Assembly (NCBI GenBank): GCA_021234535.1
Contig: CM037833.1
Span: 7,204,050-7,268,049 of the forward strand
DNA from: Stichopus chloronotus
Taxonomy: Eukaryota; Echinodermata; Holothuroidea; Aspidochirotida; Stichopodidae
DNA: 64,000 nt
Direction of reading: 5' to 3'
The position numbers and the translations under genes are program-made. The notes under the pieces were generated by a model that was not told where the DNA came from, ran no database searches, and saw only the letters and a list, made by a program, of their open reading frames with translations. This document shows, in pieces, positions 1 to 64,000 of the stretch (its first letter is position 1; every line of letters starts with the position of its first letter).

Positions 1-159
1 CGAATATCCCACAACGAAGAACGAACGAACAAATAGCAAGCTCCGTGATTAAAAAACAATGTTATCAGAATTTATCGACTCCAGGATGGAAAATATAAGA
101 AGCATTGGGTTGTTATGCAGAGAAATGAAAATGACCAAATTATAGGACAATCTTATGCC

Positions 160-398
160 TAAAACAACAATATCAGCCGGGAAATGTGCTCCCATAGCAA
201 CGATCATGATAAAGTTGGTAATGCAATTTCTCTAAAGTATCGTGAATTCTGCAAATTTTCCGTCTACGCTGTAGACTAAGTTTTCAGATCAAGTGATTCA
301 TAATTAAGAGCGAAAATCACAGATGTATACCCTTCATCATTATCTGTTTCCTATAGTTATCTGTAATCACTTTTGGAAGCAGGATCCTGAAGGACAGT
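160..398 (+). pseudogene. Decayed TM exon and preceding intron of an Ig-receptor paralogue
   Basis: Positions 288-397 align by eye along their length with the intact transmembrane exon at 17557-17653, starting after the same TTTTCAG acceptor (281-287). The upstream part (about 160-287) also aligns with the intron before that exon; both contain a CCCATA(A/G)CAACGATCAT string. The copy has small insertions, and in the expected phase it hits a stop after about five codons, so it cannot make the membrane helix. The donor CGGTAA of the intact copy is CAGTTT here. Homology of intron as well as exon means DNA-level duplication of the gene, not retroposition. The Ig exon of this copy would lie left of the window. 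Confidence 0.7.
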
Positions 399-1745
399 TT
401 ATTACTACAGTAGCTTTGAAAAATGCCTGACTTTATGGCAGTAGGATATGGAGAAACTGCGCTTCATTCTACAATGTGAAGGAAGAAATTCCCCTTGTCT
501 AATAACTTTAGAAACTTTTCAAAATTAAGAGCATAATCTTTACACTTTTCAGTAAATGCCTATTCATAGCTAAATAGTTGTCTGGCCAGGGTTCACTGAT
601 CAAACAAGTGATTACAAATGATGTCTTCATAACATTGTGTATCATTAAAGAAGACACATCAGGTTAAAGAAACTAGAAATCATCGACAAATCTCAGCAAA
701 AGTATTGACCGAAACACTATCTGTTTCAATTCGCCGAGTGCCATAACACTAAAACTAATTAAAAATAGTTGAGTTTCCTGAGGGGCCCCGGAATAAGTTA
801 TTTAGAAGTGTTGTCACGGTTTCAGTATTACGGTTTCATACAAATACGTGAAGTTGCAAAAGGACAAAAGAAGAAGTAAAACGTCCATCTAGGTGTCGCC
901 GTGTCTGTACAACTGTGTCCCTAATAGAAGGCGATTTGATTGGTAATGTGGACTGCATAAAATACTGCACACACAATGAGATGCTAGGAAAAATTTATTG
1001 CAACTTAAAGTTAGAAAACAATAACGAGCTCTCTTGCGTTACTCTATTTCCACTTTGCTCATATCTTTTATCCTTTGTGTTACTAACTACATGTTTACAT
1101 TTACCTTTATGTTAACCATGTATATAAAGAAGAGAGGAAAACCTGGAATACGTTTAAGCCTTCACCCAGAAAGTCAGTATACTACATAAAGAAACATAAA
1201 TGATGAAAATGATAAATTAGTACACAACGGAACGAAAATACGACAATACCAGTCATTAATATAGTATCGGTGTTTTTCACCTACCATTCAACTTCAATTT
1301 AACTTATCAATTTAACAGTTTAACTATTCATAGAATGCATTTTGAAGTTACTGATCTGTTGCTGGTTTATGTTATGAAAATGTCGGCTATCACACCAGAT
1401 CAGGTCGTAAAACTATAGCGTATACAGTTTTACTTTCTAAGATTAGAGGTGATGTCATTTTGAAGGAATAGTCTCCTAGTAGTTACCGATTAATGCGCAG
1501 AATGCTGTCTCGCTCTTGTAGGTGGTCTCGTGTGCCGCCCTGATATAATTACAACTGACAGTATAAATTTCAAATCATATTCCACTAGCTCCACATTATG
1601 CTATGGAATCAAATTAACCGGGACTCACAGCTTAGTTACAATTGATGCATTATGTGTAGATTGGAAATAAAATGAATGGAATGCATTCAAGCAGTGTAAT
1701 CAGCAGAACGTTTTCAAGAATTTGTCATTGCTGAAAAAGAGATTT
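399..1745. other. Non-coding stretch, nothing recognised
   Basis: AT-rich sequence with many stops in all frames. The only open frame over 60 codons (915-1115, plus) begins with GTG, has no recognisable domain and no convincing splice sites. It could hold the intron and tail region of the decayed receptor copy to its left, but I found no match to the intact tail exon at 20407-20584. Confidence 0.5.
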
Positions 1746-1776
1746 CGAGACGAAATCCCCCCAACAAAAAAATCTG

Positions 1777-2475
1777 TAGGAGCGACGATAGTCGGAAAAT
1801 CTGAAATACCAGTTGGAATTTTCCATCTCTCAGTCTACTAGTGGCTCATCTTATGGCATAAAAAAGCCCAATATTGCACCAAATCTTGTCTAAGGTACAA
1901 ATGGTACTTGAAAAGTTTCTCAGTAGATCTGAAATACATTGTGGAATTTTTTCATGTTGAAGTGTAGAAGCGATAATGGTCGGAAAATCTGAAATAAAAG
2001 TTGATTTTTTTTTCATATCTCAGTCTAGCTCATTTTATGACATAGAAAGATGCCTACTATTGCAACAGATTGTGCCTAAGGTTATCTTCTACTTGAGAAA
2101 TTCTCAATAAATCTGAAATACCAGTTGGAATTTCTCATATTAAGGTGTTGAAGCATTAATAGTCGAAAAATCTGAAATAGCAGTTGAAATTATTCATATC
2201 TCACACTCGATTTCATTTTATGACAGAGAAAGATGCCTACCTGCAGCAGATTGTGTTTAAGGTTTACTGACAATTGAAAAAATTCTCAGCAACTCTGAAA
2301 TGCTAGTTTGCATTTTTCATATTTCAGCCTAGGGGCGGCGATATTCGGAAAATGTGAAATGCCAGTTGAAATTTTTCATATCTTAGTCCAGCAATATTTT
2401 ATGACCTCAAAGACGTAAAATATTGCACCAGATTGCATCTACGGCTACCTAGTAGATGAAACATTTCTCAAAAGG
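1777..2475. repeat. Tandem repeat, four copies of about 185 bp
   Basis: Copies begin near 1777, 1963, 2147 and 2330 (spacings 186, 184, 183). Each has a core like GTCGGAAAATCTGAAAT followed by a CAGTTG(G/A)AATTTTTCAT segment, a TTTTATGAC segment, and a piece reading ATTGCACCAGATTGTG. Each unit also contains a second, weaker copy of the TCTGAAATACCAGTTGGAA motif, so the unit itself looks like an old internal doubling. Copies differ by many substitutions, so this is an old array. Confidence 0.8.
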
Positions 2476-2740
2476 GGATGGGGGACACCTTCTCCCTTAC
2501 ATCCCTCTCCCAGAGTGATCATCACTCATCTCATGCTTTCCCCACATATCAAAATACTTTCTTGCATAACATTTTTGCTCATTAAGCTGGCTACCATTAA
2601 CAAAGTTATCCACACAAGAACTGGCTTTATACCTTATTTTGCAATTATCGACGTTTGCGGCAAAGTAATAAAAACTAATCGCCAGAGAGTAAAAATTGTT
2701 GGACACTTTATTGGGAAAATAATAAATGATCACAATAAAT
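2476..2740. other. Unrelated sequence splitting the 185-bp repeat
   Basis: This segment does not match the 185-bp unit, yet the sequence after it (2741-2800) does. It is open on both strands for 85-88 codons (2497-2754 minus, 2515-2781 plus) without any recognisable domain. An insertion or rearrangement into the repeat is the simplest reading. Confidence 0.35.
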
Positions 2741-2800
2741 GCAACATATTGCACCAGATTTTATATAAGGTTACCTGGTAGTGAAAATTTCTCAAAAAAA
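2741..2800. repeat. Displaced partial copy of the 185-bp repeat
   Basis: The run from ATATTGCACCAGATT through GGTTACCTGGTAGTGAAAATTTCTCAAAA matches the end of the fourth copy near 2425-2475. Confidence 0.65.
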
Positions 2801-2806
2801 ACAGCG

Positions 2807-2832
2807 AACAACAACAACAACAACAAACAAAA
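2807..2832. repeat. (CAA)n microsatellite
   Basis: About seven CAA/AAC units, decaying into CAAACAAAACAA. Confidence 0.9.
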
Positions 2833-2960
2833 CAATGAACTGTTGTCGTTAGAAAGTAAAAACTGTTGATGAAGCTTTTCTGAAAATGACAAGAAGATCA
2901 ATCCAAATTATTACCATTTTTCTATAAAATGTCTTTCATCGTTAATCGTGAAATAGTAGA

Positions 2961-3350
2961 CATGATATCCTATTTTAAGACTGGACACATACAGCTCAAG
3001 CATACTCGGGAAATGCCGTCTCCTACCGTCTGATGGTTTTGAACAGCCAACATTTATTGTACGCTCCGCGTGAGCTAATGTTGCCGCTCGTCTTAGATAG
3101 TATTCCTTTGGTTAGTCACAAACATATTTCGAGAAAACAGTCCACTCAAAATTAAACACAGCCACTTGTAATAGATCAAGATGATTTTCCTTTTTGCATG
3201 AGTTGCAAAATTGCAAGCATGATATCCATATTTCAAGGCTGGGTACATTTAGCTCAAGCACACGCTGAAAGTGCCGTTTCCTGCCGTTTCGGAGTTTTGA
3301 AAAGTTTAAATTTTCTTGTACGCTCCGCACCAACCAATGGTGGCGCTTAG
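2961..3350. repeat. Direct duplication, two copies about 257 bp apart
   Basis: Copy one (about 2961-3105) and copy two (about 3218-3350) share CATGATATCC, GCTCAAGCA(T/C)AC, GTGCCGT-type and TTGTACGCTCCGC segments in the same order. Both are diverged. An open frame on the minus strand (3112-3333) is only the reverse reading of this repeat. Confidence 0.75.
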
Positions 3351-3355
3351 TTTAA

Positions 3356-5455
3356 AAAGTCCTGCCATTACTCACCCTCCCCCTTCTCTAAGCTTTCTCT
3401 TTTGTTTGTTTCCCGGTAATTTGTTTGCTCCTCCTGATAATGTCTTTTTCGTGAATACTGCACACCTTTAATTCTTCAATTTTTCCCCCCATTGAAAAAT
3501 TCATTCCTAGTGTCTGAAATCATCGGCGTGGGGTCGCCACATAGTTGGAGAAAAACCCCCAAAGCCGGATTTTTTTACCTTCACCCCCCCCCTAAACATA
3601 TGACCCTAGCTACGGCCCTGCATACATGTTTACCAGACTGTCACATTGCTCTTCAATGTCTCCAGATTTTCACGACATTGTGACTAGTCTGTGACACTTG
3701 ACATAAAATACAAGCAGTAACGTTCCCTGTAGGTGACCTAAACCTGACCCTACAAAAGTTAGTATCCTCTACGCTTCAATTTTCTACTTTGTTGGAATCG
3801 TTAATTAGGTGATCTTTCTTTGGTTTTTCCTGCAACTGTATCGCTTAGTTATCATCAACACGTTCTTCCGGAAAGAGATTTGCGTTATATGAAGGTGCTT
3901 ATGCTGCGTACTGAGGGCTTTTTATGGAAGTTTCCATTGATCGAAGGTCTGATCAAATTGATTTCTTTATTTCATGTTGTGATAGATGTAAACCACACGG
4001 CCAGCTTTGCGTATAATATTCCAGTGCTGTTTGTAAACACAATTGGTATACATACGACAAACTATGTCTTGGCCCTCAAGTCTGATGCTTAAGGTTGGTC
4101 ATTCACACATCTCGATAAGTAGAATACAAATTATCTCAATACATATGAACAAATTGCACCGTGAATTAAGGGGCACAGTTTCAGTTTCTAAATTTTTTTT
4201 TAGTTTTCCCATATATTCGGTTGATGTGATATCTTCGGTTTACCTTACAAGGATTATACCAGAACAATCGTCGGTACATTGGATTGTACTTATCAACGAT
4301 AAATCGTCACAAAACGGAGATGCCTGTAACCCACTGCATATTTGATGACATCACTATGGTTGTTTGGTCTTCATCAGCTAAAATACATCAGATAAAAGTT
4401 ACTTGCATACAATTTTAAGAAGGACTAAAGTATGCTACAGACACGATTTCAAGCATTTGACCGAGAAATTAGTATTTGTAATGCATAGGACCATCAGTTC
4501 ATAAATTTGAACAAAACTGGGGGGTCGTTTCTCTTCACTGAAATTTGGATCAGGATGTTCCAAGAAAACATCGAACCCTGCAACCTGCCAATAGTCGAGG
4601 GTGTACCAGGAGGGGTATGAGCTGTCCCAACGAGTTTTGTACAAGATTGTGTTGGTCTATCCAAAATGTTCTTACTAACTTGATGAGGGCTTTATATGTG
4701 TAACTTGTCAGAATTCCCAGTACAAGATTCCATGGAAAATTTGATTCTAGTTATTTCTTTCTATAAAATACTGTTTTAGTATACACAATTTATTAAACTG
4801 AGACCTATGACAATAAAATCAAATTTGATAAATCTGGAATGGATTTACCATCATTTAAGAAAATTTTACTCTCACAGATTCCGTAATTGTTCGTTCATTG
4901 TTTTGTGGGGACAAGTTTTACAAGGTACTGGAGTGTATCCGTGTCTAGTGATCGAAAGAATCAGGTGGAACCGGAAATTCTTGCATTAGGAGGCACAACA
5001 TGTGATATATGTGTTCAAGAGAGAAACAGAAAAGCGAGCAATGGATAAATATGACGAACTGGACGTGATGGACGGACAAACAGTCAGCTAGCCTCCTTCC
5101 TCTCTTATCCACACATTTTTGCCCCAAGACATGGCAACTAATATCTGTTGCCCTGAGATGAAATACAGACTGAGGAAAACTAAGCATTTGATGTCAAGTG
5201 TTGACCATGTTATTGTTTGATACCTATGTAGGAGAGAATCACTGTGAGCTGATAAAAATGAGCAAATTTTCATGTGGGTAATAATGTATACCACAATTCT
5301 CTTTAGTTTTAGTGTGATGTGAAATATTGGTCTTACAAATTTTCAAATCATCGTGAAAGAATAACCGATCACCACCACATGTCTCTTCCTTACTTCAAAA
5401 TTACGTCCAGTTTGATAAACGTATATGACCGAAAATGGCTCTCTGAATTATGACC
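3356..5455. other. Non-coding stretch with unassigned open frames
   Basis: Open frames of 60-100 codons occur (3820-4092 and 4043-4345 plus; 4435-4644 minus), none with a recognisable domain or a supported start. The minus frame 4435-4644 is rich in Trp, Tyr and Pro and could be a stray exon, but no matching neighbour was found. A C-rich stretch at about 3581-3593 is followed by a CTAGCTACGGCCCTG string that looks transposon-derived. Confidence 0.35.
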
Positions 5456-5460
5456 ACCTA

Positions 5461-5466
5461 TTTATT
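5461..5466 (-). promoter_or_regulatory. Polyadenylation signal AATAAA for the transporter gene
   Basis: Read on the minus strand this is AATAAA, 27 bp past the stop codon of the transporter frame. A nearby canonical signal fits a short 3' UTR. Confidence 0.5.
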
Positions 5467-5492
5467 CATAATCCTCCTTCTAAATTTCTTTT

Positions 5493-6401
5493 TTATCCAT
5501 TGGTTCTGCCCCATGAATACAAACCAACGCATATGACTATTGTCACAACTCCTGCAACGCGCATTATATCAGCAGTTTCTAGAAATACCGTAATCTGTGT
5601 AACATAAGAAAATCCAACGGTAAGAGTATTGAATATAAAAAAGGTTTTGGAGTCTACGTCTCTGAGTGATTCAAATGCAACCAACATCTGAAAGAAGCAG
5701 ACGATTGCAAATAATATGTACATGACGGATTCTATGACCGTTTCCGGAATCTTCCAGGCAGAATACAACGTAGTCCAAACTCCAGATATGAAAGTCCCCT
5801 CAAATCCGTTCACCATTGTGATCAAAGTAGTGACTGCAACATCTCTGGCAACAAGTGCCCTGAAGGAAATTATCCACAGGGAAGTGAACAGTGAGTTGAG
5901 AATTGCAAACATTACACCGATTTCCCTATTGTACACTATGTTTGTAGCACCTTCATTAAACAAGAAAGAAGGTTTCCCAACAAGTAGAAGTCCAACGCAA
6001 TCAAAGGCAAACAAAACCAAAGATGTACATGTAATCGATTCGCCAAGAGTGAAGTACCCTATAACACTGGTTATAATAATGCCCCCTCCAAACTCCAATG
6101 CTACGATGTCACCCACACCAACATAAACAATGCTCGCCACAGTCAAGATGCTTGACAGAACTCCAAGCGATCCGACTAGTAAGTAAAAGAACAAATCGTT
6201 TGCAGTAAACCCCCTGGCTTTTTCCCAATCTACGAAAGGAATTACAAAGAGCAACGCTATGTGTCTCACGAACGTCAGAAAAGAGGGATGATTGGTCGAT
6301 AACAAAGCTTTCGATAAGAAAATTTGAATAGTCACTAAAATGCTGAAGACCAACGCATAAATTGTTCCTTTACAAGAATTAAATGTTGCCGAGATATCCA
6401 T
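5493..6401 (-). CDS. Drug/metabolite transporter superfamily protein (SLC35G/EamA-like)
   Basis: An uninterrupted frame on the minus strand encodes a polytopic membrane protein with about ten hydrophobic segments in two halves, the usual EamA layout (two repeats of five helices). Typical features are an FVRHIALLFVIPFV helix near the N-terminus, a GDIVALEFGGGIIITSVIGY region followed by GES (the GE motif at the helix 4/5 junction), and a second half running from FAILNSLFTSLWIISFRALVA-type sequence to a final VVTIVICVGLYSWG helix. The open frame extends to 6467, but that start is GTG, so I chose the first ATG at 6401 (GAT before, G at +4), giving 302 residues, slightly shorter than SLC35G1 relatives. 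Likely role: transport of a small solute in an internal or plasma membrane; the substrate cannot be read from sequence. The lack of introns suggests a retrogene or an ancestrally intronless gene. An upstream 5' exon cannot be excluded. Confidence 0.8.
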   Translation of the reverse strand: MDISATFNSCKGTIYALVFSILVTIQIFLSKALLSTNHPSFLTFVRHIALLFVIPFVDWEKARGFTANDLFFYLLVGSLGVLSSILTVASIVYVGVGDIVALEFGGGIIITSVIGYFTLGESITCTSLVLFAFDCVGLLLVGKPSFLFNEGATNIVYNREIGVMFAILNSLFTSLWIISFRALVARDVAVTTLITMVNGFEGTFISGVWTTLYSAWKIPETVIESVMYILFAIVCFFQMLVAFESLRDVDSKTFFIFNTLTVGFSYVTQITVFLETADIMRVAGVVTIVICVGLYSWGRTNG

Positions 6402-6467
6402 ATCTCTATCTCTCTTATATCTTTCACTGCTTTTTAATCTCAAAAGCTCGTAGTTATATCCAACCAC

Positions 6468-7260
6468 AAGACATGAAAGATAACATTAAGAGTGATAATG
6501 ATATCATTTATCTGGAGACTGCAGTCTGGAAAAGTACCAGCACAATGATACGGATCTGTAAAACATGTGAAATGCTTGATGAAAACTTCGGTAGAAAACT
6601 GTTGTGATTATAAAATAGTGTTTCCTTTTGTTTCTCAAGAAATATCGTGTCATTCATTGGAAAAGCAACTATTTAAAGGAATACTGCAGACCAAGTTTTG
6701 GAAGACATCAAACTAGGCAAGGTGTTATTATTCCAACAAACGTTGCAGGACATTTTGATGAAGTAATTTCAAGTATATGACTATATTTATCTGAAATTTC
6801 AAACGAAGATGGATAAACTAGACATGGTTATTAGTACTAACTAGATAGGTGTTCTTCGGCATGTTATTTCTCACCGTCTGATTTTGGTGTTTACCAACAG
6901 TGGCATATCACTTTACCTCTTTCCATACCCCTTCTATTTAGTTTCCAAACAGAGAATTGACTGTTTAAGTCTCCTTTCCATGCTTGATTGCACATATGTT
7001 AATTAGAAGGCGACCAGAGATTCCTAAACTTGTATAAACGGCAAGCTTAAGCTATGTTTTTTTTTTTTTCTGCTCTGTATCGACTACAAGGGCTTCTACA
7101 GTATAGATAGGGTATTGGCGGCTTAAGTTGGTAGTAGAGATAAACATTAACAATAGCTGGTTTAACTACAATAAAGATCTTCGAGGATCGAAAAAAGTTA
7201 AACAGAGACGTAAAATGTTGTCAAATCTAGGTTGAAAGTTTACATTGCTTGTGTACGATG
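6468..7260. other. Upstream of the transporter gene, nothing recognised
   Basis: AT-rich non-coding DNA. It should contain the transporter's minus-strand promoter, but no clear TATA or initiator arrangement could be assigned. A poly-T run of 12-13 lies near 7058. Confidence 0.4.
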
Positions 7261-7312
7261 CCAGTTTTGCGAAACCGAACGGCCAGTTCGGATAAACGGG
7301 GTTTTACTGTAG
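7261..7312 (-). mobile_element. Terminal inverted repeat of a pogo/Tigger-like DNA transposon
   Basis: Read on the minus strand from 7312 the sequence begins TACAGTAAAACCCCGTTTAT and continues with CCGAACTGGCCGTTCGG. The CAGT(A)AAACC..CGTTTATCCG start next to a TA dinucleotide is the typical end of pogo/Tigger-type elements. CCGAAC-GGCCA-GTTCGG forms a small hairpin inside it. I did not find the partner end, so this is a solitary or diverged end. Confidence 0.55.
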
Positions 7313-7662
7313 TACTTTTACATGCAGAATACTATTGTTACTGTGCTACAAGTCATAGCAATCGCTCTCTTGTCTTACTTTAATCGTTATTGCCAGCCCA
7401 GTTCCACCTTGTCCTTATGTACATATTTAGAGAGTTTGCAGCACAAGGTAATTCTACGTTAATATTTGTATTGCTGGTTATTATGTATTAATATTTGTAT
7501 TGTTGGTTATTACCTAAGAACAATCGCTATCCTATCAAAAGACAACTTTGTGTTTGACAGGTAGAGCTATCTTGCACTACCAGCCTTATTGTTGCAAAAA
7601 CAGCACTATTGTTATCTGTGTAACCCCTTGTTATGTAGTTGTTCAGCGGGGAATTCAAAATA

Positions 7663-7711
7663 AGGGCCCTGTCAACCGCTTGGGTCAGGGCCCTAAACAT
7701 TTTGTTTAGGG
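7663..7711. repeat. Two overlapping palindromes
   Basis: AGGGCCCTG (7663-7671) pairs with CAGGGCCCT (7686-7694) across a 14-nt loop. CCCTAAAC (7691-7698) pairs with GTTTAGGG (7704-7711). The two stems share four bases, so only one can form at a time. An open frame on the minus strand here (7527-7808) has no recognisable domain. Confidence 0.7.
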
Positions 7712-10070
7712 TGTGCCTTTGTGGGTGGAATTTTGGGAGTAAAGTTACCCATCGAAATGAGCAAATGAGTGAACCTGATAAGGAATCTTGGAGGTGGTTT
7801 CTTCCCATATCGCCAACAATTTCCTTTTATGCTTATGCATGGACATAAAGTTTTGAAGAAATTCTTACACTGATGCCAAATGGGGTTCTTTGGGTGAAAT
7901 TGACAGTACTAGTGGTACAGTAATACGGAAGAGCAAAAATTGTTAAGAGTCATCATCCATATATATTTAGTCCTCTTCAAGTGCAAGTCGGGTATACTTC
8001 AAAGGTAGTGAGGATTTTCTGTCAGTGAGGGGATTCAGAGATTCAGAGAGTACTCGTCTTGGAAGACCCGTGAGTGTACAGAACATGTCAGTGTTGACAT
8101 ATTTGTAGACTAACGTTTAGTAAAGGTTACAATTGGTTACAAAAGGTTACAATTGGACCTTGAATTAACTACAGTATAATGCGCGATCGTGGGTTAATGC
8201 AAAAGATCCAAGATTGCTTAGACCAGGTGCTTTCGGCGAAAGCTTTGATTCTCAGAGTAATTTATCCGTCATTTTCGTCACACAAAACGTTCACTCATAC
8301 ATAAATTTTAATCAAAAGGCGAAAAAGAAAGAACTGTTATCAGAATTCAAAGAGAAATTATAAAATGTGTAAAGAAATCTCAAGGCCAGCCTCAATTTAT
8401 ATAACTCTCTCATTTACATTTCACCCTCAGTGTGATTTAATTGAAACTATTATGCTTGTATTGTTATTTGTATTTAAATTTTATTACATAGTTGTTGACT
8501 TCATCGACCTGTGCTTCCTACTGCTTACTTCAGTGTACCAAAACCTAGCAACTTGTTTGAGAGCAACCACACATCGAGTACCGACAAAAATAGTTGACAA
8601 AACATAAATTCGAACCCACTATCGGCTTCTTAACTCTACATGTACAGGTAGGATACTCTCTGTTTGTGATATTTTTCTTCACTTCATCTAGGTTACTAGT
8701 CCGTTCAACGTCATGTTTGGTCTAGTATCGTGTCTTAATTTTATACTGCATCTCTGGTTTGCGTTTAATATTGTGGAGACAATATAAATAACGAAATGAA
8801 ATAAACTATTATACTCAGGCAAAACCTGCATAAGTACCATTTCCGTCAGTTTGGGTTATGTATAACGTAGGAAGTAACTAGTGATTTTATATTAATATTA
8901 TTGTGCATAAACCTTCTCAACCGGGCATAGTCAAGTTTGTGTACTGAAGGAAGTTGAGGGACAAATTATAAAACTTAATATCAGCAATATCTGATTAATG
9001 ACGGGTAACGTGATGATTTGAATTCTCGTCTGGAGATATAAAAAACATTTCTGTTACTTCCATGTTCAATAAAACCGTTTGCAGCTCATGCAAAAATGTA
9101 AGGATACTGGTATCAAGTAGGAATATTGACTACGATTACCAAGAAAATGCTGTTGTTAAAGGTACATATGTTATCAATCCATTTGTACAACTCTTGCAGT
9201 CCAGAAGAATAATAGGTTAAACTTTTGAGTTTCTACTATTTCTACTTTAGGAGAGATTCCCTATTGTGGAATATCACAAACTGAAAAAAAAAAAAAATAA
9301 GATAGAGTTACCCCAACCAATGTGTTGTCCATCTGCGATGTAAGTCAGACGTACAAAATAATTAATTAAAAGACAATTTTAAATAAGTACAGGATATATC
9401 TGCTTTCTTATATTTTTATAATGACTTGAAAATTTTAAAACCGATCTTTTCGTAACAGATTGAGATCACCATGTACTGATGAGATAAAAATGAAGCTTCA
9501 CGACATAGTCAAGACAGCAAGATTTCATACCACGTTGGTTGTTTTGGCAACAGTGACAAATTACCGTCCGACGGACAAAATAGATCCGTTCACTCAGAGA
9601 TGATATGCATATCGTAATGTCTTCTCTCTACGAAATACTGGTAATTCTATATTACGAAAACTTTGCTTTTGGGAATTCTTATCAGCAATAGGAGGAAACG
9701 TAAAATACGTCACTGTAAGTACTAATCTTTTCATGATAAAGTGATTCCCAGTTTGTGATAATAAGAGAATAAAATCTTTGAACAGTTAACACAAGCAGAA
9801 TCGGTGGCATGAGTTTTCCCCGAAAAACTGCTCAAAATAGTAATATTTGAGTCAAACATTATTTGCGTATGATGTCAAAGATAACACGGAATCGTGAGCT
9901 TTCGTGAGCTTTACAACTAAGTTTCACATCATAAATAATAATTCGTATATCCTTTTAATATCATAAATAAATATTAATTGTTATTCTAGGCTTTCAGTTA
10001 AAAATTGGAAATAAATTTGTAAAGTAGAAGTAATCGTGATTTCTTTTTTTTTTTCTCATTATTGCAACAG
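7712..10070. other. Gene-poor stretch, nothing firm
   Basis: AT-rich DNA with scattered short open frames (for example 8365-8607) that show no domain. A pyrimidine-rich acceptor at 8691 is followed by a hydrophobic open stretch, but no donor follows. A short direct repeat GGTTACAATTGG occurs near 8125-8158. Confidence 0.4.
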
Positions 10071-10190
10071 GTTTGCTATGACTTTATCTTCGTGGAATGC
10101 ACATCTCACAGCCAGATCATCATTTGGTCAACTCCAACATCAGTTAAATGCTACATCTGTAAACCAGGCGGGGTGTTCCAAAAATCGATT
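10071..10190 (+). CDS. Candidate internal exon, possibly Ig-like (weak)
   Basis: A strong polypyrimidine tract and acceptor (T-rich run from 10041, CAACAG ending at 10070) and a strong donor (GTAAGT at 10191) bracket exactly 120 bp. Two frames are open. In the phase-0 frame the sequence reads VECTSHSQIIIW, a Cys then Trp ten residues on, as in the B and C strands of an Ig domain. No DxGxYxC half follows. No neighbouring exons could be assigned with confidence, so the gene may be decayed, or this may be chance. Confidence 0.25.
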
Positions 10191-10760
10191 GTAAGTGATT
10201 CAGTGACTTTTATAGACCTATCTTCCTTGATGGGATGTAGTTTAAGAGTGGAGATAATTATCAACAATTTTAGCTTAACGTGAATGTCAATTGCACCAAG
10301 GGTTCCATCTGTGACGTGTTAGCTAGGCCTATATGGGTTATAATTTGGCAATATGTGCAGTGCTATCATTCTCAATAATCCATTCATGGGCATATCAAAC
10401 TAAATATGGCCTATATATATTTGGAAGACACTTGTATTAAGTTATATCTTACTTTTCATGGCCATATGAAACCTATGCATATTTGGATGAAACTTGAAAC
10501 GTGACCATTCCAAACCATACACATGTATCTGGATGACACTTTTATCTAGTTATATCTGACTTGATATGACACATCGTTAATTTGTTTTTCGCAATTTACC
10601 CTGACTAATCAACGATTACGCGAAACTCTATATCAATATAAAATAAAGTTAAAGTTATTTCTAGTAATGAAACATTCAAATTTCTCTCATAGTTCCCAAG
10701 AATTTTATGACAACGTCTTGCATATCAAGTGACTGTTTTTTCCTCAACATATGCATGTAG

Positions 10761-10923
10761 CGTTTATGAACATGTACCTTTGCAACAGGCTAATAGCCCA
10801 CTTAATATGCAGAAAGAACCAATTGTTTCATCGTCAATTATCAATACACCATCTCTTGATGCAGGCGAATATTGTCTCTATTGTCATTCGATAAATAGAA
10901 AAGAGGAAGCAAAGATCGTTTGA
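10761..10923 (+). CDS. Candidate terminal exon with tyrosine motifs (weak)
   Basis: After an acceptor-like CATGTAG (10754-10760) the frame entered with one leftover base runs 53 codons to a TGA at 10921. It reads VYEHVPLQQ near the start and GEYCLYC near the end. The leftover-base phase is the same as in the tail exon at 20407-20584, which also carries a YEPV motif near its end. This fits the cytoplasmic tail of a related receptor, but no transmembrane exon was found between 10190 and 10760. A second possible acceptor lies at 10788. Confidence 0.25.
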
Positions 10924-12000
10924 ATTAAGTTTCTATTACCAGACAATTACGTAAACAAAATTACCTCTCATTGTCTAGTATAGTGCAGTTTGGAGATTTT
11001 TGATGTGTTTGTAAATATTGGAATTCTTGTTAGATTTAAGATGTTCAGAAATGCGTGTAGCCAAGTGTCTATGGGTTTCCCCTATGTAGCAAGCATTACA
11101 GCTTGAGCGATTGAATTTGTAAACCACACGTGACTTAAGACTGAAAGGAATTATGTCTTTAACAACAAACAAGTTACGTAATTTGAATGAGGTAAAGACT
11201 AACTTAACATCAACATGTTTACAATATGATCTGATTATTGTCGAACTTTGTGTTGTGTGTCACCAGAGATTTTACCGATGTAAGGAAGCTTGTAAAACCT
11301 AACGTCGTGAGAAACAGGTTCGTCAATGTTTTGCGTCGACATCTCCTTCTCTAAGTACGATTTGACAATTTTGTCGACTAAATGGGAGGGAAATTGATTC
11401 TTTGAAGGGTGGACTGAAGTTTTTTTAAAATCTATATCAAAACCGTTCCAGGTGTTGTTCACTTTGTACAATCTGTCAATTAAGGTCTTGACAAGACCAA
11501 TTTTGTACGAAAACGGGATGAAGCTGAAGAAATTAGTAAGTAATCCCGTGTATGATGACTTATGATAAACAGACGTATTGCATTGACCATTATTTTTAAC
11601 TAATACATCCAAGAATGGTAGAGTACAGTTTTTTTTTCTTTTTCAATTGTGAAGGTAATTTTAGGATGTTGGGTATTGATAAATTCTAGGAATTTTTCGG
11701 CTTCACTCTCAGTTTTGAAAAGACAAAAAATATCATCAACATACCTACGGTAGTATGAAGGAATGGTTGGTGCAGACAGATCGTTTAGGAAATGTTTATG
11801 TGAAAGATAAACTTTATTTTTATGTGAAAGATATGATAAGGGGGAAACTTTGCAACATTTGAGAAAATATACATTTGTAGAGTGGCGGTTTAGAGAAAGC
11901 CATATGAAACTGGCATTTTGAGTTTTATCTTCAATTAGTTTCCTCATTAAAGGTAAACAATTAAAACAGCTACTTTTAAGCAAATGATGTTTTTGTTTTC
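10924..12000 (-). mobile_element. Broken Penelope-like retroelement (RT + GIY-YIG)
   Basis: Read on the minus strand the order is: the C-terminal half of a reverse transcriptase with YRRYVDDIF (11600-11983), a linker frame starting near the DVLV motif (11235-11612), and a GIY-YIG endonuclease frame (from about 11240 down to 10975) with ACYIGETHRHLATRISEHL. That order is diagnostic of Penelope-like elements. The coding sequence is split over three frames: one shift falls at the T-rich run near 11630, another near 11240. The N-terminal RT is missing, so this is a 5'-truncated, dead copy. Confidence 0.9.
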
Positions 12001-14585
12001 ATCTATTAATCCCAGGATGAGGAGAATGGCGGGTGATATGATTAGAAAGCTAAAGATGTACATGGTTATGTAATTTAATCAAATGCAGTGAATTTGAGGT
12101 TGTGATGGTGGCTTAAGTAACATTGCATTGAAGCACATTATGAGTATAGATAAAAATCAAATACCATTGCAAAAATGAAAAAAAAAAGGGGCTTCCATTA
12201 CTCTTTCGTTTGAAGATCGTTGTCTCGTTAGAAATACAAAAAAGAAGCAATTGATTGCCATATATGCCTCTGAAATAATAACATGTAAAGGAACGTTATC
12301 GATATACGTATATATTTTCGATATCACTTTATTGCCAAAAATCACTAGATTCCCAATACACCTGAGGCAATAAAAGGTGGAATAAGCAACTGATAGCATC
12401 TTGTGCGGATGTTGCTGCTTCAACACAGCCGTAAATGTACATCATAACTCAATAGTTCCTTCAAAATGACTATTAAACATTACCGTGACTAAGATTATGG
12501 TAGTAAACCATTCGTCTAAAATCATCCTTGTGGTAGTTCACAAACCTCTATATATTTCATTTCTGAAAAAGGGGAGAGAAAGATATTGCAAGAAATGTTT
12601 AAATAAACTATAGTTAACTATTGCAATGTACCTCGGTAAACACACCTGGTAAGAGAAACGTATAATCTTATAAGCACTGACGTATATGATCTGCCAATGC
12701 ATGGCAGTTGTGAGGGCAGCTGTAAAGGAATTCTCGAACAGGGAAACTTAAGTTACAAGACTTTTTACAATTCTTTCATTTAAACATAACGATTTTGCCA
12801 GTGGAAGCTTCCTTAGATGTGAAATGAGGCTTTAAAAGTTTGATTTCAGCATGAAAATGTGTGGCGACAAATTACCGACGAACCGGTAAATACTGTTTCC
12901 AATTTTAGGAACTTTCGTTTTTCTAGCCAGGTCCTATGACGGAAAATCTGTTTTAGTTCAGAGATTATGAAACATCTTGACTGTCTGCTTTCAGAAAATA
13001 AATCATGCCTGAAACCAGGGAAGCTGTGTAATTGGCTCAAAGGTATTTATCTTTATTTGTCCGTTCAAGTTCAGAATCATTTTCGTAGCAACATTATTTT
13101 ATGTCAACTAATCCTTAAAAACTTAGCTCGCTCAGAACTATGTTTTGAGAAGCAACTCGGGATTAGTCTGTGACTATTGTGACACATATTCTGTTCCTTA
13201 GGACCTAGATTTGCTTTCTTCATAGTCATGCTTGCTGCTTTCTTCAACGTTCTGCTTGCTGCTAACGACTAACTCTCACATTTTTAAATTACCAAGCAGT
13301 TAATGTTAACACAGGATGTTGATCATAAATGACGTCACCTCTAGCAATTGATTGTGGCTCTGAACAGCAATAGTAATCACGGCAACTTTCAAATTGAGAA
13401 AGCTGGTATCTCAATAATACAAAAACGACAAATAATTTAAAATTAAAGTTTGCTGTAGAATTAAACAAAATGCTTTTGCAGATTTACCATTCTGTATTAA
13501 AATAAAAGCAAGCTGGGGATTTTGCAAAATCTCGAACAATGTCCTTTTCCATTGTTCTGAATGTGATATTCTGTCACAAATATTAAAGCGCTAAACCGCA
13601 AACATTTGCAATGGTGTAATTCATACATAAACTAATATTACTAAATACTGTACCATCAATAACACATACGAATGTTTGATCAATATCGCTCTCAAAACGT
13701 ATTATAGATATTAACAGTTCAACAGGACAGTGGCAAGCCAGGGTTTGTCTGGCAGTGTGTCCTAACCGGCGTTTTGTTTGAGAACGATCTGGAAGTACCA
13801 TCGGGGTCCATCGCAAATTCCTATCAAGAAATGCAGAAGACTCAATTCAATTTACAGGCTTTTGAAGTGTTATCAGTATATTCTTATGCTTTGTACACAT
13901 TTTTGATGTCTATAACACTGAATAGTGTGAAAGAAAGTGAAAAGTATACAATGATTAATTGCATTGATATAAGGTATCGCCATTGACCTACACTGAATGC
14001 TCTGTGTATCAAAATATACAGTAGATGTCAATATACAATAACACTGTTTCAAAAGAAAGTAACCTAGCAGAAATGAAAAAAAAGAAAAGAAAGGTCGTCC
14101 TATAGACGTCTGAACTTTCACAGTAATACCATTTCATAACACTTAATTTGTAACACTTCTGTAGCAACAAGGAAGGCACATAGAAAGCCGTTAATTAATT
14201 GAAAACAGTCATGTAGATGGCGATAACCTTAAATTAACACATTGCGGCATTGTTTTTACTGATACTTAAGTTAATGACACTTGCGTATCTTGTTTAATAG
14301 CTATAACAAATAGAATAAGGACTAAAACGCAACCTATCAAATAATTTACATGTGTGTTTAACATCCATCCAACTCTTGTTACAGGCATTTAGTGCTAATT
14401 AAGACAAGCACTCAAAAGAGAAATTATTAGTGTGACATTCAATACCTTGCTGTGTATGTGCATTTATTTTTGGTTTCAATTATAAGAGAAACCTATATCA
14501 GTCATGACAAAGAGAGTGTGTGTGAGCGTATATGCGGATATGCGGGTATGCGGAAAGCTGTGGGTGTTTGTTTGTGATGCTCAAC
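12001..14585. other. Gene-poor stretch, nothing recognised
   Basis: AT-rich DNA with short open frames (12157-12426, 12846-13040, 13583-13816, 13774-13986, 13873-14121) that lack recognisable domains. A TGTG- and GCGGATATGCGGGTATGCGG-type simple-sequence patch lies near 14515-14555. Confidence 0.4.
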
Positions 14586-15520
14586 TTGTTTACACGATAT
14601 CTTAAGATAGGTAATTCCTGTAGTTCTCATACTTGGTACATGGATAACCCATACTAAGTAAAAGAACTCTTTTGTTTTTAGTGGAGGTCAAAAGTCATCT
14701 GAGGTCGCCAGAGGTCAAACACTGAAATTGTGTTTGCAGTTCATATCATTTCAAGATAGGAATCATGGAAACTTTTGATACTTAGTATGTAGATGCATGA
14801 TGTAAAATAGAAGACCCCATCGTTTGTGGTGAGGTCGGAGTTCAGCAAAGGTAAAAAACTGTAAAGGTCGAAGGTTATTTGAGGTCACCAAATTGTTGAA
14901 ACAATATTTGAAGATAACTTAAAATGAAAACGTGAAAACGTATGATACGTAATATGTGGATGCATTATATCAAGTTAAAAAACGCTATTTTTTGGTGGAG
15001 GTCAAATGCCCAGAGGTCAAGCAGTGGAAAACTTTTTAATACGATATCTTAAGCTAGTAATCACTCAAAATTTTGACACTTCGTATGTGGATGTGTTACA
15101 TCAAGTGCAAGAAGTCTATTACTTTGGATGGAGGTCAAAGGTCATCAGAGGTTCAATACTGAAAACTTTTGTTTATATGATATTCCAAGATACAAATCGT
15201 AACAAATTATTGATACTTAGTATGTGGATGTGTTATATCAAGTGCAGAAAGGTCAAGGGAAGTGGTGGAGGTCAAATGTCAGTAAAGTCATCAGAGGTCA
15301 AACACTGAAAACATGGTTAACACTGTATCTTAAGGTAGAATTCATGGTAACTTTTGAAGTTTATCATGTGAATACGATACATCAAGTAGAAGAATTTGGT
15401 GAAGGTCAAAGACCATCTGAGGTCACCAGAGGTTGAACACTGAAACTTTGTAAACGTGATATTTCAAGATAGCAATCATGGTAACTTTTGTTAGCATTAT
15501 ATTGTATTTTATCTAGCATT
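14586..15520. repeat. AGGTCA-rich minisatellite, about six units of 135-165 bp
   Basis: Each unit runs: a GAGGTCAAAGGTCATCTGAGG-like block, AACACTGAAAA(C), a GATATCTTAAGATAG segment, TAATCATGGTAACTTTTGA, a TACTTAGTATGTGGATG segment, and a (T)ATCAAGT(A/G) segment. The GAGGTC block recurs near 14680, 14830, 14997, 15131, 15270 and 15404. Copies are diverged and differ in length. The open frames 15006-15308 and 15224-15436 are readings of this repeat and are not genes. Confidence 0.85.
15132..15144 (+). promoter_or_regulatory. Perfect DR1 of the nuclear-receptor half-site AGGTCA
   Basis: AGGTCA-A-AGGTCA, two perfect half-sites with a one-base spacer, the pattern bound by RXR/HNF4-type receptors. 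It sits inside a repeated unit, so it may be a by-product of the repeat; function is unknown. Confidence 0.35.
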
Positions 15521-15531
15521 GTAATGCTTTT

Positions 15532-15950
15532 CATCGAGTAGAAGACCTTTACGAATTTTGGTGATTGTCACTGGAAACGAATGATATTTATATCTGTGTT
15601 TGTTGATGATGTGGCATATTATGTACACAAATTCTCTTATTTTTGGTGGTTACTGTTGCATCGATTAAAAACAAAGAACCATCAGATTACCATATACCAC
15701 AAAAAAGGAAGCAATGGTGTAGTTAGTTATCATGCTTGGCATCGAGTAGAAGACCTTTACGAATTTTGGTGATTGTCACTGGAAACGAATGATATTTATA
15801 TCTGTGTTTGTTGATGGTGTGGCATATTATGTACACAAATTCTCTTATTTTTGGTGGTTACTGTTGCATCGATTAAAAACAAAGAACCATCAGATTACCA
15901 TATACCACAAAAAAGGAAGCAATGGTGTAGTTAGTTATCATGCTTGGCAT
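15532..15950. repeat. Near-perfect 208-bp tandem duplication
   Basis: Copy one is 15532-15739 and copy two 15740-15947, both starting CATCGAGTAGAAGACC. I see one difference (GATGATGTGG against GATGGTGTGG). The start of the unit continues the last minisatellite unit to its left. The 62-codon open frame 15581-15772 crosses the junction and has no domain. Confidence 0.93.
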
Positions 15951-16852
15951 GTTAAATTTACCTTTTGAGTAGATGATGGCCATTGATTTTACTACCACAA
16001 TAGCAGTGCAAAACGTTTAGCTTACAAAGAGCCGTTTCTTGTAAGCAAGAGTCTAAATGTCATGAAATTTATTCATTCAAATCTCAACGTATTCTTCCAT
16101 TCTTGTTTTACATTTCACACCATAAGATTGTGCCTGTGCTCTCATACACAACTGTGTGATATTTATCGCAAAATCAAACTACGCCTAACCGCAGATGGAA
16201 TTACTATTTGTATCGTATCAATATAACAGGTTCTACTTCATATCCGTATCGGGGACCTTCAGTGTTATTCGTGACGTTTTTGAGCAGCCTCAACTTACTA
16301 AGGAATCTAAACCAGTCGTTCCAAACCGTTAAGACTTCTTATTTATTATGCTGCTGGTATATTATCTCCTAATATTCCTCTGCTAAGCATTGGGTGGGGA
16401 GGGGTATCAAGACAATGGACGGGGAGGGGTAAAGCCACATTTTGTAAAACTATGTTTCTGACCAACGTTTCAAATTTATCGCAATCCCGATAAATGTGAA
16501 GAACTATCGTCACTGTGGGCATTAATTAAATATGTATAACTTTTTATGAACGATGGTGCGCTTATCCAGAATATGCTTAAACTTCCTGAAAGTCCAAATG
16601 AATTCCAATCTGTGACATTAACTTTCGTCTCTCCGTCCCAGATCCAAGACAAAATTACCTCAAATAAAAAAGTTTCTCTTTCGGTGTAAGCTATCAAATT
16701 CCGTTAACAATTAACCTGCCGTATCTCGATTTCCCTCTTTTGTGATGCAAAGTAAAGAATTGATATTATCCTCCGTACTTCTCGATGTTGCATACAACGT
16801 AACTCTCTCTGTGTACAAGCATATCAACAAAGGTGATACGTAACTTGAAAAC
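15951..16852. other. Upstream region of the Ig-receptor gene
   Basis: Non-coding. Two GGGGAGGGGTA(A/T) strings lie at about 16396-16430. The promoter of the receptor gene should be here, but no TATA box at a convincing distance was identified. Confidence 0.4.
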
Positions 16853-17192
16853 ATGAATACAGAAGGAATCATTTTTCTCATTGTTCTCATTTCGTCGTTT
16901 ATTTGTCTTCGTTTCCAGACAACAATGGGGAATAAAATAATTTCAGTGAGACTGTTTAGACATGATCATGTATTTCTTGCATGTTATGGATCGACCTTGA
17001 CGGGTAGCAGTTGGCTATTAAATGATAGGCTATTATTTTCAAAGCACTTTTTCGTTGGATCTACGCACAACGATCTGCAACTCTCCGACAATTACACTCT
17101 TCTTATTAAGAATGTGACATTTCACGATGAGGGTGTCTATTGTTGCAAACGCAAATTCACAGATGTGGTCTGCTACAATGTAGCTGTACAAG
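16853..17192 (+). CDS. Ig-V/TM receptor, exon 1 (signal peptide and Ig domain)
   Basis: Starts at ATG 16853 and ends at a GTAGGG donor (17193), phase 1. Residues 1-20 form a hydrophobic signal peptide (IIFLIVLISSFIC). The rest is one V-type Ig domain: Cys44 in FLACYGS (B strand), Trp54 (C strand), then NYTLLIKNVTFHDEGVYCC, the DxGxYxC F-strand signature with Asp92, Tyr96 and Cys97. Extra cysteines at 98 and 107 could form a second disulphide. NVT (87-89) and NYT (80-82) are possible N-glycosylation sites. With exons at 17557-17653 and 20407-20584 the gene encodes 204 residues: signal, one Ig domain, one membrane helix, tail. That is the layout of small cell-surface immune-type receptors; the ligand is unknown. 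The open frame that runs past 17192 to 17236 is intron read-through. Confidence 0.8.
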
Positions 17193-17556
17193 GTAGGGAA
17201 ATATTAAAACATCTAGCTAACACCTCCCTGATCTAGCGCTCGTCCTTCACCTCCCGATTGAGAAGTAGTGTAACAGTTATGAGAAATGCGAGGTGAAGAT
17301 AATCACTTGCTGATAAACCTCTTCACTGAGCTAATCACGAAGAAATTTGGTGTAAGTTTACCAACTCCAAGGGAGAAATTGTAAAAACGCTTTAGCTTAT
17401 GAAAGTGAATGAATTGGAGAAGAAATCTCCTGTCAAAAATAACAATCTCATAAACCATGTTCCCATAACAACGATCATCTTAGAGTGCCTTTTCAATCTT
17501 GCCTAAGGTATTGTTAGTTTTGAAATTGTCCTCTCTAAAGTAAATTATCTTTTCAG
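17193..17556 (+). other. Intron 1 of the Ig-receptor gene
   Basis: GT-AG intron, phase 1, the usual phase at an Ig-domain border. It ends AAATTATCTTTTCAG. Its 3' half matches about 160-287 at the left edge of the window. Confidence 0.75.
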
Positions 17557-17653
17557 ATCACGTAATTAAAGGGAAATCGCCGATCTATAGCCTCATCATC
17601 TGTTTTCTGTTGCTATCTGTGATGATCTTTGGAATCGGAATCTTCCTCGGACG
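17557..17653 (+). CDS. Ig-V/TM receptor, exon 2 (transmembrane)
   Basis: A 97-bp exon between TTTTCAG and GGTAAAAC. Read in the phase set by exon 1 it gives Asp-His-Val-Ile-Lys-Gly-Lys-Ser-Pro and then the membrane helix IYSLIICFLLLSVMIFGIG followed by IFLGR. It is open only in the correct phase and ends in phase 2. It was found by following exon 1's phase; it is too short to stand out as an open frame. Confidence 0.8.
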
Positions 17654-20406
17654 GTAAAACTGGATATTTTAAATTGTTTGATAGAGAAATACCGTCATCG
17701 TTCATCTTCCATGCTTCTGTTCCATTTCACACTACCCTCAAAAATAAAATCTAAGCACCTTACTTTTCACAGAAATTTCACGAAGTAGAGTTTTAATAAC
17801 GGTAAAAAGAAATAGATGGATTTAACATATTCCACCGTAAAGTGGGTTAACATAACTGCATCCTGTGATAAATGTACGGGACTTAAGTGCAAATAACCAC
17901 AACGACACTCTCACGTAGAACCATTTCTTTCGAAAATGTTGCAATTTTCGAACAAACAGATCCCTTCAGAGTAGTTTTTTATCTATTTTTTTACAACTGT
18001 AAGAAGTATGACCTCTCTTTTGGTGCACTTTTCAAAATGCAGAAATGGCAGCACATACAGCTTTACTACAATTTTTCCACCTAAAGTATGGTAAGTTACA
18101 TTATTGCAGTATAGGTATAAAGGACCTTGTGCATCATTCTGGAATGTCCACAAATAGCCTTTATTGTCTTCTAGGTTAAAGTATGATAATTTGCTAACCT
18201 TCTCGATATTTCAACCTAGACTTAACAATTATTAACAAAACTAAAATAGTAATGAATTGCTGTGATTTTGGCATTTTGACATGAATGTGCAGGTAGCTCA
18301 CTTGTTAGTATCAAAAATATGTACAAATACCAAACACTAAGATAAAATGAAGCTGGAATTAAATTATGCCCACAATAAGCAGAAATCAAGCGGCAGAAAC
18401 TGGACCAGTGTAAATAATCATAAGAGCCAATCTTGTGTGACCAACCTACATCACAAATACCTAACAGATACCATAACAGAATCCATAAATAAAACCACAT
18501 GAAGCCCATGAAGAGGTGACCTTGAACGTACCCTAAAAACCGTTTTCAAGTTCTTGTCGTGCCGATACTTTTGAAATTGTTCAACCCAGCAAAATTTCAA
18601 GACGGGTCTGTTCAGTGCTAATATATCTCATGTATCCCAATGAAAAAAAGAAGAAGAAAAGATGTTTGTAATTTTAAACAAGTTCATTTGCAAACATATT
18701 ATTAAGGAATGTCTTCTATTGGACAAAAAAGAAAGAGAAGCGCCACAAAAGATAACATCTTTTTTAGACATGTATATATTTCGGTCTGGTTGCTCAGGAG
18801 AAATTTGGTTCTTAGGTCAATTGCAGATTAAACGCAATGGGTAAATTTCTTAAAGGGTACTGTGAATAAAGGGGGGGGGGGGCAATGTCTGCAATGGCAC
18901 CCTGAAATGTAAATATACTGTGTAATAAAAGAGTAATTTATGTCAAAAGAGACACCGAATGTAGAAACTTTAGCGTTTAAAATCACCTGCTATACTCCAG
19001 CTATCTAGGCCGTCGCCTCATCCGACCCTTTCAATACCACTGCACTTAGAAGACATTGCACTGGACAATAACCCAACAAACTGAACCCGCACAATCAAGA
19101 AGTGTAGGGTTACGCAACGTAATTATAAAGGAAGGAAACACTGCGCCCTTACTTTGTGCAATAACGTTAAATATGTAAGTGTAAGATGACATAGAAACGC
19201 AAACACATTTATAACTCTGCAAAGAACGTTTCAGATAATCTGATGAAATCGAATTATTACAGGTAGACAAGCACTAGCGAGAAAGATCTCCAGTATCTGG
19301 AATATATAAAGTTCAGTACGAATTTATTGCTACATGCCTTTGTTTTCGTGTGAGACTACCCGCAGACCAACTAAGGTGCAGAACGAAACTATAATTCTGA
19401 GCGATATTATCACGTGAGCAGAACAGTTCTCTTGAGCGAGTGGTTCGACAGGACGTGTACATTTTATGTACATTTACAACATTCGACAAAAGAGACGTCA
19501 AATACGAAGCGGGCCCTTATCAGTAGTTCAGTGGGATATGGGAACACTCAATGACTGTTTACAACAGACCTAACATAAACGAAATTTGCACAAAGTAGGC
19601 AGGCAGTCTAAGGTGGATGTAGTCCTCGATAAGTTCACAAGTAAAAGAGATTCTATTGGCAGGCCATCAATGTCATTGTGTATATTAAATTTTTACGTCC
19701 TCATGCTTATTTAGTTACTTATGCTTTATTTATTTAATTATACAGAGTAATATGAATTACATTTCCTGGTTAAAAATTGACATGGGTTGATGTACATTAT
19801 TTTGTAGGTAATTTGTTTTTCTTTTCGTTCTAATAAGGAAAGTTTTAAGACATGCTACTTTTAGTGTTATGGAATTCTGACAATAACCGTCTTACTATCT
19901 AAGCACTTAACTGAGTGGTGTGCTTTGTTGAGAAATCGAAGATTTTTATTTCCTTAAAGACTCCCTGCTTTTTTTTCTCTTTCGCATTTTTTTTTAATTT
20001 GAATCATTTCCTAATATAAATCATTCTATGTGAAATAATTAAAATAATTCTTCGAACCATAACTTTTTTGCACTGGTCTACAATTACGTGAAGGAGGGGA
20101 TGTTGGAAAACAGTTATTAAAAATGAAACGATCTTAAATATTCAATGGGTCGCATAGCATGTTTTTTTTTTTTAATTTGTCTTCGTTTGTATCTTATGTT
20201 TAAAGTGTTTTTATCTTACATAAGATCAAAGTACGGTTTGCATGGATTACAAAGTCGTAATAGTTTCTTGATACTTAGCAGTTAATATATCTGTTTAGCA
20301 TCAAAGTTGGTATTTACATGGAGCTACTAGTTCAATGGTATTTACATGTCAGAAAAAAAATCTTGAGATTTTTTGGCTTAAATGATTCTTTTAATTCCCT
20401 CTACAG
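17654..20406 (+). other. Intron 2 of the Ig-receptor gene
   Basis: A 2.75-kb GT-AG intron in phase 2, ending TTCCCTCTACAG. It holds no recognised gene, only a run of about 11 G near 18872, T-rich runs near 19985 and 20162, and meaningless open frames (17887-18084, 18222-18509, 18662-18844, 19046-19501). Confidence 0.65.
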
Positions 20407-20584
20407 GGTGCTCAAGAGTTCTCCAATAAATTGTGAAAGCTTGAATTCAGAGACGACGACAGGCAATGAATCTGATAGAGGTACCTCTGCTGGATACTTA
20501 AAACCAGTTTCTCGGCACGGTCAATCACCTAGGAACATCGTGAAAACTGAATCATGCCATGTATACGAGCCTGTAATAACCTAA
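20407..20584 (+). CDS. Ig-V/TM receptor, exon 3 (cytoplasmic tail)
   Basis: A 178-bp terminal coding exon after CTCTACAG. The first base completes the Arg codon left open by exon 2, and the frame runs 58 further residues to a TAA at 20582-20584. The tail is Ser/Thr-rich and carries two tyrosines in proline contexts: SAGYLKPVS in the middle and CHVYEPVIT at the very C-terminus. Such tyrosines are candidate phosphorylation and SH2-docking sites. Neither is a full ITAM (paired YxxL/I), and YEPVI resembles an ITIM/ITSM-type site (YxxV/I) only loosely. There is no kinase or other enzymatic domain. An open frame beginning at 20318 extends upstream of the acceptor and is intron. Confidence 0.75.
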
Positions 20585-21929
20585 GTGCAGAGATAACTAC
20601 CGAAACTATATATGCAAACTGTGATTGTTTCAGTAGAATGTTTGGAAGTTTAGTAATTTTTACACAAGAGACAGAAAATTATAAGAATGAAGCACTGCTA
20701 CAAACGCTTAATTAGGATAGGTAGGTGTGATGTTAAAATTGTATACGTATGCGTAAATACTATAGTTTAGTTTTAGTTTATGGTAAGCTAACGGTGTTAG
20801 CAAGTGCGTATTACTTGTTATTTGTTCAAGTGGTAAACTGAATAACAGTCAAAGGATTATGGACTTTGTAACGTGTCTGGTCGTAGCTGGTCACGCTGGA
20901 CTTCCAGTATAATGGGTGCATTTGCATGAGAACCGCTGAATGGAGGTATGTTCGTAATTTTAGGCATTGCTGCAAAGCATTCTGGGTAAAGAATTATATT
21001 GACGCCAAATCCCTTCCCCCTGAGATTCAGGTATAAGGTAGAGGTGAACATCGTCGAGCACTGGGCCTGGACACTTACTGTCGTTGTAGACAACCGTAGG
21101 GTTGCTGCTACCGGGGGAGGCTAAAATTGTTTTGGTTGGTCAATATGTGTATGGGGGTGTACTGGTGCTTCGTGAGAGTCCCTTGCACAGCCCGAGTTGA
21201 GGTACCTGCATCTTGCCAGGATTAAATAGTTATCATAAGGAATTTCAAGTGAGTTTGTTTATTACTTTGTTTTTAAAGAATAACGTGAGGTTGACACGCT
21301 TTAGAAATTAAGAAAATTTTAATTCTTATTGAATTAGAGCAGTATACTTAACGGTTAACAAGAATGAGTTCCAATTTAGAAGACTGTATTCTTGTGAATT
21401 TAGGATTAACTTGTGGGACGAAAAGAGAACTTCAGGATTGGAGGCTAGCAATTGTAAACTTGCAAACGGTATTTGGTATTCACAAAAGTATTGGGAAATA
21501 AAAAAAAAACAATTAGAACTGGTTAATATAGCGTGAATTTAATAAATGCTAGATTATTGAAAAGAAAGTACAATCCTCTATCAATGACTTTTGTTACTGT
21601 ATACCATTTTATTTCGAGACGCCAAGCACTGGAGCGAATAAATTGTATAGGTCAGCGAGTACTGAAGACTGGGTTTCTACACGCTCCTCGGTTCCACACC
21701 ATTTCTTTTTCTCAAACTTGATCTGAACATTTTGTTGACGTTATATGCTTTTGGGAAAGATGTTGATGTGAAGAGATTTAACAGGTTATACAGACCGTAA
21801 TATAATGAAAAGAAGAGATACACAAAGAGTTCGACACTAAAGGGAAATAGGGCGTTTAGAATACACCGACATGACATACAAAAGAAAATAGCAGTAATCA
21901 TTGTCAGACCATTCAGTCTCATCAATAAT
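20585..21929. other. 3' flank of the Ig-receptor gene, no firm gene
   Basis: A GAAATAAAAAAAAAAC string near 21493 could be the polyadenylation signal, about 0.9 kb past the stop. The minus-strand frame 20857-21093 has a protein-like composition, but no domain, start or splice sites could be supported. The 21533-21721 and 21677-21925 frames have nothing recognisable. Confidence 0.4.
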
Positions 21930-22180
21930 CATCTACCAAAGCGTCATCTTCTCAAAACATTATGCATGTGATGAGTAATGGAAGATGCATCATTTGAATT
22001 TTGAAAAGTTTGGGTGAACAAATTAGTGTTGAGTAACAAATAACTGAATTTCTATCTGCAAGGAGCTTATTTCTTGAAAAGAAGACTACTCTCCTTCCTT
22101 ATTTTGAATAATCTATCATTCTACGTCCACAAACGTTGGTTTCAAAAATATGGATGTTTTCCCTAAAGCAAACGTCTTTT
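21930..22180. repeat. Block A, left copy (its relative lies beyond the array)
   Basis: About 250 bp that aligns with 55165-55375 in the same orientation. Shared strings include TTCT(C/T)AAAACATT, GAGTAA, (A/G)T(G/A)CATCATTTGA-like and CC(C/T)..AAAGCAAA(C/T)GTCTT. Identity looks like 60-70 percent. On the minus strand this copy has stops where the right-hand copy is open. Confidence 0.6.
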
Positions 22181-22639
22181 TTCCCTTTAAAGAGAAGTAT
22201 TGTTAATTTGGAGAGAAGAAACGTGTGTAAAATTAAATGATAGCAGTAAAGAGAAGCACTCATTTATGTTGTAAAAGAAATTCAAAAGGATAAAATTATG
22301 ATTTTCATTTAGTCACTAGTAATATCATTCTTCGTCATTTATTGAAGTCGTGTGTTGAAAGGAACCAGAGTGGGGAATTCTCGGGTTGAACTTCTCACGT
22401 CACAGTAGGATTCTGCGTTTTGTTGCCCTGAATGACAAATTGCTTGATGGTCATAGAAGAAAAGAAGAACACGACAACAAATCGATTGCATACCCGTTGA
22501 CGTCAATTGATCCGTGCAGTGCACAAAAACAAGGGAAGAGGTGCTTCGCCATTTCCTTCAATAAAATTAAATCCTATTGGTACCTTAGTGATGAATTCGT
22601 TAGTGTCGCGAAATGATCCTCAAATATGTTACGACGAAG
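22181..22639. other. Left border of the satellite array
   Basis: No recognised gene. Open frames 22386-22616 and 22507-22785 (plus) overlap in different frames; the second runs into the first, diverged satellite copy. Neither shows a domain. Confidence 0.4.
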
Positions 22640-23260
22640 GACTTTCTTACATCGAATATGTCAGAAGAAATTTTCTCAGAAGAAATGTTAAAAGTTTTTT
22701 TCTTAGACCATTGCCTATCATCAAACATTATATTTTAACATTCTTGTTTAAATTAAACATAGCAAATCCTAGAAGGTTAAAATAAATTAATTAGAATATT
22801 AACACGAACTCATTGGATAACGGCAGTACGTACTAGTCCATTGGAAAACACCGTAGAAAATATTCCCTGGTTACACAGTTCAGTCAAATGGGCTATGGGA
22901 GACCCAAAATGCATTATATTAAACCTAATGTTATAATTCGTCATCAACCTTAAACATAGGGTCCTACCGTGTAAAATATGCACGAAATCTATGCTCAAAA
23001 TTTTTGCTCAGACAGAAAAATTTCCGATCTATATTAATACAGTCGTCCTTTATTAGGTTATCCTGTTAACTTGTTTCTTGCAAAATTTGTACAGAATATA
23101 GCTATATTGTAGGTGACGAAATATCAGTTTTGGGCCGACAAATGATCTGCCTACGGATACCTTAGGAGTCCGTTGAGAAGTCTCTCGACATGTTCCAAGC
23201 TTAATCTTGAAGGGCCATTGAAACTTACTGGTGCCGAACATGTAAGTTATTTTCTAGACC
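22640..23260. repeat. First, diverged and internally deleted satellite copy
   Basis: Begins in the TGTCAGAAGAA..TTTCTCAGAAGAAATG part of the unit and is clearly more diverged than inner copies. At 23237-23250 the string GCCGAACATGTAA joins directly to GTTATTTTCTAGACC; about 565 bp that separate these two strings in the next copy (24000 to 24565) are missing. From 23281 to 23480 the TTCAAT...TTAAATTATCGA part is doubled. Confidence 0.75.
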
Positions 23261-26200
23261 ATTGTCCATTAAGAGATATTTCAATATGATGAATCTTATT
23301 TAGTATTTATTATACTAATGGCCCATTAAAAGTTGATTGATCATTCCTTAAATTATCGATGATTGAAAAGATATTTTCTACATCTTTGTCCATTAAGAGA
23401 TATTTCAATAAAATGAAATTCATTGATAATTTATTTTACTAATGGCCCATTAAAAGTTGATTGATCATTCTTTAAATTATCGAAGATTGAACATGATATT
23501 TTAATATTCTTATTGATATTAAACATAATAAATGATCAGAAGGATAACGAAAATGAATGAGAATATTTACACGAAATCATTGGATAACAACATTAGGTAC
23601 TAGTCCATTAGAGGACACCGTAGAAAATGTTCCCTAGTTACAGTTCCGTGAAATGGCCTATAAGAGACCCAAAAGGCCTTGTATTGAACCTAATGTTACA
23701 ATTCTTCGTTAACCTAGACGGAGGCTCCTACCGTGTAAAATATGCGCAAGATCTATGTTAAAATTTCTCACTCATATTGAGAGTTATGCAATCTTTATTA
23801 TTACTAACCTTAATAAAGTCATTTGTTTAACCAATTGATGTTAAAATCTGATGAGAATATTCCTATATTGTAGGTGACGAAATATCAATTTTTTGCCGAC
23901 AAACGAAGTGCCTACGGATGCCTTAGGAGTCCGTTGAGTAGTTTCTCGACATAATCCGAGCTTAATCTTGAAAGGCCGTTGAGACCCTCTGGCACCGAAC
24001 ATGTAACCCCTATAAACTTTTGAAGTTTCAATAAAACAGGGAAGATATTATATTAATGTTAATGATTTTTTATCTCATCAGATGAAATGTGAGAGATACG
24101 GAGGCTATTTTCATATCCCAATTGATAAATTCATTGTTTAATAAACTTGGTTTATTCATTGTGAATATACTAAATATATAGACACATATCAGAAAAAGAG
24201 TTGTTTAAACTAATTATTAAGTGATTCTGTGGCTTTACCTTGTTCTTTGTTATTATATAAATCCTTAATCATCGCTTCTTTCAATTTTGACACAAGGTTA
24301 GTGAGAACCAGATGACGAGGCTCCCAATCACTATTGAAATATGTTTAATGAATTATTCCATTTATAACAAATCTACGACGGCTCAAACTGAATTTGATAA
24401 GGCACGTTCCTCATATTAAAATTGGCGTTTGGTAACATTTCCTGAACTTGAGATGGTAGCAAGGGGTGGGGGCGGAGATAATGTCTTCGATTTTAAGTGA
24501 AAATGGATATATGACATTTAAAGTTACTTGTAAAAATGTCAGAAGAATGTTTCTCAGAAAAAATGTTTAAGTTATTTTCTAGACCTTTGTCCATTAAGAG
24601 ATATTTCAATATAATGAAGATTATTGATAATTTCTTTTACTAATGGCCCATTAAAAGTTGATTGATCATTCTTTAAATTATCGAAGACTGAACATGATAT
24701 TTTAATATTCTTATTGATATTAAACATAATAAATGATCAGAACGATAAGGTAAATGAATGAGAATATTTACACGAAATCATTGGATAACAACATTAGATA
24801 CTAGTCCATTAGAAGACACCGTAGAAAATGTTCCCTCGTTACAGTTCCGTGAAATGGCTTGTAAGAGACCCAAAAGGCTTTGTAATGAACCTAATGTTAC
24901 AATTCTTCGTTAACCTAGACAGAGGCTCCTACCGTGTAAAATATGCGCAAAATCTATGTTAAAATTTCTCACTCATATAGAGAGTTATGCAATCTTTATT
25001 ATTATTGTCCTTAATGAGGTTATTTGTTCAACGTATTTATTGGAAAATTTGATGAGAATATTCCTATATTGTAGGTGACGAAATATCAATTTTTTGCCGA
25101 AAAAAAGTGGGCCTACGGATGCCTTAGGAGTTCGTTGAGTAGTTTCTCGACATAATCGGAGCTAAATCTTGAAAGGCCGTTGAGACCGTCTGGAACCGAA
25201 CATGTAACCTCTATAAACCTTTGAAGTTTCAATAAAACAGGGAAGATATTATATTAATGTTAATGATTTTTTATCTCATCAGATGAAATGGGAGAGATGG
25301 GGAGGCTATTTTCCTATCCGAATTGATAAATTCATTGTTTAATAAACTTAGTTCATTCATTGTGAATATATTAAATATATAGACACATATCAGAAAAAGA
25401 GTTGTTTAAACTAATTATTAAGTGATTCTGTGGCTTTACCTTGTTCTTTGTTATTATATAAATCCTTAATCATCGCTTCTTTCAATTTTGACACAAGGTT
25501 AGTGAGAACCAGATGACAAGGCTCCCAATCATTATTGAAATATATTTTATGAATTATTCCATTTATAACAAATCTACGACGGCTCAAACTGAATTTGATA
25601 AGGCACATTCCTCATATTCAAACTGGCGTTTGGTAACATTTCCGGAACTTGAGATGGTAGCAAGGGGTGGGGGCGGAGATAATGTCTTCGATTTTAAGTG
25701 AAAATGGATATATGACATTTAAAGTTACTTGTAAAAATGTCAGAAGAATGTTTCTCAGAAGAAATGTTTAAGTTATTTTCTAGACCTTTGTCTATTAAGA
25801 GATATTTCAATAAAATGAAACTTTTTGATAATTTATTTTACTAATTTCCCATTAAAAGTTGACTGATCATTCTTTAAATTATCGAAGACTGAACATGATA
25901 TTTTAATATTCTTGTTGATATTAAACATAATAAATGATCAGAAGGATAAGGAAAATGAATGAGAATATTTACACGAAATCATTGGATAACAACATTACGT
26001 ACTAGTCCATTAGAGGACACCGTAGAAAATATTCCCGGTTACAGTTCCGTAAAATGGCCTATAAGAGACCCAAAAGGCCTTGTAATGAACCTAATGTTAC
26101 AATTCTTCGTAAACCTAGACAGAGGCTCCTACCGTGTAAAATATGCGCAAACTCTATGTTAAAATTTCTCGCTTATATTGAGAGTTATGCAATCTTTATT

Positions 26201-29200
26201 ATTACTAACCTGAATAAGGTCATTTGTTTAACCTATTGATGTTAAAATCTGATAAGAATATTCCTATATTGTAGGTGACGAAATAACAATTTTTTGCCGG
26301 CAAACGAAAGGCCTACGGATGCCTTAGGAGTCCGTTGAGCAGTTTCTCGACATAATCCGAGCTTAATCCTGAAGGGCCGTTGAGACCCTCTGGCACTGAA
26401 CATGTAACCCCTATAAACTTCTGAAGTTTCAATAAAGCAGGGGAGATATTGTATCAATGAGAATGATTTTTATCTGATCAGATGAAATGTGTGAGATGGA
26501 GAGGCTATTTTAATATCCCAATTGATAAAGTAATTGTTTAAAAAACTTCGTTTATTAATTGTGAAGAAATTAAATATATAGAGACATATAAGAAAAAGAG
26601 TTGTTTAAACTAAATATTAAGTGACCCTGTGGCTTTACCTTGTCCTTTGTTATCATGTAAATCCTTAATCATCGCTTCTTTCAATTTTGACACAAGGTTA
26701 GTGAGAACCAGATGACGAGGCTTCCAATCATTATTGAAATATATTTTATGAATTATTCCATTCAGAACAAATCTACGACGGGGCAAACTGAATTTGATAA
26801 GGCACGTTCCTCATATCAAAATTGGGGTTTGGTAACATTTCCGGAACTTGAGATGGTTGCAAGGGGGTGGGGGCGGAGAGAATGTCTTCGATTTTAAGTG
26901 AAAATGGATATATGACATTTAAAGTTACTTGTAAAAATGTCAGAAGAATGTTTCTCAGAAGAAATGTTTAAGTTATTTTCTAGACCTTTGTCCATTAAGA
27001 GATATTTCAATATCATGACACTTTTTGATAATTTGTTTTACTAATTGCCCATTAAAGTTGATTGATCATTCTTTAAATTATCGAAGACTGAACATGATAT
27101 TTTAATATTCTTGTTGATATTAAACATAATAAATGATCAGAAGGATAAGGAAAATGAATGAGAATATTTACACGAAATCATTGGATAACAACATTACGTA
27201 CTAGTTCATTAGAGGACACCGTAGAAAATATTCCCGGTTACAGTTCTGTAAAATGGCCTATAAGAGACCCAAAAGGCCTTGTAATGAACCTAATGTTACA
27301 ATTCTTCGTAAACCTAGACAGAGGCTCCTACCGTGTAAAATATGCGCAAACTCTATGTTAAAATTTCTCGCTTATATTGAGAGTTATGCAATCTTTATTA
27401 TTACTAACCTGAATAAGGTCATTTGTTTAACCTATTGATGTTAAAATCTGATAAGAATATTCCTATATTGTAGGTGACGAAATAACAATTTTTTGCCGGC
27501 AAACGAAAGGCCTACGGATGCCTTAGGAGTCCGTTGAGCAGTTTCTCGACATAATCCGAGCTTAATCCTGAAGGGCCGTTGAGACCCTCTGGCACTGAAC
27601 ATGTAACCCCTATAAACTTCTGAAGTTTCAATAAAGCAGGGGAGATATTATATCAATGAGAATGATTTTTATCTCATCAGATGAAAACTGTGAGATGGAG
27701 AGGCTATTTTAATATCCCAATTGATAAAGTAATTGTTTTAAAAACTTCGTTTATTAATTGTGAATTTATTAAATATATAGAGACATTTAAGAAAGAGAGT
27801 TGTTTAAACTAATTATTAAGTGACCCTGTGGCTTTACCTTGTTCTTTGTTATGATATAAATCCTTAATCATCGCTTCTTTCAATTTTGAGACAACTTTAG
27901 TGAGAACCAGATGACGAGGCTTCCAATCATTATTGAAGTATATTTTATGAATTATTCCATTTATAACAAATCTACGACGGCTCAAACTGAATTTGATAAG
28001 GCACATTCCTCATATCAAAACTGGCGTTTGGTAACATTTCCTGAACTTGAAATGGTAGCAAGGGGTGGGGGGGGGGGCGGAGATAATGTCTTCGATTTTA
28101 AGTGAAAATGGATATATGACATTAAAAGTTACTTGTTAAAATGTCAGAAGAATGTTTCTCAGAAGAAATGTTTAAGTTATTTTCTAGACCTTTGTCCATT
28201 AAGAGATATTTCAATATAATGAAGATTATTGATAATTTCTTTTACTAATGGCCCATTAAAAGTTGATTGATCATTCTTTAAATTATCGAAGACTGAACAT
28301 GATATTTTAATATTCTTGTTGATATTAAACATAATAAATGATCAGAAGGATAAGGAAAATGAATGAGAATATTTACACGAAATCATTGGATAACAACATT
28401 ACGTACTAGTCCATTAGAAGACACCGTAGAAAATGTTCCCTCGTTACAGTTCCGTGAAATGGCTTGTAAGTGACCCAAAAGGCCTTGTATTGAACCTAAT
28501 GTTACAATTCTTCGTTAACCTAGACAGAGGCTCCTACCGTGTAAAATATGCGCAAAATCTATGTTAAAATTTCTCGCTTATATTGAGAGTTATGCAATCT
28601 TTATTATTACTAACCTGAATAAGGTCATTTGTTTAACCTATTGATGTTAAAATCTGATAAGAATATTCCTATATTGTAGGTGACGAAATAACAATTTTTT
28701 GCCGGCAAACGAAAGGCCTACGGATGCCTTAGGAGTCCGTTGAGCAGTTTCTCGACATAATCCGAGCTTAATCCTGAAGGGCCGTTGAGACCCTCTGGCA
28801 CCGAACATGTAACCCCTATAAACTTCTGAAGTTTCAATAAAGCAGGGAAGATATTATATTAATGAGAATGATTTTTATCTGATCAGATGAAATGTGTGAG
28901 ATGGAGAGGCTATTTTAATATCCCAATTGATAAAGTAATTGTTTAAAAAACTTCGTTTATTAATTGTGAAGAAATTAAATATATAGAGACATATAAGAAA
29001 AAGAGTTGTTTAACCTAATTATTAAGTGACCCTGTGGCTTTACCATGTCCTTTGTTATCATGTAAATCCTTAATCATCGCTTCTTTCAATTTTGACACAA
29101 GGTTAGTGAGAACCAGATGACGAGGCTTCCAATCATTATTGCAATATATTTTATGAATTATTCCATTCATAACAAATCTACGACGGCTCAAACTGAATTT

Positions 29201-29418
29201 GATAAGGCACATTCCTCATATCAAAATTGGGGTTTGGTAACATTTCCGGAACTTGAGATGGTTGGAAGGGGGTGGGGGCGGAGATAATGTCTTCGATTTT
29301 AAGTGAAAATGGATATATGACATTTAAAGTTACTTGTAAAAATGTCAGAAGAATGTTTCTCAGAAGAAATGTTTAAGTTGTTTTCTAGACCTTTGTCCAT
29401 TGAGAGATATTTCAATAT

Positions 29419-30432
29419 GAATGAATGAATGAATGAATGAATGAATGAATGAAAGGTTTATGCACAGCCTCTACCTTTACTACAAGGCATGCACGGTCGT
29501 GCTGAAAACAAAGTAACCAATGTTAAATAGTAAAAAACAATTTAAAATAATAGAAAACAAAATGGAAAGAACAATAAATGTATACAAAAGGCACTTACTT
29601 AACATTGAGCTTCATTACAAAATTATTCGCATTAGAAAAGAGAAAATGTTTTAGGTGTTTCTTGAAACTATGTATACTGTGCATGTTCCGGAGATCAACA
29701 GGGAGAGAATTCCACAATTTAGGACCACAAATTACAAATGATCTGTCACAGAGGGTAGAAGTATTATTTGGTAAGACAATTGCATTAGAAAGAGTAGAGG
29801 TGGTGAAGAGATCGGATAAGTAGACCGGAGCTAAGCCGTGGAGGCATTTGAAAACCATTAAAATAACTTTGAAAAAGATTCTTTCGCGAACACGCAACCA
29901 GTGCAACTGAACAAAGAGGTCAGATACATGTTCTCTTTTCTTTCTACCATAAATTAACCTAGCAGCACAATTTTGAACAATCTGTAGTTTATTCAAGAAA
30001 CTCTGATTAATACCATAGTACAAGCAATTACAATAATCGATCTTAGAGAGAACTAAAGCCGTAACAAGAGTCTTAAGCTGATCAGAATTTAAATACGGTT
30101 TGAGCTTAGAAAGTTTACGAAGGACAGAAAAGCAGAAGGAAGCAGTAGCAGAGATTTGTTGGACAAACGTAAGCTTATTATCTAGGCAAACACCAAGACT
30201 TTTTACGGAGTTGGCGAACCTTACACAATCATTGTTGTTTATAAAGGTGCCACCAATACTGATGTCACCCAAAACATTGTCACGGCCAACAAGAATAATA
30301 TCGGTTTTACTTGGGTTTAAACACAGAAAGTGAGAATTCATCCAAGAAGTTAAAACGGAAAAACACTGTTGAATGTCATGATTCAAGACACGTGATTGGA
30401 AGGCAGGAGAGAAGGACTTATACATCAATATA
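29419..30432 (-). mobile_element. 5'-truncated CR1/L2-type LINE inside the satellite, copy 1
   Basis: The minus-strand frame carries the C-terminal third of a non-LTR retrotransposon ORF2: LNPSKTDIILVG, KSLGVCLDNKLTF, LVTALVLSKIDYCNCLYYG, LQIVQNCAARLIYG, QLHWLRVRERIFFKVILMV, CLHGLAPVYLSDL, and the near-terminal CGPKLWNSLPVDLR. This set is typical of CR1/L2-like elements. The 3' end (left) carries nine ATGA units read on the plus strand, as in LINEs with short tandem tails. TCAATAT flanks it at 29412-29418 and 30433-30439, a 7-bp target duplication. The endonuclease and RT core are missing, so it cannot move by itself. Confidence 0.92.
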
Positions 30433-30554
30433 TCAATATCATGACACTTTTTGATAATTTGTTTTACTAATTGCCCATTAAAAGTTGATTGATCATTCTT
30501 TAAATTATCGAAGATTGAACATGATATTTTAATATTCTTGTTGATATTAAACAT
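29595..30554 (-). pseudogene. Chimeric frame: satellite sequence fused to LINE ORF2 end
   Basis: 319 codons without a stop. About the first 45 residues (from ATG at 30554) are read from the satellite's minus strand (NINKNIKISCSIFDNLKNDQ). After the insertion point near 30433 the frame continues into the LINE ORF2 C-terminus and ends at the LINE's own stop. The fusion is a by-product of 5' truncation. Expression is unknown. Confidence 0.6.
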
Positions 30555-33500
30555 AATGAATGATCAGAAGGATGAGGTAAATGAATGAGAAATATTTACA
30601 CGAAATCATTGGATAACAACATTACGTACTAGTCCATTAGAAGACACCGTAGAAAATGTTCCCTGTTACAGTTCCGTGAAATGGCCTATAAGAGACCCAA
30701 AAGGCCTTGTAATGTACCTAATGTTACAATTTTTCGTTAACCTAGACAGAGGCTCCTACCGTGTAAAATATGCGCAAAATCTATGTTAAAATTTCTCGCT
30801 CATATTGAGAGTTATGCAATCTTTATTATTACTAACCCTAATAAAGTCATTTGTTTAACCTATTGATGTTAAAATCTGATAAGAATATTCCTATATTGTA
30901 GGTGACGAAATATCAATTTTTTGCCGGCAAACGAAGTGTCTACGGATGCCTTAGGAGTCCGTTGAGTAGTTTCTCGACATAATCGGAGCTTAATCATGAA
31001 GGGCCGTTGAGACCCTCTGGAACCGAACATGTAACCCCTATAAACTTCTGAAGTTTCAATAAAGCAGGGGAGATATTATATCAATGAGAATGATTCTTTA
31101 TCTCATCAGATGAAATGGGAGAGATGGGGAGGCTATTTTCCTATCCGAATTGATAAATTAATTGTTTAATAAACTTAGTTCATTCATTGTGAATATATTA
31201 AGTATATAGACACATATCAGAAAAAGAGTTGTTTAAACTAATTATTAAGTGATTCTGTGGCTTTACCTTGTTCTTTGTTATTATATAAATCCTTAATCAT
31301 CGCTTCTTTCAATTTTGACACAACTCTAGTGAGAACCAGATGACGAGGCTTCCAATCATTATTGAAGTATATTTTATGAATTATTCCATTTATAACAAAT
31401 CTACGACGGCTCAAACTGAATTTGATAAGGCACATTCCTCATATTCAAACTGGCGTTTGGTAACATTTCCTGAACTTGAGATGGTAGCAAGGGGGTGGGG
31501 GCGGAGATAATGTCTTCGATTTTAAGTGAAAATGGATATATGACATTTAAAGTTACTTGTAAAAATGTCAGAAGAATGTTTCTCAGAAGAAATGTTTAAG
31601 TTATTTTCTAGACCTTTGTCCATTAAGAGATATTTCAATATCATGACACTTTTTGATAATTTGTTTTACTAATTGCCCATTAAAGTTGACTTGATCATTC
31701 TTTAAATTATCGAAGACTTGAACATGATATTTTAATATTCTTGTTGATATTAAACATAATAAATGATCAGAAGGATAAGGAAAATGAATGAGAATATTTA
31801 CACGAAATCATTGGATAACAACATTACGTACTAGTTCATTAGAGGACACCGTAGAAAATATTCCCGGTTACAGTTCCGTGAAATGGCTTGTAAGAGACCC
31901 AAAAGGCCTTGTATTGAACCTAATGTTACAATTCTTCGTTAACCTAGACAGAGGCTCCTACCGTGTAAAATATGCGCAAAATCTATGTTAAAATTTCTCA
32001 CTCGTATAGAGAGTTATGCAATCTTTATTATTATGGTCCTTAATGAGGTATTTTGTTTAACCTACTGATGTTAAAATCTGATAAGAATATTCCTATATTG
32101 TAGGTGACGAAATATCAATTTTTTGCCGACAAACGAAAGGCCTACGGATGCCTTAGGAGTCCGTTGAGTAGTTTCTCGACATAATCCGAGCTTAATCTTG
32201 AAAGGCCGTTGAGACCCTCTGGAACCGAACATGTAACCTCTATAAACCTTTGAAGTTTCAATAAAACAGGGAAGATATTATATCAATGAGAATGATTTTT
32301 ATCTCATCAGATGAAACGTGTGAGATGGAGAGGCTATTTTAATATCCCAATTGATAAAGTAATTGTTTAAAAAACTTGGTTTATTAATTGTGAATTTATT
32401 AAATATATAGAGACTTTTAAGAAAGAGAGTTGTTTAAACCAAATATTAAGGGACTCTGTGGCTTTACATTGTTCTTTGTTATCATGTAAATCCTTAATCA
32501 TCGCTTCTTTCAATTTTGACACAACTTTAGTGAGAACCTTATGACGAGGCTTCCAATCATTATTGAAATATATTTTATGAATTATTCCATTTATAACAAA
32601 TCTACGACGGCTCAAACTGAATTTGATAAGGCACATTCCTCATATTAAAATTGGCGTTTGGTAACATTTCCTGAACGTGAGATGGTAGCAAGGGAAGGGG
32701 GCGGAGATAATGTCTTCGATTTTAAGTGAAAATGGATATATGACATTTAAAGTTACTTGTAAAAATGTCAGTAAAATGTTTGTCAGAAGAAATGTTTAAG
32801 TTATTTTCTAGACCTTTGTCCATTAAGAGATATTTCAATATAATGAAGATTATTGATAATTTATTTTACTAAGTTCCCATTAAAAGTTGATTGATCATTC
32901 TTTAAATTATCGAAGACTGAACATGATATTTTAATATTCTTGTTGATATTAAACATAATAAATGATCAGAAGGATAAGGAAAATGAATGAGAATATTTAC
33001 ACGAAATCATTGGATAACAACATTACGTACTAGTTCATTAGAGGACACCGTAGAAAATATTCCCGGTTACAGTTCTGTAAAATGGCCTATAAGAGACCCA
33101 AAAGGCCTTGTAATGAACCTAATGTTACAATTCTTCGTAAACCTAGACAGAGGCTCCTACCGTGTAAAATATGCGCAAACTCTATGTTAAAATTTCTCGC
33201 TTATATTGAGAGTTATGCAATCTTTATTATTACTAACCTGAATAAGGTCATTTGTTTAACCTATTGATGTTAAAATCTGATAAGAATATTCCTATATTGT
33301 AGGTGACGAAATAACAATTTTTTGCCGGCAAACGAAAGGCCTACGGATGCCTTAGGAGTCCGTTGAGCAGTTTCTCGACATAATCCGAGCTTAATCCTGA
33401 AGGGCCGTTGAGACCCTCTGGCACTGAACATGTAACCCCTATAAACTTCTGAAGTTTCAATAAAGCAGGGGAGATATTATATCAATGAGAATGATTTTTA

Positions 33501-35250
33501 TCTCATCAGATGAAAACTGTGAGATGGAGAGGCTATTTTAATATCCCAATTGATAAAGTAATTGTTTTAAAAACTTCGTTTATTAATTGTGAATTTATTA
33601 AATATATAGAGACATTTAAGAAAGAGAGTTGTTTAAACTAATTATTAAGTGACCCTGTGGCTTTACCTTGTTCTTTGTTATGATATAAATCCTTAATCAT
33701 CGCTTCTTTCAATTTTGAGACAACTTTAGTGAGAACCAGATGACGAGGCTTCCAATCATTATTGAAGTATATTTTATGAATTATTCCATTTATAACAAAT
33801 CTACGACGGCTCAAACTGAATTTGATAAGGCACATTCCTCATATCAAAACTGGCGTTTGGTAACATTTCCTGAACTTGAAATGGTAGCAAGGGGTGGGGG
33901 GGGGGGGGGCGGAGATAATGTCTTCGATTTTAAGTGAAAATGGATATATGACATTAAAAGTTACTTGTTAAAATGTCAGAAGAATGTTTCTCAGAAGAAA
34001 TGTTTAAGTTATTTTCTAGACCTTTGTCCATTAAGAGATATTTCAATATAATGAAGATTATTGATAATTTCTTTTACTAATGGCCCATTAAAAGTTGATT
34101 GATCATTCTTTAAATTATCGAAGACTGAACATGATATTTTAATATTCTTGTTGATATTAAACATAATAAATGATCAGAAGGATAAGGAAAATGAATGAGA
34201 ATATTTACACGAAATCATTGGATAACAACATTACGTACTAGTCCATTAGAAGACACCGTAGAAAATGTTCCCTCGTTACAGTTCCGTGAAATGGCTTGTA
34301 AGTGACCCAAAAGGCCTTGTATTGAACCTAATGTTACAATTCTTCGTTAACCTAGACAGAGGCTCCTACCGTGTAAAATATGCGCAAAATCTATGTTAAA
34401 ATTTCTCGCTTATATTGAGAGTTATGCAATCTTTATTATTACTAACCTGAATAAGGTCATTTGTTTAACCTATTGATGTTAAAATCTGATAAGAATATTC
34501 CTATATTGTAGGTGACGAAATAACAATTTTTTGCCGGCAAACGAAAGGCCTACGGATGCCTTAGGAGTCCGTTGAGCAGTTTCTCGACATAATCCGAGCT
34601 TAATCCTGAAGGGCCGTTGAGACCCTCTGGCACCGAACATGTAACCCCTATAAACTTCTGAAGTTTCAATAAAGCAGGGAAGATATTATATTAATGAGAA
34701 TGATTTTTATCTGATCAGATGAAATGTGTGAGATGGAGAGGCTATTTTAATATCCCAATTGATAAAGTAATTGTTTAAAAAACTTCGTTTATTAATTGTG
34801 AAGAAATTAAATATATAGAGACATTTAAGAAAGAGAGTTGTTTAACCTAATTATTAAGTGACCCTGTGGCTTTACCATGTCCTTTGTTATCATGTAAATC
34901 CTTAATCATCGCTTCTTTCAATTTTGACACAAGGTTAGTGAGAACCAGATGACGAGGCTTCCAATCATTATTGCAATATATTTTATGAATTATTCCATTC
35001 ATAACAAATCTACGACGGCTCAAACTGAATTTGATAAGGCACATTCCTCATATCAAAATTGGGGTTTGGTAACATTTCCGGAACTTGAGATGGTTGGAAG
35101 GGGGTGGGGGCGGAGATAATGTCTTCGATTTTAAGTGAAAATGGATATATGACATTTAAAGTTACTTGTAAAAATGTCAGAAGAATGTTTCTCAGAAGAA
35201 ATGTTTAAGTTGTTTTCTAGACCTTTGTCCATTGAGAGATATTTCAATAT

Positions 35251-36252
35251 GAATGAATGAATGAATGAATGAAAGGTTTATGCACAGCCTCTACCTTTAC
35301 TACAAGGCATGCACGGTCGTGCTGAAAACAAAGTAACCAATGTTAAATAGTAAAAAACAATTTAAAATAATAGAAAACAAAATGGAAAGAACAATAAATG
35401 TATACAAAAGGCACTTACTTAACATTGAGCTTCATTACAAAATTATTCGCATTAGAAAAGAGAAAATGTTTTAGGTGTTTCTTGAAACTATGTATACTGT
35501 GCATGTTCCGGAGATCAACAGGGAGAGAATTCCACAATTTAGGACCACAAATTACAAATGATCTGTCACAGAGGGTAGAAGTATTATTTGGTAAGACAAT
35601 TGCATTAGAAAGAGTAGAGGTGGTGAAGAGATCGGATAAGTAGACCGGAGCTAAGCCGTGGAGGCATTTGAAAACCATTAAAATAACTTTGAAAAAGATT
35701 CTTTCGCGAACACGCAACCAGTGCAACTGAACAAAGAGGTCAGATACATGTTCTCTTTTCTTTCTACCATAAATTAACCTAGCAGCACAATTTTGAACAA
35801 TCTGTAGTTTATTCAAGAAACTCTGATTAATACCATAGTACAAGCAATTACAATAATCGATCTTAGAGAGAACTAAAGCCGTAACAAGAGTCTTAAGCTG
35901 ATCAGAATTTAAATACGGTTTGAGCTTAGAAAGTTTACGAAGGACAGAAAAGCAGAAGGAAGCAGTAGCAGAGATTTGTTGGACAAACGTAAGCTTATTA
36001 TCTAGGCAAACACCAAGACTTTTTACGGAGTTGGCGAACCTTACACAATCATTGTTGTTTATAAAGGTGCCACCAATACTGATGTCACCCAAAACATTGT
36101 CACGGCCAACAAGAATAATATCGGTTTTACTTGGGTTTAAACACAGAAAGTGAGAATTCATCCAAGAAGTTAAAACGGAAAAACACTGTTGAATGTCATG
36201 ATTCAAGACACGTGATTGGAAGGCAGGAGAGAAGGACTTATACATCAATATA
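35251..36252 (-). mobile_element. 5'-truncated CR1/L2-type LINE, copy 2 (duplicate)
   Basis: Same element, same flanks (TCAATAT at 35244-35250) and the same insertion point as 29419-30432, 5820 bp away. It was copied with the surrounding satellite and is not a second insertion. It differs by three fewer ATGA units in the tail; the coding part gives the same 319-residue chimeric frame (35415-36374). Confidence 0.92.
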
Positions 36253-36374
36253 TCAATATCATGACACTTTTTGATAATTTGTTTTACTAATTGCCCATTA
36301 AAAGTTGATTGATCATTCTTTAAATTATCGAAGATTGAACATGATATTTTAATATTCTTGTTGATATTAAACAT
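35415..36374 (-). pseudogene. Chimeric satellite/LINE frame, copy 2
   Basis: Translation identical to that of 29595-30554. Identity over 319 codons shows how recent the duplication is. Confidence 0.6.
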
Positions 36375-38884
36375 AATGAATGATCAGAAGGATGAGGTAA
36401 ATGAATGAGAAATATTTACACGAAATCATTGGATAACAACATTACGTACTAGTCCATTAGAAGACACCGTAGAAAATGTTCCCTGTTACAGTTCCGTGAA
36501 ATGGCCTATAAGAGACCCAAAAGGCCTTGTAATGTACCTAATGTTACAATTTTTCGTTAACCTAGACAGAGGCTCCTACCGTGTAAAATATGCGCAAAAT
36601 CTATGTTAAAATTTCTCGCTCATATTGAGAGTTATGCAATCTTTATTATTACTAACCCTAATAAAGTCATTTGTTTAACCTATTGATGTTAAAATCTGAT
36701 AAGAATATTCCTATATTGTAGGTGACGAAATATCAATTTTTTGCCGGCAAACGAAGTGTCTACGGATGCCTTAGGAGTCCGTTGAGTAGTTTCTCGACAT
36801 AATCGGAGCTTAATCATGAAGGGCCGTTGAGACCCTCTGGAACCGAACATGTAACCCCTATAAACTTCTGAAGTTTCAATAAAGCAGGGGAGATATTATA
36901 TCAATGAGAATGATTCTTTATCTCATCAGATGAAATGGGAGAGATGGGGAGGCTATTTTCCTATCCGAATTGATAAATTAATTGTTTAATAAACTTAGTT
37001 CATTCATTGTGAATATATTAAGTATATAGACACATATCAGAAAAAGAGTTGTTTAAACTAATTATTAAGTGATTCTGTGGCTTTACCTTGTTCTTTGTTA
37101 TTATATAAATCCTTAATCATCGCTTCTTTCAATTTTGAGACAACTCTAGTGAGAACCAGATGACGAGGCTTCCAATCATTATTGAAGTATATTTTATGAA
37201 TTATTCCATTTATAACAAATCTACGACGGCTCAAACTGAATTTGATAAGGCACATTCCTCATATTCAAACTGGCGTTTGGTAACATTTCCTGAACTTGAG
37301 ATGGTAGCAAGGGGGTGGGGGCGGAGATAATGTCTTCGATTTTAAGTGAAAATGGATATATGACATTTAAAGTTACTTGTAAAAATGTCAGAAGAATGTT
37401 TCTCAGAAGAAATGTTTAAGTTATTTTCTAGACCTTTGTCCATTAAGAGATATTTCAATATAATGAAGATTATTGATAATTTCTTTTACTAATGGCCCAT
37501 TAAAAGTTGACTGATCATTCTTTAAATTATCGAAGATTGAACATGATATTTTAATATTCTTGTTGATATTAAACATAATAAATGATCAGAAGGATAAGGA
37601 AAATGAATGAGAATATTTACACGAAATCATTGGATAACAACATTAGGTACTAGTCCATTAGAAGACACCGTAGAAAATATTCCGCGGTTACAGTTCCGTG
37701 AAATGGCTTGTAAGAGACCCAAAAGGCCTTGTATTGAACCTAATGTTACAATTCTTCGTTAACCTAGACAGAGGCTCCTACCGTGTAAAATATGCGCAAA
37801 ATCTATGTTAAAATTTCTCACTCATATAGAGAGTTATGCAATCTGTCTTATTTTTGTTCTTAATAAGGTTATTTGTTTAAGCTATTTATTGGAAAATTTG
37901 ATGAGAATATTCCTATTGTAGGTGACGAAATATCAATTTTTTGCCGACAAACGAAAGGCCTACGGATGCCTTAGGAGTCCGTTGAGTAGTTTCTCGACAT
38001 AATCCGAGCTTAATCTTGAAAGGCCGTTGAGACCCTCTGGAACCGAACATGTAACCTCTATAAACCTTTGAAGTTTCAATAAAACAGGGAAGATATTATA
38101 TCAATGAGAATGATTTTTATCTCATCAGATGAAACGTGTGAGATGGAGAGGCTATTTTAATATCCCAATTGATAAAGTAATTGTTTAAAAACTTCGTTTA
38201 GTTATTGTGAATTTATTAAATATATAGAGATATTTAAGAAAGAGAGTTCTTTAAACTAAATATTAAGGGACTCTGTGGCTTTACCTTGTTCTTTGTTATG
38301 ATATAAATCCTTAATCATCGCTTCTTTCAATTTTGACACAACTTTAGTGAGAACCAGATGACGAGGCTTCCAATCATTATTGAAGTATAATTTATGAATT
38401 ATTCCATTCATAACAAATCTACGACGGGTCAAACTGAATTTGATAAGGCACATTCCTCATATCAAAATTGGGGTTTGGTAACATTTCCGTTACTTAAGAT
38501 GGTTGCAAGGGGGTGGGGGCGGAGAGAATGTCTTCGATTTTAAGTGAAAATGGATTTACGACATTTGAAGTTACTTGTCAAAATGTCAGAAAAATGTTTC
38601 TCAGAAGAAATGTTTAAGTTATTTTCTAGACCTTTGTCCATTAAGAGATATTTCAATATAATGAAGCTTATTGATAATTTCTTTTACTAATTTCCCATTA
38701 AAAGTTGATTGATCATTCTTTAAATTATCGAAGATTGAACATGATATTTTAATATTCTTGTTGATATTAAACATAATAAATGATCAGAAGGATAAGGAAA
38801 ATGAATGAGAATATTTACACGAAATCATTGGATAAAAACATTAGGCACTAGTCCATTAGAAGACACCGTAGAAAATATTCCCTG

Positions 38885-40870
38885 GTTACAGTTCTGTGAA
38901 ATGGCCTACAAGAGACCCAAAAGGCCTTGTAATGAACCTAATGTTACAATTCTTCGTTAACCTAGACAGAGGCTCCTACCGTGTAAAATATGCGCAAAAT
39001 GTATGTGAAAATTTCTCACTCATATAGAGAGTTACGCAATCTTTATTATTATTGTCCTTAATAAGGTTATTTGTTTAAGCTATTTATTGGAAAATTTGAT
39101 CAGAATATTCCTATATTGTAGGTGACGAAATATCAATTTTTTGGCGACAAACGAAGGGCCTACGGATGCCTTGGGAATCCGTTGAGTAGTTTCTCGACAT
39201 AATCGGAGCTTAATCTTGACAGGCCGTTGAGACCCTCTGACACCGAACATGTAACCTCTATAAACCTTTGAAGTTTCAATAAAACAGGGAAGATATTATA
39301 TTAATGTTAATGATTTTTATCTCATCAGATGAAATGTGAGAGATACGGAGGCTATTTTGCTATCCGAATTGATAAATTAATTGTTTAATAAACTTGGTTT
39401 ATTCATTGTGAATTTATTAAATATATAGACACATATCAGAAAGAGAGTTGTTTAAACTATATATTAAGTTACTCTGTGGCTCTACATTGTTCTTTGTTAT
39501 CATGTAAATCCTTAATCATCGCTTCTTTCAATTTTGACACAAGGTTAGTGAGAACCAGATGACGAGGCTCCCAATTATTATTGAAATATGTTTAATGAAT
39601 TATTCCATTTATAACAAATCTACGACGGCTCAAACTGAATTTGATAAGGCACGTTCCTCATATCAAAATTGGCGTTTGGTAACATTTCCTGAACTTGAGA
39701 TGGTAACAAGGGGTGGGGGCGGAGATAATGTCTTCGATTTTAAATGAAAATGGATATATGACATTTCCAGTTACTTGTAAAAATGTCAGAAGAATGTTTC
39801 TCAGAAGAAATGTTTAAGTTATTTTCTAGACCATTGTCCATTAAGAGATTTTTCAATATAATGAAACTTTTTGATAATTTATTTTACTCATGGCCCATTA
39901 AAAGTTGACTGATCATTCTTTAAATTATCGATGATTGAACATGATATTTTAATATTCTTGTTGATATTAAACATAATAAATGATCAGAAGGATAAGGAAA
40001 ATGAATGAGAATATTTACACGAAATCATTGGATAACAACATTAGGTACTAGTCCATTAGAGGACACCGTAGAAAATATTCCGTGGTTACAGTTCTGTGAA
40101 ATGGCCTACAAGAGACCCAAAAGGCCTTGTAATGAACCTAATGTTACAATTCTTCGTTAACCTAGACAGAGGCTCCTACCGTGTAAAATATGCGCAAAAT
40201 GTATGTGAAAATTTCTCACTCATATAGAGAGTTACGCAATCTTTATTATTATTGTCCTTAATAAGGTTATTTGTTTAAGCTATTTATTGGAAAATTTGAT
40301 CAGAATATTCCTATATTGTAGGTGACGAAATATCAATTTTTTGGCGACAAACGAAGGGCCTACGGATGCCTTGGGAATCCGTTGAGTAGTTTCTCGACAT
40401 AATCGGAGCTTAATCTTGACAGGCCGTTGAGACCCTCTGACACCGAACATGTAACCTCTATAAACCTTTGAAGTTTCAATAAAACAGGGAAGATATTATA
40501 TTAATGTTAATGATTTTTATCTCATCAGATGAAATGTGAGAGATACGGAGGCTATTTTGCTATCCGAATTGATAAATTAATTGTTTAATAAACTTGGTTT
40601 ATTCATTGTGAATTTATTAAATATATAGACACATATCAGAAAGAGAGTTGTTTAAACTATATATTAAGTGACTCTGTGGCTTTACATTGTTCTTTGTTAT
40701 CATGTAAATCCTTAATCATCGCTTCTTTCAATTTTGACACAAGGTTAGTGAGAACCAGATGACGAGGCTCCCAATTATTATTGAAATATGTTTAATGAAT
40801 TATTCCATTTATAACAAATCTACGACGGGTCAAACTGAATTTGATAAGGCACATTCCTCATATCAAAATT
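38885..40870. repeat. Adjacent nearly identical satellite units
   Basis: 38885-39630 and 40085-40830 match at an offset of exactly 1200 bp with about two to three differences, sharing private variants such as TTGGCGACAAACGAAGGGCC and GCCTTGGGAATCC that other units lack. A neighbour-to-neighbour duplication is the simplest origin. Confidence 0.75.
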
Positions 40871-41339
40871 GGCGTTTGGTAACATTTCCTGAACGTGAGA
40901 TGGTAGCAAGGGGTGGGGGCGGAGATAATGTCTTCGATTTTAAGTGAAAATGGATATATGACATTTAAAGTTACTTGTAAAAATGTCAATAAAATGTTTC
41001 TGAGAAAAAAATTTTAAGTTATTTTCCAGACCTTTGTCCATTAAGAGATATTTCAATATAATGAAACTTTTTGATAATTTATTTTACTAATAGCCCATGA
41101 AAAGGTGATTGATCATTCTTTAAATTATCGATGATTGAACATGATATTTTAATATTCTTGTTGATATTAAACATAACAAATGATCAGAAGGATAAGGTAA
41201 ATGAATGAGAATATTTACACGAAATCATTGGATAACAACATTAGGTACTAGTCCATAAGAGGACACCGTAGAAAATAAAATAAAATTCCGTGAAATGGCC
41301 TATAAGAGACCCAAAAGGCCTTGTAATGAACCTAATGTT

Positions 41340-41965
41340 GTATAGAGATGGTCATTCTACCCCACCGTACGCAAAAAGGTCGTACAAAGTTCAGTCTTCC
41401 GGTGTTTACCCCAGATTTATTTAAGTTTTTCTTTATTTCCCTCAGACAGTCATATTAGACAATATAATACATTTAAAAATACTAAACTTAGACCCTGTTC
41501 TCAGAAAGGTTGCACAACCCTTTCGTGATTGGCAGATCACGGATGGCAACCGCCTCACTGTATTACGTTGCACCATTTCACCTGTGATTGGTCAGTGTCG
41601 GCAATGTATACCATGATCCTTTGCAGTTAAGGGTGGGTCAATCCATCGACCTCGCCACGCCACCGGCATTGGCTCTCTGGGTATCGAAGTGTGAACATCG
41701 TCCATCTCCTTGTATTATGTAGGCCTGTGTCACCAATGTAATTGTAAACTTTCTCTCCGTCCTTTCGTTTCTCTCTTGGAATTATCATCGTTAACTAATT
41801 TAAATCAATTTATGTGCCAGTCCAATCAAATAATCAATGGAACTTTGATCACAAAAGTCAACTTCTGTCACTATCTGAATCTGACGTCTCTCTCTGTGTC
41901 AACAATCCGTCGCTGGGGCAGTCATAACACGACTGAGAACCCCTGAAAACACCACATATTCTACA
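41340..41965. mobile_element. 626-bp insertion in the satellite, probable solo LTR
   Basis: The satellite string CCTAATGTT is interrupted. The inserted DNA can be read as starting TGTATAGAGATGG (at 41339) and ending ATATTCTACA, a TG...CA terminus, followed by a second CTAATGT (41966-41972) that repeats the flank. A 7-bp duplication is longer than the usual 4-6 bp of LTR elements; if the terminal T belongs to the flank it is 8 bp, which would fit a hAT-type element, but no clear terminal inverted repeat is seen. It has no coding capacity; the 78-codon plus frame 41710-41946 shows no domain. Its GC content is higher than the satellite's. Confidence 0.6.
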
Positions 41966-44900
41966 CTAATGTTACAATTCTTCGTTAACCTAGACAGAGC
42001 CTCCTACGTGTAAAATATGTGCAAAATCTATGTTAAAATTTCTCACTCATATAGAGAGTTATGCAATCTTTATTATTTTTGTCCTTAATAAGGTTATTTG
42101 TTTAACGTATTTATTGGAAAATTTGATGAGAATATTCCTATATTGTAGGTGACGAAATATCATTTTGTTGCCGACAAACGAAGTGCCTACGGATGCCTCA
42201 GGAGTGCGTTGAGTAGTTTCTCGACATAGATCGTGCTTAATCTTGAAAGGCCGTTGAGACCCTCTGGCACCGAACATGTAACCACTATAAACTTTTGAAG
42301 TTTCAATATAACAGAGAAGATACTATATCAATGTTAATGATTTTTTTATCTCATCAGATGAAATGTGAGAGATGGGGAGGCTATTTTCATATCCCAATTG
42401 ATAAATTCATTGTTTAATAAACTTGGTTTATTCATTGTGAATTTATTAAATATATAGATACATATAAGAAAAAGAAGGGTTTAAACTATATATTAAGTGA
42501 CTCTGTGGCTTTACCTTGTCCTTTGTTATCATGTAAATCCTAATCATCGCTTCTTTCAATTTTGACACAAGGTTAGTGAGAACCAGATGACGAGGCTCCC
42601 AATCATTATTGAAGTATATTTTATGAATTATTCCATTTATAACAAATCTACGACGGCTCAAACTGAATTTGATAAGGCACATTCCTCATATCAAAATTGG
42701 CGTTTGGTAACATTTCCGGAACTTGAGATGGTAGCAAGGGGGTGGGGGCGGAGAGAATGCCTTCATTTTTAGGTGAAAATTGATTTATGACATTCACAGT
42801 TTCTTGTAAAAATGTCAGAAAAATGTTTCTCAGAAGAAATGTGTAAGTTATTTTCTAGACCTTTGTCCATTAAGAGATATTTCAATATAATGAAATTTTT
42901 AGATAATTTATTTTACTAATGGCCAATTAAAAGTTGATTGATCATTCTTTAAATTATCGATGATTGAACATGATATTTGAATATTCTTGTTGATATTAAA
43001 CATAATAAATGATCAGAAGGATAAGGAAAATGAATGAGAATATTTACACGAAATCATTGGATAACAACATTAGGTACTAGTCCATTAGAAGACACCGTAG
43101 AAAATATTCCACGGTCACAGTTCCGTGAAATGGCCTATAAGAGACCCAAAAGGCCTTGTAATGAACCTAATGTTACAATTCTTCGTTAACCTAGACAGAG
43201 GCTCCTACCGTGTAAAATATGCGCAAAATCTATGTTAAAATTTCTCACTCATATAGACAGTTATGCAATCTTTATTATTATTGTCCTTAATGAGGTTATT
43301 TGTTTAACGTCTTTATTGGAAAATTTGATGAGAATATTCCTATATTGTAGGTGACGAAATATCAATTTTTTGCCGACAAACGAAGTGTCTACGGATGCCT
43401 TAGGAGTCCGTTGAGTAGTTTCTCGACATAATTCGGGCTTAATCTTGAAAGCCGTTGAGACCCTCTGGCACCGAACATGTAACCCCTATAAACTTCTGAA
43501 GTTTCAATAAAGCCGGGGAGATATTATATCAATGAGAATGATTTTTATCTCATCAGATGAAATGTGAGAGATGGAGAGGCTATTCTAATATCCCAACTGA
43601 TCAAGTAATTGTTTATTAAACTTCGTTTATTAATTGTGAATTTATTAAATATATAGAGGCTTTTAAGAAAGAGAGTTGTTTAAACTAAATATTAAGGGAC
43701 TCTGTGGCTTTACATTGTACTTTGTCATGATATAAATCCTTAATCATCGCTTCTTTCAATTTTGAGACAACTTTAGTGAGAACCAGATGACGAGGCTTCC
43801 AATTATTATTGAAATATATTTTATGAATTATTCCATTTATAACAAATCTACGACGGCTCAAACTGAATTTGATAAGGCACATTCCTCATATTAAAATTTT
43901 CGTTTGGTAACATTTCCGGAACTTGAGATGGTAGCAAGGGGTGGAGGAGGAGATAATGTCTTCGATTTTAAGTGAAAATGGATATTTGACATTTAAAGTT
44001 ACTTGTAAGAATGTCAGAAGAATGTTTCTCAGAAGAAATGTTTTAGTTATTATCTAGACCTTTATCCATTAAGAGATATTTCAATACAATGAAACTTATT
44101 GATAATTTCTTTTACTAATGGCCCATTAAAAGTTGACTGATCATTCTTTAAATTATCGAAGATTGAACATGATATTTGAATATTCTTGTTGATATTAAAC
44201 ATAATAAATGATCAGAAGGATAAGGAAAATGAATGAGAATATTTACACGAAATCATTGGATAACAACATTAGGCACTAGTCCATTAGAAGACATCTTAGA
44301 AAATGTTCCCTGGTTACAGTTCCGAGAAATGGCCTACAAGAGACCCAAAAGGCTTTGTAATGAACCTAATGTTACAATTCTTCGTTAACCTAGACAGAGG
44401 CTCCTACCGTGTAAGATATGAGCAAAATCTATGTTAAAATTTCTCACTCATATAGAGAGTTATGCAATCTTTATTATTATTGTCCTTAATGAGGTTATTT
44501 GTTTAAGCTATTTATTGGAAAATTTGATGAGAATATTCCTATATTGTAGGTGACGAAATATCAATTTTTTGCCGACAAACGAAGTGCCTACGGATGCCTT
44601 TAGAGTCCGTTGAGTAGTTTCTCGACATAATCGGAGCTTAATCTTGAAAGGCCGTTGAGACCCTCTGACACCGAACATGTAATCCCTATAAACCTTTGAA
44701 GTTTCAATAAAACAGGGAAGATATTATATTAATGTTAATGATTTTTTATCTCATCAGATGAAATGTGAGAGATACGGAGGCTATTTTCCTATCCGAATTG
44801 ATAAATTAATTGTTTAATAAACTTGGTTTATTCATTGTGAATTTATTAAATATATAGACACATATAAGAAAAAGAGTTGTTTAAACTAATTATTAAGTTA

Positions 44901-47900
44901 CTCTGTGGCTCAACCTTGTTCTTTGTTATCATGTGAATTCCTTAATCATCGCTTCTTTCAATTTTGACACAAGGTTAGTGAGAACCAGATGACGAGGCTC
45001 CCAATCATTATTGAAATATATTTTATGAATTATTCCATTTATAACAAATCTACGACGGGTCAAACTGAATTTGATAAGGCACATTCCTCATATCAAAATT
45101 GGCGTTTGGTAACATTTCCGGAACTTGAGATGGTTGCAAGGGTTTGGGGGCGGAGAGAATGTCTTCGATTTTAAGTAAAAATGGATATATGACATTTAAA
45201 GTTACTTGTAAAAATGTCAGAAAAATGTTTCTCAGAAGAAATGTTTAAGTTATTTTCTAGACCTTTGTCCATTAAGAGATATTTCAATATAATGAAGCTT
45301 ATTGATAATTTCTTTTACTAATGGCCCATTAAAAGTTGATTGATCATTCTTTAAATTATCGATGATTGAACATGATATTTTAATATTCTTGTTGATATTA
45401 AACATAAGAAATGATCAGAAGGATAAGGAAAATGAATGAGAATATTTACACGAAATCATTGGATAACAACATTAGGTACTAGTCTATTAGAGGACACCGT
45501 AGAAAATATTCGGTGGTTGCAGCTCTGTGAAATGGCCTATAAGAGACCCAAAAGGCCTTGTAATGAACCTAATGTTACAATTCTTCGTTAACCTAGACAG
45601 AGGCTCCTACCGTGTAAAATGTGCGCAACGTCTATATTAAAATTTCTCACTCATATAGAGAGTTATGCAATCTTTATTATTATTGTCCTTAATGAGGTTA
45701 TTTGTTTAAGCTATTTATTGGAAAATTTGATGAGAATATTCCTATATTGTAGGTGACGAAATATTATTTTTTTGGCTACAAATGAAGTGCCTACGGATGC
45801 CTTTAGAGTCCGTTGAGTAGTTTCTCGACATAATCGGAGCTAAATCTTGAAAGGCCGTTGAGACCCTCTGACACCGAACATGTAACCCGTATAAACCTTT
45901 GAAGTTTCAATAAAACAGGGAAGATATTATATCAATGTTAATGATTTTTTATCTCATCAGATGAAATGTGAGAGATACGGAGGCTATTTTCCTATCCGAA
46001 TTGATAAATTAATTGTTTAATAAACTTGGTTTATTCATTGTGAATTTATTGAATATATATACACATATCAGAAAAGGAGTTGTTTAAACTAATTATTAAG
46101 TGACCCTGTGGCATTACCTTGTTCTTTGTTATTATATAAATCCTTAATCATCGCTTCTTTCAATTTTGACACAAGGTTAGTGAGAACCAGATGACGAGGC
46201 TCCCAATCATTATTGAAATATGTTTAATGAATTATTCCATTTATAACAAATCTACGACGGCTCAAACTAAATTTGATAAGGCACATCTCTCATATCAAAA
46301 CTGGCGTTTGGTAACATTTCCGGAACGTGAGATGGTAGCAAGGGGTGGAGGCGGAGAGAATGTCTTAGATTTTAAGTGAAAATGGATATATGACATTTAA
46401 AGTTACTTGTCAAAATGTCAGAAAAATGTTTCTCAGAAGAAATGTTTAAGTTATTTTCTAGACCTTTGTCCATTAAGAGATTTTTCAATATCATGAAACT
46501 TTTTGATAATTTCTTTTACTAATGGCCCATTAAAATTTGACTGATCATTCTTTAAATTATCGATGATTGAACGTTATATTTTAATATTCTTGTTGATATT
46601 AAACATAATAAATGATCAGAAGGATAAGGAAAATGAATGAGAATATTTACACGAAATCATTGGATAACAACATTAGGTACTAGTCCATTAGAGGACACCG
46701 TAGAAAATATTCCCTCGTTACAGTTCCGTAAAAAAAGGCCTATAAGAGACCCAAATGGCCTTGCAATGAACTTAATGTTACAATTCTTCGTTAACCTAGA
46801 CAGAGAATCCTACCGTGTAAAATATACGCAAAATCTATGTTAAAATTTCTCGCTCATATTGAGAGTGATGGAATGTTTATTATTACTATCCTTAATAAAG
46901 TCATTTGTTTAACCTATTGATATTAAAATTTGATGAGAATATTCCTATATTGTAGGTGACGAAATATCAATTTTTTGGCGACAAAGGAAGTGTCTACTGA
47001 TGCCTTAGGAGTCCGTTGAGTAGTTTCTCGACATAATCGGAACTAAATCTTGAAAGGCCGTTGAGACCCTCTGGAACCGAACATGTAACCTCTATAAACC
47101 TTTGAAGTTTGAATAAAACAGGGAAGATATTGTATTAATGTTAATGATTTTTTATCTCATCAGATGAAATGTGAGAGATACGGAGGCTATTTTCCTATCC
47201 GAATTGGTAAATTAATTGTTTAATAAACTTGGTTTATTCATTGTGAGTATATTAAATATATAGACACATATAAGAAAAAGAGTTGTTTAAACTAATTATT
47301 AAGTGATTCTGTGGCTTAACCTTGTTCTTTGTTATGATATAAATCCTTAATCATCGCTTCTTTCAATTTTGACCCATTTTTAGTGAGAACCAGATGACGA
47401 GGCTTCCAATCATTATTGAAGTATATTTTATGAATTATTCCATTTATAACAAATCTACGACGGCTCAAACTGAATTTGATAAGGCACATTCCTCATATTC
47501 AAACTGGCGTTTGGTAACATTTCCGGAACTTGAGATGGTAGCAAGGGGGTGGGGGCGGAGAGAATGTCTTCATTTTTAGGTGAAAATGGATATATGACAT
47601 TTAAAGTTACTTGCAAAAATGTCAGTAAAATGTTTCTCAGAAGAAATGTTTAAGTTATTTTCTAGACCTTTGTCCATTAAGAGATATTTCAATATAATGA
47701 AGCTTATTGATAATTTGTTTTACTAATTGCCCATTAAAAGTTGATTGATCATTCTTTAAATTATCGATGATTGAACATGATATTTGAATATTCTTGTTGA
47801 TATTAAACATAATAAATGATCAGAAGGATAAGGAAAATGAATGAGAATATTTACACGAAATCATTGGATAACAACATTAGGTACTAGTCCATTAGAGGGC

Positions 47901-50900
47901 ACCGTAGAAAATGTTCCCTCGTTACAGTTCTGTGAGATGGCCTATAAGAGACCCAAAAGGCTTTGTAATGAACCTAATGTTACAATTCTTCGTTAACCTA
48001 GACAGAGGCTCCTACCGTGTAAAATATGCGCAAAATCTATGTTAAAATCTCTCACTCATATAGAGAGTTATGCAATCTTTATTATTATTGTCCTTAATAA
48101 GGTTATTTCTATAACGTCTTTATTGGAAAATTTGATGAGAATATTCCTATATTGTAGGTGACGAAATATCAATTTTTTGCCCACAAACGAAGTGTCTACC
48201 GATGCCTTAGGAGTCCGTTGAGTAGTTTGTCGACATAATCCGAGCTAAATCTTGAAAGGCCGTTGGGACCCTCTGCCACCGAACATATAACCCCTATAAA
48301 CCTTTGAAGTTTCAATAAAACAGGGAAGATATTATATTAATGTTAATGATTTTTTATCTCATCAGATGAAATGTGAGAGATACGGAGGCTATTTTCCTAT
48401 CCAAATTGATAAATTAATTGTTTAATAAACTTGGTTTATTCATTGTGAATTTATTAAATATATAGACACATATCAGTAAAAGAGTTGTTTAAACTATATA
48501 TTAAGTTACTCTGTGGCTTAACATTGTTCTTTGTTATCATGTAAATCCTTAATCATCACTTCTTTCAATTTTGACACAAGGTTAGTGAGAACCAGATGAC
48601 GAGGCTCCCAATCATTATTAAAATATGTTTAATGAATTATTCCATTTATAACAAATCTACGACGGTCAAACTGAATTTGATAAGGCACATTCCTCATATC
48701 AAAATTGGCGTTTGGTAACATTTCCGGAACTTGAGATGGTAGCAAGGGGGTGGGGGCGGAGATAATGTCTTCGATTTTAAGTGAAAATGGATATATGACA
48801 TTTAAAGTTACTTGTAAAAATGTCAGAAGAATGTTTCTCAGAAGAAATGTTTAAGTTATTTTCTAGACCTTTGTCCATTAAGAGATATTTCAATATAATG
48901 AAGATTATTGATAATTTCTTTTACTAATGGCCCATTAAAAGTTGACTGATCATTCTTTAAATTATCGATGATTGAACATGATATTTGAATATTCTTGTTG
49001 ATATTAAACACAATAAATGATCAGAAGGATAAGGTAAATGAATGAGAATATTTACACGAAATCATTGGATAACAACATTAGGTACTAGTCCATTAGAGGG
49101 CACCGTAGAAAATGTTCCCTCGTTACAGTTCTGTGAGATGGCCTATAAGAGACCCAAAAGGCTTTGTAATGAACCTAATGTTACAATTCTTCGTTAACCT
49201 AGACAGAGGCTCCTACCGTGTAAAATATGCGCAAAATCTATGTTAAAATTTCTCGATCATATTGAGAGTTATGCAGTCTTTATTATTACTATCCTTAATA
49301 AAGTCATTTGTTAATCTGTTGATGTTAAAATCTGATGAGAATATTCCTATATTGTAGGTGACGAAATATCAATTTTTTGGCGACAAATGAAGTGCCTACG
49401 GATGCCTTAGGAGTCCGTTGAGTAGTTTCTCGACATAATCGGAGCTAAATCTTGAAAGGCCGTTGAGACCCTCTGGAACCGAACATGTAACCTCTATAAA
49501 CCTTTGAAGTTTGAATAAAACAGGGAAGATATTGTATTAATGTTAATGATTTTTTATCTCATCAGATGAAATGTGAGAGATACGGAGGCTATTTTCCTAT
49601 CCGAATTGATAAATTAATTGTTTAATAAACTTGGTTTATTCATTGTGAGTATATTAAATATATAGACACATATCAGAAAAAGAGTTGTTTAAACTAATTA
49701 TTAAGTGATTCTGTGGCTTAACATTGTTCTTTGTTATTATATAAATCCTTAATCATCGCTTCTTTCAATTTTGACACAACTTTAGTGAGAACCAGATGAC
49801 GAGGCTTCCAATCATTATTGAAGTATATTTTATGAATTATTCCATTTATAACAAATCTACGACGGCTCAAACTGAATTTGATAAGGCACATTCCTCATAT
49901 TCAAACTGGCGTTTGGTAACATTTCCTGAACTTGAGATGGTAGCAAGGGGGTGGGGGCTCAGAGAATGTCTTCATTTTTAGGTGAAAATGGATTTATGAC
50001 ATTCACAGTTACTTGTAAAAATGTCAGAAGAATGTTTCTCAGAAGAAATGCTTAAGTTATTTTCTAGACCTTTGTCCGTTAAGAGATATTTCAATATAAT
50101 GAAGATTATTGATAATTTCTTTTACTAATGGCCCATTAAAAGTTGACTGATCATTCTTTAAATTATCGTTGATTGAACATGATATTTGAATATTCTTGTT
50201 GATATTAAACATAATAAATGATCAGAAGGATAAGGAAAATGAATGAGAATATTTACACGAAATCATTGGATAACAACATTAGGTACTAGTCCATTAGAAG
50301 ACACCGTAGAAAATGTTCCCTGGTCACAGTTCCGTGAAATGGCTTGTAAGAGACCCAAAAGGGCTTGTATTGAACCTAATGTTACAATTCTTCGTTAACC
50401 TAGACGGAGGCTCCTACCGTGTAAAATATGCGCATAATTTATGTTGAAATTTCTCATTCATATAGAGAGTTATGCAATCTTTATTATTATGATCCTTAAT
50501 GAGGTTATTTGTTTAACGTATTTATTGGAAAATTTGATGAGAATATTCCTATATTGTAGGTGACGAAATATCAATTTTTTGGCGACAAACGAAGTGTCTA
50601 CGGATGCCTTAGGAGTCCGTTGAATAGTTTCTCGACAAAATCGGAGCTAAATCTTGAAAGGCCGTTGAGACCCTCTTCCCCCGATTATGTAACCCCTATA
50701 AACTTTTGAAGTTTCAATAAAGCAGGGGAGATATTATATCAATCAGAGTGGTTTTTTTCTCATCAGATGAAATGTGAGAGATGGAGAGGCTATTTTAATA
50801 TCCCAATTGATAAATTAATTGTTTAATAAAGTTGGTTTTTTCATTGTGAATTTATTAAATTTACAGAGACATACAAGAAAGAGAGTTGTTTAAACTAAAT

Positions 50901-52479
50901 ATGAAGGGACTCCGTCCCTTTACCTTGTCCTTTGTCATCATATAAATCCTTAATCATCGCTTCTTTCAATTTTGACACAAGGTTAGTGAGAACCAGATGA
51001 CGAGGCTTCCAATCATTATTGAAATATATTTTATGAATTATACCATTTATAATAAATCTACGACGGCTCAAACTGAATTTGATAAGGCACGTTCCTCATA
51101 TTAAAATTGGCGTTTGGTAACATTTCCTGAACGTGAGATGGTAGTAAGGGGTGGGGGCGGAGATAATGTCTTCATTTTTAGGTGAAAATGGATTTATGAC
51201 ATTCACAGTTACTTGTAAAAATGTCAGAAGAATGTTTCTCAGATGAAATGTTTAAGTTATTTTCTAGACCTTTGTCCATTAAGAGATATTTCAATATCAT
51301 GAAACTTTTTGATAATTTGTTGTACTAATGGCCCATTAAAAGTTGACTCATCATTCTTTAAATTATCAAAGATTGAACATGATATTTTAATTTTCTGGTT
51401 GATATTAAACATAATAAATGATCAGGAGGATAACGTAAATGAATGAGAAAATTTACACGAAATCATTGGATAACAACATTAGGAACTAGTCCATTAGAGG
51501 ACACCGTAGAAAATATTCCATGGTTACAGGTCCGTGAATGGCCTATGAGAGACCCAAAAGGCCTTGTAATGAACCTAATGTTACAATTCTTCGTTAACCT
51601 AGACGGCGGCTCCTACCGTGTAAAATATACGCAAAATCTATGTTGAAATTTCTCACTCATATAGAGAGTTATGCAATCTTTATTATTATTGTCCTTAATA
51701 AGGTTATTTGTTTGACGTATTTATTGGAAAATTTGATGAGAATATTCCTATATTGTAGGTGACGAAATATCAATTTTTTGGCGACAAAGGAAGTGCCTAC
51801 GGATGCCTTAGGAGTCCGTTGAGTAGTTTCTCGACATAATCCGAGCTTAATCTTGAAGGGCCGTTGAGATCCTCTGGCACCGAACATGTAACCCCTATAA
51901 ACTTTTGAAGTTTCAATAAAACAGGGAAGATATCATATCAGTGTTAATGATTTGTCATCTCATCAGATGAAATGTGAGAGATGGAGAGGCTATTTTCATA
52001 TCCCAATTGATAAATTGTTTAATAAACTTCGTTCATTCATTGTGAATATATTAAATCTATAGACACATATAAGAAAAAGAGTTGTTTAAACTAAATATTA
52101 AGTTACTCCGTTGCTTTACCTTGTCCTTTGTTAATATATAAATCCTTAATCATCGCTTCCTTCAATTTTGACACAAGGTTAGTGAGAACCAGATGAAGAG
52201 GCTCCCAATCATTATTGAAATATATTTTATGAATTATTCCATTGATAATAAATCTACGACGGCTCAAACTGAATTTGATAAGGCACATTCCTCATATTAA
52301 AATTGGCGTTTGGTAACATTTCCTGAACTTGAGATTGTAGCAAGGGGTGGGGGCGGAGATAATGTCTTCGATTTTAAGTGAAAATGGATATATGACATTT
52401 AAAGTTACTTGTAAAAATGTCAGAAGAATGTTTCTCAGAAGAAATGTTTAAGTTATTTTCTAGACCTTTGTCCATTAAG

Positions 52480-54290
52480 AGATATTTCAATATAATGAAG
52501 CTTATTGATAATTTATTTTACTAATGGCCCATTAAAAGTTGACTGATCATTCTTTAAATTATCGATTATTTAACAATATATTTGAATATTCCTGTTGATA
52601 TTAAACATACTAAATGATCAGAAGGATAACGTAAACTAATGAGAATATTTACACGAAATCATTGGATATCACCAGTAGGTACCAGTTCATTTGAAAACAC
52701 CGTAGAAAACATTCCCTGGTCACAGTTCCTTCAAGAGGCCTGAGAGAGACCCAAAAGGCCTTGTAATGAACTTAATGTTACAATTCTTCGTTAACCTAGA
52801 CAGCGGCTCCTACCGTGTAAAATATACGCAAAATCTATGTTAAAATTTTCTCGCTCAGACAAAGAGTTATTCAATCTTTATTAATCCTGTCGTTAATAAG
52901 ATTATTCTGCAAACCTATTTATTGCAAAATCTGATGAGAATATTGCTATATTGTAGGTGACGATATATCAATTTTTTGCCGACAAACGAAGTGTCTACGG
53001 ATGCCTTAGGAGTCCGTTGAGTAGTTTCTCGACAAAATCCGAGGTTTATCTTGAGGGGCGATTGAGACCCTCTGGCCCAGAACATGTAACCCCTATAAAG
53101 TTTTGACGAGTCAATAAAACAGGGAAGATATTATATCAAAGTGAATGATTTTTATGGCACCAGATGAAATGTGAGAGATGGAGAGGCTACTTTCATATCC
53201 CAATTGATAAATTAATTGTTTAATAAACTTGGTTCATTCATTGTGAATTTATTAAGTATATAGAGACATATAAGAAAAAAAGTTGTTTAAACTAAATATT
53301 AAGTGACTCTGTGGCTTTACCTTATCCTTTGTTATTATATAGGTGCTTCATCAACGCTTCTTTCAATTTTGACACGACAATGTTACTGAGAATCACATGA
53401 CGAGGCTCCATTTCATTATTGAAATTTACTTTTATTAATTATTTCATAACAGATTCATAACAGATCTAAGAAGACTCAAAGTGAATTTGATAAGGCACAT
53501 TCTTAATACCAAAATTGGCCTTTTGATACATGTTTTTGGAACTTGAGATGTTAGCAATGAACTGGGGGGGGGGGGGGGGGAGTTGGGATAAAGTCTTCTC
53601 TTGTAAGTTAAAATGGAGATATAACATATACAGTTACTTGTGAAAGTGTCAGAAAAAATTTTGTCAGAAGAAATGTTGAAGTTATTTTCTAGACCATTGT
53701 CGACTAAAAGATATCTCAGTATGATGAAGCTTATTGACAATTTATTTTAACAATGGCCCATGAAAAGTTGATTTAAATTGTTGATCATTGCACATGATAT
53801 TTTAATATTCTTGTTGATATTAAACATAATAAATGATCAGAAGGATAAGGAAAATGAATGAGAATATTAACACGAAATCACTGTATAACAGTAGTAGATA
53901 CTAGTCCATTGTAAGACACCGTAGAAAATATTCCCTTGTTACAGTTCAGTAAAGTGGCCAATAAGAGACGCCAAAAGCCTTATATTGAACCTTATGTTAC
54001 AATTCTTCGTTAACCTTAAACAGAGGGTCCCATGTAAAATATGAGCGAATGCTATGTAAAATACCTCTCTCAGATAGAAAGTTGTACAATCTACACTAAT
54101 CCCATTCTTTGTATGGAAATTCTGTTAATATAACTATTGCAAAATTTGAAAGGAATATCTCTGTATTGTTGGTGTCAAAATTTTAATATTAGGCTATAGA
54201 CGATGTACCTACGGATGCCTTAGGTGTCCATTGAGTATTCTCTCGACATGATCAAAGCCGGCTTAATATTCAAGAACCAGTGTAGCCTCT
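52480..54290. repeat. Diverging right-hand satellite copies
   Basis: From about 52560 differences from the inner consensus rise sharply. The last unit (53.3-54.29 kb) carries insertions, a G run of about 16 near 53565, and changed motifs such as GCCTACGG-to-ACCTACGG and TAGGTGTCCATTGAG. Similarity ends near GAACCAGTG (54281). The decay mirrors the left end. Confidence 0.8.
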
Positions 54291-54947
54291 GCAGAGTTTG
54301 CTTGGACTTGAAAAATTTCTGTTCCTAATCTTTGTTCCGTTACCTCTGAAGGAAATATCATGGTAATTTTAACTCTTCTTCAACTGTTTTAGGGCTCCTT
54401 TAGGGATATCTTATTTCGACCGTAGACAAATCTGGTGATAGGGTGAAAGCTAGCCTAGGTGCTATTATATTTAGTTTTTCTTCACGTCAAGGCGAAATAG
54501 AACGGTCCAAAGTAAGGGTATAGCAAAATTAATACAACGATTGTCAGATATTGAGGCAATATGTCTTCAAGCACTGTTCATAACGCTTTGTATGATTCAG
54601 AACACTGTATCATTATTGTACTATGGTACAAATATCACTCTTTTAAGAAGTTCTTCCCTTCATATTTGAACGTACCATTATTTTCTCATTTCATGAGACC
54701 AACGTGTAGTATTTTAATATGTATTAACCGTAACGTCAAAGGTGACTATTTATGTGTCCATAATTGTATCGAGTAGCCAAAGTCTTTCCGAAGGACGGCG
54801 ATCATAGGGAAACTCGATTACTAGATGAGTTCATATCCTCGGTTGGGTATAAGTGGGCTGCAGCTCAAATTGTGAGGAATGTAACAAAGGAGGAGAATTC
54901 ATTCACGGAGAAAGACTTTGCAAGTCTAGGACCACTATTTTTTTTTT
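54291..54947. other. Between array end and stray fragment, nothing recognised
   Basis: No repeat match. Open frames 54561-54776 and 54764-54949 (plus) overlap out of frame; the latter begins with TTG and shows no domain. A poly-T run precedes the stray satellite fragment. Confidence 0.4.
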
Positions 54948-55008
54948 AGCTATTTTAATATCCAAATTGATAAATTATATGTTTAATAAAATTGGTTTAT
55001 TCAGTGTG
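54948..55008. repeat. Stray satellite fragment outside the array
   Basis: TAGCTATTTTAATATCC, ATTGATAAATTATATGTTTA and TGGTTTATTCA..GTGAA match the middle of the 1.2-kb unit (for example 52000-52050) in the same orientation, about 650 bp beyond the end of the array. Confidence 0.7.
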
Positions 55009-55083
55009 AAGGTACTGCTTTTATAGCCTACTTGTGACGTACACTCCTGTGCCAAGTGTAAACTTAGTGCACAAAGTGGAGAT

Positions 55084-55377
55084 TCATTTGATCTCATAAA
55101 GAAGAAGGGGGTTTAAATGCACCAGTATGGAATAAAAACAAACTTCATTTATTGTTACATCATTCGGTCTCACCGATAAATTTCTTAAAACATTGTGTAC
55201 AGGACGAGTAACAAAAAATGTATCATTTGACTTTTCTGAAATTTTTATGTGTGATAAACTGGTTTTGTCATAAAGGCCACCGTCCTTCATTTCCAATAAT
55301 CTACTATTCTCTGTCCTAACTATTAGTTTAGAAGCATGACCTTTTCTGTAAAGCAAATGTCTTGTCTCCGTTAACAT
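55084..55377 (-). other. Block A, right copy, with an open frame of unknown identity
   Basis: Related to 21930-22180. On the minus strand it is open for 97 codons, with segments such as RHLLYRKGHASKLIV, RLLEMKDGGLYDKTS and VLRNLSVRPNDV. The composition looks protein-like but I do not recognise a family. The left copy has stops in the corresponding frame, so at least that one is dead. It may be an exon or part of an old mobile element. Confidence 0.35.
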
Positions 55378-55849
55378 ATTGTACTGGAATTTCTACAAAA
55401 TTTTCTAATGTGTCGAACAATTGACAAGTTCCTCCTTATTTGTAACTCATTTACAACGCAGCCGTCCTTTTTAGTTCGAATTAACTGGTAATGTTTTTCA
55501 ACGATCATGTTTAATGGGGGAGGTTAATAAAAGCCTGCTTCAAAAATTTCTGAGATGAAGATCGAAATAGTATTCCCTTTTTCCTTCTTTCCACGAAGGA
55601 CGTAAGTGCAGTTGAATAATGAAGGATTTTATCCACAAGGATTTGTTAGAATAAACAAGTTGATTACAAGACAATGGTCATAACAATGTGCTATTAACAA
55701 TTTTGACTGATTCCTTCTTGCACATTCCTTCCAAAATGTGAATCGTTCTCTAATTTTAATCAAGAAATATCTAGTCTACGACACCCATTCATATCAAAGG
55801 AAAATCCTCTCATTCATTTTATTAAGAAGGGCGTATTGACAAAATTTAC
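55378..55849. other. Non-coding, nothing recognised
   Basis: AT-rich spacer between block A and the second Penelope-like remnant. The left end of that element probably lies here, but it is too decayed to place. Confidence 0.4.
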
Positions 55850-56960
55850 CCAGTGACTTGTCTCAGAGAATTTTGCCCTCTGGCAGCTAACCGGGTAAGA
55901 TTTATGGCTTATCTAAAGTACATAAAGAAGGTATTCATCTGAGACCTGTCAACTCAATGATAAAACTGCAGAATATAACCATGCAAAATATTCAATGAGT
56001 ATATGCCTACTATACATATTGAACCTATTTCGGAATTTGAATCTAGTTCGTCTCACATTCTAGCGAGTTATGTTGTGATGTCATTATTTAAATATATTCC
56101 ATTTAAAAATCAATATTGTTTGTGATCATGACTATAAACAGGACTCTAGGGCAGAACACCCCAAAGAAACTTTCAGATATTTTACGCAAATTGTCACTGG
56201 GGTTTGTTTCTTACACAATGGGATGTTATACAGTCAGATTGATGGCGTAACAATGGGTAGCCCATAATAATTAGGACCTACTATAGCGTTTTTTTTTTTT
56301 TTTTGTCGCGTTCCATTAAACGCTATTTTTAGGACAACGATGTGACTTTAATCATAGCTCTCACCTCAGATACGTAGATGATGTGTTTTGTGTTTTTGAC
56401 TCTATGGAATACATCTCTAAATTCCTAGACATGCTCAATGGATTACATCAAAATATAGAACTTACTCATGAAATTGGCCCGACAGAGTTACCTTTTCTAG
56501 ATACACAAGTTTTTCTCAGAGATCAGTGGCGATTGTTGAACCAGCGTATACACAGAAACTACAAATACTAATGATATTGACTTTTGTGCTACCTGTCCTA
56601 AAACTTGGAAACTGGGACTACTCAGAGGTTTTTTTTTTTTTATAACCGTGCTTTTGTTGTCTGTAGTGATTAATGTTTATTCCATGAAGAAATTTTCCGC
56701 CTCAAACAAATCTTCTCAAGGAATGGTTATCCCAATTGTGACTTTTGATGAATGAGTTGAAAAATTCCTACACAAACAGTTTTTCTGTCAAAATAATGAC
56801 AATAATGACAAGTCAGATTCAGATAAAGATAACACCTTTGAATATGTTATAACTAATCCTTTAGTTGGTCATGCACCTCTTATACTAGGGAAGACTCTAT
56901 CCAGTAAATTTAAAGACCTTAACATAAATGCCGTATTGTGTTCAAAACACTTAAAGTAGG
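55850..56960 (+). mobile_element. Second Penelope-like RT remnant, different lineage
   Basis: In changing plus-strand frames: a PSGS..PGKIYGLSKVHKEG segment (about 55868-55935), NGMLYSQIDGVTMGSP (about 56216-56263, followed by stops), LRYVDDVFCVFD with the catalytic YVDD (about 56366-56401), and ELPFLDTQVFLRD (about 56486-56525). Downstream, RGFFYNRAFVVCS- and LILGKTLSSKFKDL-type linker pieces follow to about 56950. These are the ordered RT motifs of Penelope-like elements. The copy has several stops and frameshifts, a poly-T run at 56290-56303 and another near 56631. No GIY-YIG domain could be found downstream. Confidence 0.85.
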
Positions 56961-58559
56961 GTTTCGGAATGCTATTGGGATATTGCTATAACCAATAGAA
57001 AATATAATTGTGTTGATTTGTTTATTGTTTTTGTCTGTGAAATATCAAATTTCAGTAGCCGCCACTTTAGGGCCACTTTCAAGAAATAGGAGCAAAGCTG
57101 TACAGTGCCCCGATCAGCATTGGCATGCGTTGTATAAAAATGAACATTAAATAGGTGGGACTATATAAACAAAAATGTATTCTCCAGCATTTAGCTTTGC
57201 CCAGATGACAAAAGACAGGAGAACAAGATGACAAAGGGACAAAAAGCTACAAATACGAACTTCTATAGACTCTGTGGCTCTGGACTAATGTCTTGAACTT
57301 GTTCAATAAAATACATTTATTTCAATTGACGTTTAAAGACGATTTGGCTCACTATCGTACAAAGCGATATATCCAATGAAGTTTGAATCTTTTGTCTAGA
57401 GAAGGTAAAAGTCCTGGTACAAATTTTGGTCTTTACCCAATTTGGAACAAAGAGTAAAACTGAATCAGAATGAAATGCAACTATAAGAAGAGGAAGAACA
57501 GATAGACGAAAATGTCTTTGAAAATATACCTTATCATTCTGCAACAAGTAGATGTGTGTTTGTGATACTTATACTTGTCGATCAAAAACAAGTTTTCAAT
57601 CAATAATAACAACTGAGACTTTTGTAATAGTAGTGATACGAATGGAATGTCCTCTATACATGTTCACATCTCAGATTTCAACTAATATCGAAATACTTTT
57701 CACAAATGTCTGATTAAACTTTGAATTTAGAAAGATCCCTTTCATATTGACATGGCCATATTGCACTGTGATGCACCTCATTACGCTTCATTACCAATTA
57801 CTTAATAACCGTCCGGAAAGTCCCCATTACTTAACTTGATATTTCTGTCACTTACAATATGATAATTTGTTTATTTTAATCATGTACCTAAGTTATTACG
57901 AATTAAAAAATTCTCAATGTATGGTCTACCAAGGACTTCACTCCAATTGTAAACGATGTACAAATCAAGATATTTACTACTTTCCAACTTGTTTATTTCC
58001 TTACTTACAGTCCACGGATTCACGTTTTAAACAATTGGGTACCCTTTTCATAAGTTTGTTAACTCTAAAAAACCCGACAAAAATAAACAAACTGTCCTCG
58101 TTAATCATCACGACAAGGGGGAGGATAACATGATTAACGAAGGACTGTTTGCGAAATGCTTGACATGTAAATGGGTCAAACTTTATAAAGATGTACTCTC
58201 GTCATTGTGAAAGCTACTGTTCAACCAATTAAGAAATGAACTAGGAAAATATGTTTCATTTTTCAACAAACGGTAAAATTAATTTTTTTTTTGGTTTGTA
58301 GCGTATGACTTAACTTTCGTCTTTCTAAAATCATTATGTCAACCGGTATAAACTAAGCATTTCTTAGGATTACATATGTTTTCGCTTATAAGAAATTTGT
58401 CCATTATGGAAATGGCAATTTGTTGAGGTACAGGTTCTTTATCGACATGTTCAATGTAACAAATAATTTTTCTTTCATGTGTATTACTCAATTGTTGAAA
58501 CTATTCCCAGCTCATCTGAACGTAGTGTGATTCATGCAAACAGGAATCCAAATAACATC
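56961..58559. other. Gene-poor stretch
   Basis: No recognised domain. It may contain the decayed 3' part of the Penelope-like remnant and the 5' part of the LINE to the right. The open frames 57317-57547 (minus) and 57867-58133 (plus) are unassigned. Confidence 0.4.
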
Positions 58560-60310
58560 AACTCATAACTTTCATCACAAATAACTCATGAGGCATTCAT
58601 TGAAAATCCTACTGCTGAGAACAAACAACATTTTTCTACCTACGGAAACCATCTAAGCAGTTTCATTAGGTTCGTAAAGAAGCAACGCTACATGAAAGTA
58701 TTTGTAAAAGTGGGAACAATATTAAAACAACATGGAAAAATTCAATAAATCGCCAGATAAAAGTCCCAACACCACAAAGTTCCTAACATAAACTATAATG
58801 GCAACGTCATATCTGAGGAGTAGACTATTTCAAGTGCATACAATAATTTCTTCACAAATGTCGGTCCCTCCTTAGCTGAGAGGGTTCCTACATGTAGTGC
58901 TAACCCGAGTGACTTTTTCACAGATCCTAACATAAGTTCCATTTTCCTTTCTCATACTAATCCTTCAGAAATTAGCGATCTTATTGGACAACTTAAAAGG
59001 TAAGTCTTCTGTCGCAGTTGATGGCGTCTCAACTAGTACTTTGCAGGCTGTCTCACATACTGTTGCACAACACCATTATCCTTCATCTTTTACATGGTAC
59101 TTACAAGTGGTAAGTTCTCTGACTCTGTCAAATTAGCTAGAGTGACTCCACTTTATAAGGCAGGGTGCTTCCGATGATGTCACAGACTATAGGTCGATCT
59201 TTATACTTGCTTCGTTATTGAAAATCTTATTCTAGATATGTTGCTTTTCTTAACAAAAACAATATTCTATGTTCTAATTCATTTGGATTTTGACAAAATT
59301 ATTCCATTTATATGGCAGGTGTTGATGATGTAGATTTTATTAATAATGGTTTTAGCATAAGTCAGTGTACAGATGGTATTTTATAGATCTCTCTAAAGCC
59401 TTCGACACTGTAAATCATAATACATTGTTATGTAAATTACATCACTATGGTATAAGAGGAATAGCTCACGACTTTTTTAAAAAATCATAAGCAATATGTG
59501 ACAATGGGTGAAAATATCTCACCCTACCTTAACATTTCATGTGGTGTTCCTCAAGGATCCATTCTAGAACCTCTCTTTTTTCTTATTTACATTAATGATC
59601 TCCCTATTTGCTCAATAAGATTTTGACGACACTAGTATTCTACTTCGACGTAGCAATCTGAAAGGTTATGAACATATTATAAATAATGAGCTTCGCTTAA
59701 TCTGCAATTGATTTGATGCGAATAAGTTATCTCTTCATGTTAGAGAAACAAATTAGTCATTTTCCATACCAAACGCTCTGTTAAACCTGATTTACTAAAT
59801 ATTTTTAATAATTCAATTATGATTGAAGTAACATGTATTAAATTCTTGGGAGTTCTTATCGGTCCACACTTAAATTGGAATTTCCATATTCATAAAGTAT
59901 GTAAAAAAAAACTTCTAAGAATACAGGTATTCTGTAGTAGATAATACATCATGTTCCCATACAGGTTTTACTATCCCTATATCATACTCTTGTTTACCCT
60001 CAGCTCTCATATTGTGATATCGTCTGGGGAAACTCTCATAATATATATTTGGATAAGTTATTTTTACTACAGAAAAAGGCTTTCAGGGGTGGGTGTGATG
60101 GGGATGGGGGTAGCTTTGAGTGTGGGAGGGGGTTCGAGGGTTTTCTTGTTTTTTCCTTTTCTTGTATTTATGTATGTTGGATCTGTCTTGTACAAGCTAA
60201 GCTTGTTTCAGATTCTCCATTCCCTTTTTCAATATTGTTTCATTATTACATTTGTTACTTTGTATGAAAAAGAGAAAAATGAACAAACGAACGAACGAAA
60301 TGAATGTATG
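58560..60310 (+). mobile_element. Decayed non-LTR retrotransposon (RT domain)
   Basis: Plus-strand fragments in order: NNFFTNVGPSLAERV (near 58840), SEISDLIGQLK then KSSVAVDGVSTSTLQA (58969-59050), ARVTPLYK-like sequence (59138-59160), DVTDYRSIFILASLLKI (59172-59230), [17 protein letters not shown] (about 59381-59430), CGVPQGSI..PLFFLIYINDLP (about 59541-59605), FLGVLIG-like (59845-59865), then YPQLSYCDIVWGN and KLFLLQKKAFR (up to about 60085). These are the RT blocks of a jockey/CR1/L2-type LINE. Many stops and frameshifts split it, and the YADD block is degraded to FDDT. The end carries a (GAAC)n-like tail (60276-60300). The family differs from the LINE in the satellite, which lacks the LPQLSYC..VWG segment. 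Confidence 0.85.
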
Positions 60311-61673
60311 ATTATGTAATGGAAGAGTTTGTTCAAAGCTCGGCATATATCCTGAAGTGGGAACAAGGATGGAACAAGCTTATTAAGTTGAATCATGGAG
60401 CCAATACGTAGTAGCTCCACGGTTGAATAACCTTTTGGTGTTAGGGACGAAAAAGTTAAATACTTTTAATTCTGGTGCAAATATGGATTGATATTCGTTT
60501 TTACCCAGGAGCAAAATAATTAGTCGATTAAATAATGTCAGAAAATGAGCAAAAATGAAAGTTAAAATAATGTGAATGAAAATGTTTTGCTTGAAATTGG
60601 GGCTGATCCTACCCAATAGATACAAAAATCAATGTACATTAGGAAGAGTGGCAAATTTGCGTTGATAATCGATTGCACATGTCATATATACACACTCAGA
60701 CACTCAGATCAACCTTTGACAAACGAAAATATTGGAGTAGTTTACAAAGATCTTTACTGTAATACTTTAGATATTTTGTGATGACTTTGTAATCTGTTCG
60801 TTCCTCCTACACAATGTTCTAGTATAATGAATCCATTACTCCATTATTATGTATGGACTATCCAAGTCATCGGCATGTGAAATCTGAAAGACAAATAAAG
60901 GTTTAAAATTATTGGTCGTGGGTTTACTAGAATGAATTCCATGAATGAATCTGTTCTTATTATTTATTCAACGGACAGTGAAATGAACAGTACAATGATG
61001 TCTATTGTTTTACACCTTCCCTATCTTTTTACCAATAAACACAGCAATGTGCCGAACAAGAATAAATACATTAAAAAAATCCAAAGCGACATGGCACAGA
61101 AAGAAGGGACCGATGAAAATTTTCTAATAATAAGCTACTACATTTCTTTGGTTTTGTTTCTTTTGAGTTAGGATTGACGTAAACAAGAATACAAGTTACA
61201 AATTAGTTAGATATAACCAAGAACAATTGACGTAAGGTGACACAACATCAGAATGGAAGATATTAGGAAGATATATTGACGTATTGAGTATTATGTGACA
61301 AATGGTTGGACCTACTAGCAAGTGGCGGGGACATTGCGCACTACATGAATCATGGTTGCTTTACAAGAAACTGAATATAATCCATTGAATGTAATAGAGG
61401 AAGGAAAAGAAGTCATATCTCAAGTGGTTGCTTTGAGAGGTTAAGAAATGTGTTACTTACAGGATTCACCATTGCAATGACTTTATAGATACACTATAAC
61501 TATTTGAGATATTACAGAAAAACCTCCATACATTGGTTGGGTACACTAAAGTTCACTATGCAACAAGCAAAGATATTGCAACAGATTGTTAGCTACAAAG
61601 ATTGCATAACAACCTTGGTGACATAAATGAAATCCTCTCTATGCTCCTGTCACTTTATCTCATTTGTAACTAA
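60311..61673. other. 3' flank of the kinase gene, nothing firm
   Basis: No gene recognised. AGACAAATAAAGGTTTAAA near 60889-60907 resembles the end of a retroposed or LINE 3' region. The 60932-61171 plus frame has no domain. The kinase gene's 3' UTR (minus strand) should lie at the right of this stretch. Confidence 0.4.
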
Positions 61674-61809
61674 TTACAGACAATACATTTGCAAAATCAT
61701 AACAATGTCTCGTTGTTGTTTGACTACCTCCTCAAAAGACGCTCGTAATTCGCAAAATGATGGTCTCTTCGCTACGTCTGACAACCAACATTGTGATAGT
61801 AAATCGTTT
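61674..61809 (-). CDS. Tyrosine-kinase-like protein, last exon (kinase subdomain XI)
   Basis: Minus-strand exon after TTCTTATTACAG. One base completes the Arg codon of the previous exon, then NDLLSQCWLSDVAKRPSFCE follows: the LxxxCWxxDxxxRPSF signature of subdomain XI, with the conserved Arg. The helix LRASFEEVVKQQ and a short tail ending MYCL precede the TAA at 61674-61676. The protein stops about 20 residues after the kinase fold, so there is no long C-terminal tail with docking tyrosines. Length 136 bp, in phase with its neighbour. Confidence 0.88.
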
Positions 61810-62039
61810 CTGTAATAAGAATTAAAGGTGGACCAATTTGATATTACATACTCTTGTAGCTTCTTCCTTTAAATTACGCAATGAAACGTTGTGCAACAAC
61901 ATTGACATTGGTAGACATATAAAACTTCTCACTTGCCTTAAGGGATCTCTTTCATTGATGTAAATTCGATAAAGCGTTTAGATAATGCTGATATTAGTGT
62001 CAATTGTAATTAAAATACTGAAGACGTTTAATCTCTTAC

Positions 62040-62139
62040 CTTAATCCAAATTGATTCCTCGGTGTTGGTAGATACGTATCATAGCTAAAATCAGTAATTG
62101 TATCAAGATACCCGAGAATAGGAATTGGTAACGGTATAC
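62040..62139 (-). CDS. Tyrosine-kinase-like protein, exon with subdomain X
   Basis: Minus-strand 100-bp exon between ATTATTTAG and GTAAGAG. Read from the phase left by the preceding exon it gives Gly-IPLPIPILGYLDTI, then FSYDTYLPTPRNQFGLR. This matches the usual G-xxPYP...YxLPxPxxC region before the CW motif, though the region is shorter and the usual Cys is Gln. Phases 1 and 2 match both neighbours exactly. Confidence 0.85.
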
Positions 62140-62345
62140 CTAAATAATGTAAAACAAGAGACCAACACTTTCGCAATGATCATGAAATTGTAGACTTCAA
62201 GTAATTTCACAGATTGTTCCTCAACCACCAATCATATTATTTGCATTTCTGAGTTTATTAATTTGATTGAAAATGCCTGTGATATTTTCAAAAGCTTATT
62301 TCATCCAAAAATAGGCTAGGATCATTGCAATTACATTTCATTTAC

Positions 62346-62457
62346 CATTAGTAAGTATTTCCCATATTACCACAGCGACGGACCAAATGTCACTTTTTGC
62401 CGTGTAGACATCTCCTTGGAGTGATTCTGGTGGAACTTGGTATTCTTGATTTTTATT
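62346..62457 (-). CDS. Tyrosine-kinase-like protein, exon with subdomains VIII-IX
   Basis: Minus-strand 112-bp exon between CCTCCAG and GTAAATG. It encodes NKNQEYQVPPESLQGDVYTA then KSDIWSVAVVIWEILTNG. PPESL replaces the usual APESL (Glu kept); the DIWS aspartate of subdomain IX and the WEI of helix F are intact. This is the clearest tyrosine-kinase signature in the gene. It begins in phase 0 and ends in phase 1. Confidence 0.92.
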
Positions 62458-63910
62458 CTGGAGGTTCAGAAGTTAAGTGACCCTGAACTAGTATCAAGTA
62501 CATTATTTGGACATTGTGTCCCAAATAAAACAGGCAACGGTTTCAACAATCACAGACCTGTTATAATTCTCTCATTGAATCTTTTAGGTCTTCTACACTT
62601 GCGTCACACTTGCTACACAATCATACTATTGGTACATCAGCTACATAATGAATCAAATACACTAAAGTTCCTGTACTTCAAACCTCACCTTCCTTTTGTC
62701 ATGGCATGGGTTATTAGTTGTAAAGCTAGGCAAAAGTGTGTAATCGAGAAAAAAAAAAAAACACTGACTATTAATACAAGATCAACTCTTAAATTCTAAG
62801 TCGGATTAAACAATTGGTACAATGTATACTCCAGTACAGGTGCGTCATTATAGAAGTGAAATTTAAATATTTTATCAAAACTTTAATTTCCTTTCAAACG
62901 TAACAGAGCAGAAATGAATTTAATAGCAAGGCGACCAGATAAAACGACGTCCTCTATTTTCCTAGATGATTTAGAAGGAAATGGATAGATTCCAGAAGAC
63001 TCATGCAAATTGCTGACATAGAGAAGGTGTACGTACATGTTGTGTATGGACATCGATGAGAGGAAGTTTCGTGTTTTTGTTTGTATATTTTTTCAAGTAC
63101 CAGTTGGCTTGACTTTACCTGCTTTAAACGAAAAACAAAGGCTGCATCTTCTGCCAAGCAAAAATCGTATAATTTACAATTTCCATTACCCGAAACGAGC
63201 ACCTTACGTCTTGATATCCCCGGGTGCAATAGCTGAAATGATAACATCACAATTGATAAGTAAAAATCATTTGACAAGACATTGGGAAAGAGAAAACTGT
63301 TTTAGAAAGTCAATTTATAAGTTACATGTCGAGCACACTAAAAAATTCTGACATTTTTACATAATTAGAATGAATCTGAGGTGTATATAATTACAATTTG
63401 TGTATCGTTCCCTTTCGAATAGGTTTGTTGCCTTCAAGTCATGAACGATAACAGTCTCCATTGAAAATTGAAAACGACATTCCATAGAACGTTGCATATT
63501 ACTTTATCGTTGTAATTGATTTTCGTAAATCGAAGACACTCTTGCGAATGTGATCGAAATTGTTCAAGAAACATATGTACCGCTTGTTTTGGTCAACACA
63601 ATCAAAATATGCCAAGTCAAACGAACTAGTCCAGAGCACGTTTTACAGTCTAACTAGAAGGGCTTATATTACATCATTTGATTTGATTTCCAGGAGATTA
63701 GATAGTGAATTCAAAATGTTAGATAAACAAAAAGAAATAACAATTTAGAGGCGGCATTGGAGTTATTTGGTAGATTTTACCGACCTCTAATAATATCTGT
63801 TAATGGATAAAGATTTAGTAAGACTTAATTTGATTTAAGTTGTTATCATCCACAGCCTACAAGTAACCAATAGGAAAAGAAGTCGAAAGTGTGAAAGTTA
63901 CAAACATTAC
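62458..63910 (-). other. Kinase-gene introns and their exon-free sequence
   Basis: This span holds the introns 63233-63910 (678 bp) and 62458-63118 (661 bp); two shorter ones lie at 62140-62345 (206 bp) and 61810-62039 (230 bp). All begin GT and end AG on the minus strand. The plus-strand frames 62437-62799 and 63560-63748 lie over or within introns and have no domain. Confidence 0.7.
63119..63232 (-). CDS. Tyrosine-kinase-like protein, catalytic and DFG-loop exon
   Basis: Minus-strand 114-bp exon between TATCATTTCAG and GTAAAG, phase 0 at both ends. It reads LLHPGISRRKVLVSGNG, then CKLYDFCLAEDAAFVFRLKQ. By alignment, HRDLAARN of active tyrosine kinases is HPGISRRK (catalytic Asp replaced by Gly, Asn by Lys), and DFG is DFC (Asp kept). 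The activation segment is very short, about 29 residues from DFC to PPE. The protein is therefore probably a pseudokinase that binds or scaffolds and does not phosphorylate. The plus-strand open frame 63037-63351 is the reverse of this exon. Confidence 0.9.
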
Positions 63911-64000
63911 CCCGTACGAATGTATAAACTCCATTCCTTTCAAGATACCCAATATAAACCTCTTTTTGGTAGAAGTAGACCATTCCTTTGTTTCAGGGTT
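63911..64000 (-). CDS. Tyrosine-kinase-like protein, exon with helix E (runs off the window)
   Basis: The minus-strand frame enters at the window edge in phase 0 and ends at GGG|GTAATG. It reads NPETKEWSTSTKKRFILGIL then KGMEFIHSYG, matching helix E (..ILKGMEFIHS) that precedes the catalytic loop. The next exon continues in phase 0. The N-lobe (glycine-rich loop, VAIK lysine) and any extracellular part lie outside, so whether it is a receptor is inference. The five exons sum to 552 bp, exactly 184 codons with stop. Confidence 0.82.

What the first reader, a model, noticed from the sequence alone, without database searches (positions are those of the whole stretch)
22640..54290. A 31-kb macrosatellite of a 1.2-kb unit with a nearly fixed period
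About 24 head-to-tail copies keep 1196-1208 bp spacing over 31 kb, with homogeneous interior and decayed edges. The unit is far longer than typical satellite monomers and matches no family I recognise. The array sits in euchromatin-like surroundings between genes. That pattern is expected from repeated unequal exchange, with edges escaping homogenisation.
Basis: partly seen in the sequence, partly recalled or inferred. Interest (0 to 1): 0.75.

Follow-up and report, generated by a model that had tools for sequence, protein, structure and literature searches.

The report
Kilobase tandem-repeat family with conserved core
A 31-kb stretch of what looks like animal DNA is made of 23 copies of a 1.2-kb non-coding unit, and related tandem arrays elsewhere in the same genome share a conserved stretch in their units, so this is one site of a dispersed satellite family and not a lone oddity.

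Summary
The array is real: 23 complete head-to-tail units at 23368-53678 (1202-bp consensus) with decayed edges. A 4.6-kb block with the LINE tail occurs twice, four units apart, differing by 3 substitutions and 2 indels. Nearby units are slightly more alike than distant ones, and some unit pairs share identical patches: unequal exchange plus conversion-like patching. No coding or covarying-RNA signature was found.

New: the unit is not unique. I fetched 14 other loci on six contigs of the same genome; 13 are tandem. Nine of 15 loci form their own clades, the mark of concerted evolution. Across arrays, unit positions 224-423 and 504-583 stay 78-79% identical, against 54-61% in four other regions. 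Evidence for constraint within arrays is mixed: significant in the pooled C5/C12 arrays, not in the window array. Verdict: a long-monomer satellite superfamily with a conserved core, a new member of a known kind.

The parts
22655..23367 (+). Decayed left edge: fragments of the unit (positions about 1165-1199, 123-638 and a 1-124 partial duplication)
   Evidence: about 80-91% to the consensus
23368..53678 (+). Array proper: 23 complete head-to-tail units, consensus 1202 bp
53679..54291 (+). Unit 24, truncated at unit position about 624; holds a 77-bp exact match to the consensus inside an otherwise 79% identical unit
   Evidence: permutation p 5e-5
54949..55026 (+). Stray unit fragment (positions 737-814), 83%
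29417..30427 (-). LINE 3' fragment (5' truncation inferred; (ATGA)n on the plus strand, TCAATAT on both sides) inserted in unit 6; its open frame 29595-30425 finds 53 proteins, 15 of them with domain PF00078 (reverse transcriptase); the frame 29595-30554 itself has no Pfam match
35249..36247 (-). Second copy of the same LINE fragment at the same place in unit 10, 100% identical over 999 bp, microsatellite 12 bp shorter
27054..31641 (+). First copy of the recent near-identical block (most of units 4-6 and the edge of 7); 3 substitutions and 2 indels against the second copy
32883..37461 (+). Second copy of the recent near-identical block (most of units 8-10 and the edge of 11)
41340..41965 (.). 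626-bp insertion in unit 14, with CTAATGTT on both sides (read as an 8-bp target-site duplication; element class unknown)
47875..48074 (+). Example of the conserved core, block 1 (unit positions 224-423) in unit 19
48155..48234 (+). Example of the conserved core, block 2 (unit positions 504-583) in unit 19
21815..22188 (.). Repeat X, left copy, outside the array; related at 81% to a stretch inside another array (C2c)
55101..55372 (.). Repeat X, right copy, same orientation, about 63-67% to the left copy

Best explanation
The array is a long-monomer satellite (macrosatellite) in gene-bearing DNA. It is one locus of a dispersed superfamily with several tandem arrays in this 719-Mb genome. Shown: tandem structure, related arrays, per-array clustering, a conserved core, inserted elements, and a near-identical multi-unit block. 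Inferred: units arose by tandem duplication of an ancestral element of about 1.2-1.3 kb; unequal exchange changes copy number in steps of whole units (the four-unit offset here, a two-unit higher-order repeat in the C7 array); conversion-like tracts patch units; edge units escape and decay. Also inferred: units or whole arrays occasionally reach other chromosomes (C5 and C12 arrays are 96-98% alike in the core), after which each array evolves in concert on its own. The conserved core probably marks a sequence needed for spread or amplification, or for binding a protein. In the window array I find no significant sign that it is still constrained, so that array looks released and drifting.
For: Array anatomy. 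Recent block: (27054-31641 against 32883-37461); LINE copies identical over 999 bp. Distance effect and patches: (19 non-redundant units; 5 of 171 pairs exceed the global 95% run threshold). Relatives: 55 matches, 14 in the window's own array and 41 elsewhere; a lower bound; 14 other loci, 75 unit anchors; mean within-array core identity 88.5-97.8% in the 13 loci where it could be computed; between lineages 55-86%; C5a/C5b/C5c/C12 96-98%. Concerted evolution: (95 tips; 9 of 15 loci monophyletic; C5a+C5b+C5c+C12 together one clade of 21 tips). Core: (11 representatives; 0.79 and 0.78 against 0.54-0.61). C7 two-unit higher-order repeat. No coding or RNA-family signature.
Against: A simple unequal crossover with a four-unit offset predicts an identical tract as long as the offset (about 5.8 kb), but the tract is 4.6 kb and units 7 and 11 are only 94.4% alike; conversion, exchange between homologues or an assembly duplication must be added. 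In the window array, core sites invariant elsewhere are polymorphic as often as the others (35% against 35%); C2a and C15a also show no significant difference, so within-array constraint is significant only in the pooled C5/C12 group. Of 15 computable RNAalifold tests, three reached z below -2.3 and a fourth -2.2, though covariation is absent. One locus (C9b) is about 1.3 units, not an array. Identities of the poorly aligned linkers depend on the alignment.
Confidence: 0.72

Rival explanations
1. The unit is a non-autonomous mobile element (Helitron/Helentron-like or similar) that inserts as tandem concatemers; arrays are transposition products and the core holds the element's recognition sequences.
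For: Relatives on six contigs; C5 and C12 arrays nearly identical in the core; C5a and C12 share at least 315 bp of left flank at 98%; 9 of 17 counted array starts and ends fall within 165 bp of each other (scan p 0.006). Helitron-associated satellites with kilobase monomers are described in oyster (passages).
Against: The gathering of ends is not significant by the Rayleigh test (p 0.075; starts alone 0.44, ends alone 0.17), the window width was chosen after seeing the data, and boundary sequences show no common motif by eye. No inverted match between the two flanks of the window array was found by BLAST. Of 14 fetched loci, 13 are tandem and no full-length single insertion was seen. C5a and C5b share at least 1114 bp of right flank at 96%, which suggests segmental duplication.
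Confidence: 0.17
2. The near-identical 4.6-kb block (units 4-6 and 8-10) is a false duplication by the assembler, while the rest of the array is real.
For: Only 3 substitutions in 4.6 kb while other pairs of units 1-22 differ by about 2.5-10%; the tract does not fill the offset as a clean crossover would.
Against: The two copies differ in the (ATGA)n and poly-G tracts and at 3 sites; another array (C7) shows the same kind of higher-order block, like units 98.7-100% alike.
Confidence: 0.06
3. The unit is a tandemly repeated gene, RNA or protein, and the conserved core is its transcribed part.
For: The core is conserved across arrays in nearly ungapped blocks; the window consensus has a 51-codon open frame in the core, and a few windows fold better than shuffles.
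Against: Variable sites show no codon phase and each of six frames of the core has stops in all 11 representatives; the longest frames are ordinary for simulated sequence of the same dinucleotide content; 1 of 29 predicted pairs has a two-sided change and the covariation term is -0.05; no Rfam match reached its cut-off.
Confidence: 0.05

Closest known systems
Human macrosatellites/megasatellites (DXZ4, the 3.3-kb 4q35 array, TE-bearing megasatellites; PMC2588610, passages seen)
   Same: Kilobase units, tens of kilobases, local arrays outside centromeres, higher-order blocks attributed to unequal crossing over, transposon pieces carried inside units
   Different: The window unit shows no gene with these tools; here one genome has several diverged arrays sharing a core
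PcP190 satellite of frogs (PMC11675491, abstract seen)
   Same: A conserved region plus a hypervariable region in each repeat
   Different: PcP190 is about 190 bp and its conserved part resembles 5S rDNA; here the unit is about 1.2 kb and the core matched no RNA family
Oyster satellitome, CgiSat04/07/14 etc. (PMC8268682, passages seen)
   Same: Kilobase monomers scattered through an invertebrate genome
   Different: Nine of 11 inspected satellites there are mainly mobile-element-associated, with Helitron boxes; no such ends were recognised here
Tribolium low-copy satellites (PMC10218199, passages seen)
   Same: Monomers of 73-1106 bp, longest arrays of 5-84 repeats, arrays in euchromatic regions discussed
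   Different: The passages seen mention no conserved core shared by diverged arrays; I did not read the whole text
Meloidogyne satellites with shared motifs (PMC3694981, abstract seen)
   Same: Satellites of 32-64% identity keep two conserved motifs, thought to promote array rearrangement
   Different: There one motif resembles the 17-nt CENP-B box; here the conserved stretch is about 280 bp in two blocks holding nine short nearly invariant runs

Membership tests
Satellite DNA / macrosatellite | Head-to-tail tandem repetition of a unit over tens of kilobases | tested here: met
   23 complete units over 30.3 kb
Satellite DNA / macrosatellite | Non-coding unit | tested here: met
   by sequence only, no transcript data
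Satellite DNA / macrosatellite | Concerted evolution: units more alike within than between arrays | tested here: met
   9 of 15 loci monophyletic; exceptions are C5a, C5b, C5c and C12 (mixed in one clade), and C9b and C2c (few or badly cut units)
Satellite DNA / macrosatellite | Copy-number variation among individuals | not testable with these tools
   no reads available
Centromeric/heterochromatic satellite | Location in heterochromatin, megabase scale | tested here: inconclusive
   Arrays of kilobases at several places on a contig and gene-like frames near the window array speak against; no chromatin data
Helitron/Helentron-associated satellite | Conserved element ends flanking the array | tested here: inconclusive
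   Five left and six right boundaries read by eye show no common end; no library of Helitron ends was available
Terminal-inverted-repeat or LTR element | Terminal repeats around the array | tested here: inconclusive
   No inverted match between the flanks by BLAST, which cannot see very short repeats; the direct match X is related to a stretch inside another array
RNA gene array (5S, snRNA, spliced leader) | Match to a family model or covarying structure | tested here: not met
PcP190-like 5S-derived satellite | Core similar to 5S rDNA | tested here: not met
   No 5S match among the Rfam hits listed

The most novel reading that the evidence does not exclude
The core of about 280 bp is a selected propagation or binding module: arrays that keep it can be recognised by a host or element protein and be re-amplified or moved between chromosomes, while arrays such as the one in the window have lost that service and now drift. 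This would make satellite arrays with 'live' and 'released' states readable from sequence alone.
Probability: 0.18. Interest if true: 0.68.

Novelty: new member of a known kind. Interest (0 to 1): 0.42.

Why it matters
Long-monomer arrays in gene-bearing DNA are hard to assemble, and their dynamics are known from few loci. Here one genome offers several related arrays of different divergence, with natural markers (a LINE tail copied along with its units, a two-unit higher-order repeat) that help to separate crossover from conversion. The conserved core, with signs of constraint in some arrays and not in others, gives a handle on whether satellite sequence is selected for its own spread.

Tried and rejected
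Tandem exon or gene array: rejected. RNA gene: rejected on covariation and Rfam; the folding z-scores (-4.7 and -2.6 on the minus strand, -2.4 and -2.2 on the plus strand; 15 of 22 tests computable) are not supported by covariation. Flanking direct repeats as terminal repeats of a giant element: X_L and X_R at the array edges could be read so; set aside when a relative of X appeared inside the C2c array (81%), with a 53-bp piece in the C2b locus. X as an old part of the unit: no better than simulated sequence in 3 of 4 comparisons, p 0.08 in the fourth. Functional constraint seen as parallel divergence of edge units: rho with interior diversity 0.55, p 0.005 for unit 24, but 0.07 and 0.12, not significant, for unit 23 and the left edge; the three edges among themselves gave rho 0.37-0.40, p 0.05-0.06. 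Common array ends: scan p 0.006, Rayleigh p 0.075, no shared motif; left open. Wider constraint tests (C5 group p 3.6e-9, C7 p 0.007, C15a p 0.002, C2a p 0.31; window array: p 0.59) include margins with misaligned linker, so I rely on the core-only test. Exact 29-base searches of the viral and prokaryote collections gave 0. Literature: in the listings I recognised no paper on this repeat; that is no proof of absence.

Rows left out before counts: units 8, 9 and 10 as copies of 4, 5 and 6 (for diversity, 27, 32, 71, 75); alignment columns with gaps in the patch test; six of 17 array consensus rows (C7l, C9b, C5a, C5c, C12, C15cs) as near duplicates or badly aligned; units outside set length ranges; also columns with a gap in any unit; three of 98 units in the tree. 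In one search the C5a/C5b/C5c/C12 group was counted once per side; this dropped C5a's right end at position 169, which differs from C5b and C5c (730) and would weaken the clustering. The left ends of C15c, C9b and C2c, the right end of C15c (64), both C5d ends and cut ends were left out too.
Full report
OBSERVATION. The repeat is real. Mean 16-mer multiplicity per kb bin rises from 1.0-1.05 in the flanks (1.22 at 22 kb, 1.37 at 15 kb) to 3.4-11.4 between 23 and 54 kb. Mapping one unit gives 23 complete head-to-tail units at 23368-53678, a partial 24th to 54291, a stray piece at 54949-55026 and decayed left pieces from 22655. Spacing is 1196-1208 bp in 19 of 23 units; the others are 2223, 2211, 1829 and 1229 bp, the first three because of insertions. 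The consensus of units 1-22 is 1202 bp, 31.5% G+C, with 23 CpG against 29.7 expected. Mean pairwise identity is 92.3% over 23 units; unit 23 is 85.3-86.7% identical to units 1-22, unit 24 is 77.5-80.5% identical to the others. Unit 24 nevertheless holds a 77-bp exact match to the consensus (permutation p 5e-5; unit 23 shows no such run, p 0.10; the left edge has a 25-bp run, p 0.011), as a short conversion tract or local constraint would give.

DYNAMICS. Most of units 4-6 and 8-10 are near-identical: 27054-31641 against 32883-37461 differ by 3 substitutions, a 3-bp G-run indel and a 12-bp microsatellite indel. The block includes a LINE tail that was evidently inserted once (same site, same flanking TCAATAT) and copied with its unit; the copies are identical over 999 bp. 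The offset is four units (5820-5832 bp), but the near-identical tract is about 4.6 kb and units 7 and 11 are 94.4% alike. So a single clean crossover is not enough; a later conversion, an exchange between homologues, a long conversion tract, or an assembly duplication would fit. Among 19 non-redundant units identity falls with distance (Spearman -0.25, permutation p 0.008), and 5 of 171 pairs share runs above the global 95% threshold, identical at all gap-free variable sites: 3/4 (401 bp), 3/5 and 4/5 (242 bp), 7/11 (262 bp), 12/13 (608 bp). A 626-bp element with an 8-bp flanking repeat sits in unit 14.

WHAT THE UNIT IS NOT. The longest frame of the consensus (68 codons) is reached by 66% of simulated sequences. 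No Rfam match reached its cut-off. ARAGORN found no tRNA in the window.

RELATIVES. The own-genome search was answered once. The window is a stretch of contig C5 in a 719-Mb, 267-contig genome. Of 55 matches, 14 lie in the window's array and 41 elsewhere; 37 of 216 candidates were scored, and not all of the window's own units are listed, so counts are lower bounds. I fetched the 14 other places (named here by contig: C2a-c, C5a-d, C7, C9a-b, C12, C15a-c). All 14 hold parts of the unit, mainly from positions 84-748, many also about 1086-1190. Thirteen of 14 have at least three units in a row; anchor spacings are mostly 736-1502 bp, with longer steps up to 5685 bp where arrays are interrupted; C9b is about 1.3 units. 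Core identity within arrays averages 88.5-97.8% in the 13 where it could be computed. Between lineages it is 55-86%, and 38-52% for the poorly aligned C9b; C5a, C5b, C5c and C12 are 96-98% alike across two contigs. A midpoint-rooted tree of 95 unit cores puts 9 of 15 loci, the window array included, in clades of their own; C5a/C5b/C5c/C12 form one mixed clade of 21 (support 0.84); C9b and C2c are not monophyletic. The C7 array holds a two-unit higher-order repeat: alternating units of 1487-1502 and 1247 bp, like units 98.7-100% and unlike units about 95-96% identical.

CONSERVED CORE. In 11 representatives, mean pairwise identity is 0.79 at positions 224-423 and 0.78 at 504-583, against 0.55 (84-223), 0.61 (424-503), 0.60 (584-843) and 0.54 (844-1083); positions 1084-1202 could not be averaged. 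Nine runs of 7-13 bases are the same in at least 10 of 11, all between positions 250 and 569. Variable sites show no codon phase (85/125, 83/125, 87/126), and each of six frames has stops in all 11. With 16 sequences, 1 of 29 predicted pairs has a two-sided change and the covariation term is -0.05. So the core behaves as neither coding nor structured RNA. Is it constrained within arrays? In the core-only test, sites invariant in the other lineages are polymorphic in 22% against 37% of other sites in the pooled C5/C12 arrays (p 0.0055; C5b alone p 0.03, C5c alone p 0.053), 0.9% against 4.8% in C7 (p 0.10), 35% against 35% in the window array (p 1.0), 31% against 33% in C2a (p 0.80) and 3% against 4% in C15a (p 0.77); diversity at invariant sites relative to the others is 0.43, 0.24, 0.85, 0.74 and 0.83 in the same order. 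Constraint is thus significant in one of five independent groups and not in the window array. Conservation across arrays with drift within some of them fits selection at the time of spread, or arrays released from it; that is inference.

SURROUNDINGS. Left of the array lie an open EamA transporter-like frame (5493-6467, minus), a weak Ig-like frame (16844-17236) and reverse-transcriptase and GIY-YIG-like frames (10975-11998, minus), the last three below Pfam's cut-offs (the Penelope-like label is my inference). A sequence X flanks the array on both sides in one orientation (21844-22187 and 55101-55372), but a relative of X lies inside the C2c array at 81%, so I take X for a dispersed repeat.

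COMPARISON. Kilobase monomers and arrays in euchromatin are known: Tribolium up to 1106 bp (passages), oyster up to at least 2414 bp (passages), human megasatellites with higher-order blocks attributed to unequal crossing over (passages). Better homogenisation in the centre of an array than at its ends is reviewed in PMC5615363 (passages). A conserved plus a hypervariable part is known from PcP190 in frogs (abstract), and shared motifs among diverged satellites from Meloidogyne (abstract). I therefore file this as a new member of a known kind. What seems less usual is one genome with several diverged kilobase-unit arrays around one core that matched no gene or RNA family here.

Noticed in passing
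15524-15950: A 208-bp unit in 2.1 tandem copies at 98% matches, about 7 kb left of the array.
   Followed up: no
1788-2383: A 182-bp unit in 3.2 tandem copies, 73% matches.
   Followed up: no
10975-11998 (minus) and 56320-56571 (plus): Reverse-transcriptase and GIY-YIG-like frames on the left, below Pfam cut-offs; the right one looked similar by eye but had no Pfam match. Penelope-like is inferred.
   Followed up: partly
16844-17236 (plus), 62954-63301 (minus): Weak Ig-domain and tyrosine-kinase-like frames, below Pfam cut-offs, perhaps decayed or single exons of receptor genes.
   Followed up: partly
L024 (C2c), 5591-5964: A 375-bp relative of sequence X lies inside an array unit, which fits the longer 1621-bp spacing there.
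   Followed up: partly
L014-L015 (C7): Alternating two-unit higher-order repeat with three near-identical rounds.
   Followed up: yes
L018 and L011-L012 (C5a, C5b): The two arrays, about 50 kb apart, share at least 1114 bp of right flank at 96%, a likely local segmental duplication.
   Followed up: partly
L016 (C9b): A locus with about 1.3 units, 71% identical to the window consensus over 665 bp: a possible seed or remnant of the window's lineage.
   Followed up: no
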